A stretch of 64,000 nucleotides of DNA, taken from assembly GCA_033439295.1 (NCBI GenBank), contig JAVTLE010000023.1, positions 4,376,530-4,440,529 of the forward strand, in the 5' to 3' direction. Positions 1-64,000 of the stretch are shown here, in pieces. A program made the translations under genes and the position numbers. Positions within the stretch are counted from its first letter, which is position 1; every line of letters starts with the position of its first letter. The notes under the pieces were generated by a model, which was not told the origin of the DNA, made no database searches, and saw only the letters and a program-made list of their open reading frames with translations. Origin of the DNA: Deuterostichococcus epilithicus (Eukaryota; Chlorophyta; Trebouxiophyceae; Prasiolales; Stichococcaceae).

Positions 1-10
1 TCTTCTGCAG

Positions 11-3000
11 AATGAAGGATGTGGGGCGCTCAAAGGCGGAGGTGGCGGCTGAGAAGGTGATGCATTTTGTCCGGCATGTCACCCAGTCCTGTATGTTAAG
101 TCGTAATATCTTTCAAGTTGGAGAAAATGTCTTACTAAATTTATTTGTTAATGAGACCTACAAGAAAATGTATCATCGCGCACCTCGAGGAACACTGCTC
201 CCTACTGCTTGATTGCTCCATGCGCAGCTGCCAGGGCAAACAAGCTGTCCGCCTCACGCGGGTGTCCCAGAGCGGTTGGCCTGCATGCCTGTGAATGCCT
301 GCTCTACAACCATTTCGCTTCTCGTGCATGCAGGTCATGAGCCGCGTGCCGGGCGTCACGGTGACGCCGCACCATGGCCGCATCGAGGAGAAGGGCCTGG
401 ACTTCTACGAGCAGTTCCACGTCATCATCCTCGGCCTGGACTCGCTGGAGGCACGGCGCTACATGAACTCCGTCGCCTGCAGCCTGCTGGGTGGGCGACA
501 TTTATCTTCTGTACGATCTTTGCAGCCATTTCTGCATGGTCGACAGGCCTGTTGTCTCCTGTTGCCAGCTGTGCACTACGCTTGTCCTGCAGGGTCTGTG
601 GCTGTCAGCCAGTCCACGCGTGTGTGCAAGCCTCTGCGGCTGAGAGGACCCGCGCCGGCTTCCAGGACCAGGGTTCGACCTCGAGAGCCATGGCAAGCAC
701 GAGCACAGGCCGCTTCAGCCCTGGGGGAAGCATTGGAGGAGGCTTCCCTATGAGCCCCTCGCTTCTGGTTCTCCATGCTTCACTGCATCCCTGCAGAACA
801 CGAGGAGGATGGCAGTTAGAACCTGGCGCTGGTATCGCCGCTGGTGTTGCGGCTGGTGCCAACAGATTGTGGTTTCAAGCGTTTCTGATTCCCTGCGTCC
901 CCTGCAGAACACGAGGGGACCGCAGCCTGGACCTGTCGACGGTCAAGCCGCTGGTGGACAGCGTCGGACCCGAGAAGTAACTCGCGCCTTCAATTGACCT
1001 GCTCCCCTGCGCCACCTGCAGGATACGAGGGAGACGGTAGCCCGACCTCGCCCTCGTCAAGCCGCTGGTGGGCGGCGGCACAGCGGAGTACCTCGTTGGA
1101 TCTCTATCCGGGTTGCACACCGCCCCGCACGTCCCATACATCACCTGATGTGTCTCACATCGCAGAATACGAGGAGGATGGCAGCCCGGACCTGTCGACG
1201 GTCAAGCCGCTGGTGGACGGCGGCACAGAGGGCTTCAAGGGCCACGCGCGCGTCATCATCCCTGGCGTCACGCCCTGCTTCGAGTGCACGCTGTGGCTGT
1301 TCCCGCCGCAGACCAGATTCCCGCTGTGCACGCTCGCAGAGACGCCGCGGTGCGCGTCCACTCAATTCTGACTGAGTGCCGGACTTGATTGAGGCCTCTC
1401 GTGCCATCCTTCCAGTGGCAGAGGGCGCAGTCTTCACGGAATCAGATTGCACGGCCAGCCCCTGGGCGCAGCATGCCCCGCCAACAGACATGCCTGATCG
1501 ACTCTTTGCTGGGAGACGTGCTGAAGAGCACCTGCCCAGCTGAGTTGAGTGCCAGGCTGATCACCGCAGTGCAAGTTTCGTGCGTCAGTCCTGCGCGTTG
1601 ACCTCGCAGCTATCGTCTGCGGGGCGTGGGTTCGACTGACTCATCGGCATCCTACCGCGGCACAGCTGCGCAGCAGGAGCTCGGCACCTGCTGCGACGCT
1701 CAGCGACGCCCCCGACGGAGGCGTGACCCACGCTCGCAGGTCGCCGGCGCACTGCATCGAGTGGGCCAAGCTCATACAGTGGGAGGCGCAGCGCCCGGGG
1801 GAGGACTTCGACGCGGACGTGGAGGAGCACATGCGCTGGGTGTACGAGCAGGCGCTTGCGCGCGCTGGCCAGTTTGGCATCCAGGTGGGCCGGGTGCTGA
1901 AGTTGCGGGGTCTTTCGGCTGAGTCAAAGCGGGTGTCAAAGCCCAGCCATGGGAAACACTTTCATAAGAGTGGCTGGTGAGTGTACCGGCGGGCGCTCGC
2001 GCGCCGGCCAGTTCGGCATCCAGGTGAGCGGTTCTGAGTTGCAGCTGCGGCGCCGGAGTGGTTAGGTCGGGAATGCGTGAGGCCCGTGCGCCAGGACATG
2101 CAAGCCAGAGTGGGGTGCGCCCTGCCGGGCTCGGCAAGCCATGCAGCATCCATGTGCGGTGCCTGCTCAGTGCGATTCAGGTCAACAATTGGTCCTGCGG
2201 CGCGCGCGCAGGGTTTGACGCCCCAGCTGAGGCAGGGCATGGCGGCTCCAGGGTCAGCGCGGCAGGTCCAGAGTCTCACTTTCGTTTCCCCTAATGTGCG
2301 CACAGGGGGTGACATACCAGCTGACGCAGGGCGTGACAAAGAACATCATCCCGGCGATTCCCTCCACCAACGCCATCGTGGCGGCCGCCTGCGCGCTGGA
2401 GGCGCTGAAGCTCATCACCATGGCCTCCACGGGGATGAACAACTACATGATGTGGGTCTTTCCACCCTCGCACACGTGGCTCTGCTTGCAGCTTCAGGCC
2501 TTGTTCGCTGTCTTGAGTGGGTTCGGCTCCATGTTTGCTGGATGCAACGCATACATTTGGCGGAGGAACAGAGGCCATTCCTGTCGTCTGCATGTGACCC
2601 GCCACAAGTCTCATTGCGCATGTGAACCTTCACTTGACACAAAGCCACACCTTGCACACAATGCAACTGTGCTGTGACATGGAAGATACACAGCGCTGAG
2701 GCCATATAAACGCACAGCGTGGCATGCGTGCAAGATGTCTGCCAGAGAGCTCACGCAGCGCAGCAGAGGTCGTCCCTGTAAGACACTATCCGCTGGACTG
2801 ATAACCTTTCTACGCCAAAGGTGCACGTCGCTGAGGGCATCTACATGCACACAGTGGCGTACGAGGGACATGCCTGCCCGAGCGCACAAAAAGCGCAGCA
2901 AAGGTCGTCCTCGTGACACAACATCCCACCGACTCTGATGAACACTTTTGCAACAAAGGTACACTGGCGCTGAGGGCATCTACACGCACACGGTGGCGTA

Positions 3001-4098
3001 CGAGCGGGATGCGGCCTGCCTGGAGTGCTCGCCGGCGGCGCCGCTGGAGGTGGCGGCAGACGCCACGCTGCAGCAGGTGCGGGCTTTCTGCTTCGCAGGT
3101 GCAGCACTGGCCTGCAGAGAACCGACATCAAGGGTGGCGAGGCACCAGGCTGAGCTGCGAGCACGCGGTGGCAGAAGCATTCGTTGCCCTGTGGCACCGC
3201 ACTCCGAACCCTAAACCCTGCGCCGCAGGTCATGGACGCCATCATGGCGGACCCGCGGCTGGGGCGCAGCCTGGCGGCGCCCAGCATCAGCGCCGGCCGC
3301 GATAACCTGTACATGCGAGGTGAGAGGCTGCCTGCAGACTGTGCTATACAGTGCTGTCCATCCAGGTCGTCCTATGCCTTCCAACGTCTGCCAGCTGGAA
3401 TGCCGGCGCGCGCATGGTTCAGGGTTTGGAGGGCGGCTTCCGCTGTCGGCCCAGGCAAACGCTGACAGCCTCGCAGAAATGCTGGGGCCTGCTACAAGCC
3501 ATGCGGCTGCAGGGCTCACCCTGTCCGTGCGCAACCCGCTCGCATGCGGGGGTTGGCGCAGTACCACAGACTGCCACCAAGCAAGGTTGACCCTGTAGCA
3601 GAGGAACCTTTGCTGCTACTCGCAGGCGTGCTGGAGGAAGAGACGCGGCCAAACCTGAACCGTCCCATCGCGCAGCTGGTCGACGGCGACGGCGCTGTGC
3701 TGCAGGTGCAGCAACCCCCTTTTCTGAAACGCCATATGTGGACCTCGGCCCGGGTCCCCTGCACCCTCGCTGTTATTTCTCTGACTTGTCGACGCAGGGT
3801 CCCGGTCCTGCGCCCTGTGCAGTCGTTGCCACGCCAGTGCTTATGCCCACGTAGCAAACAACGGCACCGGCGCTCCTGGCGGGTGCATCAGTGCGACTGC
3901 CTGGCGCCGCAGCGGCGACCACCAGTTGATGCTCGACACCCCGCCCAAGCACCGAGCCCTGGGCGCCGACCCATGCTGTGTGCGTCCCACGCGCAGGTGA
4001 ACGACAAGAAGCTGGTGGGGCCCCTGAAGGTGCGCCTCAAGTTCGCGCAGCGCGGCGGTTCCCCCAGCAGCAGCGGCGGCGGCCCCATGCAGGAGTGA
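11..4098 (+). CDS. UBA3: NEDD8-activating enzyme E1 catalytic subunit (UBA3/ECR1), 5'-partial
   Basis: Adenylates NEDD8 with its partner AXR1/APPBP1, forms a thioester on its catalytic cysteine and passes NEDD8 to the E2 UBC12, so activating cullin-RING ligases. Exon chain deduced: <11..56, 334..490, 1166..1349, 1740..1884, 2306..2451, 2959..3076, 3229..3319, 3626..3705, 3997..4098; phases agree throughout. Visible in order: [28 protein letters not shown] (adenylation domain), [15 protein letters not shown], the zinc pair CFEC, the catalytic cysteine in [27 protein letters not shown], the second zinc pair CLEC, then a ubiquitin-fold C-terminus with [19 protein letters not shown]. The N-terminal nucleotide-binding GxGxxG part lies before the window. 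Introns carry several degenerate copies of exon edges (see findings). Family assignment is secure; exact junctions are inferred. Confidence 0.93.
790..1095 (+). repeat. three decayed copies of a UBA3 exon start inside its upstream intron
   Basis: The exon beginning at 1166 is preceded by three degraded copies of its first 20-70 bases, starting about 796, 907 and 1023. Each follows its own pyrimidine-rich tract and CTGCAG acceptor-like site. The second copy keeps the stretch encoding [10 protein letters not shown] at base level but has a frame-breaking indel. Spacing is about 111, 116 and 143 bases. Confidence 0.85.
1978..2026 (+). repeat. copy of the 3' edge of a UBA3 exon, donor included
   Basis: The last 45 or so bases of the exon ending at 1884, with the following GT donor, recur about 139 bases downstream with a few substitutions. 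Both copies end in GGCATCCAGGTG. Confidence 0.85.
2203..2245 (+). repeat. copy of the 5' edge of a UBA3 exon
   Basis: About 38 bases resembling the exon that starts at 2306, 95 bases upstream of it, including the preceding CAG. Shared core: CCAGCTGA.GCAGGGC. Confidence 0.75.
2690..2958 (+). repeat. two tandem units before a UBA3 exon (intron end plus exon start)
   Basis: Two units of about 129 and 140 bases precede the exon at 2959. Each holds a copy of the exon start (GCTGAGGGCATCTACA in unit two and in the true exon) followed by a similar intron segment (GCAGCA.AGGTCGTCC) ending in an AAAG acceptor-like sequence, so the duplicated unit spans the intron-exon border. Confidence 0.85.
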
Positions 4099-5121
4099 CG
4101 AGGAGCAGCACACAACCTGGGCGAACGCTGCCGGCGAGCAGCAGGAATAATGCGTGTGTGGCGGGTCATACATGGAAGTATGTGCGCGCTTGTCTGGGTA
4201 CTACTTGTGTTGCACCAGAGGTGCCGCAAAGTTGCTGAGCAGAGTTTGCTGCTGTGGCAGCAGGTGTGTTGGCACAGCACATGGACCATTCGTAACGTCG
4301 TGGTTATCTTCACCCTGCAACTGTTCAATCCGTGGAATGTCCAGTAAATCAGAGGCTGCACCAATCTGCCTGCACACGTTATTGTCTCCCACAATTGCCT
4401 CGCCAATCAAGCTTGCAAACTGGAAACGAAATCACTGGACGTAGGCAGTGCGACACCTGGTGACACGCTGCTGGCGTGATCTGTCTACATGGCCCATGCA
4501 TCATTCGTACTCCTACACCACCCTCAGAGCGCGGCCGATGGGCACACCTCACTGCGCAGCTGAGTGTTGTGTATCTTCCTGATCGACTCTCTACTTGCTG
4601 AGCAAACCGTGCCCCGCCTGGCCGGCAACGTCTCGCGGCATATCACCCGCCTCCAGCGCACAGCGGTGTACAATACCCTCCAGCAGCAGCTAGTCGGCAG
4701 CCAGCAACATCGTGAGCGGTCATCGAGAACAGCGCACTGCGGGGATCAGTACTCGTCACCAGGAATTGGCTCGCCGTGCATGAACCGCGAGGCAATAGTA
4801 AAGTTGGGCTCCGCCCCTAGCGGGTGTCGTGCAAATATGCGGCCTGGCAACGCCGCCAGCTGGTACATCCTGGGCTTGGGCGCGTCAGTGCTGCTTTGGT
4901 AGAAAGGTCCATTCTGCATGCCAACATATGTACGCCACGCCCGTTACTACTCATTCTGACTTTGCGAGGGCGACCATCCGCACTGTCAGACTCACTGTTC
5001 CCGCCGGTCCCACGAATTTGTGACCAAATGAAGTCGCATGGAAGGCGGCAGGTTGCAAATTATGAAGCCTGCCTGCTGACTTAGCACTGTTGTGACAGCT
5101 GCAGGTGCTGCGCTGTCACAC
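4099..5121. other. intergenic stretch between convergent genes
   Basis: Downstream of the UBA3 stop and of the F-box gene that ends at 5122 on the other strand, so it should hold both 3' ends. I see no conserved protein, RNA gene or strong repeat in it. Confidence 0.4.
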
Positions 5122-7518
5122 TCACTCTGCGATGCTAGGCTGGAAGACCTTGTTGGCAACGAACCCCCCGAATGCAGGGGCGAGGGACTTCTCATCCATC
5201 ACCTTGCTCTTGCAAAGAAATCCCTCCATTCAGCATAAGTTGACAGCAGCATGACCGCGCCTGTCTCTTTCGAGAAAGGGAATGTGCCTACCTGGTTTTT
5301 GTCCCTGATGTCTAGGTAGCGCAGGCGCGGCATGCGGGAGAGGGCGGCTGCCAGACCGTCCTCCGTGAGTGTCAGCGTGCCGCTGACACTACTGTGGCAC
5401 GTCAGCAAGGCTAGGCGCTGCAGCTGCGACAGGGCTAGAGCGCTGTCGTCGGTCAGACATCCCACCATTCCGTGTAAACTTTGACACGCCAGCTGTTTGC
5501 AGCCGGCGACAGCCTGTACAACAGGAGCATATTCACCGTCAGGTCACACCAGCGGAGCGTGCGCCGGTGTACAGCTGGCAAATGGCCCGGCACACGGGTG
5601 TCCATGATACGAACATGCACCCAGGGACATTTTGCAGTCAGCAATGTTGATGGCACCGCGCAGGCGGCCTGGCATGCTGCGGTGCTTAATGCTGGAGAGC
5701 GCGACCTCCTTTCACATACACGTGATGTGCGGCGGCACTGATGCTCAGGCATGCGATCGAAAAATTGAGTCATGCAACCACTTGATGAATGGTGCCTCGT
5801 GCAATGCCAGTAAGGTGTGTGCGCACACCTGCAGCACAGAGTCCCCCCTCCCCTGTGGCACTTCTCCGGAGGGCGGCAGATGTCCTTCCTCTGCTTCCGA
5901 CCAGCACTCGTGCATCAATTCCTCCGCTTCGTCGTCGTCATCGCATTCGTGCAGGTCCAGCCACAGGGCGCGCAGCGCAGGCAGCGTCGCCAGAATGCGC
6001 AGGGAAACATTCACGCGGCTCTCTAGTGTCTGCAGCCGCTGCAGCTCCAGCCGCTGCAGCCCAGACAGCGCACCAAGCGCCCAAAGCTGCATCCACCATG
6101 GGGCAGGCTGTCAAAGCCATCGATGAGGATGATAATGCAGCCATGACGCTGTGACATCGTGCACATGCCACACTGATCAGTCATGACTCAGCAAGCGATG
6201 TGCTTGGCAGGGCGGCCCAGCTGACGTCAGCGGCAACAGCCACACCTGTCTGCCGGGTTCGAAGGCCAGGCAGCTAAGTCTGGTGAGGCGCGCTAGTGCA
6301 CACCCGCCAGCGGAGTCAGCGGAGTCAGCGCGCACTGCAAGTGCCAGGAAGTAGTCCATGTGCAGCGATGTCAGACCGGTCCGGGCGTTCAGCATTGCCT
6401 CAACCTGCACAACAGATGTCACAGAAGACTCTGCGGCATCGACTGCGCCAATTGACAATGCCATGCATTGACGTCATTATGTCATCTGCATGTTGTGGTG
6501 TGCTGCACAACGAGGTGATGCTGCACGTTCCGCTGACTAGGAACCGCTGCACCGCCGCCACATGCCACAAGGCCCCTTCGTTGTCTGGCTGTGGAAATGC
6601 TCTGTTGGCACAGTGCACGAGGCTTTCATCTGTAGCACCTGCTCTGTGATGTCCTCCTGGACACAGCCAAAACAGCCGACCTTTGTGTCTTCTTGCATTA
6701 GCTGCAGGCACTCGAGTGTCGGCAGACATTCAGGGTCCGCCAGCAGCTCATATACCGCCCTGCGTCATCAGTCCAGCAGCACACTGAGCGCAAGTCAGTG
6801 CTCGCTGACGTGCCTGCTTCCTGCCTGGGCTGCTCCTTCTGTGCAAGGATGTTGCACCTGCAAAGCCTGCGTGCACCGGTAGTCACAACACCACCCCCCC
6901 CTCCTCCTCCTCATATAAGGCGTTGCAGCATGTCAAAGCGTCAGGAGAGGACGCAGTCACATTAGGATGACCGCAAAGCGCGCACCCCGCCACAGATTCA
7001 AAGAGCCCGAGTGACAGACTGTGCAGAGGTAGGTGAGAAATGCAGTCAAGGACGGTGAAGTCGATGATGCTGTCCCTTGGGTGACGGACGACTGCAAAAG
7101 CATTGAAAACTTCCTCAAACCTCATGTGAGTCGTTGCACTGGTGGGCTGATGTCGTGTGCACTGCACTGCAGCATGTTTTATTGCATGAGACGGGCGCAG
7201 ACACTACACTTGGCGCAGTAATAACAAGGCATCAAGAGTGAGGAGAAGGCCTTGCCAAGGTCGCCGTGGTTGAAGAGGCCAAGCCGCAGAAGGCCAGTGC
7301 AGTGCGCTAGCTCGTAAATGAGTGCGTCGATGTACTGGTAGTCCTCCCCATCGGAGCTTGAAACTGGATCGTCATCGCCGCCTCGCTCATCTACAACCAG
7401 CGGCCAACGGCTCCAGGACAGGGCGGTGAGCTTCCTGCGAAACAAAGCAAGCTCGATTTTTGTCATCCATGCGACAACTCTTGTGATGATCAGATCCGGG
7501 TGCACCGTCTGAACGAGG

Positions 7519-7554
<36 letters not shown>

Positions 7555-8993
7555 GTGAGCATGACCGAAATGTGGGCTCAAACATGCGACCGTCGAGACG
7601 CATGCAGACTTCAAGGCCTAATGTAGTAGGACCTGTCGCACCATGTCAGCACATGCCGTCAGAATCGTGAAACTACCGCAGCAACACCACAGGCAAGCGA
7701 AGCTGTGTTTCAGGAGAGCTCCCTCGAGCCACACCTCAGTGACGACAGCGGGAGGCAGTCGGTCGTGCGCTTGATTATCCCAGCAGCGATCTCTTGCACA
7801 AACGAGACTGTCAAACTGAGGTCGGACAGGAGCGGCAGCTCTGCCAGCACCCCAGTGCCAGTCACGACATCCTCAGGGCCATTCAAGTCCAGCGTCAGGC
7901 TCTCGAGCAGCACGATAGGCGCCAGCTCCTGCGGTAGTGGGGCCAGCAATGATCTCAGCTGGAATAATATGTCACCAGCGGCAGCTTGCCTGCACATGTC
8001 ATCATCTCTTGCTTCGGAGGGATGGATGCGCACTGCAATGTGCAACTGGACGACGATGCACCCGCGAAAGTGCAAGCCTCATCGCCGGGCAGGCATATGC
8101 GCACATTGGTCCTTGCGCTTCTGTCTGACAGTGTCCTGTCACATCCGGCACCAAAGCAGCTGCTGCAACCAGCACATGGCGACAGCAAACTACGCTCTTC
8201 ACCACAGCATCCGGCAGAGTTGCAGCTGCATTGTCAGCACTCCCACCACCCTCACCTGCAAATCCCATGGTAGCACGTTCTCCTCCTCGTCGTCGTCGTC
8301 GTCTTCCAGAGTGCAGCTCGAGCACAGGAGCAGTGTCAGGTGCTGCAGCAGCGTGAGGCCACCAATGCCAGCCAGGGTTGCAGGGTGTTGAAGGTCCAGC
8401 CGCCGCAGAGACGTGCACGCTGAAACGTGTGCTGCCAGCAGATGGCCCTCCAGCATCCAAGCATCGTGCAGGTCGATCTTCGCAGCTACCAGCGCAGGGC
8501 CCTGAGCATCAGCCAAACCACACAGATGGCTGCTCAGTAGCGCCCGTCCAGTGGGAGGCCCATGCCTGTGGCAACAATATGGTGCTGATGCACAAAGACG
8601 ATACATGCTGATTTGAAGCAAGTAGTTCTAGAAAGCTTGCCTTCCGGCAGGAAGCTGGACATCGGGGAGGTGCGATTTCAGCATGCAGGCGATACATTCA
8701 TGCATGCTTACCGCTGCCAGGTATGTCGAGAGCGCTGCGGCGTGGTTGTGTTTTTCATGGTCGGGTGTGTCGTCTGGCGGAGGGCTCACGCACAGCTGCC
8801 GTATCCCAGTCATGCGAGTGGCGAGCTGTAAACCAACTGCAGTGCCCACATGCGCTGCTTTTGCAGCCAACAGCCCCGCCGCTGCCCAGCGGCGGCAGAC
8901 AGTTCGACCGGCGCTGAGGTCCTCCGGTTGCAGCAGGGACAGTATCTCCAGCAGCAGCTCCTGCGGCATGTTCTGCACCGTGAACAGCGTCAT
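5122..8993 (-). CDS. F-box protein with leucine-rich repeat-like region
   Basis: Likely substrate receptor of an SCF ubiquitin ligase: the F-box binds SKP1 and the leucine-rich part binds a target. The start codon at 8993 opens NMPQELLLEILSLLQPEDL, then GRTVCRRWAAAG, a clear F-box. Well-supported exons on the minus strand are 8712..8993, 8256..8501 and 7735..7958, with leucine-rich segments such as LRRLDLQHPATLAGIG and LAELPLLSDLSLTV. Further leucine-rich exons lie near 7180-7510, 6177-6400, 5745-6092 and 5293-5465 (LSRMPRLRYLDIRDKNQ, followed by a GT donor). A last exon at about 5122..5208 ending KVFQPSIAE is plausible. An acidic DDDDDEEE run is present. A CTG/CAG repeat lies at 7518-7554. 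Middle junctions are not resolved. Confidence 0.72.
7518..7554. repeat. (CTG)12 trinucleotide repeat
   Basis: A pure CTG run on the plus strand, CAG on the sense strand of the F-box gene, next to a possible acceptor. It would read as glutamine or alanine if exonic. Confidence 0.95.
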
Positions 8994-9479
8994 ATTGACG
9001 GCGGTCGTATGGTTCTCGAGGGTCCCCGACAGCTGCTTCTGCGCGTGCGAGAACGCACACTGGTGTTGGACATCCGACAGTTTCCTTGGGACCACGAGAG
9101 TCCGTCGCGTGTAGGGAGTGCTCAACTAAATTGCTAATCGGAGTTCAATTGCACATTGAAACTTTCGCTCTCCACCGTCATTGTTGAGACTGTTGTGCGA
9201 AAACAAAAATCTAATTTAGAATGCCAACCTCCCTGCAGCTCACAATCATAACAGGCATGCCGCCTCCGCGGCACAGCCCCCATGCTTGCTTAGTTGCTGC
9301 ATGCAGTGCGTCAGCAGATCCCGCCGTGGCTGATGCTACGCAGATATAGAGCAGAGCGAGCCCCGTCCTGGTAGTAGCGCTGCCTCAGTCATACCCCGAC
9401 TCCTCGAATTAGATGAATGCCACATCGCGCGCCACCCCGTGCGCTTAGCCTGTGATGTGCAGAGATGCGGGCAGGCAGA
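8994..9479. other. upstream region of the minus-strand F-box gene
   Basis: Lower in GC than its surroundings around 9125-9260. No exon, RNA gene or repeat recognised; it should contain the promoter of the F-box gene that starts at 8993. Confidence 0.35.
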
Positions 9480-10920
9480 CCAAGACGCCGGAAGACCCTG
9501 GGCGCACGACAATGAGCGATTCTAGTGAAAACCATGAAAGTGCCAACGCGACATTGTTAGATGCATGAGCGACGATGCCTGACGCCGCTGCACACGCTGG
9601 GATAAACCCACACACCAACCGCCAAGAAAACATAATCGAAACTCCAAAGAGGTAATCAGGGTCCTGAGCAGGCAGCCGTGCCAATGCGCCCTCGCTGCAA
9701 GCACACAATCGCATGACCGCCAGAAACGTTCCCCTGAGCATGCTGCCGTTGGACCCAGGCACCGTGCGTGTCCCTGACTTGCCGGATGTTGAGGAAGTGA
9801 AAGCATGGCAATCCGTGCACGGCATTGGCAAGACACGGCATCCGTCAGGCCTGACAGGTTCAGGGCCATGCACGTGAGCGACGTCAGCGGCTGCAAGCAA
9901 GCCGGGGCTGCAACGCAGGTGCCAGTCAGCCCGCTAATGCCGTCCAGCTGCAGGCACCAACAGCAGCGTGCCGCAGCGGCTGACGGCCTGCATCTGCGCC
10001 CAACAGGTATGTGTGTCACAATTTATCAGGCATTGTATGTTTGCAGGTACAGCGGAACCAGCTGCAGGATTCTGACCCTTGTACAGTGGGGAAAGGCAAT
10101 GCGGCATCATAAAGGAAACTAAGCTCCCAGCCTCAATCCGAGCAGCAATCCGGACTACACAGCAGCACGGCGTGATGCAGCTCAGCTGATGAGAGCTGGC
10201 CCCTGTAGTCGTGCACAGTGTGGTTCTCGAGCTGCAGTAGTGCCAATGACTACAAGCTACAACCTCCCCGCACCTGCAGCACCATGCGCGCTTCCGGAGG
10301 TGGCGGCAGGGGCGCCAGACGCTCTGTGGCTTCCTCGAAATCTCCACAGTAGTCGTCGTACTGTGGCGGCGCCTGCGAATGCGGCTGCCATGTGATTTGG
10401 TACCGCGGACGAAGTGTCGACGAAGGGCGCGCACGCAGCTTTGGCAGTCTGCCGAGAACGAGCTTCAGCTGTTCAGCGGCTGCCACTGTGAGCTTGTCCA
10501 GCTCCAGCCGCTCCAGCAGCGTCAATCAGCGGCAATGCCGTCTAGCTGCGCCCAGGCACAGCAATGTCACAATGATGTAGTTCTCGCCACCGCTCATCCT
10601 TTCAGCAACACATCGCTGATTTTCAGTCTGTGGAACATACAGGCCAGCTCTTTTGCGTTTTGCCTCATGTTGAGACCTTCAAAAGGCGGATTATTCGGTG
10701 GACGCGCCTGGAAAGGCAGCTTATCGATGCACTCGATGCAGCGATCGTTTGGATGCAACCCTCGGAGCGACAAACTGCCAAGAGCCCGCAGTTGCAATAC
10801 GCAGGTTTGGAGACCAGAGCGTAAATGTAGCACTTTGCCGAGGCCCAGGACAGTCCTAGAAGTTACGGACCAGTTCAGGTGATTCCCGAAGGTGGCCGGA
10901 AGCGATTTCAGATTTGCTTG
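9480..10920 (-). CDS. leucine-rich repeat-like gene or fragment without visible F-box
   Basis: Minus-strand open segments show regular leucine spacing: near 10594-10880 (LGKVLHLRSGLQTC, LRALGSLSLRGL), near 10255-10525 (LLERLELDKLTVAAAEQL, ending in a GT donor) and near 9840-9960 (LQLDGISGLTG, LTSLTCMALNLSGLT). They resemble the repeat region of the F-box gene downstream on the same strand. Only about 110 bases separate the top of this region from the start of a divergent F-box gene at 11031, and no F-box is seen on this strand. It may be a truncated paralogue or a gene whose first exon I cannot see. Boundaries are approximate. Confidence 0.4.
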
Positions 10921-11030
10921 AACATTTTGACAGGGCTTGCCGTTTCATCGAAAGCGTCACTCACGGACCTGCACTCTCTCACACAGGCATAATTCCTCTC
11001 GATGGAAGGGCAGCTCTGAACAGGCCGCCC

Positions 11031-12072
11031 ATGTCTCTGCTCCAGCTTTCAGATGATGTGCTGAGCGGCGTTCTCAAGCAACTCAACATTGGTGACAGGT
11101 ATCGCTGGTGCCATCAGCAAGGCCTGACCAGTCCTGATGGGCTTTTCGGAACAAGTTTGAAGTTGTGCAGTTTGTCCCGTTCTGGTACTGACCTGTGTCT
11201 CGGTACGGTACAGTGCACGAGCAGTCTGCGCCTCTGCCCGGCTAGCCCAGCTGGTTGCTGCGCCTGGCACCTCGGTCTGGGGGGCCGTGGACTTCATGAC
11301 GATTTACGAATGGATGGATCATGATGACTACGAGTACGACATCACTTTCACAGAGACAGCGGCGGCAGCAATGCTGATGTGGTGGCGGAGACGCCTGCCA
11401 GCGCTACAGTCTGTGGCGCTCCCCAGCCAGTTCCTGCTTTTGCAGGTGAGCAACCGCTATCAGGGTCACATTATTGCATGCGCCTGCAGGGTTTAAAGCA
11501 AAACGATGGGCACACGTGATCTGAACGAAATTTGTGTCATGCTGCTGCCACAGCAATGCCTTGCAAGTATATGCAGAGTCTTTGCAGCTCCAATAGTGGA
11601 GGCTCTACTGGGCATGCTTGCACTTGCGCCAGGCCTGCGCAGTCTCATGGTCGGCACAAACAACTGTGTTTTCGAAGACGAGAGCGACGATGTTGCGCAC
11701 ACTGGCGTTGCGGCTCTGGCACTGGTCGACATGTGCACCAGCCTCAAGTTCTTGGCACTCTGGGATCTCAACAGCTGCACTGCACCCGGCGACGCTGTTC
11801 TGGCGGCTGCGGTTGCCAGCTTGCCTCATATGGAGGTGTGCTGCCAGGCTGTGCCTCCGGAGGTGGCATGTGATTGGTGCATATCAGTTGCCGAGTGCAC
11901 GTGCTGCATGCACAATGTTGGCATTCAAAGCACGACTTGCAGAGACCGCAAGCCGGGGCACCCCATCTCTGGCGAGCGGCAGCATGGTGTGCTAAGCACG
12001 ATGCCACCTGACCTGTATGACGCAGTTTGGGCGAAGCTGCAGGTCCGCTGTTCTCTCGGATGGTGGAGATGA
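11031..12072 (+). CDS. short F-box/leucine-rich protein
   Basis: Second F-box gene, transcribed away from the leucine-rich region at 9480-10920. Exons 11031..11098, 11214..11445 and 11554..11835 join in phase. The first two give LSDDVLSGVLKQLNIGD followed by ARAVCASARLAQLV, an F-box split by an intron. The third gives leucine-rich segments LALAPGLRSLMVG and CTSLKFLALWDLNS. The 3' end is unclear: either the third exon reads through to a stop at 12070-12072 or further exons follow. It is shorter than the minus-strand F-box gene. Role as an SCF adaptor is inferred from the F-box only. Confidence 0.6.
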
Positions 12073-12268
12073 ATGGTTGAACAGCCGTTCTAATAGCTCT
12101 TATGCAACTCGGCTTGCACCTTTGCCCTGTTTGCTGACTACAGTTGTACGCTGCGCAATGCTTGTGCAGCTGTGTGCGTAGGTGTATTGCTGTTACTGGT
12201 ACTTACCTGAAGACTGTAGTTCCATTTCGTAGGTGCTATCCCCTTACGTAGATACCCTCCATTCGCAG

Positions 12269-12466
12269 GTGCGCCCCAAGAAGTACAAGGTGATCTTCGA
12301 GGGCGAGCTGCACTCGCAGCTCGTGAAAGCCGGTGTACGCAATGCCACCAGCCTCTCGAACCTCTTTCGCGATGGCAGCGAGCGTGGGCGCGCCCGCCAC
12401 ATCAAATTTTCCTCCACGTATCGGCAGAAGGGCCTCATCCACACCATCGGGGAGGTGAGGGGACCT

Positions 12467-12511
<45 letters not shown>

Positions 12512-13660
12512 GCGAGAGAACGAAATAGCAGCGGCAGCTGAAGTTACCAAGGAGCAAGTCAGCCCGCTGCGGGTCCCTCAATGTCGTCAGGAAACAACGT
12601 GGCTGTGTGCCCACCAAGCCCTGCTTGCATATGTGCTGTGTGCCCACCAACCTGTTTGCATATGTGCAGGTGTTGTGCATCCGGGGCAAGCAGATCGCTC
12701 GATCCATCCGGCAGATGCACCTCTTCGAGAACCTAATTCCATCCCCTAAGCTGCGCGCCATCGTGCGGGAGCTTCCCGTCGGCAATGACGACTCGATTGC
12801 ATGGTGAATGCGTGCTCCATCCCGACTTGCACAGCGTCTGCCATCAGTTTCGTTTTCCCTCGGGCTCCACGAAACCCAAATTTGGCGGCAGGCAGACTGG
12901 TTCCAAGGGCGTGTTTGTTCAAGCCGCACGGCACGTTTACGGACATCGGCGCGAGTTCACCACCCTGACATGGGTTTGCTTGTCCTTGCGCCAGGGCGGG
13001 GTGGGGAAGCAGGCAGAAATTTGAGCTCGCTGACATCACGGATGACATTCGCAAGCTGCTGAGCGGTTCGGACGGACTGGCGGCCACTGAGAGGCACATC
13101 AAGAAGTGCCGCGGCCTGATGGTGCATTCCTTGACGGTGGCGTCTGACAAGCCACATGCAGTTGCAGAGCGCACATGGCAGGTCGCTCTCATGCACGGTC
13201 ATGCAAACCGAGAGCTTATTCGTGCGCTGAAACGCTGTTGCGTGGAGCTCGCTGCATCATCGCATCCTGCGGCACGACGGTGACATCATGACAGCAGCGA
13301 TATGCTCAGCCACTTGGCTTGATACGTTGTCCAGGCGCTGTAATGTCTGCGTCATGCAGTTTGCGTCCGAGGAGGAGATCGCGGAGGCGGATGACGAGCC
13401 CGGCGGCGCCAATTGGGGCCTGCGGCAGCTACGACGCCTGGACGAGGAAGAGGTTGCGGATCGGCTGGAGGCCATCGCAGCAGACGACTTGAGCCCGGAA
13501 GACCTTGCCGCCCTCCGGGCGGCGCGCGCAGCGCCGCTGGAGCGGCGGCCGGAGATGCCGGAGGAGTACCGTTCGTGGCCGGAGGCGGAGCAGTGTAGCC
13601 AGCCAGGACTTCACCTGCAGCACTCCCGCTTTGCCGAGTATGTTTGCGGTGCCAGGGTGC
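12269..13660 (+). CDS. unrecognised exons, probably N-terminal part of the beta-CASP nuclease gene
   Basis: Three conserved-looking exons join in phase: 12269..12454 (KKYKVIFEGELHSQLVKAGV, RHIKFSSTYRQKGLIHTIGE), 12670..12803 (GKQIARSIRQMHLFENLIP) and 13013 onward (KFELADITDDIRKLLSG, RHIKKCRGLMVHSL). A further acidic exon from about 13360 (ASEEEIAEADDEPGG, LDEEEVADRLEAIAADDLS) could end at an in-phase donor near 13658 and join the metallo-beta-lactamase exon at 13954. I recognise no domain. It could instead be a separate gene lying just upstream. A (GCA)n run lies in the first intron, 16 bases after the donor. Confidence 0.4.
12471..12510. repeat. (GCA)13 trinucleotide repeat in an intron
   Basis: A pure GCA/CAG run immediately downstream of the donor at 12455. 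Similar CAG/CTG runs occur at 7518-7554 and 36957-37053. Confidence 0.95.
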
Positions 13661-13953
13661 GCTTCCTTGCTTGCTCACATTGATGGCGCAACGCAAGATG
13701 GAGGCGAGAAGTCGACTGCCACAAAGTGATGTGTGCTGGACTTTGGATGCCATGCCCCTTTACAGTCGCGCTGGCGTCTCAGCAACTTTGGACCATGGTC
13801 CGAGTGCGACGCACAGTTACTAAAACCCTGTTGATACATACTGCTTTTGGAATACCTGCAAAGCAGGGGACACCGCAGCAGCACCACCAGCCACAGCCTG
13901 CATTGCCCTGAGGCTGAGGTTGTTGACCCCGCTCCGGCACCCTCCCGTTCCAG

Positions 13954-15941
13954 GTGGCACTCGACAGCATGGTGGGCGCCATTTTACGCCTCCACCCCGA
14001 CCTCGTCGTCATTGGACACGGGCACACGGACCACATGCAAGGGGCGCAGTCGCAGGAATTTTTGCGGCGGGACTGGGTGCTGATCTATGCTACGGCAGTG
14101 ACATGCGCCATCATGATGGCGCGCTATCCGCAGCTGCCGGCCAGCCGGTTCCGGGTTCGTCACTGCGGCACACTGCCAGATCTGACGAATGTGTGTTGAG
14201 CAGCGCAAAGTGCCTCGGTCCTGTAGCGGGCACTAAGAGTATGCCTTGGCTGTGCAGCACATTGATCATCCTTGCAATTGTACAAACAAGTCATGTTGTT
14301 GCATGCTCCCCTAGTTCTCCTCCTTTGCATGCTTGCGGCACAGCAATCACAGTTGTGCATCTGGCATCACAGGTGGTGCCGCTGGACGAGCCCTACAGGC
14401 TGGACATCCCGCGCGTGCCCGACGCACGCCTGGTTCTGACGATACGGGACGCTGGCCACTGTCCTGGCAGGTGCTGTGCGTCATAACCTTCGAAATTCGT
14501 TCTTTCCAGCATCGCAGCGCAACAAGCTTGATCCTAGCGCCAGCACCTTCATTATCTCGGACGCTGGTTTTGGCTGTTCTGGGAGTCGGTCCAAAGCTGC
14601 TACCTGTGGCCATGCAAGTAAGGCTCTGCAAACACATTGCCTACTGTCGATTGAGAAACGCATTCGTGGCAAAGCCGCATTGTGCCGTGCCAAGCAACAG
14701 CACCTCAAACGGCTGTCAACTCCCATGCAGCGCCGTTGTGGAGATCACCGACGAGGTGGAGCCGCTTGACTCGGACCAGCGCACCTTCATCTACACCAGC
14801 GACTTTCGGGTAGAGCCGCAGCTGCTGGCAGCAATCGAAGAGGCGCACGACGGCCGCGCCATTCGGCCGCGTCGTCGTGGACACAACAGGGCTGCGGGCG
14901 TCTCGGCGGGATGCGGGCCGCGCCCACCGGCGCCCCTCGCGCCAGGTGGCGGTGCAGCGTGCGCTGCATGAGGCGAGTTCCTGGGTGCAGCGCAGCCGGC
15001 AGCCGCATGCGTGGCCGCAGCCGCAGCACCAGGCGCAGGCAGTGCCGCAGCCACAGACTTCTGTGGAGCCGCAGCCGTCCGTAGAGTCGCAGCCGCAGCG
15101 CCCGGGGCCGGCAGAGCCGCGGTCACAGGCTTCTGCAGGGCCGCAGCCGCCCACAGGGTCGCAGCCGGAGCCGCAACGCCCGGCGCCGGCGGAGCCACAG
15201 GCTCAGGCTTTTGCAGCACCAGCAGCGTCGCAGCCGCGGGCGCAATCACACCTGCAGCCGCCACAGCTTCAGCCTTTGGCGTCTGCGGCGGCACAGGCGG
15301 GTCTAGAGGCGCAGGCGCAACAGCAGTTGCAGGCACGGCCGCAGCCACAGTGCCAGGCGGTGACAGAGCCGCAGCCGCAAGCGTTTGCACCGCTGCAGCC
15401 GCAGGCGCCCTTGCGGCTGTAGATTCTCGTGAGTGTATACATGCTCGGGGGCGAGGACCTGCTGATGCAGCTCGCCGCCGAGCTGGGCTGCCAGGTGTGC
15501 ATGCTTTATGGCGGCGCCTGGGCTACCATGGTGGTGGCGGCCGCAGCGGCCGGCGGCAAGATGGCAGCCAGCTTCAACGATAGCTTCAGCAGCGATGCTG
15601 CTGAGCTTGCCGCCGACCTGGTCATCGTGGCTTTGTCTCCGACGCAGTTGAAGGCAGAGCTAAACAAGCCGCGGTTGTGCAGCAGTTTTGACCGTGTGCT
15701 GGTTCTGCCGGCGGCGGGCTGGTACCGCCCCCGCGATCGCGCACATGGCCGAGTCACAGTCGTCAACTGCGACTTCAGCGGGCACGCTGACAGCGCGGAG
15801 CTGCAGCAGTTTTACAAGGTTTGCAAGCCGCTCTGGATCATGCCGCTTGAACTGGACAGCAGTCAGCCCGGCGGAGCGCTGTGGCAGCTGATAGCCCGCC
15901 TTAAGTATGGTCCAGCCGCGCCGCCTGAGGCACACCAATAA
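13954..15941 (+). CDS. beta-CASP metallo-beta-lactamase nuclease, SNM1/Artemis-like
   Basis: Expected role: DNA repair nuclease of the SNM1/Pso2/DCLRE1 group, in the nucleus. Exons: 13954..14154 (VVIGHGHTDHMQG, the HxHxDH metal motif), 14373..14470 (RDAGHCPG, matching the DANHCPG motif), 14731..14984 (TFIYTSDFR, like the family's HTGDFR; then VVVDTTG, like LDTT), and 15423..15941 (SVYMLGGEDLLMQLAAELG, GWYRPRD, VVNCDFSGHADSAELQQF, the beta-CASP histidine region). Between TSDFR and VVVDTTG the reading frame shifts by one base near 14860. The 438-base segment 14985..15422 is open in frame and Pro/Gln-rich and may be intron or coding (see findings). Family call is good; membership of a particular SNM1 branch is not decided. 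Confidence 0.75.
14985..15422 (+). repeat. Pro/Gln-rich low-complexity segment, open in frame
   Basis: Imperfect tandem repetition of CCGCAGCC-type codons gives a Pro-Gln-Ala-rich reading of 146 codons, closed by a TAG that coincides with the TGTAG acceptor. A GTGCAG donor at 14985 and that acceptor would remove it without changing phase. Confidence 0.65.
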
Positions 15942-16752
15942 ACATCGATCTTACGTCGAGGGCGGTAGAACTCGGCGTGGGCAGGTTAATTCCCTGTGTT
16001 GCAACAATCCGAGTGTCCCCGCCATCGACTCACAAGGGTCGTTACACATACAAGCCGATAGGGTCTAGTGCCGATTGATGGATCTGCTTCTGCAGCTGCT
16101 CATGATACTGCTGAGACCTCCAATCTGATTCCTTTTTTATGCAGCTTCTACGGTACCTTCTGCAAAACGTGCAACGTGACAGCTAGTGGGGTTGATGTCA
16201 CGGGACACTCTGCATGCATGCCTGCTGATTTGATTATATACAAGAGACTCGTTCGAGATTTGTTCTAGCTGAAGGAAACTGCTTTGTACGAGCATGCTTA
16301 TAAAAGGAGATACCGGAGTGATGGCAAGGGAAGAAGAGGGACTGTATCTGTTTGCATGATCGTTTTCTAGTCTGAAATTATCCTGCAAAAACTTGCAACA
16401 CTTAGCATTTCTCTATCGTCTATCTTTAGCAACAGCATTCGCCCGTCCACATGGGTACGACCCGCTGACCTGCACATAGTATCCGTCTGACCTGCTCCGC
16501 GCTACCCCCTGCCACCGATACTTCCACCCGGTTGTGCTAGTCTCGTTAGCGCACACCTAGGCTAGCACTACAGGTCTACAGCTGGCATGTTTATAATATA
16601 ATAGTAAACAACACCATGTAACTAATCCGTTTTAAAACCCTTCCCGACCTCTCGTACGCGCAGCGAAAGACGCACATTGATACCGCTGTGCGCAAGCGTT
16701 ATGGGCGGAGATGTTGCACTAAGGAAAAGGAAGACACAACGCGAAATAAAAG
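15942..16752. other. gene-poor, lower-GC stretch before the tRNA
   Basis: Contains short A/T-rich runs, for example around 16120-16140 and 16590-16640, unlike the GC-rich neighbourhood. I see no conserved protein. It may hold the 3' end of the nuclease gene and the downstream side of the tRNA gene. Confidence 0.35.
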
Positions 16753-16826
16753 CTCTCCCGGGCGGGGTCGAACCGCCGACCCCCAGATTAACAGTCTGAT
16801 GCTCTAACCAACTGAGCTACAGGAGA
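16753..16826 (-). tRNA. tRNA-Asn (anticodon GUU)
   Basis: On the minus strand a full cloverleaf can be folded: 7-bp acceptor TCTCCTG/CGGGAGA (one T-G pair), D arm GCTC...GAGC, anticodon arm TCAGA-CTGTTAA-TCTGG giving GTT, T arm GGCGG-TTCGACC-CCGCC, discriminator G. No CCA is encoded and no intron is present. The acceptor begins with T (U1-A72), which is more typical of bacterial or organellar tRNA-Asn than of the usual eukaryotic nuclear form starting with G. Confidence 0.93.
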
Positions 16827-18339
16827 TTAGGGACGGTACCGCCCCGCTCTGAATCACTGCTTGAGTTGCTTGTTGATTTTGGGGTGAATCACTAGCATAC
16901 AACTGCAAACTTCCGCCACTGAGTTATCACAGCCTTAATTCACCAGTCATCTTCTGCGTTCCCCTCAGATGGAAAGTGTCCCCATCAGCGCAAGCTGGTG
17001 GGATGCACTCAAGCGGGTCGATCAAACGTGCACACATGCAGCGAAGCACGCCAGCAGTGGGGCAGAGCCTCGATCGGCAGGGCTGCGCCAGTGCTGGGTA
17101 GGCCACAGCAGACAATACTTCGTGCGATACGACACCGAGCAGAGCATCTGCCTTCTCTGTGGGGTGTTTGGGCTGCTCAGTGATTGTGCTTTCTGGTTGT
17201 GACGCCAACCAGGGCCTTTGCTCATGCCGGACCAGACACATTGTGTAACCTCGTGACCTCCCCGACGAGGCCCACTGCCCAGGGCTTTGTCGTGCCCCAG
17301 TGGTTTGCAGTTCGTTTGCTCGTCTTCGCTGCCTCAACGCTCCTACAGCCTACACCCCTACTCGTTGCTCCTGCATCGCTGAGCCAAGGGTTACGGCCGT
17401 GCAAACCAAAGCTTGACAGCCGAGGTGAGGAACCCAGGCCGCACGCACCGCTACTGGAAGTGCACCGTTGCCCGCGAGGTGGTCTCTGCCATCGAGGCCG
17501 CTCGGCGAGCTGCGGGCGGCCGCAGCAGCTGCCGCCGCAGCAGCGCCACCATCCACAGCAGTTCCCACAGTGCCGCAGTCGGGGCGGCAGACCAGCGGCA
17601 GCCTGCATAACAGCAGCAGCGGCAGCAGCAAAGGCGGCAGTGTTTGCGCTCGCATCCTTTAGAACAAGGAGCTTTTCATTGCTGAGCCTCGCCCAGCGAG
17701 CAGACACTCAGTGGATCCGCCTGCTTGGACTCTGCCAGGCCTGGTGCTGGGCTTGTAGTTGTTCTGCAGGTTTGAGAGCAAACATGCTCCTCACAAGCGG
17801 TGCATCAAGCGTCATGTGACAATTGTGTTCACACATACCTCTCTAGGTGGATCATAGGTAGAGGCGGGGTAGTAGCGCTGCCGCAGGTCTCAACACAAGG
17901 CATGCATGTACCTGTACATAGGTACAATCTGGCAGTCGTGGCAGGCACAGCCTCTCGCATCTGCCATGATGTGTACATTCGATCGACACAAAGCACAAAT
18001 CCGCCAGACAGTGGTCACCGACTGAAAATCTGCATTCACCCTTTCAAAGCCCTAACACCTAGGTGGTTCAGAGAGTACAGGATCCCGCAGCGGGAAGCCC
18101 GCACAACAGAGACAGCAGCTGGTTCCTTCTTGCGTGTTTGTCTGATGCGCTTGGCAGCGGGAGCCGTGTTGCACCTCATCGACGAGCTCGTTGCTCAGCA
18201 GACCACCAAGGCGCGGCATTTTGCCAGTACATGCCTTGATCTGGACTAGCTTGCAGCTTGATCCCGCTGCACGTGATACCAGACTGGACTCTGCCCGCAA
18301 CTTCAAAACAGAGCACCCGGCGCGCGGCCGCCTCCCACC
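16827..18339. other. stretch with no supported gene
   Basis: Open frames exist but none shows a family I know. A short plus-strand reading at about 17418-17460 (VRNPGRTHRYWKC) faintly resembles the end of a GRF-type zinc finger, without its other cysteines or a usable exon chain. Ala/Gln triplet-rich sequence lies at 17510-17640. Confidence 0.3.
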
Positions 18340-20160
18340 TCAGCCGGCCATGCGCGCATACTGCAGCAGCGCACCGCGCAGCTGCTCGTCGGCACGCGCC
18401 TTTGCCGCCGGCGGCGCCCCTGCGGCGCCGGTGGCCCCCGCCGCCGCCGTCGCAGCACCACTGCGGGTGGACGCGCTGAGGTGCGCCCAGTCCAGCAGCG
18501 CCGCCGTCAGCTGACGGGCCGTGAGCTGCGCGCTGTGGGCGGCCGCGACGGCGCCGAAGGCCGCATGACCAGCCTCCGCGCCGGCGCCTGCCGGCTNGGC
18601 NGCCGGCAGCAGCGCNTAGCGCGCCAGCGGGCTGCGGGCGGTGCGCGAGTCCTGCGGCGCCGCACACTGCGCCGCGGCGGCGCCCGGCGGCACGCCAGAG
18701 CTGGTGGAGCTGGTGTCTGCATTGCACAGTGAATGGCGTCAGCAGCAATCGACTCGATGACCAGGCACAGCATGCCGTGACAGACACGTGCGGCTGCAGC
18801 ATGTGGCGGTGTCCTCCAACAGGCAGGTCGCCACGCTGCTGCTATCTGGAGGTAGCTTGGCGCATGCAGTACGAGGGACCAAAGGCTCTCTGCAGCAGGC
18901 CACACACCTGCACTGGCGGGCGGCGGCCCCTGGAAGAAGGCGGGCGCGGCGGCAAAGGAGGGGGCCTCAAGCGCCGCGATCGGCGCCAGCAGCCCATCGT
19001 CCGGCGGCAGGCACAGCTCGCGCGCCACGGCCGCCAGCAGCTCCTGCAAGAAACGGTTTTAGTCACAGCTGTCTCAGCAGCAGAGAAACCTGCTGGCAAG
19101 AGCCTCACGCCACGCCACGGCGATGGCGACATGGCTGCCGCTGACAGTCATATGAAATAGCTCCGCCAGGCCAGGGGCAATGGCAGTGCCTGCCGGAGGG
19201 ATCCCAGCTGCCGCACGCCTTCGATCTGGCATTGCAGTTGCCGCGCACCGCGTAAGTACGGGGCCGCACCTGGCTGGTCAGGAAGGGCAGCGCCGCAAAC
19301 GGCGGCCCGCTGGGCGCCGACAGCCGGAACGACCGCAGCGGATCGGCCGCCTCCTGCTTGGCGAGGCCCGCCACCGCCCGCTGGCCGCGCCACTGCTGGT
19401 TGGCAGCGCTGCCTGCGCCATAGGTGGTGTTGGTGTTATGAACGGAGGCAAATCTTGGTGCTTGCCGCCTCAGGCCGCCTACCAAGAACCTCCAGCAGAT
19501 TCTCATCATCCTGAGAGAGTCTCCGCTTCCGGGTCGAGAAGGCTGCAAACATCAGGTGCCTGCACCGCACAAGGGGTACTCCGGGCAAGCAGTACCCATG
19601 CGTGCAGGAAAGGTCCAAATGGTGGCGCTCACCTGCTGCGCTGCTGGTGTTCAGCTCCTTGGTGGCCACAAGCTTGCCCTTGCCACCTGCGAGTGGTGAC
19701 TGGGGCGTCAAAAGCGACTGTTGGAGAGTGGCATGTTTGGCAGCGCTGGCCATGCTTTCAGCTGTCAGCACAGGCGCCGGGCAACGGGGATTCATTCCAG
19801 AATGCAGTCTCGAAGCTCATCCGGCCTGCGCACAGGCGAGGCGGCTCGGCAAGCTGCGCTGACCCGGCTGACGCTTGGGCTCTTGTAGGGCGATGCGAGC
19901 GCCGTGTACGCTTGCCAGCAAGCGATCGAGCAGTGTGACGCTGAATGACACGCTCTGCAGCTGTCCAGCCGCCAGAGCGGACCTCGGAAGGCGGCCTTGG
20001 AGGCGTGGCGCCGGGCATGGCGTATCGCGAGGTTGCACACTTGCGACACGCTGGCGAGCAGGCGAGCCGCGGCGCCGGACGTCCAGTCGATAGCAGGCAG
20101 GACGTAGATTTGGCCGGACACGGCCGCCATCGCGCTGGCAAAGTCTACTCGACGGAGCTG
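18340..20160 (-). CDS. unrecognised multi-exon gene, 3' part resolved
   Basis: Four 3' exons fit in phase on the minus strand: 19633..19761 (AKHATLQQSLLTPQSPLAGG), 19270..19412 (RSFRLSAPSGPPFAALPFL), 18908..19043 (ELLAAVARELCLPPDDG, LLAPIAALEAPSFAAAP) and the last, 18340..18716 (HSAQLTARQLTAALLDWAHL, ending LRGALLQYARMAG). Codon use and splice sites look real. Upstream, leucine/alanine-rich readings near 19890-19990 and 20045-20160 (IYVLPAIDWTSGAAARLLAS) may be further exons. The protein looks helical and alanine-rich; I recognise no family. The last exon contains the three Ns at 18597-18616. Confidence 0.45.
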
Positions 20161-21002
20161 GGGGTGATATGGGTTGAGGACTGCTGCTCGTGAGCTCGCC
20201 AACCGAACCAGCGGCTGGCCGCAGCCGGTGTGCTGTGACAGAGATGATGCAGCCACCGCGGACAGCGCGGGGCTGTGAGCTTGGCAATTCTGACGCAGGA
20301 GGCCCGCGCGCAGCTGGGTGAAGGTTGCCAAACATCGGCGGCGAACGGGCGGAAACAGGCCCTCCTACTGCAGGCACCAGGCAGGAAATTGGCCATGCAT
20401 TGCAAGTGCTGATTCCCGTGTGCAGAGGTAGGACAGGCATGCACATGCCTGTCGTGGGCAGGCCAGACTTCCAAAGCACACGTACTATGAGTGCAAGCAA
20501 CCACTGCAAGGAGGGACGCATTCCCGTGCGGGCACATGACACCCGACCGGCACCAAGCTGCGCACAGCGAGATCACAGCGTTTGAATAGAGAAACAGATA
20601 CGCCAAAGCAGGGCGCCTTCTACCTACTGACCGATGCCTGCCAGCTCTATGTACAGCGTCCAGGTACCTAGGTGCGGGTCCGCGCAGCATCAGCAACCCC
20701 ACTTGGGAGGGAGACGTCAAACAGCCCACAGTCGAACTTCTGTACTGACGCTGAACAGGTGCAGCACGCTGCTGCCACTTGGGTGCCTGTCTGGTAGGAC
20801 CTCATCTAGTTCAGGCACGACGTGTCGTTGCTGGCGCAGCGGTCGCCTGGCCGCCATGCAGCATAGAGGATTCCGTATAGCTGCACCGCGCTTCCAATGC
20901 CAGCGCACAAGCTGTGTGGCCGGCCGGCTGGCTCGCAAGGCCATCCATCCAGCCGGAGACCCACTGCCGTCGGCCGTCCGCACGCCGCGGCATCAGAAGC
21001 GT
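20161..21002. other. unresolved stretch upstream of the minus-strand gene
   Basis: May contain 5' exons of the unrecognised gene and the 3' end of the PP2C gene. Nothing in it can be assigned from sequence alone. Confidence 0.3.
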
Positions 21003-24000
21003 TCATGGGCCAGCGTCCGCAGGCTCCAGGCCAGAGGCTGACGCCGCCGAGGCACTGCCCGGCGCGTTGCCGGCGGCCGCCGCCGCCGGCTCGTGGAACT
21101 TGAAGGACACCACGATGCAGGAGATGTTGTCGTTGCTGCCGCGCTGGAAAGCCTCGTTGGTGAGGCGCACCGCCGCCTGCTCAGCTGTCGGCATGTTCTG
21201 CATCGGAAAGAAACAAAGTCCGGATCACGGTGCTAGTCGCATCAGCGACACTGCCGTGCCCGCCGTTAATCAGCACGGTCTGGAGGGATTGGGGCAGCTG
21301 GGACTTTTCGCCGGAGGTGTTGCTGGGCCGTCAGGCACGTCTGAGGCCAGTCAGTAGCAGGTCCATGGTTGAGGCAGATGCCGCCATGCAGGAGGTGCGG
21401 AGCTGCGGCCCGGAACTCGTCGAACAGTCAGTATTCTGGAGAGCCAGGCGGTGAGGCCAGGTGCAAACATTTCAAAAAACGAATGGCGCAAACGTCGCAC
21501 CCGGACCATGCTGATCGCGTCCTGGTTGCTGATCACGTCCCAAAGGCCGTCCGTGGCCATGATGAGCAGCGTGTCGTCGCCCGTCAGGTTCTCCTCCAGC
21601 ACATCGGGCTCAGCGACCACGTACTTCTTCAGCAGCCGGTCGCCAAAGGCGCGCGACACTGCGGCGCGGCAAACAGAAGTGGAGTCCCAGTAAGATGTTG
21701 CATATTCCAAGATTACCCGTCAGGTGTTCCTGTGACACACCCGCCTCCACGACCACAAATCGTTTTAGCAGCCCGGAGGCCCTCAGAAGAGCGCGGCACT
21801 GCGTGTGAGCAGCGCAGCCTCCGAGAAGGAACTTGCAGCATGATGGCTTCGAGGCGGTTGTGAAGATATGAAGCCTTTGAGCGATGATGGGGAGGTGCGC
21901 ACGAGCTTCTTTGATTTCCACCCGGCTAATCCAGCATGTGCTTCGTCAGAGCCAGTCGCCGAAAAGGGGGAGACAGTGCATGCTTCGGCAGGCAGAGGCC
22001 GGAGGGTCGCTGCCTGTCGGCACCGACACCAGCATTGCAGACAATGTGAGACTCGCAGGGGCCCTCTGCTCCTTGCTGGCAAACTACCTTGCATGCAACC
22101 CGCCACGGGCCTCCAGATGTTGCAACTGTGCGATTGCCCATTGCTGAAGCCTGAAGTTCGGATCGGCACACACAACCTCGAGCCTCCAGAGGCGGTGCCC
22201 GCGCACCTGCGAGCACGCCGCCGACGCGCCAGGTGCCGGCCCACACAACGACGCCGCCGGCCTCCTCGATGCGCTGCCGCTCGTCCGCACGGTTGGGCTT
22301 GTGGTCCTCGCTCATGGGATATGCTGCGAGCACAGCAGGGGGGGCAGGCTGAAGACACAGAAGGTCTGAGAGATTGCGCGCACACCCGGCCACTGACGGC
22401 AGCTACTTGGTTACATCTCCAAGCTGCCGCCCGTGCGCGCAGACGGGGCGGTTGTTCCTCGCCCATGGGGTACGATGCAGGAAGTAGATGGCACATGAGG
22501 TGGGCAGCCGGCTCGGAACTGCTCTGGCCCTGTGCAGCAGTCGACGTCGCTTTGTCGCAATGGCGCCGTTGGCAGGGCAGTCCGTCAGACTCGCTCTCCA
22601 GGTGCATGGCACAGGGAGTCAGCACGAGTAAGATGCAAGGCTGGGTGCTGGCATCGCCAGTGGCACCGGTGCTGCGGCGCCGCAGTGGCGGTACGCCGTT
22701 CACCCGCACAGCATGGCGCTCGCGGGCTGCGCAGTCGAACGGCGGCCACTCGCGCCGGGTGTGCTAACCACATAGACAATTGGCAGCAACACATGGGACG
22801 ACACGCCCCCGCGGCACCCGCACCTTTGCCGCTGCGGGACAGCACCGCGCGCGAGTCGCCCACGTTGGCAACGATGAGCCGGTCCTCCAGCAGCACCGCC
22901 GCGACAGCGGTGCAGCCGTCATCCTTCTTGGAGTTCGCCTCGTCTGCCAGGTACGCCTTGTCGGTCTCCACAAACGCCTCCACTGTTTGGAGGGAACGGG
23001 CGACGTTGAGTGACCGGCAATGATGGAAACCCTGTCGAGACCTTGTCGGAGTGGCGTGGGAGACCTCGTCCGCCAGGCGCGCTTCAGTCTCCCACAGACG
23101 CGTGCACCGCTTCAGGGCAGCACAGTGGTCTCGTCAAGGACCTCATGGGACGGTCAAGTGTCATCCATCTCGGGCGCGGCCTCGTGCCCCGGATGCGCTG
23201 TCCGTCTCCACAACAGCCTCCACCAATACAAGTGGACACGAAGGTGTAGAGAATGCAGGAGCCAAATCTGCAGCCGAGAGCGCCGCCCGCACTGGCAGCA
23301 CACAATGGCAGCGGAAGCCGGAGAGGACAGCTACGGAGCCAAATCTGCAGCCGAGAGCGCCGCCCGCAATGGCAGCACGCAATGGCAGCGGGAGCCAGAG
23401 AGGACAGCCACGGAGCAAGGCGCGGACCCAGGGCGTTCTTGATGTCGGAGTCAAACTTGTTGTTTGACTTCAGCGTCTTCCACAGATTCTCCTGGACGAA
23501 CGCTGCTGCGCCCGGGCCTCCGTGGCCTGCGCAGACGCCGTGCCAGTGTTCGAGTCGCTGGCCATCAGATCTGGGCCGAGAGGAGAGCGGGCGGCAGAAG
23601 CATGCGTGCAGGCAGCTCAGGCGGCACTGTGGAATCCAATTCCGAAACCGAAGCACAGGCGACAAATATTCACGAAAAAGGTGGACAGGACATGATCCAT
23701 GCCTCAGGAGCAGCATCGGCGCACCGTCAAAGACGCCAAAGAAGCCCACTGTGCTGCCATTTGTGGGATGCTGCGAGAACTGCAGGACAGCACACACACA
23801 CCGGGTTGACAGCTGCTCAGGCACGGAGCGCGTGCGTGGCCCCCTTCGCCGGACTCGTGAGTTGTGCATAGCAATGCATCGCGAACTGGGCAACATCACG
23901 GCACATGTGCAGCACACCTTCGCCTGCAGGAAGTCCTCCATGCTGGCCCTTTTGCCCCTCAAACTGCTGTAGCCAAAGCTGACCTTGCCATCTTCCCTGC

Positions 24001-24212
24001 AGACCCGCAAGCCAAACGCATCCTCGGCGACCCGGCAGCGGAGCATCAGCCGGCTGCGGACGCATTCACAATTGCGCCTGCTGCAACGCTGGTCAGGAAC
24101 AGAGGCCGCGGCGGACGTGGCAATCCGCTGGCTGTGCCCACCTCGTTTCGCCGCCGCTGGTCTTGCCCTCTGCCTTGGTGGGGCCTGACCTCGTCGCCGC
24201 GCCCTCCGTCAT
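21003..24212 (-). CDS. PP2C-family protein phosphatase
   Basis: Mn/Mg-dependent Ser/Thr phosphatase. Eight exons in exact phase: complement of 21003..21197, 21501..21658, 22207..22323, 22824..22982, 23428..23526, 23725..23770, 23918..24053, 24142..24212; 981 bases, 326 residues. Start ATG at 24212 opens [17 protein letters not shown]. Core motifs in order: [27 protein letters not shown] (metal-binding Asp), [101 protein letters not shown]. All catalytic positions look intact. It is close to the plant group of cytosolic or nuclear PP2Cs with little outside the catalytic core; the C-terminal tail is Ala/Ser-rich. Four degenerate exon copies and a 77-base tandem repeat lie in its introns. Confidence 0.95.
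21715..21805 (-). repeat. degenerate copy of a PP2C exon start
   Basis: The region upstream of the exon starting at 21658 carries a copy that reads [19 protein letters not shown] beside the true [19 protein letters not shown], including a CAG acceptor-like site, about 140 bases away. A one-base indel breaks the frame near its start. Confidence 0.85.
22432..22485 (-). repeat. degenerate copy of a PP2C exon start
   Basis: Reads [16 protein letters not shown], against [16 protein letters not shown] in the exon starting at 22323. Same strand and orientation, about 150 bases upstream in the intron. Confidence 0.85.
23060..23225 (-). repeat. two degenerate copies of a PP2C exon start
   Basis: Copies of the start of the exon beginning at 22982 lie at about 23190-23222 (reads [10 protein letters not shown], true exon [10 protein letters not shown]) and at about 23061-23106 (base-level match only). 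Confidence 0.75.
23259..23425. repeat. 77-base tandem repeat, about two copies, in a PP2C intron
   Basis: GCCAAATCTGCAGCCGAGAG starts at 23261 and again at 23338, and the rest of the unit matches closely. A third partial start abuts the exon end at 23428. Confidence 0.9.
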
Positions 24213-25448
24213 GGAGGAGGGTTTGCCAGAAAACCGCTGCATGAGGTTGAGCGGCATCCGGCTGTGCTTGGCACGACGCCCTCACGCAAGCCAGTGCGGG
24301 TGCTGCAGGCAGAGGGTGACGCGAGGTCAACAGTACATTGTGCGTGCCAAGACAACGGCCTCCGCCTTGCTAGAGCAGATTGGAAGAGGGGAGATGCTGC
24401 GCGATCTGAATCTGCAGCGCTCGCTGTCGCTAATCGCATGTGGGTCAAGCTGCTCGGCGAGTGTGCGCACATAGAGTGCACCGCGGCGGAGTCGCGATGG
24501 GACAGGATGGCAGTGTCTGCCCAGGAGACATGCCAAGTGCAGCAAAGATATCATACTGCAGCTCCAGACTGGCAGCTCCTGATGTGGGCTGCCAAGGGTG
24601 GGAGAGGAGAAACGCCTCTGAATGCTGCGAGGCGCACCCTTAGGAGAGTCTGATCCCGGCCTCAGGGGCCGGGGCAGGGACCCGAACCTTGTCACCTGGT
24701 GCCGAACCAGCTCGGGGTTCTGGTGCAGACGGCGAGGCGACCGCCACCCGCAGCTGCGCACGGCCGTCTGCAGTCTTGCCAGGCCTCCTGTGTGCGTCGT
24801 TTGCTCTGCCCGCCACAACCCCTCGCCCCTTGCCGTCGAGTCTACTACGGTTTCAGGGATTTGAAGCGTTCGTTCGTCAGCGGGTGGCGGTGCTGGGCCG
24901 TGTGGACCACAGAAGCGTTCCTGACGTGAGCGAGGTTGAAATTGTGTGTTCGTGAGCGCTGCGTTGCGTTGCCAAAGTAACGCGTCCGTCGCCTTGCTTT
25001 GCACGACCCTGAAGCTGGCTCGGGTAAATGATGGAGTGGCCACGACTTGGCAGTTGGCACAGGGCCTGTGGCACAGGCCCACAACTCATGCAGGCTTTGA
25101 GCTTCCAGCAGTCAGCTACGATGCCTTCAAACAGAGGTGATCCAGGTGGTCTCTGAAGTGAAACCAGATAGACCGAGTGCGCGCGGGAGGGTTTCGAACT
25201 CACACCATTCGTCCCCGCCCACGAAGCCAGCAGTGCGCAAGGCACACAACAACCCCAGCAAACATGCACTGAGAGCACTGCCTGGACTTGACAGATGGCG
25301 CTCTTGAGGACCGCCAGATTCTGCACAGCTTCCAGACGGAAGGACACCGGGTGGTTGCGGCATAGCATGCTGCGGTCTGACACCCCCCTGTGTGCCAGCG
25401 CGCGGCAAACCCTCCTGAACGACTCGTGTAAAGCCCGCGCCAGTAATC
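24213..25448. other. intergenic stretch upstream of PP2C
   Basis: Between the PP2C start and the NOT2 stop, both on the minus strand. It should contain the PP2C promoter and the NOT2 3' end. No conserved reading seen. Confidence 0.4.
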
Positions 25449-28400
25449 TCAGAGTGCGCCGCCAGGCGCAAGGCCGCTGGCGCCGCCTGGCTTGAGCGCA
25501 GAGGCGCCCCCGGGCCCCGCGCCGGGCGCAACGCTGCCGCTGCCGGGCGCCGGACGCGGCAGGTCCGGCGGCCGCTCCAAGCTGTCGTAGTGCACCTGTG
25601 GGGTGAGATGGACCGACAGTCACCAGCATGCATCGGGTGTGTCTCAGACAGCATGCTCCGCAGGAAGAACAGCAGGGACTTGTCTGGCTGTGCAACACCT
25701 GTGCGGGCTTCCGCAGCAGCAGCCTTCCCTCCGCCGGGCACAGCACAGCGGCTGCGCGGCTCTGCGAGACAGGGTGCCGCCACGGGGGGGCGAACGGCGC
25801 ACCACGAAGTTGTCCTTGCGGACGGCGTCCCAGGTGGCGGTGTCGAACACCAGGTAGGAGCCGCGCTCGAAGCGCTCGGTCTTCATGATGGGCTCCGTGT
25901 TTGGGATGCGCGTCAGCCACAGCTTGAACTCCTGCGGGTTTGGAAGGGTGGGCACTTCGAAACGGGATCAAGCGAGGCTCGGGCAGCAGGTGCGCGGCCT
26001 TTTGGAACCACACCTGGCACTGCGGTCCCAGTGACATGGTCGAGACCGCGCAGCGGGACCTGTCGACCCTCCCTCTCCTGCCCCATACACGGGAGCCCGG
26101 ATGTGGGACGGCGACCGGCAGCGCATGGGGCAGTGACTTCGGGGGCCTGCTGCATCACCCAACGCAGGGACCGATCGCGGGAAGGGGGTGCACCTTGTGG
26201 AACCACCACTGGCGGGCGGACAGCTCGTCGGCGGCCAGCAGCTGCGCCTCGTCACCCGGCATGGAGTAGAAGATGTAGAACAGCGTGTCCTGCTGGAACT
26301 TGGCGAAGTAGCCCGGCTGCAGCCGCGGCGGCGCGTGCAGGTAGCACGCAGGCACCTGCAGGCCAGAGCGGCACTGTCTCAGAAGCTCGCGACGACAGAG
26401 ACACGGTGACGTGGCTGCGGCCGCGGCGGCGCGCGCAGGTAGCATCAGCAGACACCAGCGTGCAGTGGCGGAACACTTGGCAGAGACGGTGATGGACACG
26501 GCCTGCCCAGGCTGCAGGCTGGCTGCTGCTGGGCCCCTGCAGCTGGATGCCCCCAGGAGCGCTGTTTTGCGGATAGGGCTTGCGCAAGCCAGCCCTGTGG
26601 AAGGCGGAATACCCTGCTCACACTGTCCATGAAAGACGAGCCACCTCGGTGTGATGGCCCTGCCAGGCGGAGCCGCAGCCTCCGCAAACATGCAGTGCAC
26701 GCCGAGACCACCAGGGCAGGGCAACCAGGGCTCGGCAGCGTGGGACGGTCCCTAAACCCTAAGACCCAAGGCCGCCCACCTTGAAGTCGGGCTCCGCCTT
26801 GAGCGGGCCGTCCGCCCACGGCGACGCAAAGGTCTTGTGCAGGTTGTCCGGCGAGTTGAGGTTCAGGCCCAACGTCGTGAGGTCCGTGCCCAGCGCCAGC
26901 GTCGTCAGGTCCGGGTCCGTCATCCGGATGACGGACAGCAGGCCCAGCAGCCCGAAGCGGTCCGGCTGGCCGGGGGCGGCGCCGCCCTTGCCGCCGGGGG
27001 ACCCGGCGGCTGCGGTGCCACCGCGGGGTTCACTTGCGCCGCCGCTGCCGGCACGCGCAGCGGCCTGCTGCGCGTAGAACCGCTGCATCTGGTCGTAGTT
27101 GGGGTGGCCCGGCGCGAGGCCCGCCGGCGGCCCGCCGCCACCGCCGTCCGGCTGCTGCTGCTGCTGCTGCGCGTCCCCGCTGAAGTCGCCGCCCGGCTGC
27201 AAAGCCCGCAGCTGCTGCGCCTGCCCCTGTGGCGCACGTGCAAGCGTGAGCAAGCTGGCACGGGGACAGGATGTGAATAACAGGGGCGATGTGTGACCGA
27301 GCTGCGCCCAACACGGCTACCACAGGCATTCTGATGGTTGTCTGTACCTTGTGCTGCAGGCCCCGTCCCCAAACACAAGTGTGCTGTGACGCAAGGCAAC
27401 AGTGTCATGCTGTGCGCCAAGGCACCATGCCAGCTGAAGTCAGTCGGGCCATGCACCCAAGGAGTACAGACCGAATGAGGGTGCTGGTTTGGCATTCTGA
27501 CACACACCTGCCCGCCTGCAAGGTCCGACTTCGTTGCCTCCCCGCCCTCGCTGCTGGGCGACGGGCCGAGCCGTGGCGCCCCCGGCAGCGCGGGGAATTC
27601 CTCCGGCTGCAGCAGTCAGAAATGCGAGTTGTTGTGAGCCCTGGCAGATGGTTCACAGAGCGCACACATCAGTACGATACAGCAGCGGCTTGTGCGGTGC
27701 TACATCAGTGAGGAACCTCGTGATGTGACAAGTCGCGCGCGGTCTTCACCCACCTGCATATTGGGACTTGCCAGCAGACCCCAGTGTGAAGCCTCGTGTT
27801 GCACTAACATTCACCTGCATGTTGAACTCCTGCCCCTTGCCCAGCGACAGCGCGACATACGGGTCCGGCCCGAGCGTCGAGGACGCTGCGGTGATCGGCG
27901 GCGCCGGGCCGCCCAGGGCGCCGCCGCTCGTCATGCCGCCGTCGGCGGCCACGCCCGCCGGCCGCGCCAGCGCGCCGCCGAGCGACGGGAAGTCCGACTC
28001 GTCAAAGGTGATGGGCGCATCCGGCTTCCCGCCCCCGCCCCCGCCCTGCGCACAGCGACATGGGAACGATCAGCAACCGCAGTCATGCGCCTGGCAGATC
28101 ACAGTGTCAAGTTGGTTACAACCCCAACGGGGATGCCTCCTTGTGCAGTGGTGTGGAGCGCAGTTTGGGGCGCAAGCGGGGACCAGGGCACACGAGACCA
28201 GGCCTTGACAACAATGCTGTGCTCACGTGTCGGCCGGCTGCCTGGCTGAACTTCCCGCCGGCCGCAGCGGCCATGCTGGTGTTCTGGCTGCCGCCGCCGC
28301 CGCCGCCGCCGCCGTCCAGCATCAGCATGAGGTCGCCGCTGGCATGCAGGATGCCGCCGGGGCCGCCGGGGCCCAGACCCCGCGCGGCCGGCGAGCCGCC

Positions 28401-29433
28401 TGGGCCGCCAACAGACCGCAGCCCGATGCCGGCGCCGCCAAACCCACCGCCGGTGCCGAGGCTCCCCGCGAGACCCAGCCCGCCACGCTGTTGCTGGCCA
28501 TCGGCGCCGCCAGACAGCCCCCCGCCCAGGTCGAGCGAGCCGCGCTGCTGCGGCGCAGAGCCCTGCGGCGGCGCCGGCGCTGGGCTGCCGCGCCCGCCGC
28601 CGCCGAGCCCGTTCATTGCCAGCATCTGGGCGCCCGGCATGCCGCTGCGCCCCGCCGCCTGCCCGTACTGCTGCCCGAGCTGCTGCTGCGGTGAAACGGC
28701 GGGTGCGTTCGAGGCGGCGTCAGGGGGCAGGTTGTGTGTCCACCAACTCCAAGCATTTGACATGTTGTCAGCAGCGGTTGCTGGCGGCGCCTGTCGCAGC
28801 GCTGTCCCCTGCAATCACTGAGCGCGCAGGAACGACCAGGGCTTGGCAGGCCCATGATGCCGCACCTGCAACTGGTTGCTGAGGTTGCCGCTGGGGAAGC
28901 GGCCCTGGCCTGGCTGACCCAATGACGGCATGCTGCCGAGCCCTGGTCCCGGCCTGCACGTGAGATGCCACTGCTCGAAACCAGTGCCAGTGATCGAACT
29001 GCTTTCGGGACACGTACAGCATGCTGAGGCAGGTATGCGATAGCAAGTCAGTACACCAATATTGTTGGTGTGACAGCGGGCGAGCAGCTGCAGACTCAGG
29101 AGCCGGTGGTGCTGCGCAGCCCCACCTCGAGCCTGGCAGCTGTCCCTGCATGCCGAATCCGCTTTGCAATCCCCCATAGCTGCCGCCTGCAGCACAAGGG
29201 GGTTTTGGCGCTCGCCTGTGGAACAGTGTCACAAGCAGGACGAGGTTTGCGAAGCGCACATCGCATGCACATGCAGAATGCAGGGCATCCCACGGTAGCG
29301 AACGAGTCGTTAACGGTGACCGACCTGGTTGCTGATAGCCTGCATCGCTGGCCCCCTGTGGCTGCCCGCCAGCGTATGATGCAAATGGTCGCGCATTGGA
29401 GGGGTCAATGCCTCCGCTGGTTGTGTTTAACAT
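25449..29433 (-). CDS. NOT2: CCR4-NOT complex subunit NOT2
   Basis: Scaffold subunit of the CCR4-NOT deadenylase, acting in mRNA decay and transcription. Ten exons in exact phase: complement of 25449..25595, 25803..25931, 26194..26355, 26780..27226, 27508..27606, 27815..28045, 28227..28685, 28866..28953, 29126..29186, 29325..29433; 1932 bases, 643 residues. The N-terminal half is Gly/Gln/Pro-rich and disordered, with FDESDFPSLGG and EEFPALPGAPRLG. Then the hallmark GLLGLLSVIRMTDPDLTTLA and TTLGLNLNSPDNLHKTFASP, and the C-terminal NOT box: ACYLHAPPRLQPGYFAKF, DTLFYIFYSMPGDEAQLLAA, EFKLWLTRIPNTEPIMKTER, FERGSYLVFDTATWDAVRKD. The ATG at 29433 gives MLNTTSGGIDPSNARPFA; a longer N-terminus cannot be excluded. 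Confidence 0.94.
25985..26030 (-). repeat. copy of the 3' edge of a NOT2 exon
   Basis: In the intron after the exon ending at 26194, a copy reads QVWFQKAAHLLP beside the true exon edge QWWFHKVHPLP (the last residues being intron), about 190 bases downstream in transcription. Confidence 0.65.
26411..26460 (-). repeat. copy of the 5' region of a NOT2 exon
   Basis: GCTGCGGCCGCGGCGGCGCG at 26414 matches GCTGCAGCCGCGGCGGCGCG at 26317 inside the exon, and the match continues through the GCAGGTAGCA stretch; offset about 98 bases. Confidence 0.85.
26750..26767. repeat. telomere-like CCCTAAACCCTAA tract
   Basis: Two units of plant-type telomere repeat or telo-box, just inside the NOT2 intron next to the donor at 26779. 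Similar short tracts occur at 3207-3220, 40523-40535, 41301-41309, 41993-42003 and 42333-42362. Confidence 0.8.
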
Positions 29434-30890
29434 TGAGCAGCTGCGCTCTCCTTAGCACCTCCTCTTGATCACCTGCGCAAGTCAGCCAGCTTGGTGCACT
29501 CCAGGAGCCCCTGCTAAGGCTTTCAAGACTGGGGCTTGCTGTGGTGTCGGAACGCACTCATGCACAGGCGCTGCAAGGGAAATGGCTTGGTGCACATTGA
29601 GAGCTTCAGCGCTACACACACGGGATCAGGTCGGCGACCAGCATTCGTATCAAGAATTGAGCGGCCTGGGCGTCCGAATGCAGCAAAGCGAGCTGCGACT
29701 GCGCTGTAGGGGGCGCGCGCAACGCATGTTGCAGGTTCCGCAAAAACAAAAGGTCGTCATGGTGCCACAAGGTGCTGTTCGGCTGCGTGAGCAGCTAGCT
29801 GTCTTCGCGAACGCATCGACACATGTTTCCTATGGTCTGTCATGCTGTCGAGCAACGGCTGTGAGAGGATCGGCAGTATGATCTTCATGTCCGAAACAGG
29901 TCGTTCAGGGGCGCAGCCCCCGCCCGCATGAACCGAACACCTTCCTTGCAGCATCTTGTGCTCATCCGCAGGCCACGACATGGGACCTGGCCTGTCTCGG
30001 GCCTCCCTCGAAGACCGCTCCGAGTGTTATGCAATGCAACCCGAGTGAGGTTCTTGATCGGCAAGCAGAGTCTTTGTGGCCGCTTGGACCAGCACCCAGT
30101 CATCGATGGTGAGCCTGCGACTACTGCTCATCCCAAACAAGGCATGTGGGTTCTCCGCAAAGTGCCCACCTGCTGTTTGGGAGGGGCTTCTCATCGCCTC
30201 TTCCGCAGCCCAGCGCGATTGCGACACGAGCGGAGCGGTCGATGCTGCACGCTGCCGCGCAAAGCTTGCTGGGTGGGCGTTGAGTAGGGTGGCCTTGCAA
30301 GCCTGGGCAACAAAAGCAAAATCGGCAGGGGGGACCCAAACGCTGACAAAGCAAAGGGACTCCCAGACTCTCAGCAGCGGCCATGTTCGCCAGCCACATT
30401 TGAGGTGCACTCCTCAGGCATGAGGCAATACGCACTGCTGCCATCTGCAAGACGTCTCTGCGATCTTGTGGTCGGACGTAGGGGAAGCGCCTGCTGCTTT
30501 CACAGCCCGCATCGCCTCGCAAGCAGGTCACTGCACCGTCGACGGTTTCGTGCGGCTGAGCAGTTGGCTGGCTGCACGTCAGCAGAGCCAGTCACAGACT
30601 GCAGCCACGTCTGTGCGGCCACCGGCCTATCGCGACCGCGGCGAGCTTTGACTCAGGCTCAGCATGTGAGGCTGCTTTGCCACATTTTGAGTGCACCCGG
30701 TTCTGGGGCAGCGCCCATCTGTTTGCCGCTCTGCGTCCCAGCTTGTCTCACTCGCCTCACGATCTATATGGCCACCGCGCACGTTGGGTCCCTGCGAGCC
30801 TCCTGTCCGTCCCAGGGCACATCGGCGGGCGCTGCGCCTTTCAAATCGCTGACGAGCGCTGCGGCACCATGCAATCGTCGTGACATGCAG
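29434..30890. other. stretch between divergent genes NOT2 and eIF3j
   Basis: About 1.4 kb between a minus-strand start and a plus-strand gene, so it should hold two promoters and the first exon of eIF3j. No conserved reading found. The open frames here look like chance in GC-rich DNA. Confidence 0.4.
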
Positions 30891-33115
30891 GGCAGAGGAC
30901 GATTCGTGGGAGGACTGGGAGGAGGCCGCCGATGTGCCACAGCTGCCCAAGCTGTCGGGTGCGCCGGCGCCGGCGGCCGCAGCGGCGCAGGACAAGTTTG
31001 CTGGAGAGGACGAGGGAGAGGAGGAGCCTGAGCACGATGTGCCTAAGCCCCAGGAGGTGCTACCCTGCGACCTTCCAAAATTCTGTCGCAGGCTCCAGAC
31101 TGCAGGCTTGCGGGCTGCTTTTGTCAAGGGTTCCGAGGGAGAAGCTCCGTCAGACTCCGTGGCTATACGATACATCACCTAGGGTTGGCCATCTTGTTCC
31201 TAATCACCGTTGCTGATCATTGGCAGGCGGACGTGCTGCGAGTCCAGCCAGGCACTGACGATCTGCAATTGCAGCATGGCTGCAGAGCCGCCATCACACT
31301 CTGCACTTTTGAAAGCCTGCAGCTGCATGCACCCATGCTGCATGTCACAGCCCAGACTTGAATCAAGTCAAAGGGGGGTGCGGCAGTACGTGGCAGCGAT
31401 GCAGCCCGGCTTTGAATCCAGAAGTACCTGCAAGGATGCGCACGCATGTGCTCCCTCGCCCCTGATAACATGCTCATATTTCGCCCACATGTCCCATATT
31501 CCACACGCTCATTCCTTGAGCACGTTCGGTGAATGCGCAACTCGATGCCTGCAGCCGAAGAAGGCGACGAAGCCGAAGTACGAGGACAAGGGTGCGGTCC
31601 CGGACGACACGCCGCTGGACGACCCGGTGGCGGAAAAGCTGCGTAAACAGCGGTGAGCTTGCTTCACCCTTCCAGAGGCTTCCGAACCTCGACCATGTGT
31701 CCGTGTGAGGGCATGTGACACTGGGAGCCGTCTGCGCTGTGTCCCCCTCTGCACGGCAGCGCACCATGCAACAGCCAGGGTGCGGGGGGAAGGCAGCTGC
31801 GAGGACCAGCAGCAGGCAGCGTGGGCACTGCTGCCCGCCGAAGCTGGAGCCTGACAGCCCAAGCTGGAGCCTGACAGCCCAGTGAGACCTCGCCTCGTCA
31901 TGCCATGCAGGCTAATCGAGGACGCAGATCTGAGGAATGCGCAGGAGCTGTTTGGCATTGGCGGCGGCTTGGAAAAGCAGAAGCTCAAAACCATGAAGGA
32001 GCATGACACGTATGGCAAGGTGAGTTCCTTGAGTCCTGCAATCTGATCATAGTTGACTCGCCAGCCACATGCGATCTGCTTGCAGGTGGTACTGCGTGCC
32101 ACCATGTTTCACTCGCCAGCCACATGCGATCTGCTTGCAAGCCTGCAATGCGGCGCGCAGTAGCGCCTGCAAGCAGCTCGCATGTGGCTGCACAGCGCCT
32201 TGCAAAATCATCGAATTCTGGCTGCACCCCCAAGTAGGCAGCTACCGTGCCCAGCAGATGGGGCGCGACGCATTCGCTGCTGCAGCAGACAGTCACGAAG
32301 TATCTCACGGCTATCTTGACTGTGCAGGCGGTGGCTGCCCAGTTCCTCAGGCAGCATGAAGCCAGCGCCCACTACAAGGCGCTGCTCAAGGGCCTGCTGA
32401 AGACGGCGCTCGAAAATGTCCCCGCCCAGGTGCACTCACGCCCCCCCAATTTTACCTGTAGTGTCTGTGCTTGAACAGCCAGCCAGCCAGCCAGCCCACC
32501 GCACCGAACGTATGGGGCTCGGTGCTGGCGAGAGTCTCGAGAGCCTCTTGTTGGTGGTCCCCTACCCGCCACCGCCAACCGCAGTCATGTACGCATGGTC
32601 GGGACCCTGACCTACGTCCTACACAAACATTGAACACAGGAGACAAAGGACATTGAGACTGCGCTTGCGGGGCTGCGGGCTGACAAGGTCAAGGCAGAGG
32701 CGGCTGCTGCGGCCGCTGCCAAGAAGGGTGCGTCCTGCGGTGCTGCTTCCGTTGTGTGATTGACATGTGCTGCGAAGCATGCGCACGGCCGTTGATGGCT
32801 GAGCAGATCTCAGCTCCAGGCTCCATCAATGCGCGTGCATGCCTGTGACAGTTGCTGATCTGCTGCCGATGGTGCGCCTTCGCAGCTGGCAAAAAGAAGA
32901 GCGTCAACGTGGGCTCAAAGGGCGGGACGGCCGGCCTGGACGACTACATCTATGACGACGCAGGTGGGTCAATTATCGTTATGCCGGCATGTCTGCAGTA
33001 TCAGCGTATATTGTGGCGCGGTTGCCGTGTGGGCAAGCGATTGCTCTGCTTGCTCTGCCTGTAACAGATGTGCTTGACAATCGCAGGTGATGGTGATGAA
33101 TACGACTTCATGTGA
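30891..33115 (+). CDS. EIF3J: translation initiation factor eIF3 subunit j, first exon not found
   Basis: Loosely bound eIF3 subunit that sits in the 40S decoding centre. Exons: <30891..31056, 31555..31652, 31911..32019, 32328..32429, 32640..32727, 32886..32963, 33087..33115. Readings: AEDDSWEDWEEAADVPQLPK (the typical acidic, Trp-containing start), KPKYEDKGAVPDDTPLDD, LIEDADLRNAQELFGIGG, HYKALLKGLLKTALENVPAQ, ETKDIETALAGLRADKVKAE, LDDYIYDDA and the conserved end DEYDFM. The ATG must lie in an exon upstream, because the first recognised exon begins in mid-codon after a CAG acceptor. The end of the first exon (GTGCTA donor) is the least certain junction. Confidence 0.87.
31841..31882. repeat. 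20-base direct repeat, two copies
   Basis: AAGCTGGAGCCTGACAGCCC occurs twice back to back in an eIF3j intron, just upstream of the exon at 31911. Confidence 0.95.
32060..32192. repeat. direct and inverted repeat pair in an eIF3j intron
   Basis: CTCGCCAGCCACATGCGATC occurs at 32060 and again at 32111, each followed by TGCTTGCA. A near-perfect reverse complement (TGCAAGCAGCTCGCATGTGG) lies at 32168-32187, so the second copy and the inverted copy can form a stem of about 22 bp with a loop of about 30 bases. Confidence 0.9.
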
Positions 33116-34013
33116 GCCGTAACACGAGCAGACATGAGGGGGTTCGGGGATTGAGATTGATGGATCTAGATGAGCCCATGGACCGTGAGCACCGGCAAAA
33201 CAATTCACAGCGCCGTTCAAGCGCAGCTGCAGGGCGCCAATGTCGCCACCTGCACGTACAGAGATGCGCAGCTTTGCAGCTAGAATGGTGTTGTGCAGCG
33301 ACCCGGATGATATGTAGCAAACTGTGTTTGCTCGTGTCCGACCGTGTCTGACAACATCTGGGATTATCGGACCGACTTGAGCAGTTCCCCGATGCTGACA
33401 ACATGGTCGCGGCCTCGCGCGGCGAGCCACACACTTCGCAATTCCACAGCACAAACCGCACTCTTCACGCATCAAGATCTAGGCTCTAGGAGTCGCAACG
33501 AGCGACGGCGTCGGGATCACAACCCCACGTCCTCAAGGTAGCTGCACGCGCGATCAGTCGCAAAACGCAACGGCAAGCAACCGCATCAACTGCTCACAGA
33601 GTACTGACAGGATTCCTGTCGGACTTCAGGCCGCAGTCTCAGGTGTGCGCTGCACCAGCCCTGCGGCGATAGACGTTTTTCCAGCCGTCGTCGCTCAACC
33701 GCATCCGCGCAAACTTGCATCCTGAGTGGCCGGCTTGGGTTGTCTGCATGATACAAGCAGCAGCACGTATCTAGAAAGCGTTTCAAGGGCAGATCCGATT
33801 TGCTATACGTCTGCTACTGGAGGCGCTGCAGGTGTGCACGCGCGATGAACATGCACGCGAAATCCTGTTCCCGTTGCAAGCGCCCACCGATCTTGACACC
33901 ACACCACGACATGCGCCTGCTTCCAATCACATATACTCAAGTCACACCGATGTGCCCGCAGTCTGACCCCAAGTCCTGTGCTCAACCGGACGCTGTACGA
34001 GCATCAGGGAGGA
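33116..34013. other. intergenic stretch
   Basis: Between two plus-strand genes. No conserved reading or RNA gene seen; should contain the eIF3j 3' end and the promoter of the secreted protein gene. Confidence 0.4.
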
Positions 34014-35448
34014 ATGGCGCGAGTCAGTTGGACGCTGGTGGCGGTCGCGGTGCTTGCTGCGGCCCTGACCGGCACTGCACAGGCTCGTCGCATTCTGGGT
34101 GAGTCCTCAGGACCTTTCCCGACCGTTGATACTTGCGCTTGCGCTTGCCGACAGGCACCCAAGCTCGTGCTGACGTCACACCAGCAAGCAACGACATCCC
34201 GCTCATCGTCATGTGCCACCACGGATGCAGTTCCGCTAGCTTTTGCTAATCCTTCTCTGAAACATGATCTGTAAGTGGTATGAGGCAACGCATGCACGCG
34301 GACGATGCTGCAAATGTCTGGGCGGGTGATCTCGCCCAAACTGCAGTCCGTTTTCGTTGTTGCAACTGCCAACGATGCGCAGGTTGCGGTTCTGACAGGA
34401 CAAAACGCTGACAAGACATGAACGTCTTCACACGAGCTGCGTGTCTCGTGGCGCGAACAGGCCCCGCCCCGTGGATCCAGTGTGGCGGCACTGGTGGCGA
34501 GTGCAAGGGTGCCGACTGCGCGGATGCCGCCTGGCCGGGCACGGCGTGCGCTGGGGACTTCACGTGTCAGCGCTTCAATGAGTTCTACTGGCAATGCGGT
34601 GGGTATGGCAAGGTTGGCCACAGCCCTCATGCCCGCACCCGCAGTTGTATGCACAGATGCCGCCGTATGCACGTGCAACCCAAGACTCGGAAGAGGACAC
34701 CTTGACTGCCTGTGCTGCAGACGCTCCGACCAAGGCAACGGGCGACACAACTGGTGTCACTGGCCCGCCTGAGGTCGCCAAGGCCGGCATGACATCCACC
34801 ACGCCGCCTGCGGTAGTCCCAACTTCTGCGGGGCTCCCGACACGTATGTGCCCATCTGAACCGTGTTCTCTCCTCCACGTTGTTGAAGTCATTCGCACTT
34901 GCACCAGATGCTCTAAGCTGCCCGGCAGCTTGGCAGCTTGCGAGTGGCGGCACACGGGCCGAGGGTGGGGTGGGGTGAAACTCNGGGTGGGGGCATTCGC
35001 GATGTGTAACTGCTTTTGCATGTGTTGAGGACCTTCAGCTGACAGCGTTCTCTCTTTCAATCTGCAGCAGCGCCCACCGCCGTGCCCGCAGCAGAATCAG
35101 CCGACAATGCATGGCAGCAGTGCGGTGGCATCCAGGGAGCCTTCTGCACCGATGATCTGTCCATGTGCAAGGACGCCCCATGGCCCGGCTTCGTATGCCC
35201 GACCGGTAAGGCCATCCCACAGCCTGTGCAGGATCCCATCTTGTGATGATCTTTGAAAGTGATCACTCATTGCGCAGATAGCAAAGGAACATGTCGCACA
35301 ACTGCTGTATGGCGCTTGGAGGCTTCCGAATGGTGGGTGTGACGAATGCGTGTTGCTGAGCGAGCTGCGTGCTGCTCGTGCAGGGTTTGCATGCTACCGC
35401 TCGAACGAGTGGTACTGGCAATGCGCCGCGGGCCCCATTGTCGGCTGA
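34014..35448 (+). CDS. small secreted protein with two CBM1-like cysteine-rich modules
   Basis: Exons 34014..34098, 34461..34598, 34721..34843, 35068..35205 and 35384..35448 join in exact phase: 549 bases, 182 residues. A signal peptide opens it (ARVSWTLVAVAVLAAALTG then TAQA). Module one: PWIQCGGTGGEC, CADAAWPGTACAGDF, TCQRFNEFYWQC. A Thr/Pro-rich linker follows (GDTTGVTGPPEV, TSTTPPAVVPTS). Module two: AWQQCGGIQGAFC, CKDAPWPGFVCPTG, FACYRSNEWYWQC, split by an intron. The CGG...C...C...WYWQC pattern is that of fungal-type cellulose-binding CBM1, which predicts binding to cellulose- or chitin-like wall polymers outside the cell. No catalytic domain is present. The spacing differs somewhat from fungal CBM1, so the fold is an inference. 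Confidence 0.8.
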
Positions 35449-36097
35449 AGTATATATGAACACTGAGAAATGGTGGCAAAGAGGAAGGCTGGACGCCTGG
35501 AGAGGCCAACATTTGCTGGAAACCCAAATGGCGGCTGTCATCCCTGCAGCCAGGGACGCGGCTTTAAGCTGCCACAGTTGTGGCAAGGAACAGAGAACGA
35601 ACTTGCAGTCTTGACTCGTCTCACCCAAGCCTGGCCGCTGACACTTTAGTTGAACCATGACCATGATGCACATATCAGTTGAACTGCGTGCAGTAGGTAT
35701 CGACTTGGTTTGGTGGTTTCCTAGGTAGGTTGTCAATTGCAATGCAAAGCACAGGTATCAGTTTCGGTCCTTCTAGACCTGGCCAGCGGCGCACGATGTA
35801 TGCATGTCCAATCTGCAGTGATACTTTATATACAGGCGGCGCAGACAGTGTCTGATACTACGTGCCCAACCGAATGTTTGGCCAATCACCCTTCGGTCTC
35901 AAGCTGGTGATTCGCCACTATAGATGGCAATGCTGCATCAATGTCCATGTGAGACACAGTGCCAAAAGTCAAGCGACAACGCCAAAAGTCAGGAGAGGCC
36001 CAGCCCTCTCGACATTTGTACGTACTGCTGCTGAATCAGGGCAGCCAGTGAGCCGCGCGCCAAAGCAACTGGTCCGTCTTTGGAACTAGATATGTCC
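35449..36097. other. intergenic stretch between convergent genes
   Basis: 3' regions of the secreted protein gene and of the OPR gene. Nothing else recognised. Confidence 0.4.
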
Positions 36098-39700
<3,603 letters not shown>

Positions 39701-40783
39701 GAGCCACAGGCGTACAAAACGTGACTCGTGATGGCCGATCCCATACTCTGACTGCGTCACGATCCGCCCTGTGTTCAGCAGGACCACCCGCTGCAGACAA
39801 TTCGAGCAATGCAACAAGCACAGCAGTGCGGCAAGGCTGGCCAGGGGTGCACTATTACGCGAAGAATCTTAGTGTCTGACCTGACCGTGTCCAAAGTCAA
39901 AGCAGAAAGTGCAGACAGACCAAAGCAGACTTTAACATCTACAGATCTCAATGAGCGCAAGAGCAGGCCGATCCGGGCGACTGCCGGCAGCTGCACGTAG
40001 GTGATGCATCATCCAAAAAATAGGCAGGTTCCAGGAAGCACGCCAACAAGACTACTCGTAACCATGCGCTAGATACACGCAGCTACTTCGGAGCTGGTAA
40101 AACTCTGATCCAGGATGTTGAAGCCTGCGGAAGGCTTACACAACTCGCACCTGACGGCGCTGCGCTGGCGGTCTCTGCCTCTGGCTGAATCAGGTCCTTC
40201 TGGCCCACCGTCATGGCGTGCACCTGTCTGAAGCGCTGCCTCAAAGCTCGGCTGTGGAGACAAGCAGTGCGAGCAGGCGAGACGCTGAGAGCGGCAAGAG
40301 CACTGGCCCGCAGTGCAGGGGTTTGCGAAAGAGAGCCGCGGAGCATGTAGCGCGGGTGGATCGCAGGCTGAAAAGGGGTCAAAAGGAATTGATGAAGACA
40401 ACTGAAGTCAGCAATGAGCCTCGAATTTTGAAAGCAGAAACATTCAGGGCTCCAGAACATGTGCGCGTAATATGCACGTGCAGCGACCTGACGTCAGGCA
40501 GCTTCGGGTGGCTCTAATTAGCTTTAGGGTTAGGGCTAGCCCAACTGCCTCGTACATCGCGCCTAAGAGGTCATCACAAGTGCCGCTCGGCTAAAGCAAG
40601 TGGCACTTCCCAAGCCAGCCGTGCTCGGCCAAGAAGCACCGAGACAGACCAATGAAGACAGACGGATACATTCGTAAATTGTAGCTGGACACCGTGCCAC
40701 CATGGCCGTGAGGTGGCTACGGCGCCATGCTCCTCGAAACTCAGGCAGAGATGACGACGATCGTTGCACGGCAGACTGCATCA
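39701..40783. other. intergenic stretch with a telomere-like tract
   Basis: Upstream of OPR and downstream of the MPND-like gene, both on the minus strand. Contains TTTAGGGTTAGGG at 40523-40535. No coding sequence supported. Confidence 0.4.
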
Positions 40784-43700
40784 CTATGCAGCGGCTGGCA
40801 GGGCGCCAGCACCATCGAGTGGCAACGACGGCGCCGCTTCATCTGATTTGCCTCCGGGCTGCCCCTGCTCCTGCGGCGCGGTGACGCACCCAGGCAGTGG
40901 CGCCTGCGCGTCTGCCGCTGCGGCAGCTGCTGTCGGAGAGAGATTGTCGCCAGGGCCCTGGGGAACATTACACAGCAAAATCACCTTCCGGCGACTTTGG
41001 CGTGTCGCCCAGCGGGGATCCCCAGCCACTGGTGCCCATGCTGCATGATGCACTGCTGCATTGCGCCGGTGTATTGCCCTGTTCCTGTCTCCTCACACTG
41101 ACACCCAGAAGGCAGGGCCCCAAGAATCTGACGGCTGTGCCAGGCCGGCGCCTCCAGGCCAGTGGCGCCTGCCGCCGCCCTGGACCATGCGATTCTGCCT
41201 CCGTTCTCACAAAACAGCAACACGCTGAGGGTTGCCTTGCTACAGCGCCCCAACATATGGATGCTCCACAGGTCCAGCCGCACTAAGGGGTTGGGGTCCA
41301 GACCCTAAAGCCTACCACCCACCTCCGCAGCGCTGGGTGGCGCATCGCCTGCGGCGTCCCATGCGGCGAGCGCGGCGCCCGCTGCCGCCTCTGCCCAGCG
41401 GCGCGCCTCCGGATCGGGCCAGCCGCCCGGCAGCCGTGCCGCCAAGCTGGCGCGCAGCTTGTCGGCGCAGGAGACGCTTTCGCGCCACTCCGCCCGCAGC
41501 TCTGCACGTGAGCCCTGTGTGGACCAACACAAGGCGTCATTGGCAGCTGGAAGCATCTGATGCTATTCAGGGGTCGTGTGCCATCCGCGTTTCCTGCCCG
41601 CGAGGCTTGTGGCGGCAGGTGCATACGGAAGAGTTCCTTCCGTGAAGAAGACGTTCCGCAAGAGTGCCAGATGTGACGTCCATAGTTCAGCCTGTCCTGG
41701 ACTTGCGAGCAGCACGGCCGCGCCCGCGCACGAGCGCGCATCATGGACCGTCGCTAATGCGGCACTTTTTCACTGTGTCCTCGGGTTCAGGACGCGCAAC
41801 TCGAGTGGCCCATCGCATGACGCAGCTGCACACCTTGGTCGCGTAGCGCTGCGCCAGGCCGCGCAGCTCTGTGGCAGGAAGCGCCGCCAGGTGAGACTCC
41901 TCCTGGGCACAGCTCTGCTCGACTGTGACCGCCACGCGCACCGGCTTGCAGCCCGCTGCCAGCGGGTCCGGCACTGCAGGAAGGTTCAAGGTGTAGGGTT
42001 TAAGGCACCACGCAGCATGAGACACACCCAGGTCCAGCTCGGGTCACTGGCTTCAGCACGCAGCCTGCCGCCAGCCGGCCTGGCAATGCAGCAGGCAGGC
42101 AAGCTTCATGATGTCGTTAGTCGGAGCTAGCGGCCGATGGCTGGCCTGGTTCAGCTCGATTGCATGCAGCTTGCAGCCTGCCGCTGGGCAGCCGGGTGGC
42201 AAGGGGACTGGTTCAACCTCCAGGGGCGTGCTGTTCCGGCGGTGCAGGTGGTGCGCGACCCTGCTGCAGCGTCCTCCATGCTGGCGCGCCGCCACTGTGC
42301 CAAATTGCACCAGCACTGCACAGGTGTCCACGCCCTAAATCCAAACCTTAGGAGCCCTAAATGCCAGGCTGCAGACGCAGCCAGGGAGGCGCGGCTGGGA
42401 AGGCGCACCAGAGGGCAGGCGCCCCAGGGGGTGCTCCACACGGAACCAAGCCATCGTGGAGGATGCCGTCGGCGACTGCCGCCCGTACGGCGACACGATG
42501 GCCGCGACGTAGGGCTCTGCGCCGCCAGCGTCGTCATCCCTGCAGGAGGGATCGAACATCGGACTGACATCAAATGACGCAGGGCATTTCTTCAAGAAAC
42601 CCGGCAACTCCGGCTGTTGCAGGCTGTCCCAGGTGACGATAGCAGAGACGATGCATTTAGAAGACCTGTTCAGTGCAGAGATCGTCTTGAGCGCAGAGGA
42701 CCAGGAGAGCAGATGCTGCACACTTTGGAGCTGCAAAAGTGGAAGGCAGTTCGAGGGAGACGCGCACCGGTGGGCGATCTGCTGACGGGCCTGGTTGGCG
42801 ATGTCGATGACCGACGGCACCGCCGCAAAGCTCGGGTGGGAGTGGTACCACCCGATGCACCTGGAACACCCATGCGTGCCATTCCGATTCCTCCAAATCG
42901 TGGCCGCAGGAGTGCCCCGGCAGAGCCAGCAGGGAAGGCAGGCAACAGTGCTACAGGCTGTGATGTTCAGGCTTCAGGTAGCCGTGCCGTAGTCAAGTGG
43001 TGTGCTGGTCCACAGCTTGCGGCCCGGACAGGGCGCCAATCCGTCAGGCAGGGAATCGGTTGGGTGTGAAGTTTCCCAGGAATGAAGAACGATCCACAGG
43101 ACGGAAGGGAGCAACTCGCACCGCATGCCATGGGTGTCGCGGATGGCGGCCCGCGTGGTGGCCTCGTCTACGGGATCCATCTCCACATCGATGGAGCCGC
43201 CCTCGCCCGGCAGCTCCTGCACTGGGAAGGCGCGCAGTATCCTGCGCATGCACAGTTGTATTAGGCGCGTCAGGGTGGAGACCTGAGAGGAAGGTGTGTC
43301 TTGGGGGATGCCCTGCCGAGTGCCTTGGGGGTGCGGCCCAATCTGGGCAGGCAGCGGACAACATGTCCGTGCAGCTGCACTTGAGAACCCGGCCGGGGGT
43401 TGGGGCTCGCACAGCGCCAGGACAAGCTGTCGTGCTCAGCTTCACACGCACTGCGGCCCTTGCTTAAGCTGCTACACCGAGATGCAGCAAGCTTGGTCCA
43501 TGGCATTTGGACCGCGGTCCAGGCAAGGACCGGCAAACAGCCTCTCACCGCATGGAGCGGGCCGCGGCGTCAAAGGTGCCGCCCAGCATGCCGATGACCT
43601 CGTGCTGCGACAGGTGCGCATGGAAGTCCATGGCCAGCAGCGCGGCGGGCGCGACTGTGACGGAGAACGGCTGGCCGCCCGGCTGGCCGCCGCCGACAGG

Positions 43701-46700
43701 GCCGCGGTACTCCTCGCACGTCACCATCTGCGCGGAGTCGAGTATTGCGCTCATCAAGTTGCTCGCATGCACGAAGAGCGTCTGAGTGCTTGCTTCCGCG
43801 CAGGAGCCAAGCAGCCTCTGCAGCCAGTTGTGCAGCACTGGCCCCTGCTCAGAAGACGAAACAGCGGTAGGCACCAGTCACAGGCATGGCCGCCAGGGCA
43901 GCTGAGGGGCAATCACACGGCCTTGAGATCCGGATTCCCTCCAGCAGCTATCATCCCCCCTCCATCCTTGTCCCCCCTGGAACAGCACCTGGTGCTCGTC
44001 CAGGAAGTGGGAGTGCATACGCGAGGGCGGTCGAATCTCCCGCCGCGGCCGCTGGCTGGCGGACTGCGCCGCGGCGGACTGCGGTACGAACAGCTCGCCG
44101 CCGCCCGCGCCATTGGCCAGCACGGCGCTGCCTGTGTGGCGCTGCAGGCGCGGGGGACGGAGTGCAGGGTTTCAGCAGGGTGTGACAGGGGTGATGGCGT
44201 GGAAGACCTTGTAGAGCCTTCAGGGCCAGCCACTGGCGCTGTGCCTGCTCAACCACAGCAGCTGCCATCGCTGGCCCATATCTGTTCGGTGCCATCACGC
44301 CGCTGACCGCCACCACAGCCTTGCTGCAGTATCGATAGTTCGACATCTCAGTTCCAGCATCCCCACCTGGCGCAGCGCCTGCTCGAAGATGGCGACCGCC
44401 GCTGGGGAGGGCGCCCCCGCCGGCAGCAGCGGCTGCTGCTGCGGCTGCTGCGGCTGCTGCAGCGGCGGCTGCAGCGCCGGCTGCGGCCCCGGGCCGCTGG
44501 GCTGCCGCTGTGCCGGCGCCGCCGCAGGGTGGCCGCTGCCGCTGCCGCCGGGCGGCGGCTGCGGCCTGGACAATGGGACCGCGCCCTGCCGGGCCCGCTT
44601 GGCGCCGCGCGGCCGGGCCTCGTAGCTGTCGCCGTCCTCGAACTCGTCAAAGTCCTCGTCTTCCTCCTCGTCTTCGTCGTCGCTCGTGGCCGGTGACCTG
44701 CTGGCAATCCGTCGAACATTGGGGAGTGGGCCCGCAAACTGGGGGTAGGCCCGCAGACTGGGCACTGTCAAGCGAGTTCCAGCTCAACAGCGTGCTCGTC
44801 CCCCTCCTCATTATCCTCGTTGCTCATGGCGACCCGAGGCGCGCCACGGTGAAAAGAGCTCGAATCGAAGCACGCCTTGCATGCGTTGCATGCCATCGCT
44901 TCGCTTGCTGGCTGTTACTGCTGCATACAACCTCGACCTTCCTTGCCGACGCGCGGCATGCTGCGCCGAACAGAAGGGCATGCTGAGCGCCAGACGGGTG
45001 CTGTGCCTGGGCGGCCAGCGTGGAGACAGCCCAAGGCCGCGCTGCGCGGGACACCCATGAGCGCCCGGCGGGCACGTCGCAAGCACGGCGCCCGACACTC
45101 CGTGACTGCAGAGCACCCTGACATTTTACCCTAACAATGTGCAGGGGAGCGCACCGCCGGCGGGCGGGTGCGGCTGCTGCGCGCTGGCTGGTGCGGGGCG
45201 GCGGGACAGGCGCCGCGGCCGCGGCCACGCCGCCTGCGGCGCCCTGCGCGAAGGCCTGCGGGAAGCGCCGTGCTGCCAGCTGCATCTTGTAGTGCTCCAG
45301 GTACCTGCAGGCCAGGGAGGGCCCAGCTCCCCGTGAGCAGCCAGCGGTCAGCGGCTGCAGGATTGGTCGCCTCGCCAGGCATGCCGCCGTGAGCAGCTGA
45401 GGCAGCGATCTGCGGGGGACCAGAGTCCTGGTCGTGACACTCGAGCTGCGAGTGCAGGCGCTCAGCGTGCCGGGATGTTGTGCTGAGTCTGCAGGAGGCA
45501 CACGCTCATCGATGTCGGGATGCGTGTCGTAGGCATGCAAGTGCTGCCACACTTGATGGCATTCATCCGCCGCCCTGGCATTTTCCGCAAATCTCTGTCA
45601 AAATTGCTGTCAATGGTTACAACGAGGCACGCACTTGCCGCCGAACTTGACAGTTTTCCAGCCATCGTCTGCCTTGCGGTCCGGGTTGACCAGGCGCTTC
45701 AGGAAGATCGAAAAGGCGCTCGGCGACTCGAAGGTCCGGTACGCGCCGCCGACTGCGGAGCGGAAGGAAGTTGTTGGGCCGGCGTGGGCAGGCGTCGGCA
45801 CAGGAGAGTTTCGATAGGAGGCCTGGCAGGACGCAGTGATCCCGTTGACAGAGCATCGAGCAGCCGAAGCTCAAGGTACTTAGAGCTTCTGCAGAAAGCG
45901 TCGTCACAGGAGCATGCTGGCGCCTCCGGGACTGGCGAGAAGAGGCACAAGCAGCAGGTCAAACTGAGCAGAGGCACCAGCGGGCTGCGAGAGTGGTGGG
46001 CGACGCACTGTGCGCGGCGATCTTGCCCTCCGCTGTCAGATTCGCCAGCGTCTGCTGCTGCTTGTAGTCCACCGACAGCACGTCCTCGCCCGGCCACAGC
46101 AGCCCCTCCTCGATCAGCGTCTGCAATCGATAACGCTTGAGGATCACTGTCCCAATTCTGTTCCCTTGTCTTGGAAAAGTCGACAGACAGCGCGTCCTTG
46201 CCCGACGCAGCAGCCCCTGGAGCAGCGTGGAGCACCGGGCGGCGGGACCCCCTGGAGCAGTGTTGCACCGGGGTGTCTAGGGGCGAGTGGCAGCGAGGAA
46301 AGCCCGTCCAATGCAGGGGGACTGGAGGAGATTGCAGCCGTTTCTTGGGTTGAGAGGTTGCTGATGCAGCTCCGGCGATCAGCGCAAAGCGCAGACAGCC
46401 TGCAGCCAGGCTTCCTGGCAGCCGCTTCACAAGCAGACGAACACCGCGTCGACACATCAACCTGCCATGCTCGGCAGGTCGATGTGTCGGAGGAAGCAGC
46501 GAGCACCTTCAGGTTGATGCCGCTGCCTGCTCGCGAGCGGCCGCCCGGCGGCGCGGCGGCGCGCTTGCGGGCGGGCGGCGCCCCGTCCATCACCTTGCGC
46601 CGCTGCGCCATCGCCGTCGCACGGGCATCGCGTGCCTGTGGGGCCAACACAGTGCTTGACGGCCGCGGCGCATTTAGCAATCCTAAACGACCATGGGAAA

Positions 46701-47185
46701 TTTTTCATGCATGAGCAGGCATGACAGGAGTTTGCCACCGCCGTGCTGCTTGGGAGATGGCCAATTGCAGACGTGCTAGCACTCCGCCCACCAGCTGTCG
46801 CCAAGGACATCAGCACCCTGCGAGCGTCCGATGGCCCTGCCTTGCCTGCCCTGCACAGCTGCAGATGAACGCTCCTATGATGCTGATTCCTGCTGCCGCA
46901 CTCGACTCTTGTTCGGGCGCCCAGGGTGCGATGTTTGGCTCGATCCTGCCCTGCGCTTCCAGCGCTCATTTGGAGGTCAGCAACCCCACCTTGCGGATGA
47001 GCTCGCCATCGTCGTCTGTGTCTGTGCCGCTGCCGTCCTGCCCGCCTGCCTCTCCTGCCGTCAATCCGCCGCCTCCGGTGTGGTGCGGCAGCTGCTGCTG
47101 GGCACCAGCGAGAGCCTCGTCCTCGTCCTCTGTGGCCTCCGGGCTGGCGGCTGCAGGAAGAGAGTCCAGGAGATCTGGAATGCAG
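40784..47185 (-). CDS. RAMA-domain JAMM/MPN metalloprotease, MPND-like
   Basis: Thirteen exons join in exact phase: complement of 40784..40957, 41323..41514, 41834..41973, 42409..42539, 42768..42860, 43122..43241, 43549..43727, 43989..44141, 44367..44697, 45155..45304, 45635..45752, 46009..46120, 46507..46635 (2022 bases). A further acidic exon from 46990 to about 47185 (DLLDSLPAAASPEATEDEDE, ending GELIRK) fits upstream. Order: acidic N-terminus; RAMA domain (TLIEEGLLWPGEDVLSVDYK, FESPSAFSIFLKRLVNPDRK, DDGWKTVKFGGKYLEHY); acidic and Pro/Gln-rich linker; MPN domain (ALLAMDFHAHLSQHEVIGML, GWYHSHPSFAAVPSVID, YVAAIVSPYGRQSP). The JAMM set Glu, HxHx7SxxD is complete, so a Zn isopeptidase is predicted. 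In animals MPND binds N6-methyladenine DNA through RAMA. Start codon is unresolved: ATG at 46611 (MAQRRKVMDG) is possible. Confidence 0.9.
46168..46232 (-). repeat. copy of a RAMA-domain exon start in the upstream intron
   Basis: Reads GAAASGKDALSVDFSK beside the true GLLWPGEDVLSVDYKQ, in the same orientation, about 107 bases upstream in transcription. Confidence 0.9.
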
Positions 47186-48294
47186 CTCAGATACTGCGCC
47201 GATCGGCAGGCTGTGCATGGATATGCGAGGGTGGCGGTGGCAGCGATGTAGACTGACAGTCATCCCAGTGCCACTGATCTGCTCAGGATGGAGGCGGCGA
47301 TGAGAGTCGGGAGGAATGTATGCTTACGCTCATCGGCCGGACTGCCGGCAATGCCAGCTGGCATGGCGCCTCGTGCAAGCAGGTCGTCGCTGCAGGGCAG
47401 CAGGAAGAATAGTCCAATACGGCAATCTGCTGCAGTCGTTCAGCTGTTGGCACAGTCCAGGTGAGAGCCCGGCCGCCGGCACCGGCAACACATATGTGGC
47501 CGCAGCAATCGACGGTTCAGTATCGCCCTCCCCTTTGCGAAGGGAGTTGGATGGAAGCGGAGCCTCAGCTAGGTCGTGCAGTAGTTTTCGAACTGCAGTG
47601 TGTGCAGTGCTTCCGCAAACTCTGAGGCAGGTTCAAACATGACGACAGCCACCATTGCCAGGTGTGCCGATACACCCACCTTCCGGCGCCCTCGGATGTG
47701 AAGTCAGGCTGCAGAAAGTCACGGCCAGCGAAAGAGGCGTGTCCCGCGTGCCGATCCACACCTGCGTCGAGATCCTTGCTGGAGGTGACACAAGGGAGAG
47801 TGGCAGCACACACGCTCGCTCTATCACACCCGCGAGTGGATGGCAGAACAATGCAACTGCGGTGTGAGGTTGCGTACACAAAGCAGTCCGCCTTAGCCTA
47901 GCGTGTTGAGCGGTCGCCATCCCAAAGTCCAGCAAACGTCAGCCTACCTGGCAAGCCAGCCATGAGCTGCGCGTGCTGTCTGGCAGGGCTGCTGCTTGAC
48001 CTGGAGACTGCGCAAACGGCCTTTGGGCCGCTGTGCGGCGATCAGCCAACATTCAAGCCACCCAGATGGGCATTCGTACTGCGCAGCACTTTGGCATTTG
48101 CACCGCGCCGATCATTTCGCGACACCGCCAGTGTATCAGCACGGCTGCGCGCCTTCGGTTTGCGTGTGTGATGGCTGCAAGCTGAAGGTTGGGGCCTCAA
48201 ACGCAGCGACCAGTGCACCTGCATCACGCCGGCGCCTGCGCGTCTCCAGAGACCTCTTGACCGTCGACTCGCTGCTCCAGAGCGCTTGATTTAC
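47186..48294. other. stretch between divergent genes
   Basis: Between the MPND-like gene on the minus strand and a plus-strand gene, so it should contain two promoters and possibly the first exon of the MPND-like gene. No conserved reading recognised. Confidence 0.35.
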
Positions 48295-50268
48295 ATGACA
48301 GCATCCAGCGCCTCGTCCAGCAGCGAGGACGAAGCGGAGCTGTCTCGCCTGCAGTCCGTCGCCGTCAGTGGCCAGGCCGTCGCTGCTGGCGCCGCTGCGT
48401 CCCCGTCGCACAAGAAGGTGCCAAGACTGATTGTGCTGATTGAGACACCTTGGGCTAGACGCGATTCGAGCCTTGCAAAGTTACCTGCCGCCTACTTGCT
48501 GCAGAGGTCTCGGAGCAAGGGCGCCGGGCCAGCACGCGGCGGCAATGCAGAAGACGGCGGCGGCACCGGCATTGTGGAGGACAAGGTGAGGATGCTTGCC
48601 GGGAAGATCTGTGCACACTCTGCGACCGCCCGTCCGTGAGAGCTCCCGCCATGTTCTTACTTGCCAATGCTCGAAACATGATCATGCATGCTGACATGAT
48701 GGCACTGGCACTGGCACCTCCATGATAAACGTCGTACACCCATCTAAAAGGGTATCGGATCTGTGCAGCTGTGGAAGGCGCTGGCGCAGCGTTTAGAGGA
48801 TGACCTGGACTGCCAGCTGGCGACGCAGCCGACCGCAGCAGAAGCTGCAGGCGATGGAAACGGCGACGGCGCCAATGCTGCGTCATCAGACCCTGACGGC
48901 TGCAGCATCCGCCTCTTCAGGTGCTGTGTTCTGCAGTATCAAACTGCATGCTGGGCTCTGCAGCCGCGCTGCGAATAGCATGTAGTGCAGCACAATGCTG
49001 CAAGGAGCTGCACACAGCGGCAGAGTCACCTTTGTCCCCAGCCGCCCTGGAGTTGGCCGCCACACTGCAAGCTGTTCCAGCATGAAAGCCTCTGCCGCGC
49101 AGGCGAGCTCAGCCGAGCATGCCATTGAGGGCACCCGCAGTCGTGCCCGCACCAGAAACGGTCGCCAGCACCACTGGAGCAGCCGGCTTCGACACCGCTG
49201 CAGAAATGGACAGCAGCGGCGAGCCGCTGACCAAGCGGCGTCGGACGCAGCTTGCGAAGCAGGAGCGGCGGCGGCAGGAGAAAGCCCAAAAGCGGCAGCC
49301 GCCGCCGCAGCGGCCTGCAGCTCCGGGGCCTGTGGACAAGGTGCAGGGTTTACGAGCCGCGCTCGCTCCAGAGAGGCCTGTGCGCTGCAAGAGTTGATGC
49401 CAGGGGTTTGGGCAACCGAACACCGACCGGCATCTGCACCAGCTGGAGATGGCGTTTGCGATGCACTGCAACAGGCTGCACGGCCGGCTGGTGGAGTCCA
49501 TGCGAAGTGCAGCAGCTCACAAGTGATGCTTGGTGCCAGCGCTTGAGCAGCCAGGCTGCTGCAGACTCAAACCAGTGTGCAGCTTTTCTCCTGTTGCGCC
49601 TGCAGGTTGCAGAGGCGCTGAAGGCTGCTGCTGAGGATGCACACTACGGGGTGAGACCCAAGCTTGGGGCGGCTCGCGGCGGGCCTGGCAACGGGCCTGG
49701 AGGCGCATCTGGCGGCGCTGCTGACGCAGGCGCTGGTGTCGCGAGCAGAAAGCAACCCACCGGCACCGCCACCGGCACCGCCGCGGCGCCGGAACTGTCG
49801 GAGCGCGAACGCAAGAAGCTGCGGCGCGTCGCAAAGAATGAGCGGCGGAAGGAGGCCGGCGCAGTGGCCCGTGAGGCCAGGCAGGCCTCCAAGGCCGAGC
49901 ACCACCGCAAGAAGTACCACATGAAGCAGCAGAAGAAGGCGCTGGCTGCCAAGGCGCAGAGGGCGGCGGCAGCCACGATGTGCATGGCGGCGGAGACGGC
50001 AGCTCCGGCGGCAGATGCGGGCAGGGCGGCTGCTGCATCAGTGGCGCCAGGCGCTGCGGAAACAGCGGCACCGGCAGCGGCGGAGCAGCTGTCGGCCAAT
50101 GGAAAGCATGGGCCGACGCTGGGGCAGCCAAAAGCGGGAAAGTTGAAGGGGAAGAAGGCAAAGCAGGAACACATCGGCGTGAAGCGTGGCAAGTTCAGCA
50201 AGGCGAAGGTGAAGAAGCGCATCAAGGCGAAGCAGGCAATTAAGGCGGCTAGCAAGCCGGCTGACTGA
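48295..50268 (+). CDS. basic, probably nucleolar protein; weak resemblance to CUSTOS
   Basis: Exons 48295..48417, 48505..48585, 48769..48920, 49103..49340 and 49606..50268 join in exact phase: 1257 bases, 418 residues. Start ATG at 48295 (MTASSASSSSEDEAELSRLQ). Then LWKALAQRLEDDLDCQLA and DPDGCSIRLFR; these, with the acidic Ser start, are faintly like the animal CUSTOS/C12orf43 layout, which I offer only as a lead. The second half is Lys/Arg/Ala-rich: TKRRRTQLAKQERRRQEKAQ, SERERKKLRRVAKNERRKEA, HHRKKYHMKQQKKALAAKAQ, ending KRGKFSKAKVKKRIKAKQ. This composition fits a ribosome-biogenesis or nuclear RNA-binding protein with long helices. No enzyme motif. Confidence 0.72.
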
Positions 50269-50635
50269 ACTGCGCCAATTCCGCCGAACACTCCATCTTT
50301 GAAGGCCGCCATTGGTGCTGAACACGACCGCTTCCAATGCAGCTGTACAATTGGGTGGAGGACCACCCCAGAAGACCACCCATCACAGCTGGCTGCGCAG
50401 CAGCAGACCAGCGTGATCATGACCAAGGAAGGGCCAAGGTTCAGACGGAGTTTCGGAGCTGACGTGGCCGACTTTGGACATGCACCACGTGACGCATCAA
50501 CAAGTGAGGTGCAACCATCGAAATGTGCAGTTTCCAGCTGTGTGCGCTCGACCACATTCCCAACACATCATCGAGGTGCTGTTGCAGACGCCTGCTCACC
50601 CCTTTTGAGGATCTGTAGACAAGAACACAGAGACC
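50269..50635. other. intergenic stretch
   Basis: Between two plus-strand genes. Nothing recognised. Confidence 0.4.
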
Positions 50636-52137
50636 ATGGCGTTGCGGACGTCCTCCAACAAGATTCTGCGGCACGTGTCACTGAGAGCCGCAGCTGCGCC
50701 ACTGCAGCATGCGTGCCGCATGTCATCTACAACCGAGGCGCAGTTGCGCGAAGTGTCAGCAGTACAAGCCATGCTGGTGAGCCTGCCTGGTGCAGCGATG
50801 GTTGCAAGCAACGTCCTGCCTGTGCTGATTTGAAACGCTCACTGTCGTTTGAAAACACTGTCATGCTAGGGACGGCTGCAAACCTTGCAGGAGGATGCCT
50901 TGGAGGGCGCCAGCTACATTAGGGACTCTGCACAGCAGGTGCGCGCAATGCAGCTGACCCACTGGCTCTGCGCCTGGCAAAATCGTAAGACGCATACCAG
51001 TGTCTGCTCAGAGGGCACCAGATGGATCGTTTGTGGCGCATAAATCGTAGTAGAGTTGTGCTGCTGGGAAAATGCCATTCGTCCCACAGCCGTCCGGATG
51101 ACAGCCGGTGCCAGTCGCTGCCAGCGGCAATGCCAAAACTTCAGGCGATAGCAGCAGTGGCCACCCACCCGCGCGTGGCCGCAAAAATGTTGCCCATGCT
51201 GGACTGCAACCCAGGTCGGGCAGTCAGAGACATTTCATATCTGCCAGCGGCCGCAGCAGGCCTGTGTCGCAGATGCCGCAGGCGCTGCTGTAGGTGGTGT
51301 ACTGGAGCGTCTCTCAAAGACCAGAAAATTTTCCGGAGGGTTTTTGCACGACCTGTGACCGCATTGTTCGCCGCAGGCGCTGCTGGAGGCAGACCCGTCG
51401 TCACGGGAGCCACAGGACAGTTACCTGGCCCGATATCAAACGGTGGCGCGTGACGAGCTGGACGTCGCACTGTCACAGTACCAGGCGCTGGAAGCCTCGC
51501 TGGGTGCGCCTTACCTGAACCCTCAACTCTGATTCCTCCTCGCTGGCGGCTCCCCACGCTCCCCACGCTGCTGCTGCTTTGAGGCTTGCGGTCTTTGGAA
51601 CTGTGAAAGGAGCCAGAGGCAGGCACGAGGGGCTCAGCAGTTCTACTTGTGTGTATCTGATCTGTATGCATAATATACCCTTACCAGCAGCCGGGCAGCC
51701 CGGAGGGCACGTGTTGACGATGCCTGCAACCCTGAACGGCGGCCGCGTGCCCCTTCCAACCAGCACGTGAGGCTTGCGACGTCACAGCTGCATGGCAAGC
51801 AAAGACCCCACCCGCGCGAAGGAAAGTAGCAGCCACTTGCTGATGGTTACGTGACCCCCCGAAACCTCTAGGGGAGGAGGAGCTGCAGCGGGTGCAGCGG
51901 CAGGAGGACTTCAAGCTGCTGAAGACGGCGGCCAACTCCATGCTGACGCGAGACAACCTCAACGAAGCGCTCAGGTTTGTCATTCCGATGCATGGCAGCG
52001 CACGTCTGCTGCATTCCTGTGATGCTGGCTTGGGCGTTGCTTGCATAAATCCCTGCTGTTCGTTTTGGTGATCTGCAAATCAACATCTGCAGGCGGATAT
52101 CGGAGAAATTGCGGAAGAACTGGGCAACCTGCGCTGA
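50636..52137 (+). CDS. small helical protein, possibly organelle-targeted, unrecognised
   Basis: ATG at 50636 opens MALRTSSNKILRHVSLRAAA, an Arg/Ser/Ala-rich, acid-free start suited to organelle import, although translation could also begin at a later Met (MSSTTEAQLREVSAVQAML). Next exon about 50891-50938 (EDALEGASYIRDSAQQ), then about 51376-51499 (ALLEADPSSREPQDSYLARY, VARDELDVALSQYQALEASL), about 51871-51974 (EELQRVQRQEDFKLLKTAAN, LTRDNLNEALR) and a last one to 52137 (RISEKLRKNWATCAD). Predicted mostly helical, perhaps coiled coil, about 150 residues. No family recognised; some junctions are guesses. An echo of the third exon's start lies at 51275-51294. Confidence 0.45.
51275..51294 (+). 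repeat. copy of an exon start, 95 bases upstream
   Basis: GCCGCAGGCGCTGCTGTAGG against GCCGCAGGCGCTGCTGGAGG at 51370, CAG acceptor included. The copy reads a stop codon (TAG) where the real exon has GAG. Confidence 0.75.
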
Positions 52138-52930
52138 CTGAGACCTTGCAGCCATAGTGCCTCACTTTCCAGGATTTAGGCCGAGGTCGCTGCTGATGGC
52201 CGCAGCAGGCATGTGCTGCGGCGCATCGTGTACAACAATGTGAGCATAAGATATAGGTATCAGGCTTTGTTTCACAGGGCGTCCCTTCGCATGGAAACGA
52301 TAATTTTGTTGTCAGACTCGGGGTGTGACCGGGCACTCGTCAGATGTTGGACCAGCCTTGAGAAGATATCACCGGCAAACGACGTGAGCATCGGCAGATG
52401 TCTACGAGGCGAAGCATATCAGGCTGGATTCTTTGCCACGTTGGTTTGATACGATGCCGTGAACTTTGACTGTCATGGTGACCTGCACATATACCACGTG
52501 CAGTTACGAATGACGCAGGCGCTGCAGGTGTCTCAGCTTCGTTTGCCTGATTACCCGTCAGCAAACAATTCAGGTGATTGTCGTAGCTGCGAGCCTTCAG
52601 ACTTGTCACGAGGCCCCAAGACGCTGCAGCTGGCTCGGGCAGTGCTGGACGATGGCCCAGGTGCACGCCGCGCTAGTTTGACGTCGGGCACCCAGATAGG
52701 CACCAGACCCCCTGAAACGTGCAAGGACGCGATGGACTGACAGCGTACGGCTGTCTGCTGCACAACAACTGGGCTTTCTCCTTGATCCTGCTCGGCGAGG
52801 TGCGCTTCATATGGCATTGACATGCCATTCTAGTGATGGGTTGCCCGTGGTGAATCGACGGCACGATGCAGTTGCATCTGAAATGACGGCTTTGTGTTGC
52901 ACTGCCTGATCACATTGGTTCGCGGTGCAG
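52138..52930. other. stretch upstream of the MFS exons
   Basis: The first three or so membrane helices expected for the MFS protein should be encoded here, but I find no hydrophobic exon chain that fits. Either they are in very short exons that I cannot see, or the gene is truncated at its 5' end. Confidence 0.35.
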
Positions 52931-55802
52931 GATGATGTACGCGCTGCTGTTCGTGCAATTCTCTCTGGAGTCCTTTTACGACCCGGCGCGTCGGGCTCTG
53001 ACGACGGAACTGGTGCGCGTCCTTGGCTGCTCAACATCACTGAGCCCAGTCGCCGGGCCTGCGCTACCGTTCCCCATGTTCTGGTCGACGAGGCACCGCC
53101 CGCACGGCAGCGACTCAAGACCCACAGCACGGCACAGTGACAATGCTGGTGAACAGCTGCCCCCGCGCAATGGGTGTGGCATGCTGATGCAAAACAGGAT
53201 CGATATGATTTGTCTTATTTACCTCGTCTGATCTTGTTCAGGTGCCACGAGACCAGCTGCACCTGGCCGCGACACTGGACGGCTTTGCGTGGTCCTGCAT
53301 GGCTGCCATTGGGTCGGCAGTGGGCGGCATCGCGGTTTCAAGGCTCGGTGAGCGACCGCTTGCCTGGCACACAGATGAGGCTTGCTTCCCAGATTCGGAG
53401 GCCCTCTTCGTCCAACATCGCAGGGCACTGCCCAGATGACAACCTAGCTTGACAGCTGAAATTTTCTCAGAGCAGTGGAGCATATGCTGCGAGGTGTACC
53501 ATGCTGACCTTGCTGACGCAAGTGAGCTTAGCTTGCCTGTCTGGGATGCCACAATGGAACAGCCGGGCCGAACTGGTGTGTGCAGGCACCAGGAGCTGTT
53601 TCCTCATCGATGCCGGGACGTACTTAGCGGCAGCGGGCTGCGCGGCGCTCGTCTGGGCAGCTGCCCGACAAGCTGCAGAGTCTTCAGCTGGAGACACGAA
53701 GTGCGCACACCGTCGCAACCTGCTTGCTTGCATGGCAGCCACTCTGCTCGACACTCTGTTCGCGCCGGGCATTCGGTGAGCCTGCCCCGTGCATGATCCT
53801 CTGCAGTGCGCTGGCCAGAGCTCAGACAGCAATCACTGCTGCCCGCAGAACATCCACCCTTTGCAACCATCCCGCAGGCAGGGCGGCGAGAAGGATGGCA
53901 GGGAGTACAGTAGGCTGCCGAGCGGCGGCGGCGGCGGCAGCGGTGGCGAGATCGGTCGCCGCTGCAGCGGCAGCTACCCGCGCCACCGCGGCCCTCCGGT
54001 GGACCTTCCCAGCACGCCGAGCTGCGACGCAGCGTTGGGCGGTCTGTCGGCAGAAAACCCGCAGGCGCCACCTGCGCAGTACCGCACCTCGGGGCGGCGG
54101 CGGCGAGCAGATGGCGGCGCGGAAGGCGGCATCGCAGGCGAGGTGTATCAGGCGGCCGAGGATGTGGAGCAGCGGTGCGGTGCGCTCTTCGAGGTACTGT
54201 GCCGCCTTGTAGGTTTGCATGGTGACTGGTATAATCAAGTACGTACGAAAGCAACAGCACTCTGCTTGCGACTGCGTCATGGGCACGAGCAATGTTCCCT
54301 CGACCCTGCTGAATGCTTTTGCTTGCCGCATCAGTGCATGCCACTCATCTTGTACGAGCCTGTGTGTGTCCGAAGGCCGGCACCGCCAAGCTCTGCCTCA
54401 CAGCGCGGCTCCCCACCAACTCCAGCAAGCAGCCAAGTGTTCCACTGCGCAGGGGTGGCGCTACATCAGCGCGCCGGGGACCAGGGACGTCGCTGTCTTT
54501 GCCCTCATCAAGGGGTCTGGCGCGCTGCTGTTGGGGGCGTCCGACGTCTTGTATGTGAAGTGAGTGCTTTTGCAGCCGGAGCTCCTCCGCTGCATTTCCT
54601 CCCGAATTCAATGCCTCTTCGACTTTGTTACCTATATCTGACACTCTCACAGCCACCCGTCCCGTGTCTGGCACCCTTCCGCATGCGCCAGCCATGTGCT
54701 CGCGCTGCTCCCACCACAGGCCAGGGCTCCTGTGCTGGCTACCGGCTGGCGGTGCGGCGGACACTGCCCCCAGCAGGCACATCTGCTCGTACACCTGGTG
54801 TGGCTCTGCGGCATAAACCTGCCTCGGTCATCTGTAGTGTCTGTCTCGCATCGTTCCCCCTGCCGCCCGCAGGTTTGCGGACGTGCCGTCGATGCAGGTG
54901 CGCGACAGCGCCAATTCGCACGGCATCATCTACGGCGCAATGGGCGCCGGCGCCGTGCTTGGACCGCTGCTCGCCAACCCTTTCGTGCCGTCCGAGTGAG
55001 TGAACTGCCCCTCTGGGCTTTTCCTCCGGTTTGGGTTTCGGCCGCGGCTCGCCATCCCCTCCAGATGAAAGCCACCGAGTGCGCTGTCGTGTCCCTGACT
55101 GTCACACTGCGTGACTGGCATTGGCTGGACTTGCCAGTGCGACGGTGCGGCTGCCCTCCTTGGATCAGAGGGCCTGTCAGTTGGATGAAGGACAGATGGG
55201 AACCCTCTGTACACTCTGCCGCAGGCGGTCGCACCTGCTTCGCGCGGTGGCGGCCTCGTTTCTCACTCTGCTGGCGGGCTAACTGGCCATGGCGGCTGCG
55301 CCCAGCATCGGCTGGCTCGTGCCCAGCGTCGTGCTCCGCTCCACGGGCTCGTCGGTGCTGTGGGTCTACTCCACGCTGCTACTGCAGCTGGAAGCGGACC
55401 CGGCGTTTCAGGTGTCGTCCAGATCAGCGCAACTTACTCCAGTTTGAAGGGATGCAGAGTTGATGGCTCCTCGGTGTTGTGGGTGTTCTTGTCGCTGCTG
55501 CTGCACCTTGAAGTAGACCCTGCTTTCAGCTGCTCACAGCCGCATTCATCCAGCCTGAGAACTGCTGAAAGGGGCTTTTCCAGGGATGGGTGTTCACGCT
55601 GGGAAGAAGTTGCACAGCCACAGGGATTCAGGAATGCGTGTTTTCCTCTTGCAGGGGCGGGTGTTTGCGCTCGAGATGGCGGCGTACGTTGTCATGGAGA
55701 CGCTGTCGAGCTTGTGGGGCGGCGTGATGTTTGACGATCTGAACTTCTCGACACGATCGGTGGCGCTGCTCATATCAGGCATTTCAGTGGCCGTTTCACG
55801 GT
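52931..55802 (+). CDS. major facilitator superfamily transporter (MFS_3-like), N-terminus not found, in-frame stop
   Basis: Membrane transporter; substrate unknown. Readings in order: YALLFVQFSLESFYDPARRA, VPRDQLHLAATLDGFAWSCM then AAIGSAVGGIAVSRLG, RSCFLIDAGTYLAAAGCAAL, a Gly/Arg-rich cytosolic loop (EYSRLPSGGGGG, EVYQAAEDVEQRC), DVAVFALIKGSGALLLGASD, HGIIYGAMGAGAVLGPLLAN, SIGWLVPSVVLRSTGSSVLW, RVFALEMAAYVVMETLSSLW then GGVMFDDLNFSTRSVALLIS. This matches the second part of the N-terminal and the whole C-terminal half of MFS_3-type exporters. A TAA at 55280-55282 stands in frame inside a helix (LLAG stop LAMAAAPSIG). The first helices are missing. A terminal exon from about 56183 to 56371, ending PAQGGMPV, may follow the donor at 55801. 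Possible pseudogene. Confidence 0.72.
55460..55530 (+). repeat. copy of the 3' edge of an MFS exon
   Basis: Reads DGSSVLWVFLSLLLHLEVD beside the true TGSSVLWVYSTLLLQLEAD (exon ending 55411). Many differences fall at third codon positions and the frame is kept. Confidence 0.88.
55571..55606 (+). repeat. copy of the 5' edge of the next MFS exon
   Basis: CCAGGGATGGGTGTTCACGC resembles GCAGGGGCGGGTGTTTGCGC at 55651, acceptor included, offset 71 bases. Together with the copy at 55460-55530, this one intron carries echoes of both flanking exons. Confidence 0.75.
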
Positions 55803-56980
55803 GAACTTGCTGTCTCATGACATGAAACCTTGCAAACACCTGCATCTGCTGTCAAACAATGCTCCATGTCTGGTGCACCTGCACTCCTCAACACGCTCAA
55901 TTGCTTTGCTCTGCTCATGGCGGGGCGTGTCGGGGTGTGGACCTGGTTTGTCTGACCCTTTTAAATCTGTCGATAAGATGGTCTCAAACTCGGCTGCCTG
56001 CCCAGCTTTTTGGGTCTGCACTTTGTTGCGCACCGCTTCCGGCACCCCTCGATGCGACTGCCTGTCAGCATTGAGACGTCACGGATGCCATGCGCAGTCA
56101 GAAGGTAGACTGAATGCCAGCGCATTCAGCAATCGAGCTGCATCGGATCTGCGGACTGCATCCCAAACAATCGATCATGCACAGGCGGCTTGGACTGCAT
56201 ATGCATGGCGGAAATGGGACGACGCGGCGGGCAGCGGCAGCCTCAGACGGCGGCGGTGGCGGCTGCCATCAGGCAGGTGGTGCGGCAACAGAGGCGCTGC
56301 TGGACCTCCGGCAGGAGGGACCAGGAGAAGAAAGGAAGGAGAAGCCCGCCCAGGGCGGCATGCCGGTTTGAAGCTGCCACCAATGACAGCCAACACGTCA
56401 AAGTCTGCTGGCAGATGATTGCAGCGCGCACTGCATGCAAACCGGCCGGTGGCCGTTGCTGTACCAATTTCAATGGCCAGCGTATCTGGTCTGTGCAGCG
56501 ACATACCGGTTGTTCTTCCCGAATTGATTCTTTGGCAGCCTGCTGCTGCATGTGCACTAGGTATCGGTCTGCGAGTGCATTTTAGACCAGCAACCTGACT
56601 GTGAGTTTAGTTCATTCATAGCTCAAGGGCATCATCCCAACCATTCAATGCCGGACCCGCGTATACTCAATCGTCATCAAATGCTAACCAACGAAATCTT
56701 CTGAGAGCAGCAAGCTCTTATCACTCACGCAATGTGGCGAACGGCGTCTCGATTCGGCGAAGACTGCTGCAAACTTCGTTGCAACGCTGCCGCACCCACT
56801 CCCTGCGGGCGCTCGGCACAGGCGATGAAAAGCTGCCATTTATATGGGCAAACCAGATGTGAAGCTGCCACGCGAATGAGGTCTTTTGCCGCGATCGCAC
56901 AGGAGGATGTGCTCGAATGAAAGGCGCTCATCCGAAGCCCAGCCGCTGCTTGGTCTTTACTTGCCGCCAACCCGGCTTAT
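55803..56980. other. 3' region between convergent genes
   Basis: May contain the last MFS exon (about 56183-56371 on the plus strand; two alternative frames are open there). Otherwise nothing recognised up to the stop of the minus-strand gene at 56981. Confidence 0.35.
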
Positions 56981-59280
56981 TCACAGGGAGCTGGCTGGCA
57001 TCCCATAGGTCTTTGCGAGGTAGTCGACAATATAGCTGCTCTCGAACATGGCCACGCCTGTGTTGGGATCCTGCACAGCCAGCAGGAACGGTCATCTGAG
57101 TAGCCTTGGTGCCTAGCAATGCAGGTTCGTTGCGCATGAGGTGGTTCTCCGCTACTTGGTGCCTGGCTCCCCTGCGAAGCTCACCCAGGCTGTTGCCTGT
57201 TCAAGCGGAGTGGAGCTGCGCGCAACGCATCTGTTGTGGTCCACGAAGTCTAGTACATCTGACAGCGGCAGCACACCTCGAGGTAGGGGACCTGGAAGTG
57301 CTTGCGCCGCTCGAAGAGCTCCTGGCGCTTGGCGGAGCCACGCGCCGAGGTGCGGTACAGGTGTGGGATCTCCAGCTCGCACAGCGCCTCCCGCGCAACC
57401 TTGCAGAAGGGCGACATCTCGTAGCTGCGGGCGATGACGAGGAGGGCTCAAGCTTCCTGTCGCGACCACAGACTGAGACCCGGCTGTCTGGAGGAAGTCA
57501 CAGACACTGCAGCAAGTTGGTGCACGCTGCCGCCAAACGGCACGTGGAGATGCGATACGGTTGGGGACAGATGCGAGGCGGCAATGTACAGCTGGTGCCG
57601 CATGCAAGCCAGCAGAGCCGCTCACCCGTAGTAGACGAGCGGCTTTTTCGGGAGCCTGCCATTGCCCTTGTACTTGCCGCCCTTGAGCGCCCTGTGGTGC
57701 AAAGATTTACAGAGTGTTGGCAGGCGGATCCCAGGTCGGCACGAGGTCGTGCGCTTCGACTCCAGATGCGGGTTATGGCCCAAGAGGAGGAGAACGAGCT
57801 GCTTTCCGGCAAGGCTGCACGCCACCAGCAGCGCAGACGGTTGCGCCGATGGTTGCACGGGCACGCAGCGGAGGGCAAACCTGGGCAGCATGCCGATGCC
57901 GGCGCTGAGCGTCGTCAGCGGCCCCAACCGCAGCCCCAGCGGCACCTTGCCATCACCGTACCTGCGATGCGACAGAAGGAAGCCTTTTACAAGGTTTAAG
58001 ATCTTATAATGCTGGTCATGAATATGATGCTGGTGATGCTGGCAGGGCCTTGTGAAGGGGTGTAAGCGACTGCCAGTCGATGTCCAAGGGGTGCTGCAAG
58101 CGTTTTGCAGCCAGGGACTGAAACATGACAGGGTCATGCGTGATGGCACGTCGCACTCGGCGTGAGCCACAAATGCCTGTCCAAAATCTGTGAGACGCCC
58201 GTGCCCCAGCACACCAGCTGCGCCTTGCGCCAACATGCAGTCCTTCTTGCGGCGGTGCCAGACCAGCATGGCAGGCGAGTGCACGGGAGCGAGTGCACGG
58301 CAGCAACTGCACAGCAGCGGCGGTTGACGCACTTGTCGAAAAGGTAGCGGATGATGTCGTCGCTCTCGTACATGCTGGCGCCCGTGTTGGGGTCGACCAG
58401 GAAGGGGAAGGTGGTCTTGCCGCCCAACTCGGCGGCACGGGGCCGGAAGTTGGGCCCATTGCGCGGCGTCGGGTAGAACACCACGTCCAGATCAAGGATG
58501 CACACCGCTTCCCGCACCTGATAGGTGCGAAGTCGGCAGCTGTCTTGCCTGACTTGCGACGAAGAGCACCGGTGGACACGGCCAGGCCATGCTGAACCGT
58601 GTGCGGGGTGGTCTCATACCAGATGAAACAAGCAGAGATCAGTGATGCGCTGCAAAGCAGGTGTGCATGAGGCTTGTGAATGGAGCTCCGTGCACTGAGA
58701 ACGTGCCGAGGAGCCAAGGACCAGGAGCTGCCACTCGCGCACCTTTCTGCAGAATGGGCAGCCCTGCGGAATGAAAATTATGTGTCAGTTCGATCCCATT
58801 GTGAACGCTCAAGCTCCGGCAAGCTATGGTAAAGAGCTGCTGGAAGCCGGCTGCATGAATCGTGCTGCTGCATGCAAGACTCATCATTTTCTCCATGTGT
58901 GTTCGATCATGAAGCAGAAGCACATACCTCGAACTCATAGAGCTCAAGCGGCTTCTGCGGGCGGGCGAATGTCGACAGCACGTCTGAAGTCTCGTACACC
59001 TTCCTGCCTGCAAGTGCAGGCACCGCCTTAGTATTTGACAGTGTGCAAGCAGTCAACGGCACCTCTAACGCCACGCTGCGAGAGCCGGGCCACAATGCAG
59101 GCAGGGTCTACAGGTGCAGCGCTGCCGGAACCACCACGTTTCAACGTGCCTGCAACCTGCATGATGGCGTACTTCCCGTCATCCTTTGGCAGCCCCGACC
59201 TGTACCCGCTGACGAAGCCGCCGCAGCCGAGCCTTGTGAGGGCTACAAATGCCGCCGATGCCACCTGCCCCAGTGCGGCA
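56981..59280 (-). CDS. tandem GST-N/thioredoxin-fold protein of plant type, 5' end unresolved
   Basis: Plant-lineage protein with two glutaredoxin/GST-N domains in a row, usually plastid-targeted; reaction unknown. Exons in phase: complement of 56981..57070, 57277..57424, 57626..57691, 57881..57961, 58333..58517, 58743..58763, 58928..59007, 59063..about 59280. Domain one: RPQKPLELYEFE, GCPFCRK (redox CxxC, on its own 21-base exon), VREAVCILDLDVVFYPTPRN, GKTTFPFLVDPNTGASMYES. Linker: YGDGKVPLGLRLGPLTTLSA. Domain two: MSPFCKVAREALCELEIPHL, RTSARGSAKRQELFERRKHF, DPNTGVAMFESSYIVDYLAK, ending MPASSL. In domain two the first cysteine is replaced by Ser (SPFC). The transit peptide exon is not identified; an Ala/Ser/Arg-rich reading near 59600-59690 on this strand is one candidate. 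Confidence 0.9.
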
Positions 59281-60225
59281 GCTCGTTTAGTCAACTAATA
59301 TTGTCTAGTTGCCAGCAATATACCAGAGCTTTCTGGCGTTTGATGTGCGTATACGAGCTGACCAAACATGTCACAGGGTTGCTTGCGGACTGTCGGCGCC
59401 GCACATTCAGCAGCTGGCCCGGCGCGACCCGGAACCGCTGCGGCTCTGGCCCCGACAGCTTTGTCGACTCCGACCGCTGCTGCTGGGCGCACACCACCTG
59501 CAGCCACAATTGGATACCTTGAGCACACAGCAGCAGGCGCTTGCCGTCGTGGCAGCGGCACGACGCGATGTTCCGCATGCGGCATGCATGCGCTGCGGCA
59601 TTCGGCACCTGCGACACGCAGGTGCTGGTGCGACCTCTGGGGGCTCTGCAGGTGAGCTGATGCGCCTGCAAGCTGGACTGGAGGCTGCCAACCATCATGC
59701 TGCAGTGGAAAGGCTGGGCGTAGATAAAAGCGAAGGGTGGGTGCTGGACACAGGTGGCAATCACTATGCAGCCGTCTGCACTGATGCAGTAGTTTGGATC
59801 GAAGTGTCTAGTGCCAAAACGGACAATTGTAACGCCGAAATTGGACCAAAATTGACGCACTGACGTCGACGATCCGAATGAAATGCCCGCCCTGCAGCCA
59901 AAGCTTGAATCATTTCAACGACCCTTCAGCACTCATATGAAGTTGTGCAGGCTCGGTCTTGCATTTCTGCACCTTCTAGACCTTGCGCACGACAGTTTGA
60001 TCTCGGATCTGCAGTGCAAGCTTTGTGCCGGCAGCTTTTGTCACGCTTTGTGAGGCAAGATCTGAGAGTCACTTTGCACGACTGGTGGCCGAAGGGCCCT
60101 CCGATATACCGACAGAGCTGTAGAATGCCAAGCGTACATACACTCTGAAGATATGGAACGGCTGCAGGCCCTCTTTCTGCTGGTCTGAAGTCAAAGCTTC
60201 CATCTCGACTTAGGGCCTCTGCAAC
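59281..60225. other. stretch between divergent genes
   Basis: Should contain the 5' exon(s) of the GST-N gene and the promoter and 5' leader of VPS26. No RNA gene or repeat recognised. Confidence 0.35.
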
Positions 60226-63200
60226 ATGGTGAGCCAGCTGCTGCCATGAGAGACCAATTTGGAATATGTCACAGTCGCGGCTGATAATCGATACAACATT
60301 TTCGGACTGCTGCGGATGTCAGCAGCAGCTTGCGCATGCCACGCCGCTGTCTTCTGCGTTGCAAACACGCACAGCGCGACATTGTGGGGTGCAGCCTGCG
60401 GCGTCTTCTAGCGGCTAGGCGTTGCGCATGCCGCAATATCTCGATAGGCAGAGCTACTGACCAAACGAACGAAAACGCAACCAGATCCTGGTCACCCGGC
60501 GCCTGCCTCATGACTGCGCCCGCTTGCAGAACATCTTTGGAGGCCTCGCCGGGCTGGGCAGCGTTGCCACGGTGCAGCTGGAGTGGCGGCGCGCTGACGG
60601 TAAGCCGCCGCGCACCGCGAGCGTGCGAGGGCGCGGCAGCGAGATGGAGACGCTGCCGCTGTTCTCCAACAAGGACAGCATTGTGGGCGACGTGAGCATC
60701 TCCCCTTGACTTCGCCTCGCCTCCCGGCCGTGCGGTCATGAGCTCATGAGAGTCGGTGTGGACGTCAACGTGCCGCCGCAGGCGCAGTCGTGTTCCTGCC
60801 GGCTTCAGGCACCGTCACTAGGAGCCCTGCCGCTATCCGTGACTGCCGTACGCGGCGGCACGACATGGCTGCGTTGCTGTGCGCATGGCGGTGCCGTCTG
60901 ATCCTGCCCGCCTGCCGGCGCATCATGCGCAGGTGAAGGCGACGCCCATCCCAGGCAAGCGGGCGGACCACCAGGGCATCCGCGTGCAGCTCATCGGCCA
61001 GATCGAGCTGGCGTCGGAGCGTGGGCACCCCCACGACTTCGTGTCACTAGGTGGGTTCCCTACAGTGCTTCCCTACAGTGCTTTCCTACAGTGGGTGCCG
61101 GAGCTGAGGCACACGACAGCTGGAATGGGGCTGTCGAACCGGGGGTGCCCCCGTCAAAGGCGGTAGAGACGGGCTGCAGCCGGCCGCTACCAGCTGCAGC
61201 CTAGCATGCTGTTGCCTTGTGTATAGGTGCGGTTCCATGCAGAGGCGCAGCAGCTCGTGTCAGGCAGAAATCAGGCCAGCGTCCACGCGTGTGCACAGCC
61301 ACGCATGACAACGCAAGGGACCATGTGAAGCTGGTCGACGGTAGTGCATGGGGACCGGGGTGGCTGCAGGCTTTCCTCCTCGAGCGGGGGCTTTCAGTCG
61401 TCCGAGTGGACATCGCTGGGCTTCGCAAAACAGCGGACCCGAAGACAGCTGACCATTGATCTCGCGTGTGCGCAGCGCGCGACCTGTCGCCGCCAGGGGA
61501 GCTGACAAGCCAGGTGTCGCTGCCGTTCGAGTTCAACAGCGTGGAGATGGAACACGACTCCTTCCGCGGCCTGCAAGTGCGCCTGCGGTGCGTCAAAGCT
61601 CCCACCCAGATTGGTCTCCTGACCAATGTCATCAGGTGTCGCGACTTTTCAGTGCTGGTGTTCATGGGTTTGGGCTTGGACCTCGTACACGGATTTGGCA
61701 ACAGGTACCATGAGGGACATGGTACCATGGCATGGTGCCATGAGGGTACCATGAGGTGTCCAACGCCCAACCTGCTCGGCGCTGCAGCCTGCAGATGTGC
61801 CTGCAGTCGTGCCGCACAAGCTTGCAGCCTGCCCGCGACTGCACTCTGTGAGGACACTACTGGGGGCCCCACGGCCCCCACGGCCGCGGCGCAGGGCCGC
61901 CTGCTGCGCGCCGCCTCGCGCCTCTGTCATCTGCCCCACAGAACCTGAAGTCGCCAGTGACGACATGCAATCGCAGGTACCTGCTGCGGGTCACCATTGC
62001 GCGGCCGTACGGCGCCAGCGTCGTGCGCGACTTCCCCTTCTGGGTGCGCAACTACCAGCGGGAGGACCCGCAACCGGACCTGCCGCCCGTCAAGGTGTGC
62101 CGCACACCTGTCCCCTGCGCCCATCAGGGGCTGCCAGGTGGACAGCCGCTGATGCCTGGCGGCCCTCCCAGTGGGCTCCCAGGCGCCGAGGTGCCGGATG
62201 TTGGGAGGTCTCCTGGTGCCGCGGGCGCGTTCGCCAAGCAAAACGGCCTATGCCAGTGCGCACCCGACAGGCGGCGGTCACGTCAGTCCGGCAGGGAGCC
62301 GCCGACGCATGCACAGCCACTTCTGTTTCGTGCGCCACCAGCCAGCTGGCCGCACGGCACATGTGCCCGGCTGTGCGGACACTCGACTCCGTGCTTCTCC
62401 TCTCTACATTCGATCCTGAGATCCCTCAATAACTGTCGCAGTAGGGTGTCGCAGTGGAGAACCCTCAAATTATGCCGCTGCGCAGATGGAGGTGGGCATC
62501 GAGGACTGCCTGCACATCGAGTTCGAGTACAGCAAGGGTCGATATGCGCTGGCGGACACGGTGGTCGGCAAGATCTACTTCCTGCTGGTGCGCATCCGGC
62601 TGAAGCACATGGAGATCGAGATTCGGCGGCGGGAGACCACGGGTACGCCTCTGTAATAGGAAATTGATGTTGTACCCCACGCCACCACTCACTGGTTTTC
62701 AAACTTGCATCAGCTTACCTGCTGTGCCCCTCCAGATCCAAGGTCTCATGCAGCGCTGGTGGATGTTCGCGGGCGGACATCGCTGCAACAAAAGTCAGGT
62801 TGTGTTTAGCACTCCAGGAGCACAGGCGCTCTTGGCGCCTGAATGAGCAGCGCCGGGTTTGGGCAGCTGTCTCGCCGCCTCGGCAGCAACTCCAACGTGT
62901 CATGGTCGCCGCATCGTCACACGGCGTTATTGCTGGCTTCCAGGCAGCGGCAGCGCGGCGCATCACGAGACGGAGACGCTCGCGAAGTTTGAGATCATGG
63001 ACGGCGCCCCTGTGCGCGGCGAGAACATCCCCATCAGGTGCGGGACCGGCGGCACCGCTGCAGAAGAGCACTCGTCAGGGGCTGCCGCCCAGCTCCCGGC
63101 TTGATGTCCGGTGCCAGCACGCAGCATGGACTTGCCTCCCTGCTGACCAGTCATGGCATACCGGGGGCACCCATGCCACTTGTCCGGCTGACAGCCTTTT

Positions 63201-63786
63201 CATCGTGTACTGCAGGATGTACCTGACGCCATACGACCTGACACCGACGTACCGCAGCGTGCACAACAAGTTTTCCGTGCGCTACAGCCTCAACCTGGTG
63301 CTCGTCGACCAGGTCCACCTCTCGTGTCTGCTGCTTCGCTCTCGTCAATCGGCAGCGCCAGGTCTCGGAGCCTCAGGGCTGCAATCGAGTCGGACGCGAG
63401 GTTGGACAAACTGAGGGCCACATATGGTCATGTCGTTGCCTTTTCTCTTGCGCTTTCACTCGCCGTAATACCCGGCGCCCATCTCCTGCCGCCGCGCGGT
63501 TTTGCGACTGAACCTTCTGTTGACTCGGCCATTCGCAGCAGGACCGGCGGTACTTCGTTTAGTAGGAAACTAATCTTTGACAAGAATTGTCCGTTGACTC
63601 GGCTGTCCGCAGGAGGACCGGCGGTACTTCAAGCAGCAGGAGATTGAGCTGTACCGGGCGCCCGAGCCGGAGGAGGGTTTAGAGGCTGCGTCACCCGGCG
63701 CCGGCGCCGCGCCGCCGCCGTCGCTGCCGCCATCGCGAACGCCGGCGCGGGACGCGGCCGCCGCTGCAGGCGCTGCCGTTCCTTGA
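60226..63786 (+). CDS. VPS26: retromer subunit VPS26
   Basis: Arrestin-fold subunit of the retromer core (VPS26-VPS35-VPS29), sorting cargo from endosomes. Nine exons: 60226..60228, 60530..60691, 60933..61050, 61476..61587, 61977..62094, 62486..62642, 62944..63037, 63216..63312, 63613..63786; 1035 bases, 344 residues. The start is inferred: ATG at 60226 is directly followed by a GTGAGC donor, and joining it to the acceptor at 60529 gives [11 protein letters not shown], like the family's MNYLLGAF. Motifs: [160 protein letters not shown]. The tail after the core is Ala/Pro-rich. Length is normal for the family. Confidence 0.97.
61052..61098. repeat. three short direct repeats after a VPS26 donor
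   Basis: The phrase TTCCCTACAGTG, with small changes, occurs three times in a row directly downstream of the donor at 61051. Confidence 0.85.
61703..61756. repeat. cluster of palindromic GGTACC/CCATGG motifs
   Basis: In a VPS26 intron, GGTACCATG occurs at three places and near copies in both orientations lie between them, giving several overlapping small inverted repeats. Confidence 0.85.
63519..63558 (+). repeat. copy of the last VPS26 exon's start with its acceptor
   Basis: TGACTCGGCCATTCGCAGCA then GGACCGGCGGTACTTC; the true junction at 63595-63630 has TGACTCGGCTGTCCGCAGGA then GGACCGGCGGTACTTC. Offset exactly 74 bases, so the duplicated unit spans the intron-exon border. Confidence 0.95.
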
Positions 63787-64000
63787 TTTTGCATCGGGAT
63801 AGGCTGACGGCGCCGCGCACCGGGCTGCGGCGAACGTAGCGGCGGCTGCGGCCAGTGCAGCGGCCTCTTGAAGGAGGGGGAATATGAGGGCGTTGCGCAG
63901 CGGTGGCAGCTGCGTGCAGCCACCCCCGGCACATATCGTGCGCCGGACAGTGGCGGAAGGCCAGCAGCACCACTGGCATTGCAGACGTCCTTGCACGCTA
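63787..64000. other. 3' flank of VPS26 to window end
   Basis: No feature recognised in the remaining 214 bases. Confidence 0.4.

Follow-up and report, generated by a model that had tools for sequence, protein, structure and literature searches.

Intron lengthening is usually ascribed to transposons and random indels. Introner elements consist of one sequence repeated in many introns, and the copies described here, which we call echoes, resemble them in being repeated DNA in algal introns. However, introners are dispersed across many introns, whereas each echo in four introns searched matches its own neighbouring exon only. In this whole-genome search, the matches among the best candidates scored (counts that are lower bounds) were the introns themselves and the adjacent exon, which bears out the separation from introners drawn in an earlier, sequence-only reading of this DNA. 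The genome paper on Chlorella variabilis NC64A by Blanc et al., from 2010, reportedly describes short repeats confined to one place, with non-repeated DNA between them and often overlapping exons. These would be similar exon-overlapping local repeats. If so, a phenomenon of this kind is already known, and the present additions are the adjacency controls, the neutral decay, the anchoring at junctions and the comparison with plain tandem duplication.

Direct repeats within introns also appear in passages on newly gained introns of Daphnia, where they are attributed to staggered double-strand breaks and proposed to lengthen introns (PMC4202315). The repeats shared by exon and intron in those passages are 4–12 bp long and belong to new introns, whereas echoes measure 22–95 nt (about 190 nt in one case) and lie in introns not known as new. 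Fill-in of staggered breaks produces small direct tandem duplications of tens of bp, according to excerpts of a second study (PMC8355091), and is a plausible source of echo events, although such duplications are head-to-tail and most echo pairs are not recognisably so. Tandem genomic duplication of AGGT can create introns, as stated in part of a third report (PMC3443670); it likewise duplicates exon sequence locally and leaves splice sites in the duplicate, but it makes a new intron, whereas an echo is an existing border copied into an existing intron. Titles and opening lines of abstracts contained no description that we recognised as exon-edge echoes, from which the absence of one does not follow, and passages of other green-algal genome papers mention nothing like them.

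Sequences and Gene Models

The analysis covers 304 kb of a genome of 46.8 Mb in 21 contigs, namely the window (the whole 64-kb stretch of DNA under analysis) and 24 ten-kb samples. The window and 16 samples (L005–L020) form the first set of 224 kb, and the other eight samples (L021–L028; 80 kb) form a hold-out, for which the gene model was fixed beforehand. Like the sequence-only reading, we infer that the organism is a green alga. Gene models were predicted ab initio from the sequence alone by a self-trained gene finder, with the first set as training data, and replaced an earlier model whose weak penalties led to over-called tiny exons. On the first set, the trained model converged on donors CAG/GTG and acceptors YGCAG/G (the slash marks the splice site), and predicted 445 exons with a mean length of 149 nt and 396 introns with a median length of 239 nt.

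Scores below about 26 in alignments of exons with adjacent introns are in the range of the controls. A detailed set of 35 pairs was taken from the 54 local pairs of the first set and hold-out together; in each, exactly one copy contains more than 3 exon bases and the offset is at most 400 nt. Exon–exon, border–border and intron–intron pairs, and two pairs at offsets of 457 and 467 nt, were left out. By crude binning the 35 pairs derive from about 29 source borders; pairs that share one exon are not independent, and the pair statistics assume independence. A sensitive self-scan (5/−4 scoring) gave 192 self matches versus 117 cross-locus matches at its lowest threshold, with an uneven inverted control, and was not used further.

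Exon-Edge Copies in the Window

Self-blastn of the window detected same-strand local pairs at UBA3 (three introns), NOT2, an MFS-like gene and VPS26. Alignment of exons with adjacent introns added PP2C (scores 37, 31 and 28) and an MPND-like gene (45 and 33, with weaker matches of 27, 26 and 24). These are genes for which the sequence-only reading had claimed echoes; at a further one, the '50636 gene', the claim is reduced to a weak pair of 20 nt. Pfam matches among the predicted window proteins comprise UBA3 (ThiF, E2_bind), PP2C, NOT2_3_5_C, JAB and Vps26, and two MFS-like pieces gave no Pfam match. The features are as follows, with exons as predicted.

1162–1231, plus strand: UBA3 source border, last 4 nt of the intron and start of exon 1166–1349
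793–846, plus strand: UBA3 echo 1 of the start of exon 1166–1349, 80% identity, offset 369
904–963, plus strand: UBA3 echo 2 of the same start, 90% over 61 nt, offset 258; its intron was among those searched genome-wide
1018–1086, plus strand: UBA3 echo 3 of the same start, 80%, offset 144
1837–1906, plus strand: UBA3 source, end of exon 1674–1884 and first 22 nt of the intron
1978–2042, plus strand: UBA3 echo of the end of exon 1674–1884, 81%, offset 141
2223–2241, plus strand: weak UBA3 echo of the start of exon 2306–2451, source 2317–2335, score 28
2956–3012, plus strand: UBA3 source, start of exon 2959–3076
2683–2873, plus strand: two successive UBA3 echoes of the start of exon 2959–3076, 74%; full tandem, homologous over the whole period of 135–139 nt
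22918–22982, minus strand: PP2C source, start of exon 22824–22982
23160–23222, minus strand: PP2C echo of the start of exon 22824–22982, score 37, offset 240
22423–22472, minus strand: PP2C echo of the exon part 22273–22321, score 31, offset 151
26315–26359, minus strand: NOT2 source, start of exon 26194–26355
26413–26459, minus strand: NOT2 echo of the start of exon 26194–26355, 85%, offset about 98
46178–46218, minus strand: MPND-like echo of the exon part 46066–46107, score 45, offset 111
44792–44830, minus strand: MPND-like echo of the exon part 44652–44690, score 33, offset 140
51275–51294, plus strand: weak 20-nt copy in the '50636 gene' of 51370–51389 (95%), at the start of exon 51377–51503
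55346–55414, plus strand: MFS-like source, end of exon 55289–55411
55465–55532, plus strand: MFS-like echo of the end of exon 55289–55411, 78%, offset 119
63590–63650, plus strand: VPS26 source, last 23 nt of the intron and start of exon 63613–63786
63516–63576, plus strand: VPS26 echo of the start of exon 63613–63786, 88% over a 41-nt blastn block and 77% over 61 nt, offset 74

The copies had been described as ranging from nearly identical in VPS26 to strongly decayed in UBA3. Neither end of that range holds: the VPS26 identity is that of the 41-nt block listed above, and UBA3, with its best echo at 90%, is not simply the most decayed.

Repeats of other kinds were also observed in the window. 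A predicted PP2C intron contains, at 23258–23416, a true head-to-tail tandem duplication of 77 bp (2.1 copies, 93–94% identity), and non-coding pairs like this one are mostly full tandems. A 72-bp in-frame repeat at 15016–15226 lies in the predicted coding exon 14991–15404, which is rich in glutamine, proline and alanine. A (GCA)n tract of about 95 bp at 36956–37050 reads as poly-leucine in a predicted minus-strand gene, the model of which may be wrong there.

Controls and Hold-Out

The analysis confirms that adjacent introns do contain same-strand copies of exon edges, which occur only locally, are non-coding and are found outside the window as well. Border-spanning queries covered every usable intron of the first set and the hold-out. 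With queries spanning the 3' splice site, 40 of 522 matched the adjacent intron at a score of 28, and none of 3,091 length-matched introns from other genes did so at the same score; the corresponding figures for 5'-side queries are 13 of 522 and 0.16% of 3,091. In the inverted control the rates were 0.2% (3' side) and 0 (5' side). Looser thresholds gave an excess over control of about 8–12% on the 3' side and 3.5–6% on the 5' side.

In the first set, at scores of at least 30, the exon start was found in the adjacent upstream intron in 24 of 394 cases and the exon end in the adjacent downstream intron in 10 of 392. Matched introns of other genes gave 0 of 1970 (starts) and 0 of 1960 (ends), non-adjacent introns of the same gene 0.11% of 3619 and 0.11% of 3583, the reverse-complemented adjacent intron 0.5% and 0, and shuffled introns 0. 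The hold-out, at the same score, repeated the result for exon starts (7 of 163 versus 0 of 815 and 0 of 1456 in controls, and 1 of 163 in reverse complement). Exon ends matched there in 1 of 162 cases versus 1 of 810 and 1 of 1439, so that the 5' side alone is not significant and is not replicated in the hold-out. In the first set, the comparison with shuffled and non-adjacent introns that the sequence-only reading had proposed came out with adjacent introns above the controls. Chance or low complexity as a source of the matches is ruled out by the non-adjacent, reverse-complement, shuffled and other-gene controls.

Self-blastn of the first set gave 40 direct pairs of at least 42 bits at offsets of 50–500 nt; inverted pairs of that strength comprised eight within 20 bp, which are hairpin-like, and one beyond 20 bp. 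The hold-out yielded nine local direct pairs, each of which joins exon or border to intron, and a further pair separated by 1,023 nt; inverted pairs were absent at 38 bits or above. Among the 45 local direct pairs of the first set (at least 38 bits, at most 600 nt apart), 25 link exon or border with intron; the rest are eight exon–exon, five intron–intron, three border–border, three exon or border with intergenic and one border–exon, with no intergenic–intergenic pair. At longer range, 13 direct pairs of at least 42 bits lie 1–10 kb apart within one sample (window and L005–L020).

Anatomy of the Echoes

The echo lies in the upstream intron in 24 of the 35 detailed pairs and in the downstream intron in 11. 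Echoes of 3' splice sites outnumber those of 5' sites in these pairs (24 vs 11) as among the 522 introns (40 vs 13). Nearest copies are offset by 62–174 nt (mean 119.5, n = 28) and farther ones by up to 369 nt. The previously proposed distance of 70–190 bases is close to that of the nearest copies but is exceeded by farther ones and by one PP2C copy at 240 nt. In several series the second copy stands near twice the first offset (114/236, 141/270, 161/321 and 138/273), and a UBA3 series runs 144/258/369; a series in L026 (87/151) has no constant period. In L017, exon 1284–1488 (region 1000–1850) has two echoes in each neighbouring intron with a near-regular spacing of 129–161 nt. The same sample contains a perfect 31-nt mid-exon copy in the adjacent intron (2127–2157 and 2247–2277) with unrelated flanks and no junction.

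Aligned blocks are mostly 20–95 nt long and reach about 190 nt in one full-tandem case. The splice junction lies inside 29 of the 35 blocks (21 of 24 upstream, 8 of 11 downstream), in line with the earlier statement that copies often span the border, whereas blocks drawn at random from exons would do so in 53% of cases; the p value of 4e-5 for this comparison was computed on 30 of 35. Non-coding pairs number 5 of 40, fewer than the 39–66% expected from detection bias; the range reflects a weight of 3 to 1 or of 1 to 1 given to exon pairs because they stay detectable for longer. Introns that contain echoes exceed the others in length, with a median of 411.5 vs 228 nt (26 of 559 introns). This agrees with the suggestion that echoes lengthen introns, but part of the gap is length bias, as the length-weighted mean of all introns is 437 nt.

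Decay and Coding Constraint

The copies in the 35 pairs diverge by 0–31%, mostly 10–28%. Mismatches amount to 17.2, 17.0 and 22.0% at codon positions 1, 2 and 3, 18 of 20 gaps are 1–2 nt long, and the gap rate in echo blocks is 0.99 per 100 nt. The codon-position mismatches and the short gaps indicate that the echo drifts as non-coding DNA while the exon copy stays. A duplicated alternative exon, or a coding function of the echoes, is rejected on the same figures, which reveal no coding constraint and no intact frame, and the idea that echoes seed alternative exons finds no sign in these data.

In the final few nucleotides upstream of the junction, echoes resemble the tail of the true intron; their identity to it is about 0.5 at positions −5 to −14 and at background beyond −15. 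The end of the previous exon shows no resemblance to the upstream flank of the echo other than the CAG consensus (n = 21), and origin from spliced mRNA is rejected on this basis.

Origin of the Echoes

We give an even chance to the reading that echoes stem from repeated copying of DNA at exon–intron borders, on the same strand and over very short distances. Short segments, mostly of 20–95 nt and usually including the splice junction, would be copied 60–175 nt away into the neighbouring intron, either through template switches made while DNA is replicated or repaired, or through patch repair at staggered breaks. Selection would hold the exon copy while the intron copy decays neutrally, each event would lengthen the intron, and repeated events would produce ripple-like series. 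The series of near-constant period and the full tandems (UBA3 2683–3012, L028 5871–6017 and L011 4648–4940), as tandem duplication would give, count against this proposal, as does the junction anchoring, which random copying into introns does not predict.

The direct orientation, the closeness of the copies, the near-constant periods and the full tandems suit plain head-to-tail duplication of units of 60–175 bp across exon borders followed by neutral decay, in which the intron half is lost to sight as both of its copies drift while the exon is fixed; junction anchoring is also expected from such duplication. The small tandem duplication at exon borders suggested earlier is therefore matched in locality, strand and position, but its simple head-to-tail form fits most pairs poorly. 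Homology over the whole period is seen in few pairs. Among the 28 nearest pairs, 26 have a homologous block that covers less than 65% of the spacing, and 15 of these are at least 84% identical. Because a spacer-homology z-score proved weak on simulated duplications, pairs were compared instead by how much of the spacing they cover at matched identity, and simulated head-to-tail duplications were passed through the same blastn step. With an indel:substitution ratio of 0.12, at most 15% of simulated pairs combine such identity and coverage at any age from 0.05 to 0.4 (at age 0.5, detection fell to 2 of 259). The difference narrows at ratios of 0.25–0.8, with 12–54% such pairs (one extreme setting gave 80%, from 5 detected), but these ratios predict too many gaps (1.8–3.5 per 100 nt, about twice the observed rate). 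They also mostly anchor less: 32–56% of simulated blocks start within −25 to +2 of the junction (none of the 5 detected at the extreme), and 19 of 24 observed upstream-intron pairs do so (13 of 18 for nearest copies only). The non-coding pairs, with 3 gaps per 74 mismatches, likewise speak against high indel ratios, and 24 of 26 identity-matched pairs fall at or below the 18th percentile of the tandem simulations, with two at the 98th–99th. Taken together, coverage and simulations imply that most echoes either arose as spaced copies or go back to old duplications in which the exon block has been kept similar. Plain duplication, a live rival in view of the fixed periods and the anchoring, is rather unlikely to be the general origin.

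The second of these options, in which gene conversion from exon to echo maintains the exon block of an old tandem duplication while the intron half drifts, would explain how constant periods and anchored junctions can go together with spacers that cannot be aligned, and short perfect runs with unrelated flanks (31 of 31 nt in L017, 22 of 22 nt in L026) count in its favour. Longest-run p-values are slightly lower than under simulated uniform decay (means 0.474 vs 0.561, one-sided p 0.057), but matches show no significant patchiness (Fisher p 0.46, from 32 of the 35 blocks, the three dropped blocks with fewer than 3 core mismatches being the most tract-like; the row 'window 776' is invalid, as its two stretches overlap), and we consider conversion doubtful. 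Retention for function, with echoes serving as splice-site decoys or as alternative exons, might be read from echo acceptors that are often still CAG, with identities of 0.91, 0.82 and 0.95 at −3, −2 and −1 (n = 22). These identities are biased by block choice, mismatch within blocks near the junction (0.14–0.16) differs little from that further in (0.15–0.29), and the nearly equal mismatch at codon positions 1 and 2, only slightly below position 3, also opposes a function, which is very improbable. An RNA-linked process would suit splice-junction anchoring, but the flanks described above oppose insertion of mRNA-derived fragments, the four searched introns oppose an introner-type mobile family, controls at or near zero oppose chance similarity, and the divergence of the copies is unlike that of an assembly duplication. 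This last group of explanations is largely contradicted by the results, copying from nascent pre-mRNA excepted, and is given hardly any weight.

For the local copying that we favour, junction anchoring is the strangest part, and selection by itself does not account for it. The anchoring leads us to raise, as a speculation that is probably wrong, a border-directed process in which breaks or stalled forks at exon–intron junctions, perhaps coupled to transcription or splicing, cause the exon edge and its splice site to be copied repeatedly about 120 nt into the adjacent intron. Splice borders would then seed intron growth by a route that is not plain tandem duplication, a mobile element or a product of spliced mRNA.

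Significance

Exon-like sequence in introns can mislead gene prediction. Echoes also constitute a directional record beside exons, with the exon as a nearly unchanged template and the echo as a neutral clock. Read gene by gene in one alga, this record would allow measurement of how introns grow, how splice sites compete and how often short-range duplication occurs.
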